Assembly: GCF_030867095.1 (NCBI RefSeq)
Contig: NC_081828.1
Coordinates: 15,001 to 79,000, forward strand
Direction: 5' to 3'
Origin: Alligator mississippiensis
Lineage: Eukaryota > Chordata > Crocodylia > Alligatoridae
DNA: 64,000 bases
Part shown: positions 1 to 64,000 of the stretch, one piece after another
Numbering within the stretch: the first letter of the stretch is position 1
Layout of the letters: the number at the start of each line of letters is the position of its first letter
Position numbers and translations under genes: made by a program
The notes under the pieces: generated by a model
What the model saw: the letters and a program-made list of their open reading frames with translations, nothing else
Databases searched by the model: none
Told to the model about the DNA's origin: nothing

Positions 1-2619
1 CTAACCCTAACCCTAACCCTAACCCTAACCCTAACCCTAACCCTAACCCTAACCCTAACCCTAACCCTAACCCTAACCCTAACCCTAACCCTAACCCTAA
101 CCCTAACCCTAACCCTAACCCTAACCCTAACCCTAACCCTAACCCTAACCCTAACCCTAACCCTAACCCTAACCCTAACCCTAACCCTAACCCTAACCCT
201 AACCCTAACCCTAACCCTAACCCTAACCCTAACCCTAACCCTAACCCTAACCCTAACCCTAACCCTAACCCTAACCCTAACCCTAACCCTAACCCTAACC
301 CTAACCCTAACCCTAACCCTAACCCTAACCCTAACCCTAACCCTAACCCTAACCCTAACCCTAACCTAACCCTAACCCTAACCCTAACCCTAACCCTAAC
401 CCTAACCCTAACCCTAACCCTAACCCTAACCCTAACCCTAACCCTAACCCTAACCCTAACCCTAACCCTAACCCTAACCCTAACCCTAACCCTAACCCTA
501 ACCCTAACCCTAACCCTAACCCTAACCCTAACCCTAACCCTAACCCTAACCCTAACCCTAACCCTAACCCTAACCCTAACCCTAACCCTAACCCTAACCC
601 TAACCCTAACCCTAACCCTAACCCTAACCCTAACCCTAACCCTAACCCTAACCCTAACCCTAACCCTAACCCTAACCCTAACCCTAACCCTAACCCTAAC
701 CCTAACCCTAACCCTAACCCTAACCCTAACCCTAACCCTAACCTAACCCTAACCCTAACCCTAACCCTAACCCTAACCCTAACCCTAACCCTAACCCTAA
801 CCCTAACCCTAACCCTAACCCTAACCCTAACCCTAACCCTAACCCTAACCCTAACCCTAACCCTAACCCTAACCCTAACCCTAACCCTAACCCTAACCCT
901 AACCCTAACCCTAACCCTAACCCTAACCCTAACCCTAACCCTAACCCTAACCCTAACCCTAACCCTAACCCTAACCCTAACCCTAACCCTAACCCTAACC
1001 CTAACCCTAACCCTAACCCTAACCCTAACCCTAACCCTAACCCTAACCCTAACCCTAACCCTAACCCTAACCCTAACCCTAACCCTAACCCTAACCCTAA
1101 CCCTAACCCTAACCCTAACCCTAACCCTAACCCTAACCCTAACCCTAACCCTAACCCTAACCCTAACCCTAACCCTAACCCTAACCCTAACCCTAACCCT
1201 AACCCTAACCCTAACCCTAACCCTAACCCTAACCCTAACCCTAACCCTAACCCTAACCCTAACCCTAACCCTAACCCTAACCCTAACCCTAACCCTAACC
1301 CTAACCCTAACCCTAACCCTAACCCTAACCCTAACCCTAACCCTAACCCTAACCCTAACCCTAACCCTAACCCTAACCCTAACCCTAACCCTAACCCTAA
1401 CCCTAACCCTAACCCTAACCCTAACCCTAACCCTAACCCTAACCCTAACCCTAACCCTAACCCTAACCCTAACCCTAACCCTAACCCTAACCCTAACCCT
1501 AACCCTAACCCTAACCCTAACCCTAACCCTAACCCTAACCCTAACCCTAACCCTAACCCTAACCCTAACCCTAACCCTAACCCTAACCCTAACCCTAACC
1601 CTAACCCTAACCCTAACCCTAACCCTAACCCTAACCCTAACCCTAACCCTAACCCTAACCCTAACCCTAACCCTAACCCTAACCCTAACCCTAACCCTAA
1701 CCCTAACCCTAACCCTAACCCTAACCCTAACCCTAACCCTAACCCTAACCCTAACCCTAACCCTAACCCTAACCCTAACCCTAACCCTAACCCTAACCCT
1801 AACCCTAACCCTAACCCTAACCCTAACCCTAACCCTAACCCTAACCCTAACCCTAACCCTAACCCTAACCCTAACCCTAACCCTAACCCTAACCCTAACC
1901 CTAACCCTAACCCTAACCCTAACCCTAACCCTAACCCTAACCCTAACCCTAACCCTAACCCTAACCCTAACCCTAACCCTAACCCTAACCCTAACCCTAA
2001 CCCTAACCCTAACCCTAACCCTAACCCTAACCCTAACCCTAACCCTAACCCTAACCCTAACCCTAACCCTAACCCTAACCCTAACCCTAACCCTAACCCT
2101 AACCCTAACCCTAACCCTAACCCTAACCCTAACCCTAACCCTAACCCTAACCCTAACCCTAACCCTAACCCTAACCCTAACCCTAACCCTAACCCTAACC
2201 CTAACCCTAACCCTAACCCTAACCCTAACCCTAACCCTAACCTAACCCTAACCTAACCCTAACCCTAACCCTAACCCTAACCCTAACCCTAACCCTAACC
2301 TAACCCTAACCCGAACCCGAACCCGAACCCGAACCCGAACCCGAACCTAACCCTAACCCTAACCCTAACCCTAACCCTAACCCTAACCCTAACCTAACCT
2401 AACCCTAACCCTAACCCTAACCCTAACCCTAACCCTAACCCTAACCCCCTAACCCTAACCCCCTAACCCTAACCCCCTAACCCTAACCCCCTAACCCTAA
2501 CCCTAACCCTAACCCTAACCCTAACCCTAACCCCCTAACCCTAACCCCCTAACCCTAACCCTAACCCTAACCCTAACCCTAACCTAACCCTAACCCTAAC
2601 CCTAACCCTAACCCTAACC
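1..2619. repeat. Telomere, (CCCTAA)n
   Basis: This is the vertebrate telomere repeat. The C-rich strand reads 5' to 3' inward, so base 1 is at or near the physical chromosome end. About 2.2 kb is pure CCCTAA with only a few 5-base slips (CCTAA, for example near 361 and 740). From about 2242 inward, degenerate repeats appear. The inner edge at about 2619 runs directly into a retrotransposon ORF with no spacer. Confidence 0.99.
2242..2619. repeat. Degenerate proximal telomere repeats
   Basis: Variant repeats are concentrated at the inner edge of the telomere. There is a run of CCCGAA units at about 2311-2346, a cluster of CCCCCTAA units at about 2445-2550, and several CCTAA slips. Variants collecting at the proximal edge is normal for vertebrate telomeres, because this part is rarely rewritten by telomerase. 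Confidence 0.9.
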
Positions 2620-4470
2620 CTCCAGTGTCCGGAAAAGATAAACGTTGCCCACGCGGACAAAGGCCTTCTCCTGGTTTAGAGAGAGGAGGCCGACATCAAG
2701 GCCAAAGAACTCGCTAGCCATGAGTAGATCCCGCAGCAGGAACAGGTTCTCTTGAATGATCCTGCCCGGCACGCAGTAGCTCTGCTCAAGCCCGGTGAGA
2801 GAGGCCATGACCGCACGGAGGCAGGTGGCCAGCGCTTTGGCCACAATCTTCTAGTCCGCACACAGCAGGGATACCGACCACCAGTTCTTCATGTAGACCA
2901 GTTCTCCCTTCTTAGGCAGCAAGGTCAGCACCGCACGGCGGCAAGTGATCGGCAAGACCTTCTCGGCGAGCCTCTCCTGGAAAACGCGCAAGAGCCTGGG
3001 ACCGAGAAGAGGCCAGAAGGTCTTGTAAAACTCGGCAGGCAGCCCGTCAAGGCCCGGCGCTTTGCCGGAGGCGAGGCCGGCCGTGGCAGCCAGCAGCTCT
3101 TCCAGGGACAATTCCCGCTCAAGCTCACCAGCCTCCAGGGCATCGACACACAGTAGGCCCTCGTGCAGTTCCCGCGTGGCCTCGGGGCACGACAGCTCGG
3201 CCGTGAACAGGTCGCAACAAAACGCAACGGCACGTTCGCGTACTTCGCCCGGCTCTGTAATGACCCGGCCCTCAGGAGCCTTGAGATGATCCAAGATGTT
3301 GCTTGCTGCTCTCCGCCGCTCCAGATTGAAAAAGAAGTGACTCGGGGCATCAGTTCCCACCAGCTCCTAGCAGTTGCCACAGACCCTTGCGTCACGGGCC
3401 GCGCTCTCCGCCAAGTCGTGCAGGCATTTCCTGCGGAGCCGGAGGCTCTCGCTCAGTGCTGCGTCGCTGCCAGCGGCCAGCAGAGCAGCCTCGAGCTCCG
3501 CCACATCCTCCTCCAACTCCCAGATACGGCAGCGCGTCTCGTTTGCGACCAGCTGGGTGTATTGCTGGCAGAAGACTCAGATCTGTACCTTACCCACATC
3601 CCACCACAGCTTGCATGAGAACTGGCTCGGTCTCGCAGCCTCCCACCTCCGCCAAAAGTGGGCAAAGCAGTCCCGGAAATAACAGTCCTGAAGCAGGCTG
3701 ACTTTGAAACACCAATACGGTGCCCGTGCACGGGCTCTCCCCGGCAGGCTCAGTTCGCTGAAGGCCAGGCCATGATCTGGTAGACCCGAGGGAGCGATGC
3801 GGCTGCTGCGCACAAGTGGTAGGTGGTGCGTGGTGATATAAAGTCGATAAAGGCGACCTATGGTGAGACCACCGATACCCATCTTGGCCTAGGTGTACTG
3901 GCGCTCATCAGGATGCAAGGCTCGCCACACGTCCATGAGGTCTGCCCCCTCCAGGACAGCTTGCAGCTTGCGAGCGGAAGGCAGATGGGGCTCAGGCCCT
4001 GTGAGGTCAAGACACAGAGCAGTGGTGCAGTTGAAATCCCCACCGAGCAGGAGCAGGTCATCATCCTCGCTAGTATCGCGCAGGAGGGCAGCCAAGGTCT
4101 CGCAGAAAGCGACTCTCTGCTAGCCATCGGAGGGCGTGTAGATGTTGACGAGCAGCAGGCAGTGTTGTGCGAGGGTGACGCGGATGGTCAGCAGGCGGCC
4201 AGGGACGACCTCCTGTGGCACCGCCGTGTCAAGCTGCAGCTGCGGTGATAAGAGTGTCGCGACCCCAGTGCTGAGGTTGGTGCTATGGCTCAGGAACACC
4301 TCTCCTCGCCAGGGAGCCCACCAGGCCGCCTGGTTGAAGCTGTCGGAGTGCGTCGCTTCTAGGAAGGCAACAGCCAGCCTCTTCTGTCGCAGGAGCTCCA
4401 GGACGGCCTCGCGCTTCACCGAGTCTCGACAGCCATTGACGTTGATGGTGCAAATAGTTGTGGCTACCAT
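2620..4470 (-). pseudogene. Broken LINE ORF2 (endonuclease plus partial RT), copy A
   Basis: This is the decayed counterpart of the intact ORF2 of copies B and C. The endonuclease N-terminus (TINVNGCRDSVKREAV) is readable near 4470-4120, where a stop follows the NIYTPSDG motif. Endonuclease and linker pieces follow in shifted frames to about 3400. RT fragments are readable from about 3360 to 2620 and include the GKAPGLDGLP and CVPGR motifs. There are several frameshifts and stops, and the catalytic YADD region has been lost with the chromosome end. It cannot encode a working protein. Confidence 0.9.
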
Positions 4471-4617
4471 GGGTGTGGGTGTGGGAGAGGAAGAGCAAAG
4501 CAAAGTGCGGGTGGAAGAGCAAACACCCAAGAACAGAGCAAGGCAATACACACAGCTCAGGGAAGGACTACCGTGCCCTACTCTAGTCAAGCAACATGCC
4601 CAGGCCCCACTCCACTC

Positions 4618-4899
4618 TCACCCTCTAGCCAAGCTTGTCCAAACGGTAGGCCATCTGTCGTCTCCCGCGATCCTACTGCATGAGCTTGACTGTTCCCTGC
4701 CAACCTTGACAAACACTTTAGGGTCCACACACCACTGGGTGATGCGCCCTGCTACGTTCTTCTGCCCCATAGTTAGCTTCAGCAAGGTCAGGAGTCCCCC
4801 ATAGTCAGGAGAGACCCAGGGGGGCTCCGCCAGCTTGGGGTGGATGTTGCCTACGGAAGAGCAGCGTGGTTGCACCCCAGTGTGGGCGTTTGCCCACAA
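4618..4899 (-). pseudogene. Second small 5' LINE ORF, frameshifted (copy A)
   Basis: The first part (MWANAHTGVQ to about DPKVFVK) matches the 105-aa frame of copies B and C. After VKVG the sequence shifts frame and the helical, lysine/arginine-rich C-terminus is lost. The homology break between identical and diverged sequence (about 4788) falls inside this frame. Confidence 0.45.
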
Positions 4900-5074
4900 C
4901 TACAGTGTCAACACCCTCAACGTCCACGCACATCGCCCGCCTCTCGTAGTCCGAGGCAAGGACCACCTCCATGAGCACGTTCCCTGTCTTGTTGGGGGGG
5001 GGAGCGGCCATCCCGCTCACGACGTCTATTGCGAAACTCAGAGAGCTGGATCTCCATCTCGCTAACTTCCCCAT
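4805..5074 (-). CDS. Small 5' LINE ORF (copy A)
   Basis: An 89-aa frame from MGKLARW, identical in copies A, B and C. It lies between the homopyrimidine tract and ORF2 and may be a very short ORF1 or part of one. The frame is open further upstream into the low-complexity tract, but that extension is phenylalanine/serine-rich and is unlikely to be translated as a real domain. I recognise no motif in it. Identity among the copies reflects recent copying and does not show selection. Confidence 0.35.
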   Translation of the reverse strand: MGKLARWRSSSLSFAIDVVSGMAAPPPNKTGNVLMEVVLASDYERRAMCVDVEGVDTVVVGKRPHWGATTLLFRRQHPPQAGGAPLGLS

Positions 5075-5186
5075 CTGATCCGCTAGGCTAGGGCGTGACC
5101 AAAGGGGCAGCAGGCTCTCCCGCCACCACCGGGGCCAGGCCACGGGAAGAGAGACATTCGCCACTATCCCTATTCTATTATATTCT

Positions 5187-6977
5187 AAAAAAAAGAAAAC
5201 AAAAGAAAGAAAAGAAAAATAAAAAAAACAAAGAAAAGAGAAACAAAAGAAAAGAAAAAACAAAAGAAAATAGAAACAAAAGAAAAGAAAAAGAAAAGAA
5301 AAGAAATGCAGGGAGCTTGGAGAGAGAAACAGAAGAGGATGCACGGACCTTGAGGGGGCCAGAGGCACGTTAAGGCACCACAGTGCTTAAGGGGACATGC
5401 AGGACGCTGAGGGAGCCAAGGGGGGAAGTGCACAGGGGGCTTGACAGGACATGAGAAGAGATGCCGGCACCTTCGGGGGGAAGAGGGGGGATGCAGGGAC
5501 CTTCAGGGGCAAACAGGGCAGATGCAAGGACCTTCAAGGGGACACAGGGAACATGCAGGAGCCTTCAAGGGCAAGGACGGGGGATGCAGGGGGCTTCACC
5601 ACCAAAGACAATGAAAAGAAAAGAAAAGAAAAGAAAAGAGAATAGAATGAAAAAAAAGAAAGAAAACGAAAAGAAAGAAAAGGAAGAAGCAAAAAGAAAA
5701 AACAAAAGAAAGAAAAGAAAGAAAGAGATAAAAGAAAAAGACAGAAAAGAAAAGAAAAAACTTAACAAAGAAAAGAATAGAAATAAAACAAAAAAGAAAA
5801 GAAAAACAAAAGAAAAGAAATGGAAGAAAAAAGAAAAAAGAAAAGAAAAGGAAAGAAAAAGTAATAAAAGAAAAGAAAGAAGCAAAAGAAAAGAAAACAG
5901 AAAAAAGATAAAGAAAAAAAGAAACGAAAACAAAGAAAAGAAAAAAGAAATAAAAGAAAGCAAAAAAAATAAAAGAAAAAGACAAAAGAAAAGAAAGAAA
6001 AGAAAAAGAAATGCAGGGAGCTTGGAGAGAGAAACAGAAGAGGATGCAGTGACCTTCAGGGGTCACAGGGAACATGCAGCAGCCTTCAAGGGCAAGGACA
6101 GGGGATGCAGGGGGCTTCAGCACTAAAGACAATGAAAAGAAAAGAAAAGAAAAGAAAAGAAAAGAAAAGAAAAGAGAAAAAACAAAAAGAAAAGGAAAAA
6201 ACAAAAACAAAGAAAACAAAACAAAAAAATAGAAAAGAAAAAGAAATAAAACAAAACAAGAAAGAAAAGAAAAGAAACAAAAAAGAAAAGTAAAGAAAGA
6301 AAAGAAAGACAAGAAAAACAAAAGAAAAAAGACAACAAAGAAAAGAAAAAGAAATAAAGGAAAGAAGAGAAAACAAAAAAAAAAAGAAAAACAAAAAGAA
6401 AAGAAACCAGAGAAAAAATAACAAAGAAAAGAAAAGAAAAAGAAAAAACAAAAGAAAGAAAAGAAAGTAAAAAATAAAACAAAAAAAGAAAAGAAAAACA
6501 AAAAGAAAAAGAAAAGAAGAATACCAAAAGTAAGGAAAAGAAAAGAAGAGAAAGAAAAGAAAAGGAAAAAAAAAAGAAAAAGAAAAGAAATAAAAGAGAA
6601 AGAAATAAAGGAAAGAAAAAAAAGAAAAGAAAGAAAAGTAAAGAAAAAAGTTAAGAAATAACAAAAACAAGAAAAAGAAAAAGAAAAGAGAAAAAAGAAA
6701 AAGAAAAAAGAAGAGAACAGCAAAAGAAAAAACACAAAGAAAAAAAGAAGAAAAAAGAAAACAAAAAGAAAATAAAAAGAAAGAAAACAAAAAAGAAAAA
6801 GAAAAGAAAGAAAAGAAAGAAAAAAAAAAGAAAAGAAAAGAAAAAAAACACAAAAGAATAAAACAAATAAAAGAAAACAGAAAATAAAAGAAAAGTAAAG
6901 AAAAAGGATAAGAGAAAAAAAGAAAGAGAAAAGAAAAAAGAAAGAAAAGAAAAAGAAATAAAACAAAATAAAAGAAG
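5187..6977. repeat. GAAAA-rich homopurine tract with GC islands, unit A
   Basis: On the plus strand this is almost pure A/G (AAAAG, AAAGA, AAAAAG words). Two GC-rich islands interrupt it, at about 5307-5620 and 6010-6128. The islands carry the ATGCAGGGA-CCTT and GGACATGCAGG words of the minisatellite at 23288-26100. The tract is identical to the start of tracts B (from 11962) and C (from 20014), apart from the count of one AAAAG array (8, 9 and 5 units). It ends exactly where the 3' end of LINE B begins. Long frames within it are artefacts of base composition. Confidence 0.93.
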
Positions 6978-7001
6978 ACTTTTTTTGACTTTTAAGAGAC
7001 C

Positions 7002-7007
7002 TTTATT
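7002..7007 (-). promoter_or_regulatory. LINE B poly(A) signal AATAAA
   Basis: AATAAA on the minus strand lies about 25 bases before the end of the element. It is followed by CTTAAAAGTC and a second AAAAGTC-like word, then the homopyrimidine tract of unit A. The same signal is at 14833-14838 and 15052-15057. Confidence 0.85.
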
Positions 7008-7287
7008 CCCCGGAGGGTGATGACTCGGAGCCAGTCAAAAGCATGTACAAGGACGCCCAAAGCTCTGGGCCTCGTGGACAAGGCCTGGGCTCATGGCCTG
7101 CAAGGCCTGCCCGTACACGCTAGACAAAAAAACACCAACCAACACAACGAACATAAGGACTATTTACAGTATTTACAGTTCTGCCAGCAGGGACACCCAT
7201 GGAGGCCTCCGGGGTCGACCCGCACGAGCAAAAGTCCAGGGCCTCGGCCCGCTTGACGCGTCTCTGCGGCTTGAGCAGCCGGTGGCA

Positions 7288-10200
7288 TCACAGAACGAGG
7301 ATCAGGCGTCCCGCCTCGACCCGGCACAGCACCCCCTCGAGGGCCCAGCGCTCCTCAAAGGCGGGCACCGTCCGCCGGAGGACAGCGTGCTCAAACTCGA
7401 GCGAGAGGCGGGCCCGCACCAGCAGGCGGAAGAGCTGCAGGGCGTCGACCATCCCGGTGCCGCTGAGCTGGTTTCGCCGGCTCTTCAGGGTGGCCATCTT
7501 GGCCTGGCCCAGCAGGAAGTTGGCCAGGCTGACCGTGGCCCGCTCGGCCGCCCGGTATGGAAAGGAGTGGACGTAAGCGTCTTCGGAGAGGTCACGGCCC
7601 AGTACCCGAAGCAGTGCGCCCAGGGCGGCAAAGAGAGGCTGCAGCCGGGGGCAGTCGAGGAAGGCGTGGAAAATGTCCTCGTCCAGCACCCCCGGGCAGA
7701 AGGGGCAGGCCGCCGAGGCCGCTGGGTCCAAGTGACGCACAAAGGTGCCGGTGGCCAGGATGCCATGCACGAGCCGCCACTGCAGGTCGCCGGTCTTCTT
7801 GGCGATGGGCGCCTTATACAGCGTGCGCCACGCCGGGGTCCCGGGCCGCGCCAGGCGCCGCCGCCACGCGGTGTCCGGGCGGCCGGCGAGCACCTGGGCG
7901 TGCCGGGTGCGCACCACCCACATGTAGAGGCCCTTGCGGGGCAGGGTGCCAAAAGGGCAGCCCGTATTGCTGCTGGGGGGCACCGGGAGCCTGAGCAGCG
8001 TGTTGGGCCGCTCGGCCAGCTCGCCGGGTACCGCTGGGATGACGGGTAGCGGTGGGAAGGCGTCTTCTGCGGCGTCTGCGGCGGGGAGGGGCCGGCGAGT
8101 CTGGAGATGGGCTTCCAGGGCGGTCGCTGCCTCCGCCGGGAGGGCGGCCCTAACGGCCCGCAGAAGCCGCCCCGCGGTGCGGACGGAGCGCATGGCCAGC
8201 CGGGCAGCCAGGGCCTCGGGTGACAGCCAGTCCGACCGAGCGGGGTCCAGGAGGTGCTCCAGGCGGGTGGAGCGCGCCTCGACGAGAGCTGCCGTGAGGC
8301 TGGCGGAGGCCAGGCTCGGCACGACACGGTGCAGGGCCGGGTTGTGGACCAAGGGCTCTCGAAGGAGCTGCGGGAACCGCAGGTGCCTGGCCTGGGGACA
8401 GAGATGGAAGGCCGCCCGCCAGGCCCGCACCACGCTGCGGTAGAACGGGGGAAGGACCGCCCCGTTCAGGAAGGTGAGGTCCAGTTGAAACAGCTCCCGG
8501 TCAAAGCCGAGGCCCCCCACTCGCCGCAGGAAACGGCACGCCAGCTGTCGCCACGGGAGGTGGCCCTCGGTGTACAGGAGCCGCTGGAGGGCCTGCAGCC
8601 GATAGGCGGCCACCCTGCTGGCCAGATCGATCAGGCCCTGGCCCCCCTCGCCGGTGGGCAGGTAGAGGGCAGCTCGTGGGAGCCAGTGGCGTCCGTCCCA
8701 CAGGAAATCGACCAGGAGCCGCTGCAGTCGCTCCAGTAGCTGCGGCGGAGGGTCCAGCACCGCGCAGCGGTGCCACAGGGTGGCCGCCGCCAGGTTATTG
8801 ATGACGAGGACGCGCCCCCGGTAGGAAAGGCTGGGCAGGCGCCAGCGCCACCGCTGCAGGCGGGCCTCCACTCCCTCCTCGAGGCCGTCCCAGTTGCGCG
8901 CCATGAAGGTCGTCGGCCCCAGGAACACGCCCAAGACCTTGAGGCCCTCGCGGCGCCAGGCGAGGCCCCCCGGCAAGTCCGGCGGAGGCCTGCCAGTCCA
9001 TGCGCCAAGCAGCAGAGTGTCACTCTTGCCCCAGTTGATGCGGGCGGAGGAGGCGCGCTCGTAGGCCCGCTGGCAATCTGCCAGAGCCCGCACGTCTTCC
9101 CGGGTGGCGAGGAAGACGGTGACGTCGTCCGCGTAGGCCGACAGCCGGAGACGAGGGCCAGCGGACGGGTCCGTGGCCGATGGCAGGGCCACCCCACTCA
9201 GGCGGCGGCGCAGCGCGTGTAACAGCGGCTCGATGGCCAGGGCGTAGAGCATGCCCGACAGCGGACAGCCCTGGCGAATGCCCCTGCGCGCGGGGAACGG
9301 AGCGCAAAGCACCCCGTTCACCTTGAGCAGGCTGGAAATGTCCCGGTACAAGACCCGGAGGGCCCCGGTGAAGAGGGGCCCAAAGCCAAAGGCCTCCAGC
9401 GTGCGGAAGAGGTAGGCGTGGCCCACGCGGTCAAAGGCCTTCTCCTGGTCGAGAGAGAGGAGGCCGACGTCGAGGCCAAAGAGCTCGCTGGCCGTGAGCA
9501 GGTCCCGCAGCAGGAACAGGTTGTCTTGTATGGTCCTGCCCGGCACGCAGTAGCTCTGCTCGGGCCCGGTGAGAGAGGCCATGACCGCGCGGAGGCGGGC
9601 GGCCAGCGCTTTGGCCAGAATCTTGTAGTCCGCGCACAGCAGGGAGACCGGCCGCCAGTTCTTCATGTAGCCCAGGTCTCCCTTCTTGGGCAGCAGGGTC
9701 AGCACCGCTCGGCGGCAGCTGATGGGCAAGACCTTGTCGGCGAGGCTCTCCTGGAAAACGCGCAGGAGGCTGGGGCCGAGGAGAGGCCAGAAGGTCTTGT
9801 AGAACTCGGCAGGCAGCCCGTCGAGGCCCGGGGCTTTGCCGGAGGCGAGGCCGGCCGTGGCGGCCGCCAGCTCTTCCAGGGACAAGTCCCGCTCCAGCTC
9901 GCCGGCCTCCAGGGCATCGAGACGCGGTAGGCCCTCGTGGAGTTCCCGCGTGGCCTCGGGGCACGACGGCTCGGCCGCGAACAGGTCGCGATAGAAGGCG
10001 ACGGCACGTTCGCGGACTTCGCCCGGCTCTGTAATGACCCGGCCCTCAGGAGTCTTGACATGGTCCAAGACTTTGCTCGCTGCCCGCCGCCGCTCCAGGT
10101 CGAAAAAGAAGCGGGTCGGGGCGTCGGTTTCCACCAGCTCCTGGCAGCGGGCGCGGATCCTCGCGCCGCGGGCCGCGCTCTCCGCCAAGTCGCGCAGGCA

Positions 10201-11244
10201 TTTCCTGCGGAGCCGGAGGCTCTCGCTCAGTGCCGCGTCGCTGCCAGCGGCCAGCAGAGCAGCCTCGAGCTCCGCCACGTCCTCCTCCAACTCCCGGATA
10301 CGGCGGCGCGTCTCGTTCGCGGCCAGCTGGGTGTACTGCTGGCAGAAGGCTCGGGTCTGGACCTTGCCCACGTCCCACCACAGCTTCCAGGAGGAGTGGC
10401 TCGGTCTCGCAGCCTCCCACCTCCGCCAAAAGTGGGCAAAGCAGTCCCGGAAATAAGAGTCCTGGAGCAGACTAATGTTCAAACACCAATACGGTGCCCG
10501 TGCACAGGCTCTCCCCGGCAGGCTCAGTTCGCTGAAGGCCAGGCCATGATCTGATAGACCCGAGGGAGCGATGCGGCTGCTGCGCAGGAGTGGCAGGTGG
10601 TGCCTGGTGATATAAAGGCGGTCGAGGCGAGCCATGGTGAGACCGCCGGCACTCGTCTTGGCCCAGGTGTACTGGCGCGCATCGGGATGCAGGGCTCGCC
10701 AGACGTCCACGAGGTCTGCCCCCTCCAGGGCAGCTTGCAGCTTGCGAGCGGAGGGCAGGTGGGGCTCAGGCCCTGTGCGGTCGAGGCGCGGGGCAGTGGT
10801 GCAATTGAAATCGCCCCCGAGGAGGAGCAGGTCATCATCCTCGCTAGCGTCGCGCAGGAGGGCAGCCAAGCTCTCAAAGAAAGCGACCCTCTCCTGGCCA
10901 TCGGAGGGCGCGTAGATGTTGACGAGCAGCAGACGGTGTTGTGCGAGGGTGACGCGGACGGTCAGCAGGCGGCCGGGGACGACCTCCCGCGGCACCGCCG
11001 CGTCAAGCTGCAGCTGCGGCGATAAGAGTGTCGCGACCCCCGCGCGGAGGCTGGTGCCGTGGCTCAGGAACACCTGTCCTCGCCAGGCAGCCCGCCAGGC
11101 CGCCTGGTTGAACCTGTCAGAGTGGGTCTCTTGTAGGAAGGCGATGGCCAGCCTCTTCTGCCGCAGGAGCTCCAGGACGGCCTCGCGCTTCACCGCGTCT
11201 CGACAGCCGTTGACGTTGAAGGTGCCAATGGTTGTGGCTGCCAT
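7288..11244 (-). CDS. LINE ORF2: endonuclease, reverse transcriptase (copy B)
   Basis: An intact frame of 1318 aa from the ATG of MAATTIGTFNVNG; the frame is open for 20 more codons upstream but has no ATG there. Residues about 1-235 are an apurinic-endonuclease-like nuclease with QETHSD, VNIYAPSDG, GGDFNC (near 143) and SDHG (near 230). The RT follows: NWRPVSLL (near 526), LDQEKAFDRV, IRQGCPLSG (near 653) and the catalytic YADD (near 703). Near 1180-1198 is a C-terminal knuckle, CX2CX9HX4C. In this family the nuclease nicks the target and the RT copies the element RNA onto the nicked end. No stops or frameshifts are seen. It differs from copy C by about 14 residues. Confidence 0.95.
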   Translation of the reverse strand: MAATTIGTFNVNGCRDAVKREAVLELLRQKRLAIAFLQETHSDRFNQAAWRAAWRGQVFLSHGTSLRAGVATLLSPQLQLDAAVPREVVPGRLLTVRVTLAQHRLLLVNIYAPSDGQERVAFFESLAALLRDASEDDDLLLLGGDFNCTTAPRLDRTGPEPHLPSARKLQAALEGADLVDVWRALHPDARQYTWAKTSAGGLTMARLDRLYITRHHLPLLRSSRIAPSGLSDHGLAFSELSLPGRACARAPYWCLNISLLQDSYFRDCFAHFWRRWEAARPSHSSWKLWWDVGKVQTRAFCQQYTQLAANETRRRIRELEEDVAELEAALLAAGSDAALSESLRLRRKCLRDLAESAARGARIRARCQELVETDAPTRFFFDLERRRAASKVLDHVKTPEGRVITEPGEVRERAVAFYRDLFAAEPSCPEATRELHEGLPRLDALEAGELERDLSLEELAAATAGLASGKAPGLDGLPAEFYKTFWPLLGPSLLRVFQESLADKVLPISCRRAVLTLLPKKGDLGYMKNWRPVSLLCADYKILAKALAARLRAVMASLTGPEQSYCVPGRTIQDNLFLLRDLLTASELFGLDVGLLSLDQEKAFDRVGHAYLFRTLEAFGFGPLFTGALRVLYRDISSLLKVNGVLCAPFPARRGIRQGCPLSGMLYALAIEPLLHALRRRLSGVALPSATDPSAGPRLRLSAYADDVTVFLATREDVRALADCQRAYERASSARINWGKSDTLLLGAWTGRPPPDLPGGLAWRREGLKVLGVFLGPTTFMARNWDGLEEGVEARLQRWRWRLPSLSYRGRVLVINNLAAATLWHRCAVLDPPPQLLERLQRLLVDFLWDGRHWLPRAALYLPTGEGGQGLIDLASRVAAYRLQALQRLLYTEGHLPWRQLACRFLRRVGGLGFDRELFQLDLTFLNGAVLPPFYRSVVRAWRAAFHLCPQARHLRFPQLLREPLVHNPALHRVVPSLASASLTAALVEARSTRLEHLLDPARSDWLSPEALAARLAMRSVRTAGRLLRAVRAALPAEAATALEAHLQTRRPLPAADAAEDAFPPLPVIPAVPGELAERPNTLLRLPVPPSSNTGCPFGTLPRKGLYMWVVRTRHAQVLAGRPDTAWRRRLARPGTPAWRTLYKAPIAKKTGDLQWRLVHGILATGTFVRHLDPAASAACPFCPGVLDEDIFHAFLDCPRLQPLFAALGALLRVLGRDLSEDAYVHSFPYRAAERATVSLANFLLGQAKMATLKSRRNQLSGTGMVDALQLFRLLVRARLSLEFEHAVLRRTVPAFEERWALEGVLCRVEAGRLILVL

Positions 11245-11356
11245 GGGGGTGGGTGTGGGAGAGGAGGAGCAAAGCAGAGTGCGGGTGGAAGAGCGAGCAC
11301 CCAAGAGCAGAGCAAGGCAATACAGACAGGTCAGGGAAGGCCTACCGTGCCCTACT

Positions 11357-11674
11357 CTAGTCGAGGGACCCGCCCAGGCCCCACTCCACTCTCACCCTCT
11401 GGGCAAGCTTGTCCAGACGGTAGGCCATCTGACGTGTGCCCCGATCTTGCTTCATGAGCTTGACTGCCGCCCTGGCAGCCTTGACAAACACTTTGGGGTC
11501 CGCACACCACTGGGTGATGTGCCCCGCTACATTTTTCTGCCCCTTGGTTAGCTTCAGCAAGGACAGGAGTCCCCCATAGTCAGGAGAGACCCAGGGGGGC
11601 TCCGCCAGCTTGGGGTGGATGTTGCCTACGGAAGAGCAGCGTGGTTGCACCCCAGTGTGGGCGTTTGCCCACAA
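11357..11674 (-). CDS. Small 5' LINE ORF, 105 aa (copy B)
   Basis: A frame just upstream of ORF2, identical in copy C. The C-terminal half is probably helical and basic (AARAAVKLMKQ, YRLDKLAQRVRVEW). It begins at a TTG directly after a TAG, and the first internal ATG lies deep in the frame, so a conventional start is lacking. It overlaps the 89-aa frame at 11580-11849 in another register. A frameshift joining the two would give a short ORF1-like product, but this is inference. No zinc knuckle or RNA-recognition motif is visible. Confidence 0.35.
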   Translation of the reverse strand: MWANAHTGVQPRCSSVGNIHPKLAEPPWVSPDYGGLLSLLKLTKGQKNVAGHITQWCADPKVFVKAARAAVKLMKQDRGTRQMAYRLDKLAQRVRVEWGLGGSLD

Positions 11675-11849
11675 CTACAGTGTCAACACCCTCAACGTCC
11701 ACGCACATCGCCCGCCTCTCGTAGTCCGAGGCAAGGACCACCTCCATGAGCACGTTCCCTGTCTTGTTGGGGGGGGGAGCGGCCATCCCGCTCACGACGT
11801 CTATTGCGAAACTCAGAGAGCTGGATCTCCATCTCGCTAACTTCCCCAT
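11580..11849 (-). CDS. Small 5' LINE ORF, 89 aa (copy B)
   Basis: A frame starting MGKLARWRSS, identical at nucleotide level in units A, B and C. The sequence contains ASDYERRAMCVDVEGVDTV and a proline/glycine-rich end. It is the only candidate for the 5' part of an ORF1, and it is far shorter than the ORF1 of described Tx1 elements. Coding status is uncertain. Confidence 0.35.
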   Translation of the reverse strand: MGKLARWRSSSLSFAIDVVSGMAAPPPNKTGNVLMEVVLASDYERRAMCVDVEGVDTVVVGKRPHWGATTLLFRRQHPPQAGGAPLGLS

Positions 11850-11961
11850 CTGATCCGCTAGGCTAGGGCGTGACCAAAGGGGCAGCAGGCTCTCCCGCCA
11901 CCACCGGGGCCAGGCCACGGGAAGAGAGACATTCGCCACTATCCCTATTCTATTATATTCT

Positions 11962-14810
11962 AAAAAAAAGAAAACAAAAGAAAGAAAAGAAAAATAAAAA
12001 AAACAAAGAAAAGAGAAACAAAAGAAAAGAAAAAACAAAAGAAAATAGAAACAAAAGAAAAGAAAAAGAAAAGAAAAGAAATGCAGGGAGCTTGGAGAGA
12101 GAAACAGAAGAGGATGCACGGACCTTGAGGGGGCCAGAGGCACGTTAAGGCACCACAGTGCTTAAGGGGACATGCAGGACGCTGAGGGAGCCAAGGGGGG
12201 AAGTGCACAGGGGGCTTGACAGGACATGAGAAGAGATGCCGGCACCTTCGGGGGGAAGAGGGGGGATGCAGGGACCTTCAGGGGCAAACAGGGCAGATGC
12301 AAGGACCTTCAAGGGGACACAGGGAACATGCAGGAGCCTTCAAGGGCAAGGACGGGGGATGCAGGGGGCTTCACCACCAAAGACAATGAAAAGAAAAGAA
12401 AAGAAAAGAAAAGAGAATAGAATGAAAAAAAAGAAAGAAAACGAAAAGAAAGAAAAGGAAGAAGCAAAAAGAAAAAACAAAAGAAAGAAAAGAAAGAAAG
12501 AGATAAAAGAAAAAGACAGAAAAGAAAAGAAAAAACTTAACAAAGAAAAGAATAGAAATAAAACAAAAAAGAAAAGAAAAACAAAAGAAAAGAAATGGAA
12601 GAAAAAAGAAAAAAGAAAAGAAAAGGAAAGAAAAAGTAATAAAAGAAAAGAAAGAAGCAAAAGAAAAGAAAACAGAAAAAAGATAAAGAAAAAAAGAAAC
12701 GAAAACAAAGAAAAGAAAAAAGAAATAAAAGAAAGCAAAAAAAATAAAAGAAAAAGACAAAAGAAAAGAAAGAAAAGAAAAAGAAATGCAGGGAGCTTGG
12801 AGAGAGAAACAGAAGAGGATGCAGTGACCTTCAGGGGTCACAGGGAACATGCAGCAGCCTTCAAGGGCAAGGACAGGGGATGCAGGGGGCTTCAGCACTA
12901 AAGACAATGAAAAGAAAAGAAAAGAAAAGAAAAGAAAAGAAAAGAAAAGAAAAGAGAAAAAACAAAAAGAAAAGGAAAAAACAAAAACAAAGAAAACAAA
13001 ACAAAAAAATAGAAAAGAAAAAGAAATAAAACAAAACAAGAAAGAAAAGAAAAGAAACAAAAAAGAAAAGTAAAGAAAGAAAAGAAAGACAAGAAAAACA
13101 AAAGAAAAAAGACAACAAAGAAAAGAAAAAGAAATAAAGGAAAGAAGAGAAAACAAAAAAAAAAAGAAAAACAAAAAGAAAAGAAACCAGAGAAAAAATA
13201 ACAAAGAAAAGAAAAGAAAAAGAAAAAACAAAAGAAAGAAAAGAAAGTAAAAAATAAAACAAAAAAAGAAAAGAAAAACAAAAAGAAAAAGAAAAGAAGA
13301 ATACCAAAAGTAAGGAAAAGAAAAGAAGAGAAAGAAAAGAAAAGGAAAAAAAAAAGAAAAAGAAAAGAAATAAAAGAGAAAGAAATAAAGGAAAGAAAAA
13401 AAAGAAAAGAAAGAAAAGTAAAGAAAAAAGTTAAGAAATAACAAAAACAAGAAAAAGAAAAAGAAAAGAGAAAAAAGAAAAAGAAAAAAGAAGAGAACAG
13501 CAAAAGAAAAAACACAAAGAAAAAAAGAAGAAAAAAGAAAACAAAAAGAAAATAAAAAGAAAGAAAACAAAAAAGAAAAAGAAAAGAAAGAAAAGAAAGA
13601 AAAAAAAAAGAAAAGAAAAGAAAAAAAACACAAAAGAATAAAACAAATAAAAGAAAACAGAAAATAAAAGAAAAGTAAAGAAAAAGGATAAGAGAAAAAA
13701 AGAAAGAGAAAAGAAAAAAGAAAGAAAAGAAAAAGAAATAAAACAAAATAAAAGAAGAAAAAAGAAAAAGAAAAGAAAACAACGAAAAGAAAAAACAAAT
13801 AAAAGAAAACAAAGAAAAAACAAAAAGAGAAAACAAAGAAGAAAAAGAAAAGAAAAAAGACAAAGAAAAATGAAAAGAAAACAAAAGAGAAAAGAAAAAA
13901 GAAAAAGAAATAAAAAAAAGAAAAAGAAAAGAAAATAATAAAAGAAAAAAGAAATGAAAAGAAAAGAAAAAAAAAGGAAAGAAAAGAAAAAAGAAATAAA
14001 AGAATAGAAAGAAAAGAAAGAAAAGAAAGAAAAAGAAAAGAAAAACAACTGCAGGGAGCTTGGAGAAACAGAAGAGGATGCAGGGACCTTGAGGGGGCCA
14101 GAGGCACATTAAGGCACCACATTGCTTGAGGGGACATGCAGGAGGCTGAGGCAGCCAAGGGGGGAAGTGCACAGTGGGCTTCACAGGACATGAGAGCAGA
14201 TGCCGACACCTTCAGGGGGGAAGAGGGGGAATACAGGGACCTTCAGGGGCGAATAGAACAGGTGCAGGGACCTTCAACGGGTCACAGGGAACATGCAGGA
14301 GCCTTCGGGGATGCAGGCGGCTTCAGCACCAAAGACAAAGACAAGAAAAGAAAAAAAAGAAAAAGAAAAAAGATAAGAGAAAAAAAGAAAAAAAGAAAAG
14401 AAAAAGAAAGAAAAGTAAAGAAAAAAAAGAAAGAAAAGAAAGTAAAAAGAAATAAGAAAAAGAAGAAAAAGAAAAGAAAAGAGAAAAAAGAAAAAGAAAA
14501 AAGAAAAAGAAAAACAAAAGAGGATAGCAAAAGAAAAGAAAGAAAAAAAAGAAAAAAGAAAAGAAAAAAGAAAGAAAACAAAAAAGAAAAGAAAAAGAAA
14601 AAACAAAAAAGAAAAACAAAAGAAATAAAAGAAAAAAGTCAAGAAAAGAAAAGAAAGAAAAGAAAAAAGAAAAGAAAAGAAAACAAGGAAAAGAAAACAA
14701 AAAAGAATAAAACAAATAAAAGAAAACAAAGAAAAAAGAAAAGTAAAGAAAAAAGGAGAAGAGAAAAAAAGAAAAACAAAAGAAAAAGAAAAAAGAAAAA
14801 AGGAAGAAAA
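11962..14810. repeat. GAAAA-rich homopurine tract with GC islands, unit B
   Basis: Same structure as the tract of unit A but extending about 1 kb further. GC-rich minisatellite islands lie at about 12082-12390, 12785-12905 and 14047-14335. It is collinear with tract C and breaks off exactly at the tail of the next LINE fragment at 14811. On the LINE sense strand it is a TTTTC-rich leader immediately 5' of the element body. It may be a transcribed 5' UTR or the preferred insertion target. Confidence 0.93.
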
Positions 14811-15026
14811 GACTTTTGACTTTTAAGAGACCTTTATTCCCCGGAGGGTGATGACTCGGAGCCAGTCAAAAGCATGTACAAGGATGCCCGAAGCTCTGGG
14901 CCTCATGGACAAGGCCTGGGCTCTTGGCCCTCAAGCCCTGCCCGTACACTCTAGACAAAAAAAAAAACAACCAACACAACGAACATAAGGACTATTTACA
15001 GTATTTACAGTTCTGCCAGCAGGGAC
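14811..15026 (-). mobile_element. 5'-truncated LINE fragment (3' end only)
   Basis: About 0.2 kb matching the 3' UTR end of copies B and C, with AATAAA (14833-14838) and the AAAAGTC-type tail. It has the same orientation as its neighbours. It starts, in element direction, at the TGTCCCTGCTGGC word and directly abuts the tail of copy C; its own tail abuts tract B. Such 5' truncation is the usual product of incomplete target-primed reverse transcription. Its sequence differs slightly from both neighbours. Confidence 0.9.
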
Positions 15027-15339
15027 AAAGACTTTTGACTTTTAAGAGACCTTTATTCCCCGGAGGGTGATGACTCGGAGCCAGTCAAAAGCATGTACAA
15101 AGACGCCCGAAGCTCTGGGCCTCATGTACAAGGCCTGGGCTCGTGGCCTGCAAGGCCTGCCCGTACACTCTAGACAAAAAAAAAAACAACCAACACAAAG
15201 AAACATAAGGACTATTTACAGTATTTACAGTTCTGCCAGCAGGGACACCCATGGAGGCCTCCGGGGTCGACCCGCACGAGCAAAAGTCCAGGGCCTCGGC
15301 CCGCTTGACGCGTCTCTGCGGCTTGAGCAGCCGGTGGCA

Positions 15340-18300
15340 TCACAGAACGAGGATCAGGCGTCCCGCCTCGACCCGGCACAGCACCCCCTCGAGGGCCCAG
15401 CACTCCTCAAAGGCGGGCACCGTCCGCCGGAGGACAGCGTGCTCAAACTCGAGCGAGAGGCGGGCCCGCACCAGCAGGCGGAAGAGCTGCAGGGCGTCGA
15501 CCATCCCGCTGCCGCTGAGCTGGTTTCGCCGGCTCTTCAGGGTGGCCATCTTGGCCTGGCCCAGCAGGAAGTTGGCCAGGCTGACCGTGGCCCGCTCGGC
15601 CGCCCGGTATGGAAAGGAGTGGACGTAAGCGTCTTCGGAGAGGTCTCGGCCCAGTACCCGAAGCAGTGCGCCCAGGGCGGCAAAGAGAGGCTGCAGCCGG
15701 GGGCAGTCGAGGAAGGCGTGGAAAATGTCCTCGTCCAGCACCCCCGGGCAGAAGGGGCAGGCCGCCGAGGCCGCTGGGTCCAAGTGACGCACAAAGGTGC
15801 CGGTGGCCAGGATGCCGTGCACGAGCCGCCACTGCAGGTCGCCGGTCTTCTTGGCGATGGGCGCCTTATACAGCGTGCGCCACGCCGGGGTCCCGGGCCG
15901 CGCCAGGCGCCGCCGCCACGCGGTGTCCGGGCGGCCGGCGAGCACCTGGGCGTGCCGGGTGCGCACCACCCACATGTAGAGGCCCTTGCGGGGCAGGGTG
16001 CCAAAAGGGCAGCCCGTATTGCTGCTGGGGGGCACCGGGAGCCTGAGCAGCGTGTTGGGCCGCTCGGCCAGCTCGCCGGGTACCGCTGGGATGACGGGTA
16101 GCGGTGGGAAGGCGTCTTCTGCGGCGTCTGCGGTGGGGAGGGGCCGGCGAGTCTGGAGATGGGCTTCCAGGGCGGTCGCTGCCTCCGTCGGGAGGGCGGC
16201 CCTAACGGCCCGCAGAAGCCGCCCCGCGGTGCGGACGGAGCGCATCGCCAGCCGGGCAGCCAGGGCCTCGGGTGACAGCCAGTCCGACCGAGCGGGGTCC
16301 AGGAGGTGCTCCAGGCGGGTGGAGCGCGCCTCGACGAGAGCTGCCGTGAGGCTGGCGGAGGCCAGGCTCGGCACGACACGGTGCAGGGCCGGGTTGTGGA
16401 CCAAGGGCTCTCGAAGGAGCTGCGGGAACCGCAGGTGCCTGGCCTGGGGACAGAGATGGAAGGCCGCCCGCCAGGCCCACACCACGCTGCGGTAGAACGG
16501 GGGAAGGACCGCCCCGTTCAGGAAGGTGAGGTCCAGTTGAAACAGCTCCCGGTCAAAGCCGAGGCCCCCCACTCGCCGCAGGAATCGGCACGCCAGCTGT
16601 CGCCACGGGAGGTGGCCTTCGGTGTACAGGAGCCGCTGGAGGGCCTGCAGCCGATAGGCGGCCACCCTGCTGGCCAGATCGATCAGGCCCTGGCCCCCCT
16701 CGCCGGTGGGCAGGTAGAGGGCAGCTCGTGGGAGCCAGTGGCGTCCGTCCCACAGGAAATCGACCAGGAGCTGCTGCAGTCGCTCCAGTAGCTCCGGCGG
16801 AGGGTCCAGCACCGCGCAGCGGTGCCACAGGGTGGCCGCCGCCAGGTTATTGATGACGAGGACGCGCCCCCGGTAGGAAAGGCTGGGCAGGCGCCAGCGC
16901 CACCGCTGCAGGCGGGCCTCCACTCCCTCCTCGAGGCCGTCCCAGTTGCGCGCCATGAAGGTCGTCGGCCCCAGGAACACGCCCAAGACCTTGAGGCCCT
17001 CGCGGCGCCAGGCGAGGCCCCCCGGCAAGTCCGGCGGAGGCCTGCCAGTCCATGCGCCAAGCAGCAGAGTGTCACTCTTGCCCCAGTTAATGCGGGCGGA
17101 GGAGGCGCGCTCGTAGGCCCGCTGGCAATCTGCCAGAGCCCGCACGTCTTCCCGGGTGGCGAGGAAGACGGTGACGTCGTCCGCATAGGCCGACAGCCGG
17201 AGACGAGGGCCAGCGGACGGGCCCGTGGCCGATGGCAGGGCCACCCCACTCAGGCGGCGGCGCAGCGCGTGTAACAGCGGCTCGATGGCCAGGGCGTAGA
17301 GCATGCCCGACAGCGGACAGCCCTGGCGAATGCCCCTGCGCGCGGGGAACGGAGCGCAAAGCACCCCGTTCACCTTGAGCAGGCTGGAAATGTCCCGGTA
17401 CAAGACCCGGAGGGCCCCGGTGAAGAGGGGCCCAAAGCCAAAGGCCTCCAGCGTGCGGAAGAGGTAGGCGTGGCCCACGCGGTCAAAGGCCTTCTCCTGG
17501 TCGAGAGAGAGGAGGCCGACGTCGAGGCCAAAGAGCTCGCTAGCCGTGAGCAGGTCCCGCAGCAGGAACAGGTTGTCTTGTATGGTCCTGCCCGGCACGC
17601 AGTAGCTCTGCTCGGGCCCGGTGAGAGAGGCCATGACCGCGCGGAGGCGGGTGGCCAGCGCTTTGGCCAGAATCTTGTAGTCCGCGCACAGCAGGGAGAC
17701 CGGCCGCCAGTTCTTCATGTAGCCCAGGTCTCCCTTCTTGGGCAGCAGGGTCAGCACCGCTCGGCGGCAGCTGATGGGCAAGACCTTGTCGGCGAGGCTC
17801 TCCTGGAAAACGCGCAGGAGGCTGGGGCCGAGGAGAGGCCAGAAGGTCTTGTAGAACTCGGCAGGCAGCCCGTCGAGGCCCGGGGCTTTGCCGGAGGCGA
17901 GGCCGGCCGTGGCGGCCGCCAGCTCTTCCAGGGACAAGTCCCGCTCCAGCTCGCCGGCCTCCAGGGCATCGAGACGCGGTAGGCCCTCGTGGAGTTCCCG
18001 CGTGGCCTCGGGGCACGACGGCTCGGCCGCGAACAGGTCGCGATAGAAGGCGACGGCACGTTCGCGGACTTCGCCCGGCTCTGTAATGACCCGGCCCTCA
18101 GGAGTCTTGAGATGGTCCAAGACTTTGCTCGCTGCCCGCCGCCGCTCCAGGTCGAAAAAGAAGCGGGTCGGGGCGTCGGCTTCCACCAGCTCCTGGCAGC
18201 GGGCGCGGATCCTCGCGCCGCGGGCCGCGCTCTCCGCCAAGTCGCGCAGGCATTTCCTGCGGAGCCGGAGGCTCTCGCTCAGTGCCGCGTCGCTGCCGGC

Positions 18301-19296
18301 GGCCAGCAGAGCAGCCTCGAGCTCCGCCACGTCCTCCTCCAACTCCCGGATACGGCGGCGCATCTCGTTCGCGGCCAGCTGGGTGTACTGCTGGCAGAAG
18401 GCTCGGGTCTGGACCTTGCCCACGTCCCACCACACCTTCCAGGAGGAGTGGCTCGGTCTCGCAGCCTCCCACCTCCGCCAAAAGTGGGCAAAGCAGTCCC
18501 GGAAATAAGAGTCCTGGAGCAGACTAATGTTCAAACACCAATACGGTGCCCGTGCACAGGCTCTCCCCGGCAGGCTCAGTTCGCTGAAGGCCAGGCCATG
18601 ATCTGATAGACCCGAGGGAGCGATGCGGCTGCTGCGCAGGAGTGGCAGGTGGTGCCTGGTGATATAAAGGCGGTCGAGGCGAGCCATGGTGAGACCGCCG
18701 GCGCTCGTCTTGGCCCAGGTGTACTGGCGCGCATCGGGATGCAGGGCTCGCCAGACGTCCACGAGGTCTGCCCCCTCCAGGGCAGCTTGCAGCTTGCGAG
18801 CGGAGGGCAGGTGGGGCTCAGGCCCTGTGCGGTCGAGGCGCGGGGCAGTGGTGCAATTGAAATCGCCCCCGAGGAGGAGCAGGTCATCATCCTCGCTAGC
18901 GTCGCGCAGGAGGGCAGCCAAGCTCTCGAAGAAAGCGACCCTCTCCTGGCCATCGGAGGGCGCGTAGATGTTGACGAGCAGCAGACGGTGTTGCGCGAGG
19001 GTGACGCGGACGGTCAGCAGGCGGCCGGGGACGACCTCCCGCGGCACCGCCGCGTCAAGCTGCAGCTGCGGCGATAAGAGTGTCGCGACCCCCGCGCGGA
19101 GGCTGGTGCCGTGGCTCAGGAACACCTGTCCTCGCCAGGCAGCCCGCCAGGCCGCCTGGTTGAAACTGTCAGAGTGAGTTTCTTGTAGGAAGGCGATGGC
19201 CAGCCTCTTCTGCCGCAGGAGCTCCAGGACGGCCTCGCGCTTCACCGCGTCTCGACAGCCGTTGACGTTGAAGGTGCCAATGGTTGTGGCTGCCAT
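15340..19296 (-). CDS. LINE ORF2: endonuclease, reverse transcriptase (copy C)
   Basis: An intact 1318-aa frame from MAATTIGTFNVNG, with the same endonuclease, RT (YADD) and CX2CX9HX4C motifs as copy B. About 14 scattered amino-acid differences separate the two, none in the catalytic motifs I can see. Examples are SDR/SDS in the endonuclease, ARL/TRL in the RT and ERW/ECW near the C-terminus. Together with the intact 3' end, it looks competent for retrotransposition. Confidence 0.95.
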   Translation of the reverse strand: MAATTIGTFNVNGCRDAVKREAVLELLRQKRLAIAFLQETHSDSFNQAAWRAAWRGQVFLSHGTSLRAGVATLLSPQLQLDAAVPREVVPGRLLTVRVTLAQHRLLLVNIYAPSDGQERVAFFESLAALLRDASEDDDLLLLGGDFNCTTAPRLDRTGPEPHLPSARKLQAALEGADLVDVWRALHPDARQYTWAKTSAGGLTMARLDRLYITRHHLPLLRSSRIAPSGLSDHGLAFSELSLPGRACARAPYWCLNISLLQDSYFRDCFAHFWRRWEAARPSHSSWKVWWDVGKVQTRAFCQQYTQLAANEMRRRIRELEEDVAELEAALLAAGSDAALSESLRLRRKCLRDLAESAARGARIRARCQELVEADAPTRFFFDLERRRAASKVLDHLKTPEGRVITEPGEVRERAVAFYRDLFAAEPSCPEATRELHEGLPRLDALEAGELERDLSLEELAAATAGLASGKAPGLDGLPAEFYKTFWPLLGPSLLRVFQESLADKVLPISCRRAVLTLLPKKGDLGYMKNWRPVSLLCADYKILAKALATRLRAVMASLTGPEQSYCVPGRTIQDNLFLLRDLLTASELFGLDVGLLSLDQEKAFDRVGHAYLFRTLEAFGFGPLFTGALRVLYRDISSLLKVNGVLCAPFPARRGIRQGCPLSGMLYALAIEPLLHALRRRLSGVALPSATGPSAGPRLRLSAYADDVTVFLATREDVRALADCQRAYERASSARINWGKSDTLLLGAWTGRPPPDLPGGLAWRREGLKVLGVFLGPTTFMARNWDGLEEGVEARLQRWRWRLPSLSYRGRVLVINNLAAATLWHRCAVLDPPPELLERLQQLLVDFLWDGRHWLPRAALYLPTGEGGQGLIDLASRVAAYRLQALQRLLYTEGHLPWRQLACRFLRRVGGLGFDRELFQLDLTFLNGAVLPPFYRSVVWAWRAAFHLCPQARHLRFPQLLREPLVHNPALHRVVPSLASASLTAALVEARSTRLEHLLDPARSDWLSPEALAARLAMRSVRTAGRLLRAVRAALPTEAATALEAHLQTRRPLPTADAAEDAFPPLPVIPAVPGELAERPNTLLRLPVPPSSNTGCPFGTLPRKGLYMWVVRTRHAQVLAGRPDTAWRRRLARPGTPAWRTLYKAPIAKKTGDLQWRLVHGILATGTFVRHLDPAASAACPFCPGVLDEDIFHAFLDCPRLQPLFAALGALLRVLGRDLSEDAYVHSFPYRAAERATVSLANFLLGQAKMATLKSRRNQLSGSGMVDALQLFRLLVRARLSLEFEHAVLRRTVPAFEECWALEGVLCRVEAGRLILVL

Positions 19297-19408
19297 GGGG
19301 GTGGGTGTGGGAGAGGAAGAGCAAAGCAGAGTGCGGGTGGAAGAGCGAGCACCCAAGAGCAGAGCAAGGCAATACAGACAGGTCAGGGAAGGCCTACCGT
19401 GCCCTACT

Positions 19409-19726
19409 CTAGTCGAGGGACCCGCCCAGGCCCCACTCCACTCTCACCCTCTGAGCAAGCTTGTCCAGACGGTAGGCCATCTGACGTGTGCCCCGATCTT
19501 GCTTCATGAGCTTGACTGCCGCCCTGGCAGCCTTGACAAACACTTTGGGGTCCGCACACCACTGGGTGATGTGCCCCGCTACATTTTTCTGCCCCTTGGT
19601 TAGCTTCAGCAAGGACAGGAGTCCCCCATAGTCAGGAGAGACCCAGGGGGGCTCCGCCAGCTTGGGGTGGATGTTGCCTACGGAAGAGCAGCGTGGTTGC
19701 ACCCCAGTGTGGGCGTTTGCCCACAA
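19409..19726 (-). CDS. Small 5' LINE ORF, 105 aa (copy C)
   Basis: Identical in protein sequence to the 11357-11674 frame and in the same position before ORF2. It has the same lack of an ATG near its start. Its function is unknown. Confidence 0.35.
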   Translation of the reverse strand: MWANAHTGVQPRCSSVGNIHPKLAEPPWVSPDYGGLLSLLKLTKGQKNVAGHITQWCADPKVFVKAARAAVKLMKQDRGTRQMAYRLDKLAQRVRVEWGLGGSLD

Positions 19727-19901
19727 CTACAGTGTCAACACCCTCAACGTCCACGCACATCGCCCGCCTCTCGTAGTCCGAGGCAAGGACCACCTCCATG
19801 AGCACGTTCCCTGTCTTGTTGGGGGGGGGAGCGGCCATCCCGCTCACGACGTCTATTGCGAAACTCAGAGAGCTGGATCTCCATCTCGCTAACTTCCCCA
19901 T
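19632..19901 (-). CDS. Small 5' LINE ORF, 89 aa (copy C)
   Basis: Identical to the 11580-11849 frame of copy B and overlapping the 105-aa frame in another register. It is a candidate short ORF1 piece with no recognised domain. Confidence 0.35.
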   Translation of the reverse strand: MGKLARWRSSSLSFAIDVVSGMAAPPPNKTGNVLMEVVLASDYERRAMCVDVEGVDTVVVGKRPHWGATTLLFRRQHPPQAGGAPLGLS

Positions 19902-20013
19902 CTGATCCGCTAGGCTAGGGCGTGACCAAAGGGGCAGCAGGCTCTCCCGCCACCACCGGGGCCAGGCCACGGGAAGAGAGACATTCGCCACTATCCCTAT
20001 TCTATTATATTCT

Positions 20014-23000
20014 AAAAAAAAGAAAACAAAAGAAAGAAAAGAAAAATAAAAAAAACAAAGAAAAGAGAAACAAAAGAAAAGAAAAAACAAAAGAAAATAG
20101 AAACAAAAGAAAAGAAAAAGAAAAGAAAAGAAATGCAGGGAGCTTGGAGAGAGAAACAGAAGAGGATGCACGGACCTTGAGGGGGCCAGAGGCACGTTAA
20201 GGCACCACAGTGCTTAAGGGGACATGCAGGACGCTGAGGGAGCCAAGGGGGGAAGTGCACAGGGGGCTTGACAGGACATGAGAAGAGATGCCGGCACCTT
20301 CGGGGGGAAGAGGGGGGATGCAGGGACCTTCAGGGGCAAACAGGGCAGATGCAAGGACCTTCAAGGGGACACAGGGAACATGCAGGAGCCTTCAAGGGCA
20401 AGGACGGGGGATGCAGGGGGCTTCACCACCAAAGACAATGAAAAGAAAAGAAAAGAAAAGAAAAGAGAATAGAATGAAAAAAAAGAAAGAAAACGAAAAG
20501 AAAGAAAAGGAAGAAGCAAAAAGAAAAAACAAAAGAAAGAAAAGAAAGAAAGAGATAAAAGAAAAAGACAGAAAAGAAAAGAAAAAACTTAACAAAGAAA
20601 AGAATAGAAATAAAACAAAAAAGAAAAGAAAAACAAAAGAAAAGAAATGGAAGAAAAAAGAAAAAAGAAAAGAAAAGGAAAGAAAAAGTAATAAAAGAAA
20701 AGAAAGAAGCAAAAGAAAAGAAAACAGAAAAAAGATAAAGAAAAAAAGAAACGAAAACAAAGAAAAGAAAAAAGAAATAAAAGAAAGCAAAAAAAATAAA
20801 AGAAAAAGACAAAAGAAAAGAAAGAAAAGAAAAAGAAATGCAGGGAGCTTGGAGAGAGAAACAGAAGAGGATGCAGTGACCTTCAGGGGTCACAGGGAAC
20901 ATGCAGCAGCCTTCAAGGGCAAGGACAGGGGATGCAGGGGGCTTCAGCACTAAAGACAATGAAAAGAAAAGAAAAGAAAAGAAAAGAGAAAAAACAAAAA
21001 GAAAAGGAAAAAACAAAAACAAAGAAAACAAAACAAAAAAATAGAAAAGAAAAAGAAATAAAACAAAACAAGAAAGAAAAGAAAAGAAACAAAAAAGAAA
21101 AGTAAAGAAAGAAAAGAAAGACAAGAAAAACAAAAGAAAAAAGACAACAAAGAAAAGAAAAAGAAATAAAGGAAAGAAGAGAAAACAAAAAAAAAAAGAA
21201 AAACAAAAAGAAAAGAAACCAGAGAAAAAATAACAAAGAAAAGAAAAGAAAAAGAAAAAACAAAAGAAAGAAAAGAAAGTAAAAAATAAAACAAAAAAAG
21301 AAAAGAAAAACAAAAAGAAAAAGAAAAGAAGAATACCAAAAGTAAGGAAAAGAAAAGAAGAGAAAGAAAAGAAAAGGAAAAAAAAAAGAAAAAGAAAAGA
21401 AATAAAAGAGAAAGAAATAAAGGAAAGAAAAAAAAGAAAAGAAAGAAAAGTAAAGAAAAAAGTTAAGAAATAACAAAAACAAGAAAAAGAAAAAGAAAAG
21501 AGAAAAAAGAAAAAGAAAAAAGAAGAGAACAGCAAAAGAAAAAACACAAAGAAAAAAAGAAGAAAAAAGAAAACAAAAAGAAAATAAAAAGAAAGAAAAC
21601 AAAAAAGAAAAAGAAAAGAAAGAAAAGAAAGAAAAGAAAAAAAAGAAAAGAAAAGAAAAGAAAAAAAACACAAAAGAATAAAACAAATAAAAGAAAACAG
21701 AAAATAAAAGAAAAGTAAAGAAAAAGGATAAGAGAAAAAAAGAAAGAGAAAAGAAAAAAGAAAGAAAAGAAAAAGAAATAAAACAAAATAAAAGAAGAAA
21801 AAAGAAAAAGAAAAGAAAACAACGAAAAGAAAAAACAAATAAAAGAAAACAAAGAAAAAACAAAAAGAGAAAACAAAGAAGAAAAAGAAAAGAAAAAAGA
21901 CAAAGAAAAATGAAAAGAAAACAAAAGAGAAAAGAAAAAAGAAAAAGAAATAAAAAAAGAAAAAGAAAAGAAAATAATAAAAGAAAAAAGAAATGAAAAG
22001 AAAAGAAAAAAAAAGGAAAGAAAAGAAAAAAGAAATAAAAGAATAGAAAGAAAAGAAAGAAAAGAAAGAAAAAGAAAAGAAAAACAACTGCAGGGAGCTT
22101 GGAGAAACAGAAGAGGATGCAGGGACCTTGAGGGGGCCAGAGGCACATTAAGGCACCACATTGCTTGAGGGGACATGCAGGAGGCTGAGGCAGCCAAGGG
22201 GGGAAGTGCACAGTGGGCTTCACAGGACATGAGAGCAGATGCCGACACCTTCAGGGGGGAAGAGGGGGAATACAGGGACCTTCAGGGGCGAATAGAACAG
22301 GTGCAGGGACCTTCAACGGGTCACAGGGAACATGCAGGAGCCTTCGGGGATGCAGGCGGCTTCAGCACCAAAGACAAAGACAAGAAAAGAAAAAAAAGAA
22401 AAAGAAAAAAGATAAGAAACAAAAGAGAAAAAAAGAAAAAAAGAAAAGAAAAAGAAAGAAAAGTAAAGAAAAAAAAGAAAGAAAAGAAAGTAAAAAGAAA
22501 TAAGAAAAAGAAGAAAAAGAAAAGAAAAGAGAAAAAAGAAAAAGAAAAAAGAAAAAGAAAAACAAAAGAGGATAGCAAAAGAAAAGAAAGAAAAAAAAGA
22601 AAAAAGAAAAGAAAAAAGAAAGAAAACAAAAAAGAAAAGAAAAAGAAAAAACAAAAAAGAAAAACAAAAGAAATAAAAGAAAAAAGTCAAGAAAAGAAAA
22701 GAAAGAAAAGAAAAAAGAAAAGAAAAGAAAACAAGGAAAAGAAAACAAAAAAGAATAAAACAAATAAAAGAAAACAAAGAAAAAAGAAAAGTAAAGAAAA
22801 AAGGAGAAGAGAAAAAAAGAAAAACAAAAGAAAAAGAAAAAAGAAAAAAGGAAGAAAAGAAAGAAAGAAAAGTAAAGAAAAAGAAGAGAAAAGAAAAAGA
22901 AATGAGAAAAAGAGAAAAGAAAAGAAAGAAGACAACAAAAAGAAATAAAACAAAAGAAAAGAAACAAAAGAAAGAAAAAAGAAAGAAAAGAAAAGAAATA

Positions 23001-23287
23001 AAAGAAAACAAAGAAAATAAAAAAGAAAAGAAAACAAAGAAAAGAAAAGAAAAAGAAAACAAAAAAGACAAAGAAAAGACAAATGAAAAAAGAGAAAAGA
23101 AAAAGAAATAAAACAAAAGAATAAAAGAAAAGAAAAAAGAAAAAGAAAAAGTAATGAAAAGAAAAGAAACAAGAAAAGAATAAAAGAAAAGAAAAAAGAA
23201 AAGAAAGGAAAAAGAAATAAAAGAATAGAAAGAAAAGAAAGAAAAGAAAAGAAAAAAAAGAAAGAAAAAAAAAGAAAAGAAAAAGAA
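20014..23287. repeat. GAAAA-rich homopurine tract with GC islands, unit C
   Basis: The longest of the three tracts. It is collinear with tract B up to the point matching 14810 (near 22865), then runs on as GAAAA-rich sequence to about 23287, where it passes into minisatellite. GC islands lie at about 20132-20440, 20837-20955 and 22086-22375. The AAAAG array near 20961 has 5 units where tract B has 9. Mirror-symmetric homopurine DNA of this length can form triplex structures. Confidence 0.93.
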
Positions 23288-26100
23288 ATGCAAGGAGCTT
23301 GCAGAAACAGAAGAGAATGCAGGGACCTTGAGGGGGCCAGAGGCACGTTAAAGCACCACACTGCTTGAGGGGACATGCAGGAGGCTGAGGGAGCCAAGGG
23401 GGGAAGTGCACAGTGGGCTTCACAGGACATGAGAGGAGATGCCGACACCTTCAGGGGGGAAGAGGGGGGATGCAGGGACCTTCAGGGGGGAATAGGGCAG
23501 GTGCAGGAACCTTCAAGGGGTCACAGGGAACATCCAGGAGCCTTCAACGGCAAGGACGGGGGATGCAGGGGGCTTCAGCACCAAAGACAATGACAAGAAA
23601 AGAAAAGAAAACAAAACAAAACAAAACAGAAAAAATAAAGGAAAGAAAAGAAAAGAAAAAGAAAAGATAAAAGAAAAGAAAGAAAAGACAAAAGAGAATA
23701 GAAAAGAAAAGAAAAGAAAAGAAAAGAAAAGAAAAGAAAAAGAAATGCACCGACCTTGGAGAGAGAAACAGAAGAGGATGCAGGGACCTTGAGGGGGCCA
23801 GAGGCACGTTAAGGCACCACACTACTTGAGAGGACATGCAGGAGGCTCAGGAAGCAAAGTGGGGAAGTGCACAGGGGGCTTAACAGGACATGGGAGGAGA
23901 TGCCGGCACCTTCAGGGGGGAAGAGGGGGGATGCAGGGACCTTCAGGGGGGAACAGGGAACATGCAGGAGCCTTCAAGGGCAAGGATGGGGGATGCAGAG
24001 CGCTTCAGCACCAAAGACAATGAGATACACGGAGCTTGAGGAGACCAGAGAGGGGTTAACACACCAGGACACTTGAGAGGTGATGAAGGAGGAATACAAG
24101 CAGGTTGAGAGGGAAAGGTAAAGGGGGCGGGATGCAGGCAACTTCAGGCAGAAACACAGGGGAATGCAGAGACCTTGAGAGACCCGGAGAGGAGGACATT
24201 AAGGCAGCAGGGGGTTGAGTAAACATGCAGGGGCCTAAACAGGAAAGAGGGACAGATGCAGGGGGCTTGAGGGGCAAACAGCAGGATTTAGGAACCTTGA
24301 GAGGGCCAGAGGGTGTTAAACCAGCAGGGGGCTTCAGGGGACATGCAAGCAGCTTGAAGGGCAAAGTGCGGGGATGCACAGGTCTTCAGGGGGAAACGGG
24401 AGGATGCAGGAACCCTAAGAGGGCCGCAAGCTTGTTAAGGCAGCACAGGGCTTGGCGAGACATGCACAGGGCTGGAGGAGCAAAGAGGAACAACGCACAA
24501 GGCTTGGAGGGAAAGCAGCGGGGATGCACAGGGCAGTTAAGGCAGCAGGACGCTTCAGGGGACATGCAGGGGGCTGGGGGAGCAAAAAGGGAATGCAGAG
24601 ACCTTGAGGGCGCACAAATGTGGATGCATGGTGCTTCACAAACCCAGAGGGGGAATCCAGGGCACTTGCCAGAGCCAGAGGGAGATTAAGGCAGAAGGAC
24701 GCGTGAGGGGACAAACAGCACACTTGACAAGCAAACGGGGGGTGCAGGGAGCTTGAGGGGACGCAAGGGGTGATGCACAGAGTGTAATGCAGAAACAGGG
24801 GGTGTGCAGGGAGTTTGACAGGCCTACAGGGGAATCAAGGCAGCAGCGAGCTTGAGGGGACATGCAGGAGGATGAAGGAGCAAAGAGGAGAGGTGAAGCA
24901 AGGTTAACAGGACACAAGGAGGGATGCAGGGAGCTTCAGGCAGAAACGGGGGGGGGGGGGGGGAGTGCAGGGACCCTGAGGGGGCCGGTCAGGGGTTAAG
25001 GCAGCACAGTGCTTGACACGGCATTCACGAGGCTTGACGGGAAAACACAGGCAATCCAGGGAGCTTGAGGGGGCCAGAGCGCACTTAAGGCCCGGGGGGG
25101 CTTGAGGGCACATGCAGGAGGCTGGAGGAGCAAAGGCAACGCTCCAGGCAGCTTGAGGGGCCACAAGGGGGAATGCAACGAACTTGAGGCAGAAAAAGTG
25201 GGAGATGCAGGGACCTTGAGAGGGGCCACACACACGTTAAGGCACCAGGGCCTTGACAGGGGATGCAGGGGCCTGCCGGAGGCTTCAGGAACACAGAGCA
25301 GGGATACACGTCGCTTGAGGGGGCCAGACAGAGCTTAAGGCAGCAGGAAGCTTCAGGGGCAAAAAGACAGGATACATGGAGCTTGAGCCAGAAACACTGG
25401 GAGATGCAGGGGGCTGGAAGAGCAAAGACAAGGGATGTAGGGAGCTCAAGGGGTAAATACAGGGGATGCATAGAGCTTCACAAGGAAACAGGGGGCACAC
25501 AAGGACCTTGAGGGCACAAGAGGAGGGTTGCAGCAGCAGGGGTCTTGACAGGACATGTAGGGCACTTGAGAGGCAAAAAGAGGGGATGCAGCAGGCTTGA
25601 GGGGGAAAGGCAGAGAAATGTAGGAACCTTGAGGGACCCAGAGCACAATTTAAGAGAGCAGGGGGCTTGACAGGGCATGCACAAGGCTTCAAGAGGAAAG
25701 ACAGGGGATGCAGGGGACGTGACAGGCAAACAGGAGGAATGCAGGGAGCTTGAGGAGGCCACAGCGGAGTTAAGGCAGCAGCGAACTTGAGGGGACTTCA
25801 GGAGGCTGGAAGAGCAAAGAGGCGGGGTACAGGGGGCTAGAGGGTACACAAGGGGGGATGCAGCAACCTTGAGGCGAAAAAAGTGAGGGATGCACAGACG
25901 TTCAGGGGACCCAGACACAGCTTAAGGCAGCAGGGGCTTGAGAGGAGATGCAGGGGCCTGCAGCGGGCTTGAGGGGCAAAGATGGAGGCTTGCGGAGGCA
26001 AGAGGCAGGTTAAGGCAGCAGGGGGCTTGACAGCAGATACAGGTAGCTTGAGGCAGAACAAGTGCGGGCTGCAGGGACCTTGCAGTTAAACAGCAGGGAA
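23288..26100. repeat. G-rich subtelomeric minisatellite
   Basis: Degenerate tandem words repeat throughout: ATGCAGGGACCTTGAGG, GGGGACATGCAGGAGGCT, GTTAAGGCAGCAGGGG and GGAGCAAAGAGG. The composite period is roughly 150-200 bases, with strong purine excess on the plus strand. A short AAAAG-rich stretch lies inside at about 23590-23745. The same words make up the GC islands inside the LINE tracts. A run of 16 G lies at about 24948-24963. Frames in this block are not conserved and I do not treat them as genes. Confidence 0.88.
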
Positions 26101-26640
26101 GGTAAAGGCCTTGCTGGTTAAACAGCTCTTCCACTTTACAGAGCCAAGGGACACTGCCACTAAGGAACAAGGAGTGAAAGGGAGAAGGGGCAGGGTGTTA
26201 AAGGGCATTGCAGAGGGTTACAGGAATAAAATAAACGGGCCTTAAAAAGGCACACATGTTATGGACAGGCCACACGCTGGCTCGCTTAGTGCAAAAAATG
26301 AAGCAGCCAAAACCGGCCAAGTTCACAGGTCAAGGCAAGCAGCAGGACAAAGGGGGCAACTGGTGGGGGGCAGCAGGGACAGGTTGGGTAACAGAACAGA
26401 AGCGGGGCAAGCAAGTGCAAATATATGACCTTCGCCGTCAGTCTCTGTGGTGTCCGGTGCTCGGTCCAGTGTCAAACGAGCCAAAGAAACCAGACCTGTG
26501 TTTTATTAAACTGCAATATGCCAGGACCCAGGTTTTCAGCTCCCTGCACGTTCCTTCCTTTTCCAACAGGAAGGCAATTAGGCAGTGGGCAGCCCTGAGG
26601 AGCACCCCTGAACTTTCACTATGCATTTTCTACTTCGGGA
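26101..26640. other. Unassigned low-copy sequence
   Basis: The minisatellite words fade out and no repeat family is recognised. An open frame covers 26256-26693 on the plus strand, but it has no familiar motif and a composition typical of chance. AATAAAATAAA-like words lie near 26226. I cannot assign a function. Confidence 0.4.
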
Positions 26641-27118
26641 ACAGCTTTGTATCTTTTGAAAAAGTATCCTATCTAACCAAGGGCATAGAGTAGGTTGTTT
26701 AGGCAGGGGGAGATCGCTTGTTGCTTAGTTGCTAATTGCTGGCCTCGCTAGTAAGAAAAGCTATATCAACAAAGTCGGGGGAAAGTTGGAAGGGGGGTTA
26801 CTTGCGGGGAGTTGGAAAGAGGGGTTCCTTGCTAGGCTGGCTGAATACCAGGTGCTACATCAGCAAATTACCTATTAGGAAGCCCAGTTCAGCTGGCTAG
26901 GGGTAGTCTGTACCTAGGGGGCAAAGTGCGCATGGACCAAAAGAGGCAACCTCTAGTGACTGTACAGTGTGTAAGGCGAGAAGAGGCTATATAAGGCTGA
27001 TACCCACTTGGGTGGGTGTGCTTGCTTTGCAAACGATTGCCAAGCGCTGCTTTCTGTGCAGAAAAAAAGATTAAGTTGGATCCTTCACCCCTGTGTCTTT
27101 ACTGGCACAAGCGCACCA
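26640..27118 (+). mobile_element. Possible solo LTR
   Basis: A block with promoter-like structure. CTATATAAGG lies at 26987-26996, followed by a GC-balanced leader (GTGCTTGCTTTGC near 27015) and an end near CAAGCGCACCA. This resembles the U3-R-U5 layout of an amniote retroviral LTR. Ends and target duplication are not defined, so it could equally be another promoter-bearing repeat. Confidence 0.3.
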
Positions 27119-27440
27119 GGCATGAACTCACTGTCCTTTGGGGACAACAACCCATGCATGTGCATACACGCGTGCGCACACACACACAGGGCACACCAGC
27201 ATTCAGGCCCCACCAGAGGGAAAGTGTCAGACAAGGCTGCAGGCAGGCATGCATGGGATCCGAGGCAAAAATGTGCAGCCAAAGGGCGGGGACAGGGAGC
27301 AGAACACAGCCCCAAGCAGCTAGATGGGCAGGGGGGGACTCCCAAGCACAGCACGGGGCACAAGACCCCCGCATGTATATGCCAGGCAGGCTCAGATGCA
27401 GGCTGGCAGCTGCAAGTGCACTGCTCCCCACCCTGCACCA
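27119..27440. other. Intergenic sequence before the CpG island
   Basis: Mixed sequence with a short CA/CG dinucleotide run near 27160-27190. No gene or repeat is recognised. Confidence 0.4.
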
Positions 27441-28145
27441 CACCCGGGTCAGGAGATACGAAACAGAGCCCGGGGGCGCCAGTCAGCTCGGGGCTCCGCG
27501 GCCCGCTGCACGCCCCCCACCCACGGCCGGGACCCGCCGGGAGAGCGAAGCAAGTGGAGCCGGATGCTCCGGCCGCCGGGAGCGCCCCCAGCAGTCAGCA
27601 GGACCGTCACCTGGGCGGCACGGGACACGCGCGGGGCCACCGGCGACCCCGGGTCTCCACCCACTGCACAGCGAGTGGCCACGAGCCGGGGCGGGACACG
27701 CGCGGACCCGCGATCTCCTCCCGCCCCGGCCCCGGGGCTCTCCCCACGCGCCCCGCGCAGCTTCCGGCCCCGCCGCTGCACCCACCACGGGGGAGGGCCT
27801 CACTTCCCCCCCACCCAAACTTACCGCACGGAGCCGCTCCCCACCGCCGCCCGCTTGCACGTGGCCGAGTCACGTGACCACCCCCCCCAGCCCCATGCAG
27901 CCATGCGCAGGAATCCGCGCTCTTCTCGCAGCGCCCGGAAAACCCGGACGGGGGGGGAGCAGCCGGGATGGACCGGGGCGAGCACCGGCAACACAGCCTC
28001 CGCCCTCGGCCACAGGGCCCGATTCGGCCCACGACCCCTCCCCACCTCGGGGACCCAGGACCCAGCCACGGCAAGCGCCCCTGCCCGGACCCGTGCGACC
28101 CCCCTGGCAGAGCACAGGACACGAGCACCCAGCCCTGACCCTGGC
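27440..28145 (-). promoter_or_regulatory. CpG island, candidate promoter with first-exon donor
   Basis: About 0.7 kb with very high G+C and undepleted CpG, unlike the flanks. A palindromic GTCACGTGAC (E-box/USF type) and a nearby CACGTG lie at about 27857-27880. CATGCGCAG, NRF1-like, lies near 27902. On the minus strand a good splice donor, GCG then GTAAGT, falls at about 27824. These are features of a housekeeping-type CpG-island promoter, probably transcribed toward the telomere. No coding exon could be recognised, so the transcript is unknown and may be non-coding. Confidence 0.5.
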
Positions 28146-28560
28146 CCCCACGAGAAAAGTAATAAATACAAAAAGTAAATAAACTCAATGCAGCAGGTGC
28201 CAAAACCATTTCTCCTTTATTTTATTTTTCCAGGCTGGCCCACAAGTTCCTCTACATGTTACATACAAAAAACTCAGCAGACAGGAGGTGAGCAAAAGCC
28301 ATGTACAAAACAAACCACCAGGAAGAAAACATTGCCAGCCTCACAACAAACAGGCAGAACACAAACAACACAAGGACACACACAAACATCACCAAACAAA
28401 GCAAACAAGCGAGGGAGCAGAGCAGGATCCCACCACACCCAGGCAGCTTCGCACCCCTCTCACCCCACCAAGCACACACCAGGGCACAACTCAGACCCCA
28501 CACATCCTCCTGGCACCTCTTACACCTCACACTCAGAGTGATGGGCAAGTTTGTCTTTCT
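28146..28560. repeat. Distal edge of the A/C-rich repeat domain
   Basis: A/C-rich, G-poor sequence of the same style as 36312-40468, including AACAAACAGGCAGAACACAAAC-type words. A TTTATTTTATTTT word near 28214 gives AATAAA on the minus strand. The ERV block at 28561-36276 separates it from the main macrosatellite. Confidence 0.5.
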
Positions 28561-29120
28561 TGTTAACAGTATACTATAGAAAACTATTTAATTTCAGGGT
28601 AATTTAGATTATTAAATAGTATTAGCTTCATAGCTAAACACTAGGCATGACCTGTGGCCTAGCAGTGTTGCTGAGCACAAGACAGAATGATCTCTAAGCC
28701 AGCCATTTTCTTATGTCAAGTGCCCTAACCATTTTGTTACAAAAAAGCGGAAATTAAGTCTGTTCACTGGGTACCAGCTGCAGCTAGGAGTCAGATAAGA
28801 TAAGGGGGGGGCCCAGAGGGAAGAAGATGGTACAGCAGAGCACAGGAAAACAGATTGCAATGTGTAAGGTAACACTAACTTTCTTCCTCTGCAAAAGTAC
28901 TGAGATTTGTAATGCACCATGTAAGGAGATGATTACCATAAGTATTGCATATTCAATAACCTTGTAGTTGCTTTGTTAGAAAAAGTATACAAGACAGCCT
29001 CACCCTTAAGTCGAGGCCATTTTACCTCTTTGCTGTTTTATGGTCTTTACTCGAGTAAATAAACTGCAGTTACCCCTTCATCCCTGTTGTCTGGTCTCTA
29101 AGCCAGCTAGACAACGAACA
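28561..29120 (+). mobile_element. Solo LTR, plus orientation
   Basis: A 560-base block beginning TGTTAAC and ending GAACA, with LTR layout. A GTATACAAG promoter-like word lies near 28987, AATAAA at about 29058-29063, and a GT-rich U5-like end follows. Its first 200 bases are similar, in inverse orientation, to 35950-36276 (shared words AATTTAGATTATTAA, GTATTAGCTT, GGCATGACCTGTGGCC). No internal retroviral genes adjoin it, and no clear target duplication was found. Confidence 0.6.
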
Positions 29121-29351
29121 CCAGGGAGTTTTCTCCCACGACATCAGCCCAGCACCCAGGCTCTTCATAACTACTTCTGCTTCTACTCCCCTTCTCCACA
29201 GGAGCCATCACCTTGGCTGCACCCTCCTCACACTCCCCCCCCCCCCAAAAAAAAACACAACGACCAGCAACACCACACAGGCCCAAGAGGCACTACAAGG
29301 CAGGGGCCTTGGACAGACGAGAGGGTGGTTAAGCTGACAGGGGGAGGGGGG
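29121..29351. other. A/C-rich spacer
   Basis: A/C-rich sequence with a C-run then an A-run near 29240. It resembles the surrounding repeat domain, and no gene is visible. Confidence 0.4.
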
Positions 29352-29700
29352 TGCTTCCCAGTTGTGCCTCTGTTGCACAAACAGCTAGTTTCGTGTTTCT
29401 GGAGGCTTTTTCTATATACCTCAAGAGAGTTATACACACTTAGGCTGGATCCATTTCAAGTATGTTTGTTTGCAAACAGATCGACAACGGAGCTCAAAGC
29501 TCAAAGTCACGTTGACCCCTAGCCATGCCCAACGATAAATTTTTATACCTCTCCTGAACAAGATTCCATTGTGGCAATCTGTCATTTGCTACTTTTCTGC
29601 AAAGTTTATGTGCAAAGCAGGCAGTAACTAATCTGTGTTCCCACAGGAGTCAGCCTTATCGTGAACCAAGCATTGTTCAGACTGTTCTCTCCCCCTAACA
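29352..29700 (-). mobile_element. Possible LTR remnant, minus orientation
   Basis: Read on the minus strand, it starts TGTTAGGGGG at 29700 and contains GGTATAAAAATTTA (29534-29549), a TATA box. A C-run at about 29704-29718 on the plus strand, G-rich on the sense strand, lies immediately before the start, where a polypurine tract would be. This fits a 3' LTR of an otherwise deleted ERV. The 3' limit and poly(A) signal are not clear. Confidence 0.4.
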
Positions 29701-29883
29701 CGACCCCCCCCCCCCCCCGCCCCTGGCCCCGCAGTGATGCGGGAGAGAGAAAAAGAAACTATTTGCAGTTTACAGTTTTCAGCTGAGAAGCCTTTTGTGT
29801 AGTGAGATGATACATTTTTGCAATACCTCCACTAGGGGCAACAACAAAACAAAGCTGAGTAACAGACGGCTCTGCTTTCCCCA

Positions 29884-30304
29884 TGAGAGAAATTGTCTGG
29901 CCAGGCTCCCAATCTCATAAAGGAACACCTTCAGACTCTCTTAACGCTAACGGGGCTCCTATCCAAGCTGAGACTCCAATAAGCAGGAGACGAGGGTGTG
30001 GTCTTTTCAGTTTATTCGGCTGAAGGTCCCCTGTCCTCGTAAGGGCAGAGAGACCCCGACTGCAACTCAACGCATATTTATGAACTTTGGTTACATAAGC
30101 CTTTCCCATAACACGTGCGCAAAACCCAGCAGAAAATTGCTAAAATGGCATGACTTTGCTCACCCTGCATGGTTGGGCCCAATCACCTTGCTTGTCCGCC
30201 GAGATTGACATATCAGCAGCAATCTTAGTGCAAGGTTGCATCAGCCAGCATTGATCCAAGGTCATACAGAGGTCACATTAATTTTCTAACAATATTTTCT
30301 AACA
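29884..30304 (-). repeat. 3' LTR of the old ERV
   Basis: A 421-base block bounded by TG and CA on the plus strand. AATAAA lies on the minus strand at 30011-30016. A purine-rich stretch on the sense strand (about 30305-30325) precedes it, where the polypurine tract is expected. It is homologous along its length to 35529-35949. Confidence 0.85.
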
Positions 30305-30534
30305 CCCCTTCCAAAGAGAGAGCTCGAGCTTATGGCTCAGAAACCTTCAACATCCTCCTTCCTGCTGTGGTGGGAGAAAACTCCCAGGAGTTTGTTGTCT
30401 AGCTGCAATAGAAACCAAGCAACGCAGGTAAAGATTTACTGCCGTTTATTTCCCCCCTTACAGCCACAGGCCTATGGCCTGCTGGCCATTTCCCAGGTTT
30501 GCATAATATTGAGATTAATTACTTTTTGCTTAAC

Positions 30535-31497
30535 TCAAACTACACAGGCTCTAATTACAGCAATTATTAGGATAAAAACCAAGAAGATTCCTAATCCCCA
30601 TAAAATGTATTCTAAGATATACCTTCTCCACATTCCTAAAGTTGAGGCAATCCATTCTATTACTGACCAACTTCGCAAAGAGTTTACCTGTCGTGCTGTG
30701 TCTCGAATTGTTTCTACTGCAGCAGTTATGTTGTCAGAGTGGTCAGGAATATAGGTGCAGCAGGGTCCTCCTGTGATTAAAGCACATACCCCTCCTTCTC
30801 TAGCTAACAAATAGTCTAAAGCTAACTGATTTTCTAAAGTCATAGCATGGTTGCAAGAAGCCTGGTCTTGCAATAATTCAATGCCCTCTGCTGTGCTATT
30901 GGCAATAAGTTCTAATACACGTGCTAGTTGATTGATGCGGTAGTATGAGGATCTCTGGGACAAGGTACTGAACCGTCTCTGTAAATGGTATAGTTAACAT
31001 ACAAACAACTTGGCTTTGCAAAGGAGCTGTATATGCAAGACATGATACAGCCGTGACTCCAAGCCCAAGTTTTATTAGGGGCGGAGCATCGGATAGAACC
31101 TTCCATACATTGCCATACATAAGGACGCTGCAAGGAACTGCAGGGAGCAGACACATCCCAGGGGATGTAACCTTTCTTTTCAGCTTCTTTAGCCCCCACT
31201 GCAGTATTGTTAGGCCAGATTAAGTGTGTGGCATTAATGCTTAGTTTACAACCTGGTTGCCATCCTAAAAATCTCTTTTCCTGTTCCACGAGGATTTTCC
31301 CAACACCTGGGCAGATAACATGATGTCTGAAAGTACTTTCTCTTTAAAATAAGGATTGTCCTGCCAGGTACTTATGCCAGCTCTATCCGTATCAACCCAC
31401 TCTGTATTAGAAAAAATCCCTTCCCAAGGGATTAAAGGATAGCGTGGAAAGTTAGTAGAAGGAGGCTGTGTACCACATATCCAACCATTACACATAT
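30535..31497 (-). pseudogene. env remnant of the old ERV
   Basis: Three overlapping frames in different registers carry envelope pieces. An SU part lies at about 30924-31497 and a TM part at 30535-30963. TM shows LDYLLAREGGVCAL followed by a CX7CC cysteine cluster and a hydrophobic membrane anchor (IFLVFILIIAVI). The known gamma-type cluster is CX6CC, so the spacing here has one extra residue. Frame changes near 30940 and 31280 break the gene, and no complete product is possible. Confidence 0.85.
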
Positions 31498-32009
31498 TTT
31501 AGGGCCTGTGCTATAGCTATAGTGGAAGTCAGGTAAGTATTATCTTTCCACTGGTCTTCCTGTTCTGTATCACTTTCCCATAAACAGCTGTGGTGTTTTA
31601 TCCATCGACAGCAATAATCCTGTTAGGATAGCCCAGTGAAATGCCATTATTAACTTATAACCTTCCCTGCGTCTACAGTGAAATACAAACACAAAGTATT
31701 ACAAGAAAGATAATACAAAGCAAGCTTAATACACGTATCATTTCTATTAAGGAGTCTGAACGGTCCACGATTCTCCGATTCTTTCTAGCCACAAAGGCGG
31801 AACAGCAGCTGACCGGTCATTACTTGCCGATACCATGTTTGAGGTGACCGCGATGAATCCAGCCCTCTTTCTCGGCGATTTTCACAGCAGCGTGTATAGG
31901 CGGTTTTTCGACGATGTTGTTTTACCCAAACTCAGCGTCTTGATTGATAGGGGTGAAGGTTACAGTCCAGGGGTACCGGCTGAACCAAAGCAGCTGACCT
32001 GTGTAAACA
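31498..32009. other. Degenerate pol/env junction of the old ERV
   Basis: Between the integrase and SU remnants. No frame of useful length continues. It presumably holds the decayed integrase C-terminus and env leader. Confidence 0.45.
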
Positions 32010-33445
32010 CTAGAGAGACTCCTGTAAGGATAAAACATAACTAATTAAAGCTTCATCTCCGCCAAGTAAGCTAACATGCAGATTTTCCCATCTCCTATAT
32101 AACAGGAGTGTGACCAAACAACAACTCATAGGGGGACAAGGTTGAGAGGCCATTTGGGTTTTGTTCTTATAGCGAACAGCACCATTGGTAAAGCATCTGA
32201 CCATTTCAATTTGGTTTAGGAGCAGACCTCTCCTAAAAGGGATTTTATACCGATTCATACTCTCTACCTGACCCGAGGACTGAGGGTGATAGGGTGTGCG
32301 GAAGTACGTTATTATTCCAAAAACTCTGTAAACTTCTTTTAAAACAGTTTCTGTAAAGTGAGTTCCTCGGTCAGAGTTTATTCCTCCTGGAATGCCGAAA
32401 TGTGGGATGATGTCTTTTATTAAGTGTTTAGCTACTGCTACTGAATCTGCTTCTCGAGTGGGGAAAGCTTCTGGCCATCCTGTTAGTTGATCTACCACTA
32501 CTAGGCAGTGCTTGAAATTTCAAGCTTTGAGCACATCCATGTCATTTTTCAAAGGGTAAATAGGCCCATGGTCAGGCCCCTTGCAATTTTATGTGTCCTA
32601 TCTATTTGTTGAAGGCTCTGCACTCTGAACATTGCAAAGTTATTCGGGCAGCTTCTAGATGTATACCTGGAGCAAACCAGGTGGAGAGGACCTGTTCTGC
32701 TATTTCTCCTTTTCCCCAAATGGCTGCATCTGTGGGCATCCTGAGCCAGAGTTCGGAGCAAGGTGCGAGGAGCAATTGGTCTACCGTCTGGCACACGTCA
32801 CACTGCATCGTTTCCTTGCGCAGCTTCCCACTTTTGGACCCATATAGATACTTCATCCCCTGGGACTTTGTCATAAATCACAGACAAGGGTGGAAGAACT
32901 ACTTGAGATGCAAGGAGACTTTCGTTGGTTTGTAGTGCAGCGGCTCTAGCTGCAGCATCTGCAAGATGCTTTCCTTTAGCAATGTCAGTATCTTCTCTGG
33001 AATGTCTGGGACAATGCATTACCGCTATATCACCTGGTAACACGACAGCCTCTAGCAGTTCTTGGACTTCGGTGGCATTGCTGATTACAGGATCAGAGGA
33101 CGTGATAAAACCTCTTTGTCGCCAGAACTCTCCTAGCGCGTGACAGATACCAAAAGCATATTTAGAGTCAGTATAGATAGTGACCCTGGAGGCTGTGGCC
33201 AATTTGCATGCTCATCGGAGTGCCGCTAGCTCAGCAGCCTGGGCGTTGGTCCCTGCTGGCAGAGGTTCTGCTGTAGTAGGAGAGCTTGCACTGAATGAGA
33301 TACTTGAACCACAAGAGTGTCCTAACACTAAATCTTGAGCCTTTTGAACTAGCACGGTGGCAGCAGCAACTCCTCTAAGACAAGGACTGCTGCCCTTGCT
33401 ACAGGATCTAACTGAGCAGAATAGTATGCTATGGGACAATCAGAA
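32010..33445 (-). pseudogene. pol remnant (RNase H and integrase) of the old ERV
   Basis: The integrase core is readable at 32010-32498 (VDQLTGWPEAF, SDRGTHF, SSGQVE, carrying the D, D and E positions). The integrase N-terminal region lies at 32549-32874, and RNase H at 32798-33202 with IYTDSKYAFG. The RT connection region is at 33212-33439. Adjacent pieces lie in different frames, and several stops are present. Confidence 0.85.
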
Positions 33446-33780
33446 ACTCCCCATGGCTGAGTTAAGACACCTGAAGCAATGCCTTTATTCTCATGAGTAA
33501 ATAGGGTGAAGGGTTTCTGGTCTGTAGTTTATAGAGTAGATTTCTTCCAAGGAGGTGCACTGGAGTTCCTTCAGCTAATAGGAAAGCATGAATAGTGGTC
33601 AAGGGTCCTATCTGCACTTGTGTTTCAGCACCACGAGGCACTTGCATAGATTTTCCAATTACTCTCATAATCTTTTCAGATCCTGAGACTGCAATTCCCG
33701 CCCTTTCTGGAGATTCTCCCAGTGAGGACAGATCTGCTCCTCTATCTATAAGACATTTATAAATTTTCCTGCTATTTGAA
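33446..33780 (-). pseudogene. Protease remnant fused to the RT tail by deletion
   Basis: Protease-region sequence (TIHAFLLAEGTPVHLLGRN) is followed, near 33522-33532, directly by sequence of the RT thumb/connection region. By comparison with the complete pol at 42689-46447, about 1 kb coding for nearly all of the RT palm and fingers is missing. A frame change occurs at the junction. Confidence 0.75.
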
Positions 33781-35021
33781 GTGGTACATAAGGGGATGAA
33801 GGGGCGCAGGTATACTCAAAAGAGGAAGATTCCCCTAGATACATCATGTGGAACAGCCGCCCCCTTATTTCACTGGGGAGTCATCTATATCTTGTTGCAA
33901 ACCCTGGACCCAGGGATCTGTAGGATCGGTGCTCGCAGCCCGGTTGTTTCCCTGGCTTCCCCCCTTTCTTCCTCCATAAGGGGCAAGTCCCTTAGGGCGG
34001 TTTGGGCGTTCTCGTCTCCAATGCCCCAATTGTTTACGATAATTGCACACATCATTGGGGGGCAGGTTGATTCATATCTACCCATGTGGGGTTGTGTGTG
34101 TGTCTGAATGTGAATGTCAGGGTACTTGCCTGTGTGCCACAGACACTTGGATTCTGTACATGTGTGCTAGACTGTGTGCGCAGGAGCACACATGCATGTG
34201 TCAGACACCTGGGTTCTGTGTGTGTGTGAGCATGCGCATGTGTCACAGGCACCTGGGCTCTGGGTGCGTGTGCGAGACTGAACATGCGTGTGTGCGAGGC
34301 TGCACATTTGTGTGCAAGTGTCACAGACACCTGTTGGGGCACGTGTATATTGCAGTGTGTTTTGGGGTTCTGTGCCGGCGCATGTCTGTAAGGGACTCTG
34401 AGCAGGCGTGACTGCATCTGTGATGGGGAGTGTGCACATGTGATTACACGTGTACAAGAGCAGGTGTATGACCTGATTCAAAGGCTACCTAGTATGTCCT
34501 GCTATGGGACTGAAAGTAGGCTCCGAGGATGCAGGTACAGACCCTGACACTCCTGTTACGGGAGGAGAGGAGCCTGATGGACGGGTAAAAGGTGCCGGAA
34601 GGGCCACGGCCGAAGCGGCCAGGTTTATTACGGCCGGTCCCCTAGTCACCGGTGGTGGCATAGTGGGAGAATAAGAGGGAGGAGACACCGCAGACATTGT
34701 TGAGCTGCCAGAAGTAATCAGGTTGTTTTTTTTCTCTGCAGAATTAAATCCATCAAAATCACACCAGAGATACCAATAATCCATTTGTCGGGGATCGGGT
34801 TCCTCTAGGAACCCCCTGAGGTACCTTAATTTATCTACACCGAGGGATCCCAACACTGGCCACTAAAGTTCAGGGTTTTCATAAGTGTAGCCAGGCCAGA
34901 CACTAGTGCATAAGACTATAGCACGCTTCTTACTCAATTGGCCATGTCCAGATAACTTATTCCAGTTGCTTAACAATTCTCCAAGAGGACTACTAGCGGG
35001 AATTGACTGTTTCTGTCCCAT
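33781..35021 (-). pseudogene. gag remnant of the old ERV
   Basis: The probable start at 35021 reads MGQKQSIPAS, a myristoylation-type gag N-terminus. An in-frame TAG lies just before the 34485-34856 block. That block has a proline-rich stretch (VSPPSYSPTMPPP) with PPSY, a late-domain-like motif. The capsid region is largely replaced by a TG-rich minisatellite (34085-34475). A basic nucleocapsid-like piece lies at 33865-34085. Confidence 0.75.
34085..34475. repeat. TG-rich minisatellite inside old ERV gag
   Basis: Imperfect tandem words of the type GTGTGTGTGAGCATG and GTCACAGACACCTGGGTTCTG, with a period near 45-70 bases. It interrupts the ERV gag region and has displaced most of the capsid coding sequence. 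Confidence 0.8.
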
Positions 35022-35505
35022 CGTCACTCTTGGCAGATGTCCCTTTCCCGGATGACCCGATATACTATAAAGCTCCCCAAAAACCCTGCTTTCTTGGCTG
35101 CCCTAGACCTAACCAATCTGGAAAGGCAGGCTCTAGGATGCCCCAAACAGGTTGGAGGACTTATCCAGTTAAAAGGTCAGAAACAGAGACGGTTCCTCAG
35201 TGCGCGAATGGAGACATAAAACACGCCACACAGATTTATCGGCTCAAAGGAGTCAAACGGGCAACTAACTAAAATTGCCTGTGTGCCCAGGTTTGAGGAA
35301 CCGGAGAACAGACTGGCCTATAACACATTAGACAAGACATACACAACATATAAAAGACCACACCATGCCAGTAAAATTGAAGGAGTCACCTTATCGTCCC
35401 GCCGTGTCTGCAGCCTCAACCCAAGACTCCCGTGGTGAACTCACCTCTGTTACGGCCGGCCGGAGGTTGGGTTTAGGCGGCAGCGGCAGCGCGACGAGCT
35501 GGGTG

Positions 35506-35523
35506 CTCCTGGCTGGCTCCCCA
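35506..35523 (-). other. Primer binding site, tRNA-Arg-like (old ERV)
   Basis: The plus strand reads CTCCTGGCTGGCTCCCCA, five bases before the 5' LTR. This equals the 3' end of vertebrate tRNA-Arg(ACG) plus CCA except for one base. The position is right for a primer site. Confidence 0.65.
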
Positions 35524-35528
35524 AATTG

Positions 35529-35949
35529 TGAGAGAAATTGTCTGACCAGGCTCCCAGTCTGGTAAGGGAACACCTGCAGACTCTCTTAACCCGAACAGGG
35601 CTCGTTTCCCAGCTGAGACTCCAATAAGGAGGAGACGAGGGTGTGGTCTTCTCAGTTTATTCAGCCAAAGGTCCCCCGTCCTCGTAAGGGCAGAGAGACC
35701 CCCGACTGCAACTCAACACATAGATTTATAAACTCTGGTTCCATAAGCTCCTTCATAACGCATGCGCAAAATTCAGAGGAAATCACCAAGATGGCTTGGC
35801 TTTACTCGCCCCACACGGTTGGGCCCAATCACCTTGTTTGCCCGCCTATATTGACAGATCATGGCAATCTTACTGCAAGGTTGCATCAGCCAGCATTGAC
35901 CAAAGGTCATACAAAGGTCACATGGATTTTCCAACAATAGTTTCTAACC
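35529..35949 (-). repeat. 5' LTR of the old ERV
   Basis: Collinear with 29884-30304, with many substitutions and small indels. It keeps the TGAGAGAAATTGTCTG end next to the primer site. The outer end is slightly altered compared with the other LTR. Confidence 0.85.
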
Positions 35950-36276
35950 TAAGTAACAGTAACATTATGATATGTTAGCAAAAACTTGCACAGTACTAGA
36001 TACTTCTTAAGGACACGATCACTATACTTAGAACAATGGCTTCTTCCTCTTATCTTGTTCCTTGCTGTATCTGGTTTACAGCACACAGACACAGATTCAC
36101 TTGCTGCATTTTACTCAGAAAATGGTCAACACAGTTAAAATGATTACTTAACATAAGCAAAGACTTAGCTATCATTCTGCCTTGCGGTCAGCGCCATTGC
36201 TGGGCCACAGGTCATGCCTTGTATTCAGCTGCAAAGCTAATACTTCTTAATAATCTAAATTATTGTTAACCTAACA
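35950..36276 (-). mobile_element. Partial solo LTR, minus orientation
   Basis: On the minus strand this starts TGTTAGGTTAAC at 36276 and is similar to the U3 of the LTR at 28561-29120, with shared words such as AATTTAGATTATTAA and GGCATGACCTGTGGCC. The R-U5 part is missing next to the old ERV, so the ERV probably inserted into or recombined with it. Confidence 0.55.
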
Positions 36277-36311
36277 GTATGCTATCAGAAAACTATTTCA
36301 TTTCAGGGTAA
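36272..36311. repeat. 40-base direct repeat of 28565-28603
   Basis: The AACAGTATGCTATCAG to TTTCAGGGTAA segment repeats, with about three differences, the start of the LTR at 28561. The two copies flank the whole 7.7-kb ERV-bearing block in direct orientation. Confidence 0.6.
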
Positions 36312-39300
36312 TAACAAACATGCTCACCACACCACTGCTCAGGGACCAAACCAGACAACCACCCCGCCCCAGCCAAACACACACTGCTACGACAGGCTCC
36401 CAGCCCTGCAGGACACTGTAAACATGGCAGCCAGGCAGAATAAAACCCATTGCTCTGACCCAGCAGAACCAGCACCCCAACACCAACAAGAACCCTGCAC
36501 AAGCACGTCCAAAACCTCCAACCCCCCAGCACTGCAATTCTCAACCTCACTAGCACAGAAGCCACAGAGGCAGCCCGGGCCCCGCGCCCGGCCGGCCCTC
36601 CTGCTTCCATGCTAGCTGGCTCAAACCTTGCTGTGCTCAACAGTTGGAAGCTCTGGGCCTGCTTGGCCAGCGGTTCCTGCGAGTGTCTGGGTGCTGCTCC
36701 AACTGCAGGGTCACAGGAATGGATTTCACCTCTGGTCACCCTAGGTCCACCACAGCACACACAAACTGACCCAAACATACTACTTCCAAAACCCCTGGCT
36801 CCAGGATCATAAAGCTGAGGACACTCCCAATCCCACCCCACACCCCCACGCACAATCCCAATACAGAAGGGACATTCCACATAGTGGGCAACATCCTGCC
36901 GGTCCGTGTCTGTCATCCAACACCGGCCCACAGCTCTTCCACGATGCAGTCCTCTCACCTACTTGCCTCCATGCAGGCCAGGACCCTAGCAAGAACACAG
37001 AACACACTTTCAGCACAAGGGAAGCAAGGCATCCCAACACCACCAGCCACTGGGCTCCGGCAATTTGTTCCACTTGCAGCCAGGGAGCCGCCTCGACAAG
37101 GCAACTGCAGGCTCCGCCACGCAGCCGCTACCGAGAGGCTCCAGCCCCAAGAGTCAAATACACGCCGTACCTGGCCACACGGCTCCTTTTCCAGGCCTCC
37201 GGTCATTGCAGCCCATCCTCCTCACCACACAGGGAGCAGCAATCCAACATCTACAGACACAGAGGGGAAAAAAAAAAAAGAAAACCCCTCAAATATAAAT
37301 GCACAGCTAGATGCATCAAAAGACAAGGAAACCCCCCCCCCCACACCAATGAAAATGCCCATGGAAAAAGCTCCCCGCAAAACAGGACAATGCCCCACAC
37401 GGCTCACACCACAAGTCTCCCAGCTCTGACTGGCACAGCCACATGACTCCATGCAAGGGGACATCAAGTAACCTCCCGATTCCTCCAACGTGCCCACAGC
37501 ACCAAGTCTGGGGATCTTCACCGTGAACCCAACACCTCATCCCACACCACAGGAGCCAGCAAAGCAACACACAGCTGCACCCTCCCTTCCCCAAAACAAT
37601 AAGACATTTATTAACACTTGCAGAGCACTGAGACTACAGCACCCCCCCACCCCCCACATAGGGCGCACACAGCAACCCACATGCCCACCAAGGAGACACA
37701 AAGCATTAAGACCCCTCTGAACTCCCCCCCCAATTAAGAGGGCAGAACTTCAGCACCACAGAAAAGTCCCCTCCTTTCAGTCCGGCAAAGAAAAAGACAG
37801 GCAGCAGTGAATTCAGGCACAGTGAACAAAGATGAGACAGGCAGAAACCAGACAAACCATTCCCACAACTGCAAAGGCCCTCTCGCAACAGCAACAGCCA
37901 CGCCAACACAAACCCAATCGTCTGGCCCAAAACAACCTACAAGTGCAAGACCAACACCCAAGTGCCACAGGCAAGCACAGTCTGAGAAGCCTAAATACAC
38001 CCTGTGGCCAACGGCAGGAGCGCACAACCCTTCCCTCTACAGGACCGTCACCAGAACCACCGAGGGAGGCCAAGAGATGCTCCCCCCAAGCCCGCTCAAA
38101 TCCACCTCCCAACTTCCACGGACCAAATGTCTCGCACCGCTCTGATTCAGATCTCACCTATCGCAGGCTCCACGCAGCAAGGCTTCCAGCCCAGGGCCAC
38201 CGCACGGGCAGAAGTCTCACGCCGGGCAACCGCAAAGCGAATGCGCCGACATCCGTTTCTTTCACCAGCTTCTTCAGGTCACAGGCGCTATGTCTCCACC
38301 TCTTCTTCCCGATGCCCACTTAGGAGCCTCGAGCCTCAGCCAGATGACTCCCGTACATGTCACCAAAACAAAAATAAATTAGGAAAAGTCACGCGGCACA
38401 CGGGACTCACAGCCCTGAGGGCAAAAGCAACCCCCGAGAATCCAACGGCGATACCCCCACTCAGGCTAAACAGGGCACACAGGGTGAAGTCAGACCCCTC
38501 CCCGAGGTGGAAACCATTTTAGGTGGCAGGAAAAAAACCCACCACAGCCTTCCCTCCAGTCCTGACAAAAGCAGAAAAAGAACAAGTGCTGCAGACATTT
38601 TGCAAAGAGGTAGAGAGACACCAGTGAAAACCCCCAGGCACACAGGACATAGCACTGTTCCCAAGACTGAAGGGAGGCCTGTAGCAACAGCAAGTCAGGG
38701 GCACGAATGCAAACCCAGAGCTCACCCTCAACACACCCCAGAGAGGGGCCAGGCCTGCACCCCAAATGCCAGGGATGAGCCCGGATCAAACGCCCCACAA
38801 GCTCCTTAGACATCCGTCATTTCTCCTATACGTGGAGTCCGACAGACTCGGACCGGCCGGCCCAGCCCTACACCAGATTTCACAGCAGCCCTGGCCAAAA
38901 AAGCCCCCCGCTCGACTTGTTGCCCTGGAAGCAAAAAGTTCAGGAGGCTATCGCAAACCAGGGCCGTCCTACCCCACCCACACCGCCCCCAAACAACATA
39001 CAGCCACCACCCAACCCCCTTCCCACAAACCACTCCCCCATCCCTTTTCTACCTCCATCCTGCCTGTGTGCTATACGACTCTCCTGGCTCACATACTTCA
39101 CGCCTGACCAAGGCCTCTGGGACAGGGGAAAAACCACACGTGCCTTGTCAGCCCAAAACACGGATGACAAATAGGTGCAAAGCAAAACGTAGGCGGAAGG
39201 TCCTCCCCAAGCCCCAGGCAGATGCAGCCAACCCACCTCACCCACAGACTCAGAGCTCACAAAGGCTTCCCTTGGGCCTGCCTGGGCAGGGTGTTCAACA

Positions 39301-40468
39301 TCCAACCCGAGGAAACATCTACTTCACAGCAACCAGACCGTTTGCAGGACACGGCCACCACAGAGAACACCTCCTCATCACCAACATCTACTGCTCACCA
39401 CAGCCATCTTTGTGGTGCTCCTTCTCCAGCCCTCAGCATGTCACTGCCCCTGCCCCGCTGCTCACGACAGAGCTACAGCACAAGCACCTGTGAACATGCA
39501 CAAGTAAAACCTCGCCAAAATGTGCCAAGGCAAAACCAGGCAGCAACAGCTTCCCCCAAAGCAAGCTCTCACTCATCACATGTTCCATGCACCAATGACA
39601 GGCAGCTCCATGGTTCATGACTTCAAGATGTCTTCTCTTCTTCTGCCCAATCTCCACTTCTCCTCCCTGCCCCAAAAGTCTTGGTAAAAAGACCCCCCGC
39701 TGCAGATAAAGCAGCAATTACCACAAAACAGCACAACTCACAGGCCTCACAGCACTGGCGGCAGGGGCCCCTTCCACCCAAAACCACCCTACTTAGCTCC
39801 CACAAAGCTGACAGGATACAGCAAGATCTGTCTCACAGCTCTCCCCTCCCAACTAAGGGAGGCCATTTACATGTGCGCACACAGGCCTCCCCCTTCACTT
39901 CTGGGAAGAGCAAAGAAAAGGACAAAAGAGACAGAGACAGAAATAGTGCAGTGATGTTGACTCCAAGCCATCCGTGATACCCCCAGACAATTCCCAGAAC
40001 TGAAGCAGGAAGCTGTGGTAATGGCATCAGCAAGGCAAACACCCAATCCTCTGCCCTGCTAGAGCCTAGACAGAGTCAAGATCTGCACCCATGCCAGAAG
40101 CAAACCCTGCTCAAAGGACCAGAAATCGCCCACAATGGAGGGGAACGATTCCCATTCTTTACACCGAGGCAATTGCGGGACTCCCAGGTACACCAGCACA
40201 GCCTTGCACCGGTACAGAGAGGGGCCACCCATGGTGCCACAACCTCCTGCCGGAGCATCGCTGGCCCAGGAGCGTGAAGCTCAGTACACCAGGGACTTGT
40301 CACCCCACCCCACCCCCCTTCCAGAACAAACACACCTTGCACCATCCTCTCTGCCTCCATCTTCCACCCTTCTCTGCTCAAACTTCTCTCCAAGGACCAG
40401 GACCCTGCAAACAGAAATACATTCAACAGCCAGGGAGTCCAACAACGGAAGCAAAGGCACAAAGCTAC
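36312..40468. repeat. A/C-rich macrosatellite, distal diverged part
   Basis: A/C-rich, G-poor sequence with the marker words of the tandem unit seen better at 49459-64000. GAACTGAAGGGAGGCC-type words occur near 38665. A variant of the GGACCAATTTACATGC block lies near 39855, with TTCTGGGAAGAGCAAAG near 39897. AAGATCTGCACCCA lies near 40078. Units are more diverged here. A TTTATTAACA word near 37605 gives AATAAA on the minus strand. Frames are short and not conserved. Confidence 0.75.
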
Positions 40469-40975
40469 TGTCGTGGAAACACACACAGAGTACTTTTGGG
40501 TCAGGTCAGCAGAAGCTTTTATTCAAAAGAAACTACAGCTGTAGGGGGAGTTCCAAAGTGACATGGATTTCCCAAGCACTTGGAAGGGGTCCCCCCCCAA
40601 GAGCAAAATCAGGAGGCTTATATACTTTTTAACAGTCGCTTACAACTCACGTGATCATATAGTGAAATTAGCATGAAAAGCGGCTATATTACTTCATTAT
40701 TTCTTTGCTGTTATCAGGATGGGAATTATGGGGGAGATAGGGTTAGTTCACAAACCTCCTTCTTGCACCTGGAAATCTACTTTGTACATACTTTTTTTTT
40801 TTTTTTCTACCTTCAAGGCCGCGGTGAGCGAAGCATTTGCAGAAGAGTTACAAAGAACAAACACTTGCCCTTATCTGTTCTACTGTACCGAGCCAGCAAT
40901 TCTACACAAAGCGGTTATGTCATCTTATAACTAAAATAATCAAAGTTTAAGGCATATATTTTTTCTGATTCCACA
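40469..40975 (-). repeat. 3' LTR of the young ERV
   Basis: A 507-base block bounded by TG and CA. In the sense direction, TATATAAG (40618-40625) is followed about 95 bases later by AATAAA (40518-40523), giving U3, R and U5. The polypurine tract (G-run at about 40976-40990 on the sense strand) precedes it. It is identical to the 5' LTR except that it lacks three bases near 40687. Confidence 0.95.
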
Positions 40976-41012
40976 GCCCCCCCCTTTGAGACTATTTAGT
41001 CTCACTTTAGCC

Positions 41013-42518
41013 TTAAATTTCCATTCTCATGAGCCCCTCTATTTCATCATGCAGCCTTTCATGTTTTCTTTCAATCTGCTCACACTTTTGTAACACCATT
41101 ATTCTAGACTCTGCTGTGGGTTTTCTTGCCTTGCTAAAGCTTCCCCTGCTGGCTTTCACGCAGCAGAGGATCAGTTGCATTAAGACATAGAACATTATCA
41201 GAACTATCAAGACAAACAATATTCCATACAGGATTTTCTTGCCAAGGGCCCCGAAATCTGGGAGCCAGGAGGTTAGCCAAGACCACATTTCTTCTAGACC
41301 CCAGTCAGTATTTTCTGAGGCCACTTGATGTAGGACCCTTAACTGATTTCGGATTTTGCGAATGTCAGTTTCGATTCGCATGTCCTGATTGACATAGACA
41401 CAACAGGTGGAGTTTACTAAGGCACATACTCCTCCCTGGGATACCAATAGGTAATCTAGGGCTATGCGGTGTTGTATAGTTACTTGTGAGATCTGGGAGA
41501 TCTCTTTTTGCAGAGCCTGAATTGCATCCGCAGTGGCATTTCCCATAGCTTCCATTGTGGCTGAAATGTTAATTATGGCTAGTTCCAATTCTCTTACTCC
41601 AAGCCACGGTATGAAGGTTCTCACAAATCGATGGAACCCTGTGTTTCTGGTAGCTAAGGGGTTAACCGCCCTTTTCATGTGATGGTTGAAATTTTTTACT
41701 TGTTCCAGATATATTGCACTATGCATTTCGAAACCAGGGATAACACATCCAAGAGTGCATGCCCCCACCCAATTCCAGGGCAAGATTTTATGAGCCCTGT
41801 TTCCGCAGAGCCAGTAAAGGCCTGGGGCAGAAAGGGTACTCAAATCTCGGCAGTTGTTGTGCCCTATCCGGCACTTTCGATTGATATGCATCGTATAGGA
41901 CGGTCCACGTTCAGCTGTTATTCTGCTGGACCGAGATATATTACAAGAAGTAAAATTGGAGTGAATGTAAAATTCTGATCTGTTTGCAATGAGAGCAACA
42001 TGAGGTTCCTTAGAAAAGTTGTAGACCATGAATCCTGTACAATTGAGAGAGGGTACGTTACCCAACAGGATTCCACTGGTGCTACTAGGGCTATAATCTA
42101 GAGTAGCTAGGCAATGAGGGTAGTGTCCTACAGGTGTGGCTTTATTATAAGCTCCGGTGTTGTTGGATCTGTAACAGAAAGGCACCTCTACTCTTGGGGA
42201 GATTATCCAGTTAGCAGGGGCGGCCCTCCATTCTTTAGGAGCGGACCGATGGGCAGCTAACGAGTAGTGTCTAATGAAGCCGCCGTTTATTGTTCCCCAT
42301 TGCTGGAGGGATATTGGTACTCCGATCATTGGGATTCCTTGGTGTAGGTGTGCTGGGCTGTGAGAGCATATCCAGCAGTCACTTTTATTTCCAGCTTGAG
42401 CCACCGCATGGGAGATCTGCAAATACAAATTTTTCTCCCACCCCCCTTGGGTGATACTGAGATACCCAAGTGTGATATATAAGGATATCAGTGCCATTTT
42501 TAGATACAGGAGGGACAA
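41013..42518 (-). CDS. env: env, envelope glycoprotein (young ERV)
   Basis: An intact 501-aa frame. Residues 1-24 form a signal peptide. SU has CWIC at 48-51, the CXXC motif used for SU-TM disulfide linkage in gamma-type envelopes, and several N-glycosylation sites. TM shows LDYLLVSQGGVCAL followed by a CX6CC cluster, heptad-like helices, and a membrane anchor around 430-455 (ILFVLIVLIMFYVL). The cytoplasmic tail is about 45 residues. I see no consensus R-X-K/R-R furin site before the hydrophobic FVRTFIPWLGV region, which is odd for a functional envelope. It lies directly upstream of the 3' LTR. Confidence 0.93.
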   Translation of the reverse strand: MSLLYLKMALISLYITLGYLSITQGGWEKNLYLQISHAVAQAGNKSDCWICSHSPAHLHQGIPMIGVPISLQQWGTINGGFIRHYSLAAHRSAPKEWRAAPANWIISPRVEVPFCYRSNNTGAYNKATPVGHYPHCLATLDYSPSSTSGILLGNVPSLNCTGFMVYNFSKEPHVALIANRSEFYIHSNFTSCNISRSSRITAERGPSYTMHINRKCRIGHNNCRDLSTLSAPGLYWLCGNRAHKILPWNWVGACTLGCVIPGFEMHSAIYLEQVKNFNHHMKRAVNPLATRNTGFHRFVRTFIPWLGVRELELAIINISATMEAMGNATADAIQALQKEISQISQVTIQHRIALDYLLVSQGGVCALVNSTCCVYVNQDMRIETDIRKIRNQLRVLHQVASENTDWGLEEMWSWLTSWLPDFGALGKKILYGILFVLIVLIMFYVLMQLILCCVKASRGSFSKARKPTAESRIMVLQKCEQIERKHERLHDEIEGLMRMEI

Positions 42519-42688
42519 AGAATCTTAACAACAAACATAACCAGCACCAGTAAGAAAAAGAACACTACCAGCCAAACCCAGGATGGCAGCCAAAGTCTTT
42601 CTTCGTCCTCTGGGCTCAAGTTACCTAAAGGACTGATAATGTCAGCTCTTGGTCTTGATCGAGGTGGTGATCTTCCGAATGGGAGCAT
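42500..42688 (-). CDS. Small membrane-protein ORF between pol and env
   Basis: A 62-aa frame whose ATG directly follows the pol stop (TGA then ATG) in the same register. Its last 19 bases overlap the env start in another register. The N-terminus is proline/arginine-rich (FGRSPPRSRPRA), and one hydrophobic span (VWLVVFFFLLVLVMFVV) follows. It could be an accessory type I/III membrane peptide, an alternative env leader, or chance. The stop-start junction and clean transmembrane span make it worth naming, but no homologue is recognised. Confidence 0.4.
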   Translation of the reverse strand: MLPFGRSPPRSRPRADIISPLGNLSPEDEERLWLPSWVWLVVFFFLLVLVMFVVKILCPSCI

Positions 42689-45600
42689 TCACTTTCTTCG
42701 AGGCCGAAGATCATATCTTCGTTCTTCAACTGATGAATCCGGCTGGGCTGAGGTGTTGGGTGCAGGGGAGAGGTTACTAGCACTTGCACCCTGATGCTCC
42801 TCACTTGCCTGAGTGAGGTCCTGAGGGTCTTTGTCCTTGGCGTCAGGGAAAGATCCCAACCTTGGTTGGAATACAGCTGCTTCGGCGTCCAATGGAGGTG
42901 ATACCTTCTTGCAGTGCGAGGCTTGAGTCCACGTTTGGTGACCTTGGCAACGAACAGCAGAATTAGTGGTTAGAAGTACCTGGAAAGGTCCTTTCCATCT
43001 GGGCTGAAGTGCGTTTTTCCGTTGATAGACCTTTACGTAGATCCAATCCCCTGGTTCGAGGTTGTGACAGGGAACATCCGGTGGTTGAGGTAAGGCTTCT
43101 TGGACCTGTGAATGAACAGACCTGGCATACTTCATTAATGCCTTGCAATAATTTAGTACAGTTTCATCAGTTAATTGTAGGTCTGTTTGGTGAGGGGCAA
43201 CAGGTGGTGTAGCTGGCATCCTCATGGGTCGTGCCATGAGTATTTCATAAGGGGTTAGGCCATGTTTTCTGTTAACAGTGTTTCTAATGTGCATAAGAGC
43301 AATGGGCAGTGCATCAGGCCATTTGAGGCCTGTTTCAGCACAAATCTTCGAAATGCGCGTTTTTAAATCAGAGTTTTTACGTTCTACAGCACCACTTGAC
43401 TGTGGATGATAACTACAGTGTAGGTGTTGCTGTATGTTGAGTGCTTGGCAGATGTTTTTTATTATCTGTCCTGTGAAATGGGTGCCACGGTCACTATCTA
43501 TTGTGAGAGGCAATCCAAATCTAGGGATGAATTCTTTGAGCAATTTCTTTGCTACAGTGATGGAATCAGCACGTACGCATGGGTAGGCTTCCACCCATCC
43601 AGAGAACACATCAATAATAACAAGAATGTACTCATAAGAACAGCACTTAGGTAGCTGCACAAAATCAATTTGCAGATTTACAAACGGTCCCCATGGAGGG
43701 GGATGGGCTGCGGGTGTCGTTTTTACTCGTTGCCCAATGTTGTGAGCTAAGCAGATGGGACAGGAGCTACAGTACTGTTGTGCCATGGAAGGAAAATTTG
43801 GGGCAAACCAATTTCTTTGTACTGTAGCAATCATTCCTCCCTTGCTCGTATGGGCCACAGAGTGGGTTAAACGAGCAAGATGTGACAAAAGCTCTCTAGG
43901 CGCCACCAGGCGGCCGTCCAGGAAGCGCCAGAGAGAGTCGGGGTGCAGTGAACATCCTGCACGCAGCCAGTCATTTATTTCCTTTTTTGGGGCCTGATTT
44001 TGAAGAAGGGCCAGACTTGAAAGGCTAGCCAAAGGAGACTGGTCTGCTGAAAAACAAACAAAAACAGAGTTAGGAGCCTGTGGGCCAGAAAGGGCCGCAT
44101 TTCTGGCAGAACGGTCTGCCAGATCATTTCCTCGTGTGACATCATCAAACGGTTTCTCATGAGCTTTACATTTAACAATAGCAATAGCAAGAGGCAATTG
44201 AACAGCTTCTAAGAGCGCTTTTACATAACAACCATGACTGATTTGGGTCCCTGATGAAGTGAGGAACCCTCTTTGTTTCCAGATTTGTCCAAAATCATGA
44301 ACAACACCAAAAGCATACTTAGAGTCAGTATAAATGGTTGTGGTTTGATTTTTTGCAAGAATGCAAGCACGTGTTAAAGCAATGAGTTCAGCAACTTAAG
44401 CAGAACGAGCTTGGGGTAAAGAATAGGCTTCCAAAACAGCATACTGAGTGCATACTGCATATCCCGCAACTAATTTGCCTGCATCATTTCTAAGACAGGA
44501 ACCATCAACAAACAAAACAAGGTCAGAGTTTGGGATAGGAATGTCCTTGAGGTCAGTTCGAGGGGTTAACAATTGAGTTGTGATAGACAGGCAATCATGA
44601 GGCTCACCATCAGAGGCAATAGGCAGAAGTGACGCAGGATTCAGAATTGAACAGCGATTTAAGGTTACATTTGCAGCTGACAGTAGAAGTTTCTCATATT
44701 TAGTAAGACGGGAATTGGAAATGTGCTGAGTTTTGCCCTTGAGCAGAAGGGCCATCACAGCATGTGGAACTGCAACGGTTAAAGAGTGTCCCAAAACTAG
44801 AGAATCTGCCTTTTCAACCAACAAGGCAGCAGCTGCAACTGAACGGAGGCAAGGAGGAAGTCCCGCAGCTACGGGATCAAGGGCAGAGCTGTAATATGCA
44901 ATTGGGCGATGCTTTTCACCATGCAGCTGAGTGAGTACTCCTAAAGCGATTCCTTCCCGTTCATGACAAAACAAGGTAAAGGGTTTCTTATAATTAGGAA
45001 GTCCAAGAGCAGGAGCAAGAGTGAGGGCTTGCTTAAGGACCACAAATGCTTGTTCGGCTTCAGGAGTCCAAGGGAGGGGTTCCGGGGTGGTATCATGAGT
45101 GAATGCTTGCAAGTGTTTTGCGAAAGCAGCATAACCCAGGATCCACTGTCTACAATAACCCGTTGCACCTAAGAATCCCCTCATCTGTTTTCTAGTCATA
45201 GGTTTGGGAATGTTGAGGATAGCTTCAACTCTACTAGGGGAAAGGTGTCGTTCTCCTGCTGAGATATCATGCCCTAAATAATGTACCTTAGACTTGCAGA
45301 GCTGCAATTTAGATTTTGAGGCCTTGTGGCCTTTCTGAGCTAAAGCTGTGAGGAGTGTCAAAGTATCTTGCTCACAGGCCTCTAAAGTGGGTGAGGCTAA
45401 CAATAGATCATCAACGTACTGAACAAGGGTGGACCCCCCTTTGAACGTGATAGGATCCAAATCTTTTTTTAGGATCTGGGAAAACAGGGTTGGGGACTCT
45501 GTATATCCCTGAGGGAGTCTTGTCCAGGTATATTGAAATCCCTGATAAGTAAATGCAAACAGATACTGGCTATCCTTATGAACGGGGATAGAAAAAAAAG

Positions 45601-46447
45601 CAGAACAAAGATCCACTACTGTGAAATATGTAGCATCTGAAGGGATACAGGAAAGAATAGTGGCAGGGTTAGGGACCACGGGGAAAGCGGGTAACACAGC
45701 GGCATTTACAGCTCGAAGATCTTGCACAAAGCGATACGTATCTTTACCAGGTTTTTTGACAGGTAGGATAGGTGTGTTGCAAGGGGAGCGTATTGGGACA
45801 ATAATCCCTTGCTCAAGGAGTGAGGAAACGACAGGCTTGATCCCTTCCTCAGCTTCCTTTGAGATGGGGTACTGTGGGACACGAGGAAGTGGCTTGGCAG
45901 GGTTCAGGATGATACGCACTGGTTCAGCACTCAGCATGTGCCCCACTTCATTCGCATGGGTGGACCACAGCTGTGGAGGTACTCGTGCCAACAGTTCCTC
46001 TTGCAAGAAGGAAGTGTCAGAATCAGAGTACTCCTGGGTTAGCAAAGCCACAAGCTCGGTTTCCCTATGTTCCGGTACCTCAAGGTAAACACCATCTGGG
46101 CTACAATAAATCACGCATCCCAGTTTACACAGCAAGTCCTTACCAAGAAGGTTGACAGGTGCACAGGGGCTAAGAAGAAAGGCATGATTCTCAGACAAAG
46201 GGCCAATAGAGATGGAGACAGGTTCAGAGACGGGATGTGGGATAGGTTGTCCGCCTATACCGACAGCATTTACAGTTTCAGGAGAATAAGGTAGAAAAGG
46301 AAACTCAGCAGCCTTTAGCGTGGAGCGGGACGCTCCGGTGTCGACAAGACAGGAGACAGGTTTACCAGAAATAAGGCATTCAACAAACGGACCAGATTGG
46401 TCAGTAGCAAGCAAAGGAGCAATGATGTCACTGTCCCTCAGGCTGTC
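42689..46447 (-). pseudogene. pol: pro-pol of the young ERV, one premature stop
   Basis: In the same frame as gag, after the gag UAG, with 1253 codons to the final TGA. The order is protease (LVDTGASRS), RT (LPQGYTESP and YVDD near codon 342), RNase H (IYTDSKYAFG), then integrase. Integrase has the H-H-C-C zinc site (CSSCPICLAHN), the D, D and E core (IDVFSGW, SDRGTHF, SSGAVE) and a C-terminal SH3-like part (GDWIYVK). A single TAA at 44396-44398 (about codon 684) interrupts the start of RNase H. The rest is open. Without readthrough, RNase H and integrase would not be made. Confidence 0.93.
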
Positions 46448-46450
46448 CTA
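46448..46450 (-). other. gag amber codon, probable readthrough site
   Basis: The gag frame ends in TAG, and pro-pol continues in the same register with no frameshift. Gammaretroviruses make Gag-Pol by suppressing a UAG at exactly this place. The expected downstream pseudoknot was not modelled. Confidence 0.85.
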
Positions 46451-47998
46451 TTCAACACTGGGAAAATTGACAGGAAGTGGAGGTGGGAGCTGGGGTCTGG
46501 GTCCTTGGCCGGGGCGGTTGGGGCATTCTGATTTCCAATGTCCTTCTTGCTTGCAATAATGACATTGGTTCCCATAGCCTGGGTTTTGTGGGCTCAAGGA
46601 TCTATCTCTTCCCCTGAATCTACCCGGGCCTCCCCTTCCCCGTCCTCGTCCCCTTCCTCTACCTGGACCCTGCAACTGAGAAATCTGTAAGGCCATTAAC
46701 TTAAACTCGGCACTGTCTTTAGACCGTTCCAATTTGTTATGAAAATGGTTAGCCTCAGCAAGGACTTCGGTCAAATCTTTAGTTTCCCAGCCAATAATTA
46801 CTGTTTGAATTTTCTCAGCAATTTTAGGGTTAAGTCCCTGGACGAATGCTGCCACTATTGCTTGTTTAGCATTTCCGACTGGGTTATCCATTCCTGAGTA
46901 TCGTTCAAATGCCTGTTTGAGGCATTCTAAATAGTCACTGGGGTGTTCATTTTTGTTTTGTTTACAGGTATTTATTTTGGTCCAGTCTGCCTTTTTTGGG
47001 CAAATTGTGAGAACTGCCTGAACCAAAGCATTTCTCTTGTCAATAAAGTCTTGGCCAATCCCTGGGTTTTGATCTGGCCAAGTACAGGCAGCGTACAGAC
47101 GTAGCATAGTCTCCTTGGGCAAAATGGATCGCATGAGCTGATTAATGTCAGCCCATGTTGGATTATAACAATTTATAACAGTCTGCAATTCTTCCTGAAA
47201 TTTTTCTGGGTCTTCCCTGATTTTTGGGAACTTTTGAGTTAAATTGTAGAGATCACCTGGAGTCCAGGGTGCATGCACAGTTACTATATTTTGTCCATCG
47301 GTGCCAATGCCTGGCATTTGTCTTAGGGGGTAAACTTGTGCAGTTCGGGATCTCAGATTGATGGGAGATCTTTCCATGCCTATTCCCATTCTTCTAAATA
47401 CACCTGTGGTGGGTTGTGACCCAGGAGTAAATTGCCACACTGGTGATGATTGAGTGGCAGATATGGTGGATGAGTCCGGACTATTAAGCTCCGTGGATGG
47501 ATTTACTGAAGGAGCTTCAGCTAATGGGTCACTAGCCTGGGCTGCAGCCTGATGTTGAACCGGTTGTTGCTGATGTGGGAGTCCCAGGAGAGCGGGGTTC
47601 GAACAAAGGTCAAGGATATCCTCTGCTGGCTCCGGTGGTGGGGGCGCCCCGGGCAATGCTGGATACATTGGAGCGGTGGCCAGCGTGTAATTTGGGGGAG
47701 CAGCCAATTTCTCCCGAACAGCTTTTAACTGCTGTTTTAATTTTTCTTGAGAGTCTTTTAGGCTCCTAGTTTGAGATTCTGTCCGCCTTTTGGACATCTC
47801 ATCATACCAATAAAAGAACGCGTCCCACTGGTTTTGTGGTGTTTTGGATCCACGGGACTCTAACGCCCCTCTCAAGTGCACTATTTTATCCTGATCAAAT
47901 GTTCCTTCCTGTGGAAAATGTTTCACAGGATCATCCCTAGTATACCAGTTCCACTTATCCAGGTACTTGCAAGTCTCGGGAGAATAGTGTGTGTACAT
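46448..47998 (-). CDS. gag: gag polyprotein (young ERV)
   Basis: A 516-aa frame from the first in-frame ATG. It has a matrix region, a PPNY late-domain motif near residue 100, a proline-rich linker and a capsid region with major-homology-like sequence. A basic RG-rich stretch (RGRGRGRGG) leads into one zinc knuckle, CX2CX4HX4C (CHYCKQEGHWKSEC). A single knuckle and a PPXY motif are typical of gammaretroviruses. No myristoylation site follows this ATG. A glycine motif (GTSQS) lies in another register upstream at about 48056, so the true N-terminus is probably disrupted. Confidence 0.9.
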   Translation of the reverse strand: MYTHYSPETCKYLDKWNWYTRDDPVKHFPQEGTFDQDKIVHLRGALESRGSKTPQNQWDAFFYWYDEMSKRRTESQTRSLKDSQEKLKQQLKAVREKLAAPPNYTLATAPMYPALPGAPPPPEPAEDILDLCSNPALLGLPHQQQPVQHQAAAQASDPLAEAPSVNPSTELNSPDSSTISATQSSPVWQFTPGSQPTTGVFRRMGIGMERSPINLRSRTAQVYPLRQMPGIGTDGQNIVTVHAPWTPGDLYNLTQKFPKIREDPEKFQEELQTVINCYNPTWADINQLMRSILPKETMLRLYAACTWPDQNPGIGQDFIDKRNALVQAVLTICPKKADWTKINTCKQNKNEHPSDYLECLKQAFERYSGMDNPVGNAKQAIVAAFVQGLNPKIAEKIQTVIIGWETKDLTEVLAEANHFHNKLERSKDSAEFKLMALQISQLQGPGRGRGRGRGRGGPGRFRGRDRSLSPQNPGYGNQCHYCKQEGHWKSECPNRPGQGPRPQLPPPLPVNFPSVE

Positions 47999-48058
47999 AA
48001 AGTACGCCGGAGTCCCCTTAGGGGGGACAGGAACCTGTTTAGACTGACTTGTTCCCGT

Positions 48059-48925
48059 TTTCAGTCACACAGGGAGACGTAGGAGAGGCTTATTTAGGAT
48101 GTCCGGGCCGCTCAGTGCCTTGCCCCGCAGTTTTTCACTGCCCAGACAAAAGGCTTCTGACCCGACACCGGCTCATAAAATGGAAATGGGGAGGGAAACA
48201 CTAGAGGGATCCTTTCACTCCTGCTTTCGGCAGAAGCTACTGGGACGAGGGGTTTGGAAAAGACAAAATCACTCAGACGCCCTGTCCACTGGGTCACGAG
48301 GTTCCAGTTGGGTCCCCTTGCTTTCAAAACTGCCCTGTCAGGCAGAATTGGGGCGGCTGAACCCAACCGTAGTCTCAGTCCTGGTCAGTGGCTCATATTT
48401 CTAAATACACACACACATTCATTCAATAAGCCCTGTCCACTGGGTCACGAGGTTCCAGTTGGGCCCCCTTGCTTTCAAAACTGCCCTGTCAGGCAGAATT
48501 GGGGCGGCTGAGCCCAACCGTAGTCTCAGTCCTGATCAGTGGCTCATATTTCTAAATACACACACACATGCACATTTATTCAGTCAGCCAGACCTCCTAA
48601 CCCACACCGCCTTAGTTAATTAACTACAAGCCCGATGTGCTGTTGGATGAAGGTGCCTCAAACAGTTTCTCCCTAAAACGTACGTTACCAGACACAAAAT
48701 GGGATCCTTTACCAGACAGAAAATTTTAGCCGGCAGTAAGGTTCAGACTGACCTGTTTTAACAAGGTTCAGATCCAGTTACCACGGCCAAGTTGGGAGCC
48801 TACAGGCAGTCCTCCTCCGAAACCCCAATAGAGATTTTGAATTAGGTCTCTTACCTCTCAAGTTTGGCGCCTCAGGGTTCGGGGGGGGGTAGCCTGCGGT
48901 CCTCCTTCCTCAGCCTGTGTTCTGG
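48059..48925. other. Leader of the young ERV with a 150-base tandem duplication
   Basis: The region between primer site and gag has no coding frame of note. It would hold the packaging signal and splice donor. Two near-identical copies of a segment beginning CCCTGTCCACTGGGTCACGA lie at about 48280-48430 and 48431-48575, each ending with a short CA repeat (AAATACACACACACA). Confidence 0.8.
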
Positions 48926-48943
48926 ATCCGAGTCACGGCACCA
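48926..48943 (-). other. Primer binding site, tRNA-His (young ERV)
   Basis: The sense strand reads TGGTGCCGTGACTCGGAT, an exact complement of the 3' end of vertebrate tRNA-His, five bases after the 5' LTR. This is the primer of ERV-H-type gammaretroviral lineages. Confidence 0.93.
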
Positions 48944-48948
48944 GGAAT

Positions 48949-49458
48949 TGTCGTGGAAACACACACAGAGTACTTTTGGGTCAGGTCAGCAGAAGCTTTT
49001 ATTCAAAAGAAACTACAGCTGTAGGGGGAGTTCCAAAGTGACATGGATTTCCCAAGCACTTGGAAGGGGTCCCCCCCCAAGAGCAAAATCAGGAGGCTTA
49101 TATACTTTTTAACAGTCGCTTACAACTCACGTGATCATATAGTGAAATTAGCATGAAAAGCGGCTATAATATTACTTCATTATTTCTTTGCTGTTATCAG
49201 GATGGGAATTATGGGGGAGATAGGGTTAGTTCACAAACCTCCTTCTTGCACCTGGAAATCTACTTTGTACATACTTTTTTTTTTTTTTTCTACCTTCAAG
49301 GCCGCGGTGAGCGAAGCATTTGCAGAAGAGTTACAAAGAACAAACACTTGCCCTTATCTGTTCTACTGTACCGAGCCAGCAATTCTACACAAAGCGGTTA
49401 TGTCATCTTATAACTAAAATAATCAAAGTTTAAGGCATATATTTTTTCTGATTCCACA
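48949..49458 (-). repeat. 5' LTR of the young ERV
   Basis: A 510-base block with TG and CA ends. TATATAAG on the sense strand lies at 49098-49105 and AATAAA at 48998-49003. It is identical to the 3' LTR apart from a 3-base (TAA-type) insertion in CGGCTATAATATTAC near 49168. CTAC follows its outer edge. Confidence 0.95.
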
Positions 49459-52279
49459 CTACACAATGCAATCCCATCCCCTGGTCCACACCTCTGAGCT
49501 CTCCAAGGCTTGCCTCTGCTGGGACCACAGCACAGCAGCCACAGCATATGCTGGAGACACCACCACAAGAAGGACCTTTTCTCTGACACCCAGTACTCAC
49601 CACAGTCAGAAACATCCTGATCGATCTCCAGTCGTCTACCCTACCTAGTCAATGCCCAACACCCAGGACTGGGCTGGAGAAAAACAGAAACCTGCAAGAT
49701 ACAGAAAATCTTCACCAAAACACAAGAACAAAAACATGGAGGCAACTGGCAGATTGGAGAGAAGTCCCACGCTGCTCCAAGTAAGCACTCGCCCACCTAC
49801 CACAGGGACCACAGATGCATAGGGATCCAGCCAAGAGACACCACAAAGCCAGAGGCCTCAAACCAGGCAACCAGGGACTGACCACACGTCCTCCAGCACC
49901 TCTGGGACGCTTCACCCTCTTCCCACAGTCTGGTGCACATCATCATCCTCAGAAACCTCAGGACAAACACCAAACAAACCCTCCGCCCGCAACAGAGAAG
50001 CCGTTACTGCCATCGACGCAACGCACGCACCTCACTACTAGCACCCGTGGCCCTCCCGCCCAGGGCTCCGACACCAGCCTGCTTTGCCCCGCAGCACAGA
50101 CGGGGCGCAGACAGACCCTTCTCCGGGATTCCCCCTTCCTAGCAGGGGATTCTGTTTGCACCTGCCAACGCAGCCCTCCCGCCTTCACTTCTGGGAAGGA
50201 CTAAACAAAACACCCCGGTGATTTCAGTAACAAACGTAACAGGACAGACACGCACATGCAGACACGCAAGCAGCAAACATTGTTCCCAGCACCGAAGGGG
50301 AGCCTGTGGCAATAGCAACATCCAGGCAGAGACGGACCCAATCCTCTACCTTAGCAAAATCTATGTAGGGGCAAAAATCGACACCCACGTGTCAAAAGTT
50401 AATCCGCTACAAGTCCAAAAACTCCCTACACAAAGACAGAGGCTTTCCTCAAGCACAGCAAGACACAACACCCCGGCTGGACCCACCAGCACCAAAATCA
50501 CAGATCAGACCCCCAAGGTGCCTGCCCCGCATACTAGACAAACTGACCGGCAAGCACGAAGCTTCAGACACCATCCCACACAGGGGCCTCACACACAACT
50601 CACAAGCAAAGGCCTCCCACACAAACTGCCAACACACCTCTGCCTGCTTCAACCTCCACGGGCATAGCTTGGCTCCACTCCCTGAACCAGCATTCGCTTG
50701 CATCCACACAAGCCACAACCCTACAAGGCACAGAACAGACCGTAACCCCAGGAGACACAACCAAACACAAGACAGGACCCATTGGGAGAACTCCCACTCC
50801 ACACACCCAGCCCTCACCTCAAAGCTCTCCAAGGCAGGCCTGGCCAGGGTGCGCCCCATCCAGCCCTAGGAAAGGGCTCAGCCCCAACAGCCACACCGGG
50901 CATCACGCTGTTCCTTCTCCACCCCTCCCTCATCCTGCTCACCATCCTCCCCACACAGGGGACACAGGCACCGCCTGAGGGCACACAGGAAACTTCACTA
51001 CCAAACAGAAGGGCAGACCGCAAACGACTGCCTGACCAGAAGACAATCCCACGCCGCTACGAGTAACATCTTACCTGCTGCAGGCTCTGTCCACGCACAC
51101 AGCTCCACCTGACAGGCAAAGGCCTCGCTCAAGGAGAACCAGAAATGACAACAGGGACACAGCCACCAACTTCTTCCACCTCCTTCTGCATGGTGGTGGC
51201 ACTAGGTCACTTCACCTCTACCTGATCTCTTCCCCGCTCAGGGTCCAGATATTTGCATCACCCCCCAAACAACAAGCAAGTACTACACGAAACAGTATTC
51301 ACATCTCAGTACTAAGGAGAGAGATGCACCCGCCCCGGTCTCCAAAAGCAGCACACAGCCGCCACCCCCACATACAAGGCACAGAGCGTACAAGCAAACC
51401 CCTCCCAAAGGAGGGGACCAATTTACATGCAAACACTCCCATCCTTCCAGCTCTGGGAAGAGCAAAGGAAGAACAAAAAGTGCTGCTGTGATTTTCAACA
51501 TCAAAGCAGAAAGAAACACCAGTGACACACCCAGAGAGACAACACAGAGTACAGCTCCCAGAACTGAAGGGAGGCCAGTGGCAGCAGCAACACACAGGCA
51601 GAGACTGGCACCCCCCCCACCCCCGAGCCAAACATCACCAGAGCAAACCAGCCACTCCACCCCGCTACTCTAAACCAAACCAATTTTCAGCACCCTGTTC
51701 CCCCATCTTCCATCACTACAGCACAACATGCCCTCACATCCTTCTCCCCCACAAGATCAAAGCCACTAGAAATCAAACAAAACCCTCATCACCCCAAACA
51801 GGGGACACAAGGCAACCTAGTCAGGGCCAAGGTAAGCTCCTCTCCAAACCTCCAGCACCACAACCCACTACCTGAGCTCTCAAACGCTTGCTTCTGGCCA
51901 GCCTGAACTGGATATTCACAGGCAATCAAAAACCCACCTAGCTTACACAGGGCACAGCCACCACAGGAGAGCCCTCATCTCCAACAGGCACTGCTCACCA
52001 CAGCCACAACCACGCTGCTCCTTATCCAGGCATCCTCACAGCCAGAAGACAGAGTGGGGACACACCACCTGCACAGGTACACGCACAAAACCTCCTGGAA
52101 ACCTGAAAGAACAAGCGTGGAAAAAGTAACAAAGCAGGAAGACAAATACATTGCGCTGCTCCAAGGGAGCTCAGACCCACCACACACTCCAGCCAGGTGA
52201 CACAGTAGAGGTAGAGGCCTCGCACCGTGCCAAATCGGGAAATCATAACAGGGCTGCCCACTGTGGGTCTCTTCACCGG
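49459..52279. repeat. A/C-rich macrosatellite, unit(s) before the CR1
   Basis: A/C-rich tandem repeat. The GGACCAATTTACATGC block (with TTCCAGCTCTGGGAAGAGC) is at about 51417, the CAGGCTCTGTCCACGCACACAGC block near 51076, and the TCCTGGAAACCTGAAAGAACAAG block near 52090. The same blocks recur in the same order at 55540-64000. No conserved coding frame is seen. Confidence 0.8.
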
Positions 52280-53882
52280 GTGAGCGTGATCCCCTGCCCT
52301 CCATTGATGCTGACTTCATGAAGGAACATCTTGAAAAGCTGGATACCTTCGACTCAGCCGGCCCTGACAATCTTCACCCGAGGGTACTCGAGAAGCTGGC
52401 GAGCATCATAGCCCAGCCTCTAGCGTGGATCTTTGACAACTCTTGGCGCTCTGGTGTCATGCCCGAAGACTGGAAGAAGGCCAATGTGGTGCCTATCTTC
52501 AAGAAAGGGAGGAAAGTGGATCCGGCTAACTATAGGCCCATCAGCCTGACTTCTATCCTGGGGAAGATCTTAGAAAAGTTTATTAAAGAGGCCATCCTTA
52601 ACGGACTGGCCGACGCCAACGTCTTAAGGGATAGCCAGCACGGGTTTGTTGCGGATACGTCTTGCTTGACCAATCTCATTTCCTTCTACGACCGGGTGAC
52701 CTATCACCTGGACAAGGGAGAAGAGATTGATGTCATATCTTGACTTCAAAAAAGCCTTTGATCTGGTTTCCCACGATCGCCTCTGGCCAATTGTCACCTT
52801 GGGTCCTCCAGGATCCACTGGATGGAAAATTGGCTCCGTGGTCGGACCCAGAGGGTAGTAATTGATGGAAGTCACTCATCGTGGTGTCCTGTGACCAGCG
52901 GGGTCCCCCAAGGCTCTGTCCTTGGATCCATACTGTTCAACATCTTCATTAACGATGCGGACACTGGAGTCAGAAGCGGGCCGGCCAAGTTCGCCGACGA
53001 CACCAAACTTTGGGGCAAAGCATCCACGCCAGAAAACAGGCGGGCGATCCAGGCTGACCTGGACAGGCTCAGCAAGTGGGCGGACGAGAATCTGATGGTG
53101 TTCAACGCCGATAAATGCAAGGTTCTCCACCTTGAGAAGAAAAACCTGCAGCATCCTTATAGGCTCAACAGTGCTACGTTGGCTAGCACTATGGAAGAAA
53201 GAGACTTGGGGGTCATCATTGACCACAAGATGAACATGAGCCTGCAGTGCGATGCTGCGGCTATTAAAGCAACCAAAACGCTGGCTTGCATCCACAGATG
53301 CTTCTCAAGCAAATCCTGGGACGTCATTCTCCCCTTATACTTGGCCCTGGCGAGGCCGCAGCTGGAGCACTGCGTCCAGTTTTGGGCTCCACAATTCAAA
53401 AAGGATGTGGAGAAGCTTGAGAGAGTCCAGACAAGAGCCACACACATGATCAGAGGTCAGGGAAGCAGACCCTACGATGACAGGCTGAGAGCCCTGGGGC
53501 TCTTTAGCCTGGAAAAGCGCAGGCTCAGGGGTGATCTGGTGGCCACCTATAAGTTTATCAGGGGTGACCACCAGTATCTGGGGGAACGTTTGTTCACCAG
53601 AGCGCGCCCCAAGGGATGACGACTAGGTCGAATGGTCATAAACTACGACAAGACCGTTTCGGGCTGCGCATAAGGAAGAATTTCTCTACTGTCCGAGCCC
53701 CCAAGGTCTGGAATAGCCTGCCGCCGGAGGCGGTTCAAGTGCCTACACTGAACACCTTTAAGAGCAAACTGGATGCTCATCTTGCTGGGATCCTATGACC
53801 CCAGCTGACTTCCTGCCCTTTGGGCAGGGGGCTGGACTCGATGATCTTCCGAGGTCCCTTCCAGCCCGAATGTCTATGAAAT
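52280..53882 (+). mobile_element. CR1 LINE, 5'-truncated and decayed
   Basis: A CR1-family fragment inserted within a macrosatellite unit between CTCTTCACC and the CTTCC-AGTGGCTGCTTCA segment; other units read straight through this point (for example near 59535). It holds most of the RT, the C-terminal region and the typical CR1 3' end (GAGGTCCCTTCCAGCC). CR1 is the dominant LINE of birds, turtles and crocodilians. Confidence 0.93.
52318..53798 (+). pseudogene. CR1 reverse transcriptase remnant
   Basis: RT sequence in three registers. 52318-52743 carries SAGPDNLHP, PANYRPISLTS and QHGF. A frame change near 52736 leads into DFKKAFD. 52822-53619 carries GVPQGSVLGS and the catalytic FADD. The C-terminal WNSLPPEAVQ part lies in a third register at 53616-53798. 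The N-terminal endonuclease is absent. It is non-functional. Confidence 0.93.
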
Positions 53883-56800
53883 CTTCCCAGTGGCTGCTTC
53901 ATAGGCCTGCAACCTTCACAAGATGGCTCCTCCACACACGTAAGGAAAAGGCAATTGGCACTATCGACAACTCCGAGGCTTCGCGGCACTGGGGACAACG
54001 GCCGCTCCCTGCCGAGACGCCGCACGCGACTTATCCCCTACGCCCCAACCCCCGGCCAACAGCTGTCACAGGACAGCCAGACCCCTCAGGACTTTCCCTT
54101 CGATAGCAAGGGAAGCAATTTAGGTGTGCAAACACAGGTCTCCTGCCAGATCTGGGAACAACAGAAAAAGGCTGCAACAACTTTCAAGACAACAAGACAA
54201 ACAAAGGCACATGGACAGAGGACAAGCCAGTCCCAGCACCGGTGGGAGAGCCTGTGCCAAGACAGCCAGGTAGGCAAAGACGCACCAAACTTCTGCCCCG
54301 CCAAAACCTGGAGAGGGCCAGACACCGGCACCCAAGTGTTGTAGCAAACCCAGCTCAAGGAGCCAAAAAACCTGCTGGCAGGGACAGGCACGCGTTCTCA
54401 AGCCTCGTGAAGAGCCGCACAAGGGGCCCCTGGACACAGCAGGCCACCGCAAGAGATGAGAGGAAGCTCAAATGCCGCAACACCCTGCTCCAGCATCTCT
54501 GACTGGGATCACCTAGCACAGACACCATGCCAGACCAGGGCCTTCCCACCACACCCAGACACCGCCCGCCCCAACCCACCCCACCGCCCAGCATCCTGCT
54601 TCTCTTCCTCCATTACCACTGTTCTGCTCCGCTCCTTAGCCCTCTTCCTTTTCCTCCACACATACCAGGACCGTACAGAGAACAGACAACAAGTGATCAG
54701 CCCAACAAGCAGAACTAAACACAGGATGAGCAAACCACTGAGCAAGTCCCACAACACACAGCAAGCCAACAGAGCACCTCATCACACTGCAAAGGGCACA
54801 CAGAGGGCACGCAGACACCAGGGCGAAGGCCTCAGCCCAGAGAACCGGCACGCGCCACACGTGACATCGCAGTGCTCCGTCACCCCTTGCGCAGCCTCGC
54901 TTGCCATCCCTTCCCCACGGGAGGCAAGCGCCTGCCGAGGACGCAAAGGAAAACCTCGGCGCAACGAGCACAGAAAACAACAAATGGCAAAGCACAAAAA
55001 CCTGCCAGACCTGGGCAACCCCACACTGCTTCAAGCAATCATTTACCAACTGCAGGATGTGCCCATTCAATGCCAACACACCATGCAACAGCCAACTCCT
55101 ACTGCTTCATCCTCCATGGGCACTAGTCCACTCCACCCCCTGAACCATCATACATTTCCCTGCACACGGGCCAGGACCCTAGAAGGAAGAGAACAGGTAG
55201 TCACTCCAGGACCACAACCAAGGAGAAGGAACCCACAGTACAACTCCCACACCACACACCCGCTCCCCGGCTCAAAGGTCTCCGAGGGGCGCCCGGCTAC
55301 AACGCCTCCCATTCAGCCGCAGAAAAGGCTTTAGCCTCGGGACAGCCCTCACCGTGCCTGGCATTATGCCGCTCCTTCTGCAGCCCTCACTTGTCCCTGC
55401 TTCGCTTCGTCTCCTCTCACAGGATGCAGGAACCTCCTGACAGCACATGGGGAAAGTTCACTACCAAACAAAAGGACAAAGCACAAGCAACTGCCCCAAA
55501 CAAGCAACATAGGGTGCATTCAGACCCCTCCCAAAGGAGGGGACCAATTTAATTGCCAACACACCCCTCCTTCCAGCTCTGGGAATAGGAAAGCAAGAAC
55601 AACAAGTGCTGCACTGATGTTCAAAATCCAAGTAGACAGAAACACCAGTGACAAACCCAGACAGACAGAACAAAGTGCCCTTCCCAGAACGGAAGGGAGG
55701 CCAGCAGCAGCAGCAGCAACAGGCAGGCAGAGCCAGAGAGACAGGCACCCGCTCCTCTGCCCCACCACACCCAGGGACAAGATCTGCATCCAGATGCCAG
55801 GGGCAAACACTGAAACCACCTATATACTAAAAGGTTATTGTCAGCCTGTACAAAGAGAGCCAGGACACATACACAGGCTAAACCCAACCCAGGCTTACAC
55901 CACCCAGCTCTGGGGCACCCCAGGAGGCCAGAACCCTGCTGGAAACAAGAAGCGCCAGACACTAGGCGTTTGCTCCCTCACCCAAAAAACCACAGGGAAG
56001 AAACCACTCACCACCACCCCACCACCCCTCCCTAACCAAGCCCACTTTTAAGTATTCTGTTCCTTCATCTTCCAACACTGTGGCACAGTACTCCCTGTAT
56101 CCTTCACCCCATCAAGATAGACTATGCTGGAAAAAGAACAGAAACCTAGCCAGCCCAGAGAGCAGAAGAAACGGCACAAAGCTAGAGACAGGGAAAGCTC
56201 CTCTGCAAACACCCAGCAGACACATCCAGACCCACTACTCGCTAGCTGAGCTCTTAAAGGCTTGCCTGTGGCCGCCCAGAGCCAGATAGTCACAGCGCAT
56301 CAAAAAGCAATGCACCACAGCAACCACCATACACACAGTACATCCTGGAAACACGATAGAACAACTGTGAAAGAAACGGTCAGACAGGGAAACGAAGACA
56401 TCGCACCGCTCCGAGGAAGCTCAGACGCACCGCAGGTTCCAACCGCGTGATGCCGCAGGGCCAGGGGCCTGACGCCACACAAATTGGGAAGTCAGGAGAC
56501 AGCTGTGCGTTTTCTCCTCCGCCATCTCTGGGGCTCTTCACCTCTTCTTCCAGTCTCTGCTTCACAGTCCTGAAGCCTTGGCAAGAGGACTCCTCCACAG
56601 ACAGACAAAAGAGACACACTTGCCACTGTTAACAACTCAGAGGCCTCGCAGCACTGGAGGTAGCAGCCCCTCCTGCCAGGACTCCATGGGCAACTTTTGT
56701 TATTTTTTTGTTTTTTTAAACCACCTGATCCCGTAGCTGCGAGGGTGCAGGCAGAGCCCTCTCAGGGCTTTCCCATAGCAAGCAAGGGAAGCACTTGAGA

Positions 56801-59800
56801 CGTCCAAACACAGGTCTCCTGCCAGTTCTGGGAAGAGCAGAGAAAGACTGCACCGACTTGGAAGACAACACGACAAACAGAAAGGCACACGGACACAGGA
56901 CAAGCCATGCCTGGCACTGCTGGGACAGCCTGTGGCAAGACAACCAGCTAGGCAGAGACACACACCAAACTTCTGCCCCCGCAAAATCTAGAGAGGGTCA
57001 GACACCAGCACCCAAATGTTGGACCAAACCCAGCTCAGGGACCCACAACACTTAGTGCCAGAGGCAGGCAGGGATACTCAAGCCTCATGTACAGCCAGAT
57101 GAGGGACCCCTGGCCAGAGCAAGCCACTACTAGAGATGAGGCAAACCTCAAACCCGACAACACTCTGCCTGAACCTTCCCACCACACCCAGACAGCCCCG
57201 CTATCCCAAACGCAAAACATCTTTTAGCATCCTGATCCTCAGGGGCCCTTACCCTTTCCCCTCACCATTCCCTCCATGTACACCAGGAACCTAGAGAATA
57301 GAGAGAACAGGTATTCACCCCAAGTGGAAGAACAAAACACGGGAGAAGGGAACCACCGGGGGAATTCACACCCCACACATGCAGCCAAGGGAACACCTCA
57401 ACACACTGCACAGGGTAGGCAGACAGCAGGGGGAAGGCCTCAGCCCTGAGAGCCAGCAGCCACCACAGCTGGCATCACACTGCCACACCAGCCATCGTGC
57501 ATCCTAACCCTAACTCTCCCCATCCCAGAGGCACGCGCCTGCTGTGGGCACAAAGGAAAAACCTCACCACAAAGACCCATAAAGGGCAAAGCAGAAATAC
57601 CTGCCAGACTTCACAACCCCAGACTACTCCAAGCAAGCTCCTTACCTACTACTGGAACTACCCATCTAATGCCAACACACCTCACAGCACCCAGTTCCTC
57701 CCCAACTGCTCAGCTCCACTCTCTGAACCAGCATTCACTTCCCTCCACACTAGACAAGATCCTACAAAGGGACAGAACAGGCAGACACCCCTAGGGGCAC
57801 TAGTGAACAGACCAAGGGACCAACGGGTACAATTCCCACCCCACGCACCCAGCCCTGAGCTCAAAGCTCCCCAAGGCATGCCTGGCCAGGGTGCACCCAT
57901 CCAGCCAGGACAAAAGGCTCACCCCCAGACGCAGCACTCGCCCAACCTGGCATAACACTGCTCCTTCTCCAGCCCAGTCTCATCCCTGCTTGCCTTCCTC
58001 TCCACACAGGGGTACACAGGCACCTCCTGAAGCCACACACAAGTGCAAAGCACAAGCAACTGCCCTACTGGAACACAATCCCACGCCGCTCAAAGTAGCA
58101 TTTTACTCGCTACAGGCTCTGCCCCCAAGTCCACCCGGAAGTCACCACGGGTGCGCAGCCGCCCGCTTCCTCCACTTCCTAAATGGTCGCGGCTCTACGT
58201 CGCTTCTCCTCTATCTCAAGCTCTCTTTTGCTCACGGTCCAAACAGTGGCATTACCCCAAAACAACAAGCAATTACTACATGGGACAGTATTCATATCTC
58301 ATAGTACTTAGGGGAGACACCTTCCCCTCCAAACCACTCCCAAAACAAAGTAGGCAGGGTGCAGTCAAGCCACTCCCCAAAGGGGGAACCAATTTAGGTG
58401 CCAACATGGCCTTCTTTCCAGGTCTAGGAAGAGCAAAGGAAGAACAAAGGAAGTGCTAGAGTGGTTAAAACAAAAAACCAAAACGAAGAAAAGCCACAAA
58501 CAAACAAGGAAGGAACACCAGTGACAAACCCAGAGAGACAGAACAAAGTGCAGTTCCCAGAACGGAAGGGAGGCCAGTGGCAGCGGCAACAGGCAGGCAG
58601 AGGCAGAGACGCACACATGCGCTCCTCTACCCCCGCACATCCAAGGGCAAGATCTGCACCCAGATGCCAGGGATAAACCCTATATAGCCAAGGGCAATTC
58701 TGAGACTTCACACAAACACAACAACTCACAACCAGGGTAAAATCTAATCCAGGGTTATACCACCCAGCTCTAGAGCACACTTGGTGCCCACAATCCCCTC
58801 CGTCACCATCACTGCCCAGGAAGCGTGGAGCTCCAGACACTATCCCACACTAGGTATTACCTCCCCCACCTGAAAATCACCAGGGCAAATCCCACCCCTG
58901 CAACTCTAACCCAGCCCACCTTTCACCATCCTGTTCCTCCACCTTCCATCATCACGCCACAACATGCCCTTGTATCCTCCTCTCCTGAGATCAACGCAGC
59001 TGAAAAAACAACAAAAACCTCATCAGCTCTAAGAGGGGACACAAGGGCACAAACTCAGAGGAAGAAAGCTCCTCTCCAAACCCCCACCACACACATTCAG
59101 CCCCACTACCCAACAACTGAGCTCTCAGGCTTGCCTGTGGTCACCCCGAGCCACATATTCACAGCAATCAAGGAGTCACCAATCACAGCAACCGCCACAC
59201 ATACGGCGCAACCACCACAGGAGACCCCTCATCTCCTACACGCACTACTCGCCACAGCCACAACCGTGCGGCTCATGCTCCACTCAACCTCACAGCTGGA
59301 AAGGGGAGGGGGTACGCCACCTGCAAAAGGTACACGCACAAAACCACCTGGAAACATGAAAGAGCAAGCGCGAAGAAGCGGTCCGACAAGAAGACAAATA
59401 CGTCGCGGTGGTCCGAGGAAGCTCCAACCCGCCGCGGGCTCCAAACAGGTGACGCCACAGAGGCAGAGGCCTCACACGAGACAAAATGGGAAGGCGTGAA
59501 AGGGCTGCCCATTTCCTCCGCTGCCACCTGTGGGTCTCTTCACCTATTCTGCCAAGTGTCCGCTTCACAAGCCTGAAGCCCTGGCAAGATGGCTCCTCCA
59601 CACGCACACGCACAAAAAGAGGCAATGGCCACTATCAACAACTCAGAGGCCTCACAGCGCTGGGGACAGTGCACCCTCCCTGCCAACACTCCCAAGCAAA
59701 TTTATTTTACCACCGCCCCCCATAGCTGTAAGTGTGCAGCCAGAGTCAACTTGGGACTTTCCCTCGGCAAGCAAAGGAAGCAATTTAGATGTGCAAACGC

Positions 59801-62800
59801 AGGTCTCCTGCCAGTTCTGGGAAGAGGAGAGAAATGCTGCAGCGACTTTGAACGCAACAAGACAAACAGAAAAGCACACGGACACAGGACAACCCATTCC
59901 CGGCACTGGTGGGAGAGCCTGTGGGAAGACAAATGGCTAGACAGAGACGCACACCAAACTCCTGTCCCAACAAAACCTGGGAAAGCCAGACACCGGCACC
60001 CAGATGTTGGACCAAACCCAGCCCAGGGAGCCAAAAAAGCTAAGTGGCAGGGGCAGGCGGGGATGCTCAAGCCTCACGCAGAGCCAGATGAGGGACCCCT
60101 GGCCACAGCAAGCCACCGCAAGAAACGAGGGAAACCTCAGGTTCCGCGACACCCCGGCTGACCGTAACTGCTTGCACTAATTGAACTCATGACAACGTCC
60201 CACACCAGGGCCTTCCCACCACACACAGACACCCCCACCATCCCACAGCACCTTTCAGCATCCTGCTTGTCTTGCTCCCTTACCACTGCTCTGCTCCAGT
60301 CCTTCGCCCTCTCCCTTCTCCTCAGTGGCTTCCTTCTCCTGTGTTTACTTCTGCTCCTTGGGCTGAACTCCGGTCCAGGGTCCTGATCTTTGCGGAGGCA
60401 TTCCCACCCTACACGTCCAGCCAAGGGAGCACCTCTCCCCACCACTAAGGGCACACACAGGGTACAGACACAAGGGGAAAGGTATCACCCCTGACCGCCA
60501 GCACTTGCCACACTTGGCATCACGCTTCTCCTCCAGCCCTCATGCATCCTTGCTTGCCATCCCCTCCCCATACGGGACTGGCACCAGCTGAGGCAGCCAA
60601 GGAAAAACCTCAGCACAACTAGCAACAAAGAGCAAAACAAAAACTAACTGCCAGGCTCCGAAAACCCTAGACTGCTCCAAGCCATTTCGTACCAAATGCC
60701 AGACCTGCCCATCCAGCACCGACACACCGTGCAGCATCGAGTTCCTCCTGCTTCATCCTCCGTGGGCGCTGGTCAGCTTCACTCCTTCAACCGGCAGTCA
60801 TTTCCCTCTGCACAGGTCAGGACCCTGCAAGGGACAGAACACGCAGGTCACCCCAAAGGGGACAAGTGAACAGAAGAAGAAACCCACAGGTACAATTCAC
60901 ACCACACACACCCAGGCCCCAGCTCACAGCTCTCCAAGATGTGCCTGGCCAGGGTGCATCCATCCATCTGTGAGAAGGGCCTCACCCCAAGAGACCGCAC
61001 TCATGGGACCTCGCATCGCACTCTCATCCCTCCTTGCCGTCCTCTCCACACAGGGGACGCAGGGACCTCCTAAGGGCACACAAGAAACATCACTGCAAAA
61101 CAAAAGGGCAAAACACAAGCAACTGCCCAGTGGGAAGACCACACCACACCACTCCAAGTAACATCTTACCCACTGCAGGCTCTGCCCATGCACACAGCTC
61201 CACCGAACGGGCAGAGGCCTCCCTCCAGGTGACCCAGAAGTCAGCATGGCTGCACGACCACCTGCTTCTACGTAGAGCTGGCTCTAGGTCTATTCACCTC
61301 TTCCCCTCAGCTCTTCTCTGCTCACACTCCACACATTGACATCACACCCAAAACAACAACAAGCAATTACTACACACAACAGTATTCACAACTCATAGTA
61401 CTGACAGCACAGACACAATGCCCCCCGCAATCTAGGACACCAAAAGCATAACACCCCCACCCGCACATGAGGCACACAGGGTGCAGTCAAAGCCCACCCA
61501 AAGGAGGGGATCAATTTACATGCAAACACACCTATCCTTCCAGCTCTGGGAAGAGCAAAGAAAGAAGTGCTGCTGTGATTTTAGATATCAAAGTAGAAAG
61601 AAACACCAGTGACACACCCAGAGACATAGGACAGAGTGCACTTCCCAGAACTGAAGGGAGACCAGTGGCAGCAGCAACAGCCAGGCAGAGGCAGACACGC
61701 ACGCACCCGCTCCTCTGCCCCAGCACATCCAATGCCGTCATCTGCACCCAGAAGCCAGGGGCAAACACTGAAACCCCTAATATACTCAAGGACAATTTCC
61801 AGCTTTTACAAGCAGTCAGGACTCAACCCCGAGCTAAACCAAAATCAGGCTTAGACCCCCTGCTCTGCAGCATCCCTAAGGGCCACAATTCCCTGCTTCA
61901 GCATCACTCCCCAGACAGCACAGAGCTCCAGACCCCATCACACACTAGGGGTTTCCTCCCCCACCCAAATATGACCAGAGAAAACGCAACCCAGCCTCCC
62001 ACTTTAACCCAGCCCACCTTTCGGGATCCAGTTCCTCCATCTTCTACCACCACCATAGAAAACTCACTTCTATTCCTCTCTCCCACAACATTGAGGCCGC
62101 TGGAAAAAACAAACAAAACCTCATCAGCCCACTGAGGGACTGCAAGGCCACCGACTCGGAGATAAGGGACGTTCCCCTCTCCAAACCCCCAGCAGACATC
62201 CAGCCCTGCTATCCACTAACTCTGCTCACAAAGGCATGCCTGTGGCCAGCCTGAGGTGCACATTCACAGGCAATCAAGGACACAGCTAACCTACACAAGG
62301 GACAGCCACCACAGGAGAGCCCTCATCTCCAATAGGCAGTACTCACCACAGCCAGCCACAATCATGCTGCTCCTTATCCAGGTGTCCTCACAGCAGGAAG
62401 TGGGAGCAGAGATGCACTGCCTGCGAAGCTACACGCACAAAACCTCCTAGAGACATGAAAGAACAAGTGTGGAAGAAGTGGTCAGGCAGGAAGACAAACA
62501 CATCACACTGTTGAAAGACAGCTCAGACCCACCCCAGGAGTCCAGCCAGGTCATGCCACAGGAGAAGAGGCCTCACATCACGCAAGTGAGGAAGTCACGA
62601 CAAGGCTGCCCATTTCCTTGTGCACCATCTCTGGGACTCTTCACTTCATCTTCACAGTGTCTGCTTCACAGCCCTCAAGCCTTCAGAAGATGGCTCCTCC
62701 ACACACATACAGAGACAAAGAAAAGGCAATTGCCACTATCAACAACTCAGAGGCCTCACCGCACTGGGGACAGTGGCCCCTCCCTGCCAAGACCCCACGG

Positions 62801-64000
62801 GCACCTTTTTATTTTTATTTTTTTTAAACCACCACCCCCCATAGCTGTGAGGGTGCAGACAGAGCCCTCTCAGGCCTTTCCCCTACCAAGCGAAGGAAGC
62901 AATTTAGATGTGCAAACACAGGTCTGCTGCCAATTCTGGGAAGAGCAGACAAAGGCTGCAGCAACTTTGAAGACTGCACGCTCTGCTCATTCACACAACT
63001 CCAGCAAAAGGGCAGAGGCCTTCCTTCCAGGTGACCCAGAAGTCACTATCAGAGCGCAGTCCCCTCTGTCTTCCACCTCCCAAAACGTTGTGGCTCTAGG
63101 TCGCTTTATCTCTACCTCGGCTCACCTCCGCTCATGGTCCAAACATTGGCATCACCCCAAAACAACAAGCAATTACTACATGGAAGAGCACTCATCTCTC
63201 ATTGTAGTGAAGTGAAGACCCCTCCCTTCCCCCCTCCCCCCCCCCAGCCCAGGGCTCCAGAAGCAGCACACTGCCAACCCCCCCAAACAAGGCAGGCAGG
63301 GTGCAGTCAAGCCCCTCCCCAAAGCAGGGCATCAATTTAGGTGCCAACATGGCCCTCTTTCCAGATCTGGGAAAAGCAAAGGAAGAATAAAAAGTGCTGC
63401 AGTGATTTAAAAAAATCAAACTAGAAAGAAACACCAGTGACAAACCCAGAGAGACAGAACAAAGTGCAGTTCCCAGAACTGAAAGGAGGCCAGTGGCAGC
63501 ACAGGCAGGGACACAAGCACCCGCTCCTCTGCCTCAGCACACAAGGCCAAGATCTGCACCCACATGCCAGGGGCAAACCCTGAAACCACCTGTATACTTA
63601 AAGACTATTTTCAGCCTTTACAAAAGAACAAGGACTCACAGGCAGCCTAAACCCAACCCAGGCTTACACCACCCAGCTCTGGGGCAACCCAGGAGGCCAA
63701 AACCCTGCTGGAAACAAGAAGCTCAAGACACTATCTCTCAGACATTAGGGGTTCCCCCCCCACCCCAAAAACCCCAGGGCAAACAATGCTCACCACTCCC
63801 CCACACACACTCTAACCACACCCATCTTTAAGCATTGTTTTCCTTCCTCTTCCACCAGCATGGCACAGAACTCCCTGCGTCCCTCTTCCCCCACAAGATA
63901 CATACAGGCTTCTGGAAAAGGAACGGAAACATTGTCGGCCCAAAGAGGGGATACAAAGACACAAAGTCAGAGACGGGGAAAGCTCCTCTCCCATCCTCCA
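53883..64000. repeat. A/C-rich macrosatellite, ~3-kb tandem units
   Basis: Tandem units recognised by two alternating markers. One (GAAGCAATTTAGATGTGC and CAGGTCTCCTGCCAG) recurs near 54110, 56785, 59775 and 62895. The other (GGACCAATTT then CCAGCTCTGGGAA) recurs near 55540, 58384, 61507 and 63326. Spacings are about 2.7-3.1 kb, with one short 1.8-kb unit at the end. A shared block, AGATCTGCACCCAGATGCCAGG, lies near 55779, 58648 and 63551, with a variant near 61740. The plus strand is markedly A/C-rich. Frames (for example 54456-55334) do not persist between units, so no gene is called. Confidence 0.85.

Follow-up and report, generated by a model that had tools for sequence, protein, structure and literature searches.

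At the chromosome ends of Drosophila, the non-LTR retrotransposons HeT-A, TART and TAHRE form head-to-tail arrays, as outlined in PMC5537684. Those ends do without telomerase, and SART and TRAS, of the R1 clade, insert in telomeric repeats. The Drosophila arrays run in the orientation opposite to that of the alligator array described here. Sequence-specific insertion is a trait of the Tx1 clade, though not of every member, and microsatellite-targeting Tx1-clade elements named Kibi and Koshi were reportedly described by Kojima and Fujiwara in 2004. In bdelloid rotifers, the subtelomeric non-LTR element Hebe lies in a head-to-tail chain of retroelements; in the account given in PMC2861651, it is not 5'-truncated and the chain is made of different elements. 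A telomere-specific element of the green anole, Tx1-1_ACar, is reported inside telomeric repeats (Kojima and Jurka 2013, Repbase Reports, as cited in PMC10088271). In chimeric insertions of Zorro3 and L1, formed during target-primed reverse transcription, the 5' end is described as derived from an endogenous copy, which provides a precedent for recombination during insertion (PMC1965478), and the resolution of the second half of LINE integration is characterized as still poorly understood (PMC6895275).

Here, we analyzed a 64,000-nucleotide stretch of DNA (the window) from Alligator mississippiensis (assembly GCF_030867095.1, contig NC_081828.1, positions 15,001 to 79,000), in which LINEs lie head to tail next to a telomere. 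The Drosophila arrays have the same layout, but this end has a TTAGGG cap and its LINE family is dispersed; HeT-A-type traits (confinement to ends and replacement of telomerase repeats) are absent from the intact family and from this end. Like the reported anole element, the alligator LINE is Tx1-named and sits at a vertebrate chromosome end, although its insertions in the window lie in a pyrimidine-rich subtelomeric tract and its intact family is dispersed. No window unit shows insertion within TTAGGG repeats as reported for the anole or as known for SART and TRAS, the sole contact being a break inside ORF2. The locus shares with the microsatellite-targeting elements a Tx1-like ORF2 with an APE endonuclease and insertion in simple-sequence pyrimidine DNA, the target here being a TTTC-rich tract (three subtelomeric sites read). 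Unlike Hebe as described, it involves one truncated copy that spread with its flank. A preliminary description of the window had known of no vertebrate Tx1 array of this kind; the anole record narrows that statement, and we saw no array like this one among the records that our literature searches listed.

Results

The telomere occupies positions 1..2621 (minus strand; (CCCTAA)n on the plus strand, 436 units of 6 bp, with proximal variant repeats). Inside it, we confirmed the LINE bodies and 5'-truncated fragment of the preliminary description, head to tail in one orientation: an old, telomere-cut LINE (unit 1), two units with intact ORF2 (units 2 and 3) and a 217-bp 3' fragment, all on the minus strand with their 3' ends toward the chromosome terminus. 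Unit 1 (2619..5170) is an old-type (O) Tx1-like LINE whose 3' half has been replaced by telomere repeats, the joint reading CTGGAGG/GTTAGGG. It has five stops relative to ORF2 and the O state at 162/162 diagnostic sites scored. The bodies of unit 2 (6977..11945, 3' terminus at 6977) and unit 3 (15027..19997) both combine an O-type 5' part with a young-type (Y) 3' part. The fragment (14810..15026), from the LINE 3' UTR, is fused to the 3' end of unit 3 via TTT, with no spacer between them. At the junctions near 6977, 14810 and 15027, we observed one common LINE 3' terminus, ...CTTAAAAGTC, followed by one extra (A)nGTC. All three bodies are 5'-truncated at an identical point within ORF1, so none is a complete element. 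Unit 2 (6983-14812) and unit 3 (15033-22860) are 98.98% identical over 7849 bp, tract included, and unit 1 (2619-6978) is 94.5% identical to unit 2. An Rfam scan of the window gave no match at gathering scores.

Each unit is preceded, in the sense direction, by a pyrimidine-rich tract on the minus strand. That of unit 1 (5171..6976), with 31-bp GC-rich repeats, ends upstream at a point that we call X1, and that of unit 2 (11946..14809) ends upstream at X2. The full-length tract, also with 31-bp repeats (19998..24040, the inner limit being set by us), is collinear with and 97.1% identical to the tract, present there in single copy, at the opposite end of this contig. The units had been described as separated only by homopyrimidine tracts; the spacers are in fact 91-95% pyrimidine in their low-complexity parts, with the GC-rich repeats embedded.

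The intact ORF2s of unit 2 (7288..11244) and unit 3 (15340..19296), both on the minus strand, are almost identical, as first noted: each frame is open for 1367 codons, with 1318 amino acids counted from Met, and the two differ at 28 of 3954 nt (dN 0.0049, dS 0.0133). Pfam matches to Exo_endo_phos and RVT_1 exceeded the cut-offs, which indicates an APE-type endonuclease and a LINE reverse transcriptase, and zf-RVT fell slightly under its cut-off. By sequence comparison, the best solved-structure match was the LINE-1 ORF2 protein. The best protein match was an Alligator mississippiensis "transposon TX1 protein" (85% identical over 80%, a likeness by name), and from that name we take the LINE to be probably Tx1-like. 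In the Tx1 clade, an ORF1 with a CCHC zinc knuckle lies upstream of ORF2. A young copy on contig C3 has CX2CX4HX4C in its ORF1 (Pfam zf-CCHC E 0.0088, under its cut-off), and this part of ORF1 is absent from all three window units.

We searched the whole genome for the 33-mer spanning the junction between LINE and flank (three or fewer mismatches), with the reversed sequence as a control. The junction gave 26 matches and the control none. All 13 minus-strand matches were within 36 kb of contig starts, and the nine measured among the 13 plus-strand matches were within 22 kb of the contig end. Thus, 22 out of 26 matches were measured as terminal (36 kb or less from a contig end) and telomere-facing; the other four fit by orientation, which agrees for 26 out of 26. 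Among these matches, only the window's end carries more than one copy. Of 37 LINE matches listed, 12 were old-type (at least 91% identity), 11 measured as terminal and one on contig C13 whose position relative to the end was not measured; the remaining 25 were internal at 88% identity. About 24 chromosome ends therefore carry a Tx1-like LINE that is truncated in ORF1, starts at one shared 5' junction and points its 3' end toward the telomere. Because the ends have a single truncation point in common, we attribute these copies to one ancient insertion that spread together with its flank.

This fossil LINE is carried by a duplicated, pyrimidine-rich subtelomeric block, with the same breakpoint and flank at many ends and no internal match found (22/26 measured terminal). 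In the window, we examined the block as far as position 31000 (24041..31000, no strand assigned); it comprises a degenerate 'GATGCAGGG...CTTGAGGGG' repeat followed by more shared sequence, and it co-occurs with the old LINE at other ends. Positions 24041-26100 matched eight other chromosome ends at 94-96%, one of them partially, and the right end of contig C5, which has the single-copy arrangement, at 99.9% over a partial match. Unit 1 is 99.6% identical to the resident copy at the opposite end of its own contig, so the ends exchange sequence. At least three contigs (C2, C3 and C6) break off at their right ends within the old LINE, directly behind it or a short way past it.

The young family is about 11% diverged from the resident old-type copy. 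It is closely related to it, intact and dispersed genome-wide: we listed at least 51 internal copies (25 plus, 26 minus), and all 34 ORF2 matches listed were intact, 33 of them internal. The preliminary description had named scattered copies in random orientation as the outcome that would tell against it. We found this scatter for the intact family, whereas we met the old-type copy at chromosome ends only, always in the same orientation (22/26 measured). Among the copies listed were six internal same-strand pairs, on contigs C1, C2, C3, C4 and C6, a count that merged listing of alike neighbors could inflate, and five were spaced 6647-6734 bp apart; tandem insertion is therefore not peculiar to telomeres.

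On C3, a young copy with a 5' inversion has inserted in the same pyrimidine-rich tract at another chromosome end, flanked by a 12-bp target duplication (TTTTCTTGCCTT). Its ORF2 pieces are 98.4 and 98.6% identical to unit 2, and its ORF1 stays open across the truncation point of the window units. X1, X2 and the C3 site all read TTTC/TT within an uninterrupted tract, so that the young insertion sites read (3 out of 3) follow TTTC in subtelomeric pyrimidine tracts. We saw no target duplication for units 2 and 3. We also considered the tract as the LINE's own 5' UTR, a plausible reading because all three window units carry it. We rejected this, as the C3 copy has ORF1 there and the tract is part of the subtelomeric block.

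Units 2 and 3 combine the resident's 5' junction with the ORF2 and 3' UTR of the young family, and each has one O-to-Y switch near the same place (11564..11641 in unit 2 and 19616..19693 in unit 3, minus strand). Beyond the breakpoint, 23 diagnostic sites in unit 2 and 22 in unit 3 were O-like rather than Y-like, as scored against a single Y reference, of which they may be private changes. Between units 2 and 3, the tract and O-type 5' part differ by 1 substitution over 3147 aligned bases and the Y part by 44 over 4587 (Fisher P = 3.6e-9). The per-base difference in the Y part is about 30-fold that in the tract, and the 3' parts differ by 1%. Units 1 and 2 likewise have 0 substitutions in 2110 bases of tract and O-type 5' part against 232 in 2169. 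Nearly identical 5' parts beside diverged Y parts argue for two different young sources, with the 5' parts copied locally. A simple duplication of the whole unit is weakened by the contrast of 1/3147 with 44/4587.

Discussion

We consider it reasonably probable that the array arose by serial retrotransposition into the subtelomeric tract, with each 5' end completed by recombination with a resident copy. Target-primed reverse transcription, starting after TTTC of the pyrimidine strand, would have inserted young LINE RNA at least twice into tract sequence lying upstream of the resident, at X1 first and X2 next. In place of an ordinary 5' junction, the nascent cDNA would then have paired through its homology with a resident copy on the sister, the homologous or another chromosome end, and resident 5' sequence and tract would have been copied behind it, so that the new unit follows head to tail without a seam. 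The 217-bp fragment that separates units 3 and 2 looks like the product of template jumping or of an independent, truncated insertion. Later, a break inside ORF2 of the outermost unit would have been capped by telomerase-type repeats. The chimeric Zorro3 and L1 insertions resemble this in having a 5' end recombined from an endogenous copy; as reported, 5/6 of those pairs had the same orientation with a presumed deletion between, whereas in the alligator sequence would be duplicated and the array would grow (PMC1965478).

One observation that weighs against the proposed mechanism is that the O/Y switch falls in one and the same interval in units 2 and 3. A shared interval would follow from recombination of unit 3 with unit 2, but also from duplication of a single hybrid with later conversion of its 3' part, or from subsequent conversion that homogenized the 5' parts. 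Unequal crossing-over can also produce the O/Y mosaic itself. The O-like sites beyond the switch and the lack of a visible target duplication at units 2 and 3 count against the mechanism too, and the insertion preference is drawn from three young sites, all of them in subtelomeric tracts.

Tandem duplication alone is a possible, if rather unlikely, alternative. One hybrid, with a resident 5' part and a young 3' part, would have come from unequal exchange between an end with a young insertion and an end without, and would have been duplicated by unequal crossing-over in the tract, with later ectopic gene conversion diversifying the ORF2s or homogenizing the tracts. The shared breakpoint interval, the nearly identical tracts and the exchange of sequence between ends (unit 1 and the resident at the contig's other end) agree with this. 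However, the Y parts diverge far more per base than the tract, and the 3' junctions, at two tract positions (X1 and X2) and a third beside the 3' UTR fragment, all coincide with the 3' terminus of the LINE, a pattern not predicted by exchange alone.

Reverse transcriptases of the R2 type jump templates, and passage from one RNA's 5' end to the 3' end of the next could yield head-to-tail copies in a single event. Such jumping may account for the 217-bp fragment, which meets the 3' terminus of unit 3 with TTT only between, and for the internal same-strand pairs. As an origin of the array it is very improbable: it does not explain why units 2 and 3 carry the tract and the 5' junction of the resident, because the young C3 copy has ORF1 there. 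We regard an assembly artifact, in which reads of different ends or haplotypes were collapsed or chained, as just as improbable. The low-complexity tracts are long and at least three contigs stop at or near the old LINE, but tract length and junction differ from unit to unit, substitutions outside the tract distinguish the units, and the array lies within one 220.9-Mb contig adjoining telomere repeats. The preliminary description had LINEs building or extending this end, much as they do in Drosophila or Giardia but with their 3' ends outward and hence by an unusual mechanism. This is scarcely credible despite the telomere adjacency and uniform orientation, since the TTAGGG cap is joined inside unit 1, the outermost unit is broken instead of terminating at a LINE 3' end, intact copies are dispersed and lie in either orientation, and the shared 5' truncation makes one insertion, rather than repeated targeting, account for the copies at other ends.

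Serial insertion and recombination thus seem to have lengthened the tip of the chromosome, which is still capped by ordinary telomere repeats. We infer that the array is a by-product of targeting and recombination rather than an end-maintenance system; telomere maintenance by these LINEs is not supported, and a telomere-adjoining LINE array need not mean telomere maintenance.

In this vertebrate subtelomere, an old LINE common to many ends may act as a homologous neighbor for new insertions, and the resulting mosaics would record the way in which a LINE completed its 5' end. With its numerous young copies, including pairs, this genome is natural material on the second half of LINE integration. 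A bolder reading, which we consider rather unlikely, is that the young LINE habitually inserts beside a copy in the same orientation and completes its 5' end from that neighbor by homologous copying, turning one-copy pyrimidine tracts into head-to-tail arrays. If so, subtelomeres, most of which have a resident copy, would be standing nurseries in which LINE integration lengthens and homogenizes chromosome ends.

Results

The window spans positions 15001-79000 of C5, a 220.9-Mb contig in a 2.35-Gb genome assembled in 195 contigs. As the preliminary description had it, LINE bodies and a short fragment lie head to tail just inside the telomere, (CCCTAA)n up to 2621: unit 1 (2619-5170), unit 2 (6977-11945), a 217-bp 3′ UTR fragment between 14809 and 15027, and unit 3 (15027-19997). 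All pieces are on the minus strand, so that their 3′ ends point toward the telomere. The tracts upstream of units 1, 2 and 3 occupy 5171-6976, 11946-14809 and 19998 to about 24040, respectively. These spacers, first taken to be homopyrimidine, were indeed pyrimidine-rich (91-95% in their low-complexity parts), although 31-bp GC-rich repeat blocks are interspersed among those parts. Unit 1 ends in CTGGAGG, followed without a gap by GTTAGGG. Further inward, a degenerate repeat at 24041-26100 (GATGCAGGG...CTTGAGGGG) is similar to the 31-bp repeat in the tracts and is a candidate alligator subtelomeric satellite. The window also holds a gammaretrovirus-like endogenous element (41013-48064, minus strand) with gag (p30 plus zinc knuckle), protease-RT, RNase H-integrase and env ORFs in succession; a 151-bp repeat pair at 48279-48569 adjoins it.

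ORF2 was open in units 2 and 3, which confirms two intact, almost identical copies (99.3% identity, 28 differences in 3954 nt; dN 0.0049, dS 0.0133); in unit 1 the corresponding stretch contains five stops. The product carries APE endonuclease and reverse transcriptase domains (Pfam) and a zinc-binding tail scoring slightly under the Pfam cut-off, and among named proteins its closest relative is a ‘transposon TX1’ protein of Alligator mississippiensis (85% identity over 80% of the query). The ORF1 remnant of the window units is out of frame. At the left end of C3, a young Tx1-like copy lies in a subtelomeric tract upstream of a resident old copy (L029, C3:20001-30000, at 3136-8928). Its ORF1, with a visible CCHC motif (Pfam score under the cut-off), continues across the site where all three window units stop, indicating that these units lack the upstream part of ORF1. 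We rejected the tract as a 5′ UTR of the window units, since the C3 copy has ORF1 there.

The 33-bp joint between the tract and truncated ORF1 had 26 genome matches at three or fewer mismatches, and its reversed control had none. The 13 minus-strand matches (C3, C4, three on C5, C6, C7, C8, C10, C12, C13, C14 and C16) each lie less than 36 kb from the contig start. Another 13 are on the plus strand (C2-C10, C12, C13, C14 and C16), and the nine with measured end distance (C2-C10) all fall within 22 kb of the end. Pooled, the matches represent 24 contig ends; the left end of C9 is a 25th with the LINE, the query's first 43 bases being unmatched there. The joint had no match at 8 of the 32 ends of C1-C16 (both ends of C1, C11 and C15; left ends of C2 and C9). 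The readable bases of both C1 ends, C2 left and C11 left, where the sequence is partly N, yielded no match to the LINE or to 24041-26100. Among the 26 matches, only the window's end had more than one, and contigs stopping inside the block could hide more. Resident copies share 91-100% identity across overlapping stretches, and the 24041-26100 flank recurs with 94-96% identity at eight other ends (one match partial). Because the copies share a single truncation point, the old LINE at many ends is one ancestral insertion that later spread, carried along with its flank. Between the two ends of C5 the blocks are very similar, with 99.6% identity in the resident LINE and 99.9% in the part of the flank matched at the right end, which suggests recent exchange between these ends. 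At C3 right, a pyrimidine tract again follows the old LINE. The right ends of C2, C3 and C6 stop just past, a little beyond and within the resident LINE, respectively, without telomere repeats; the assembly thus tends to break in this subtelomeric block.

A genome search with ORF2 gave at least 34 matches, all intact with 99-100% amino-acid identity and 33 of them internal; this is a lower bound, as 34 of 51,279 first-look candidates were scored and unit 3 is absent among them. The old-type copy gave 37 places among the matches listed: 12 had 91% identity or more (11 measured as terminal, the twelfth lying at 59.84 Mb of C13), and the other 25, at 88%, were without exception internal. Pooling both searches gave at least 64 distinct places. 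Of these, 51 were internal, with 25 on the plus and 26 on the minus strand, so the expectation that copies of this intact family would be confined to chromosome ends in one orientation did not hold. Six same-strand pairs took in 12 of the 51 internal places among the matches listed, five spaced at 6647-6734 bp and one at 14,339 bp. The chance expectation for pairs within 30 kb is about 0.03, with the caveat that the pooled places are the best-scoring ones and similar neighbours may be over-represented. Clearly, copies pair on the same strand away from the telomere as well. The five pairs with 6647-6734 bp spacing (C1 182.88 Mb, C2 45.03 Mb, C3 223.57 Mb, C4 36.10 Mb and C6 47.11 Mb) are made up of near-identical ORF2 copies and are consistent with head-to-tail full-length dimers.

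We then scored diagnostic sites, taking resident copies of other ends as the old-type (O) reference and the C3 copy alone as the young-type (Y) reference. Units 2 and 3 were O at 37/37 listed sites from the joint through 11642 and 19694, respectively, the first nine being the joint itself. Site 11595/19647 was uninformative because all three units have the Y base, and from 11563/19615 on, units 2 and 3 were Y at the remaining listed sites. Unit 1 was O at all 162 later sites scored. Across the whole later part, unit 2 was Y at 257 of 280 sites and unit 3 at 256 of 278 scored; the 23 and 22 sites, respectively, that matched O may reflect changes private to the one Y reference. Units 2 and 3 differed by a single substitution across 3147 aligned bases of the tract and O-type 5′ part, compared with 44 in 4587 in the Y part (p 3.6e-9). 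Units 1 and 2 differed by 0/2110 and 232/2169 in the tract plus 5′ part and the later part, respectively.

The right end of C5 has one resident and an uninterrupted 4.1-kb tract, matched in full by the unit 3 tract. Within it, the unit 2 and unit 1 tracts start at about 1181 and 2249, and these starts are the putative points, X2 and X1, where young LINE RNA would have inserted. TTTC precedes X1, X2 and the C3 insertion, each in uninterrupted tract. The C3 copy is accompanied by a 12-bp target duplication (TTTTCTTGCCTT) and carries a 5′ inversion resembling those ascribed to twin priming.

Discussion

The three distinct 3′ joints, all at the LINE 3′ terminus, argue for separate reverse-transcription starts, and near-identical 5′ parts combined with differing 3′ parts suggest that the local resident served as template for the 5′ ends. 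For these reasons we prefer a model in which young RNA underwent target-primed reverse transcription within the tract and the copy was completed through homology to a resident copy, an event that would have occurred twice; the main rival is unequal crossing-over plus conversion. Inside unit 1, the cap resembles a break that was healed when telomere repeats were added at GG. The joint between unit 3 and the fragment suggests template jumping or an earlier truncated insertion. Chimaeras of Zorro3 in Candida and of mammalian L1 are explained likewise in PMC1965478, there mostly with a presumed deletion.

The preliminary description knew of no such vertebrate array. A telomere-specific Tx1 is already recorded in anole (PMC10088271), and crocodilians reportedly carry sequence-specific Tx1 elements (PMC5753468). 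Among the open-licence papers listed, none had a title or abstract opening on LINE arrays in alligator subtelomeres. The array is not a telomere-maintenance system. Its new aspect is a subtelomeric landing tract holding a resident fossil copy, along with probable growth by chimaeric insertion.
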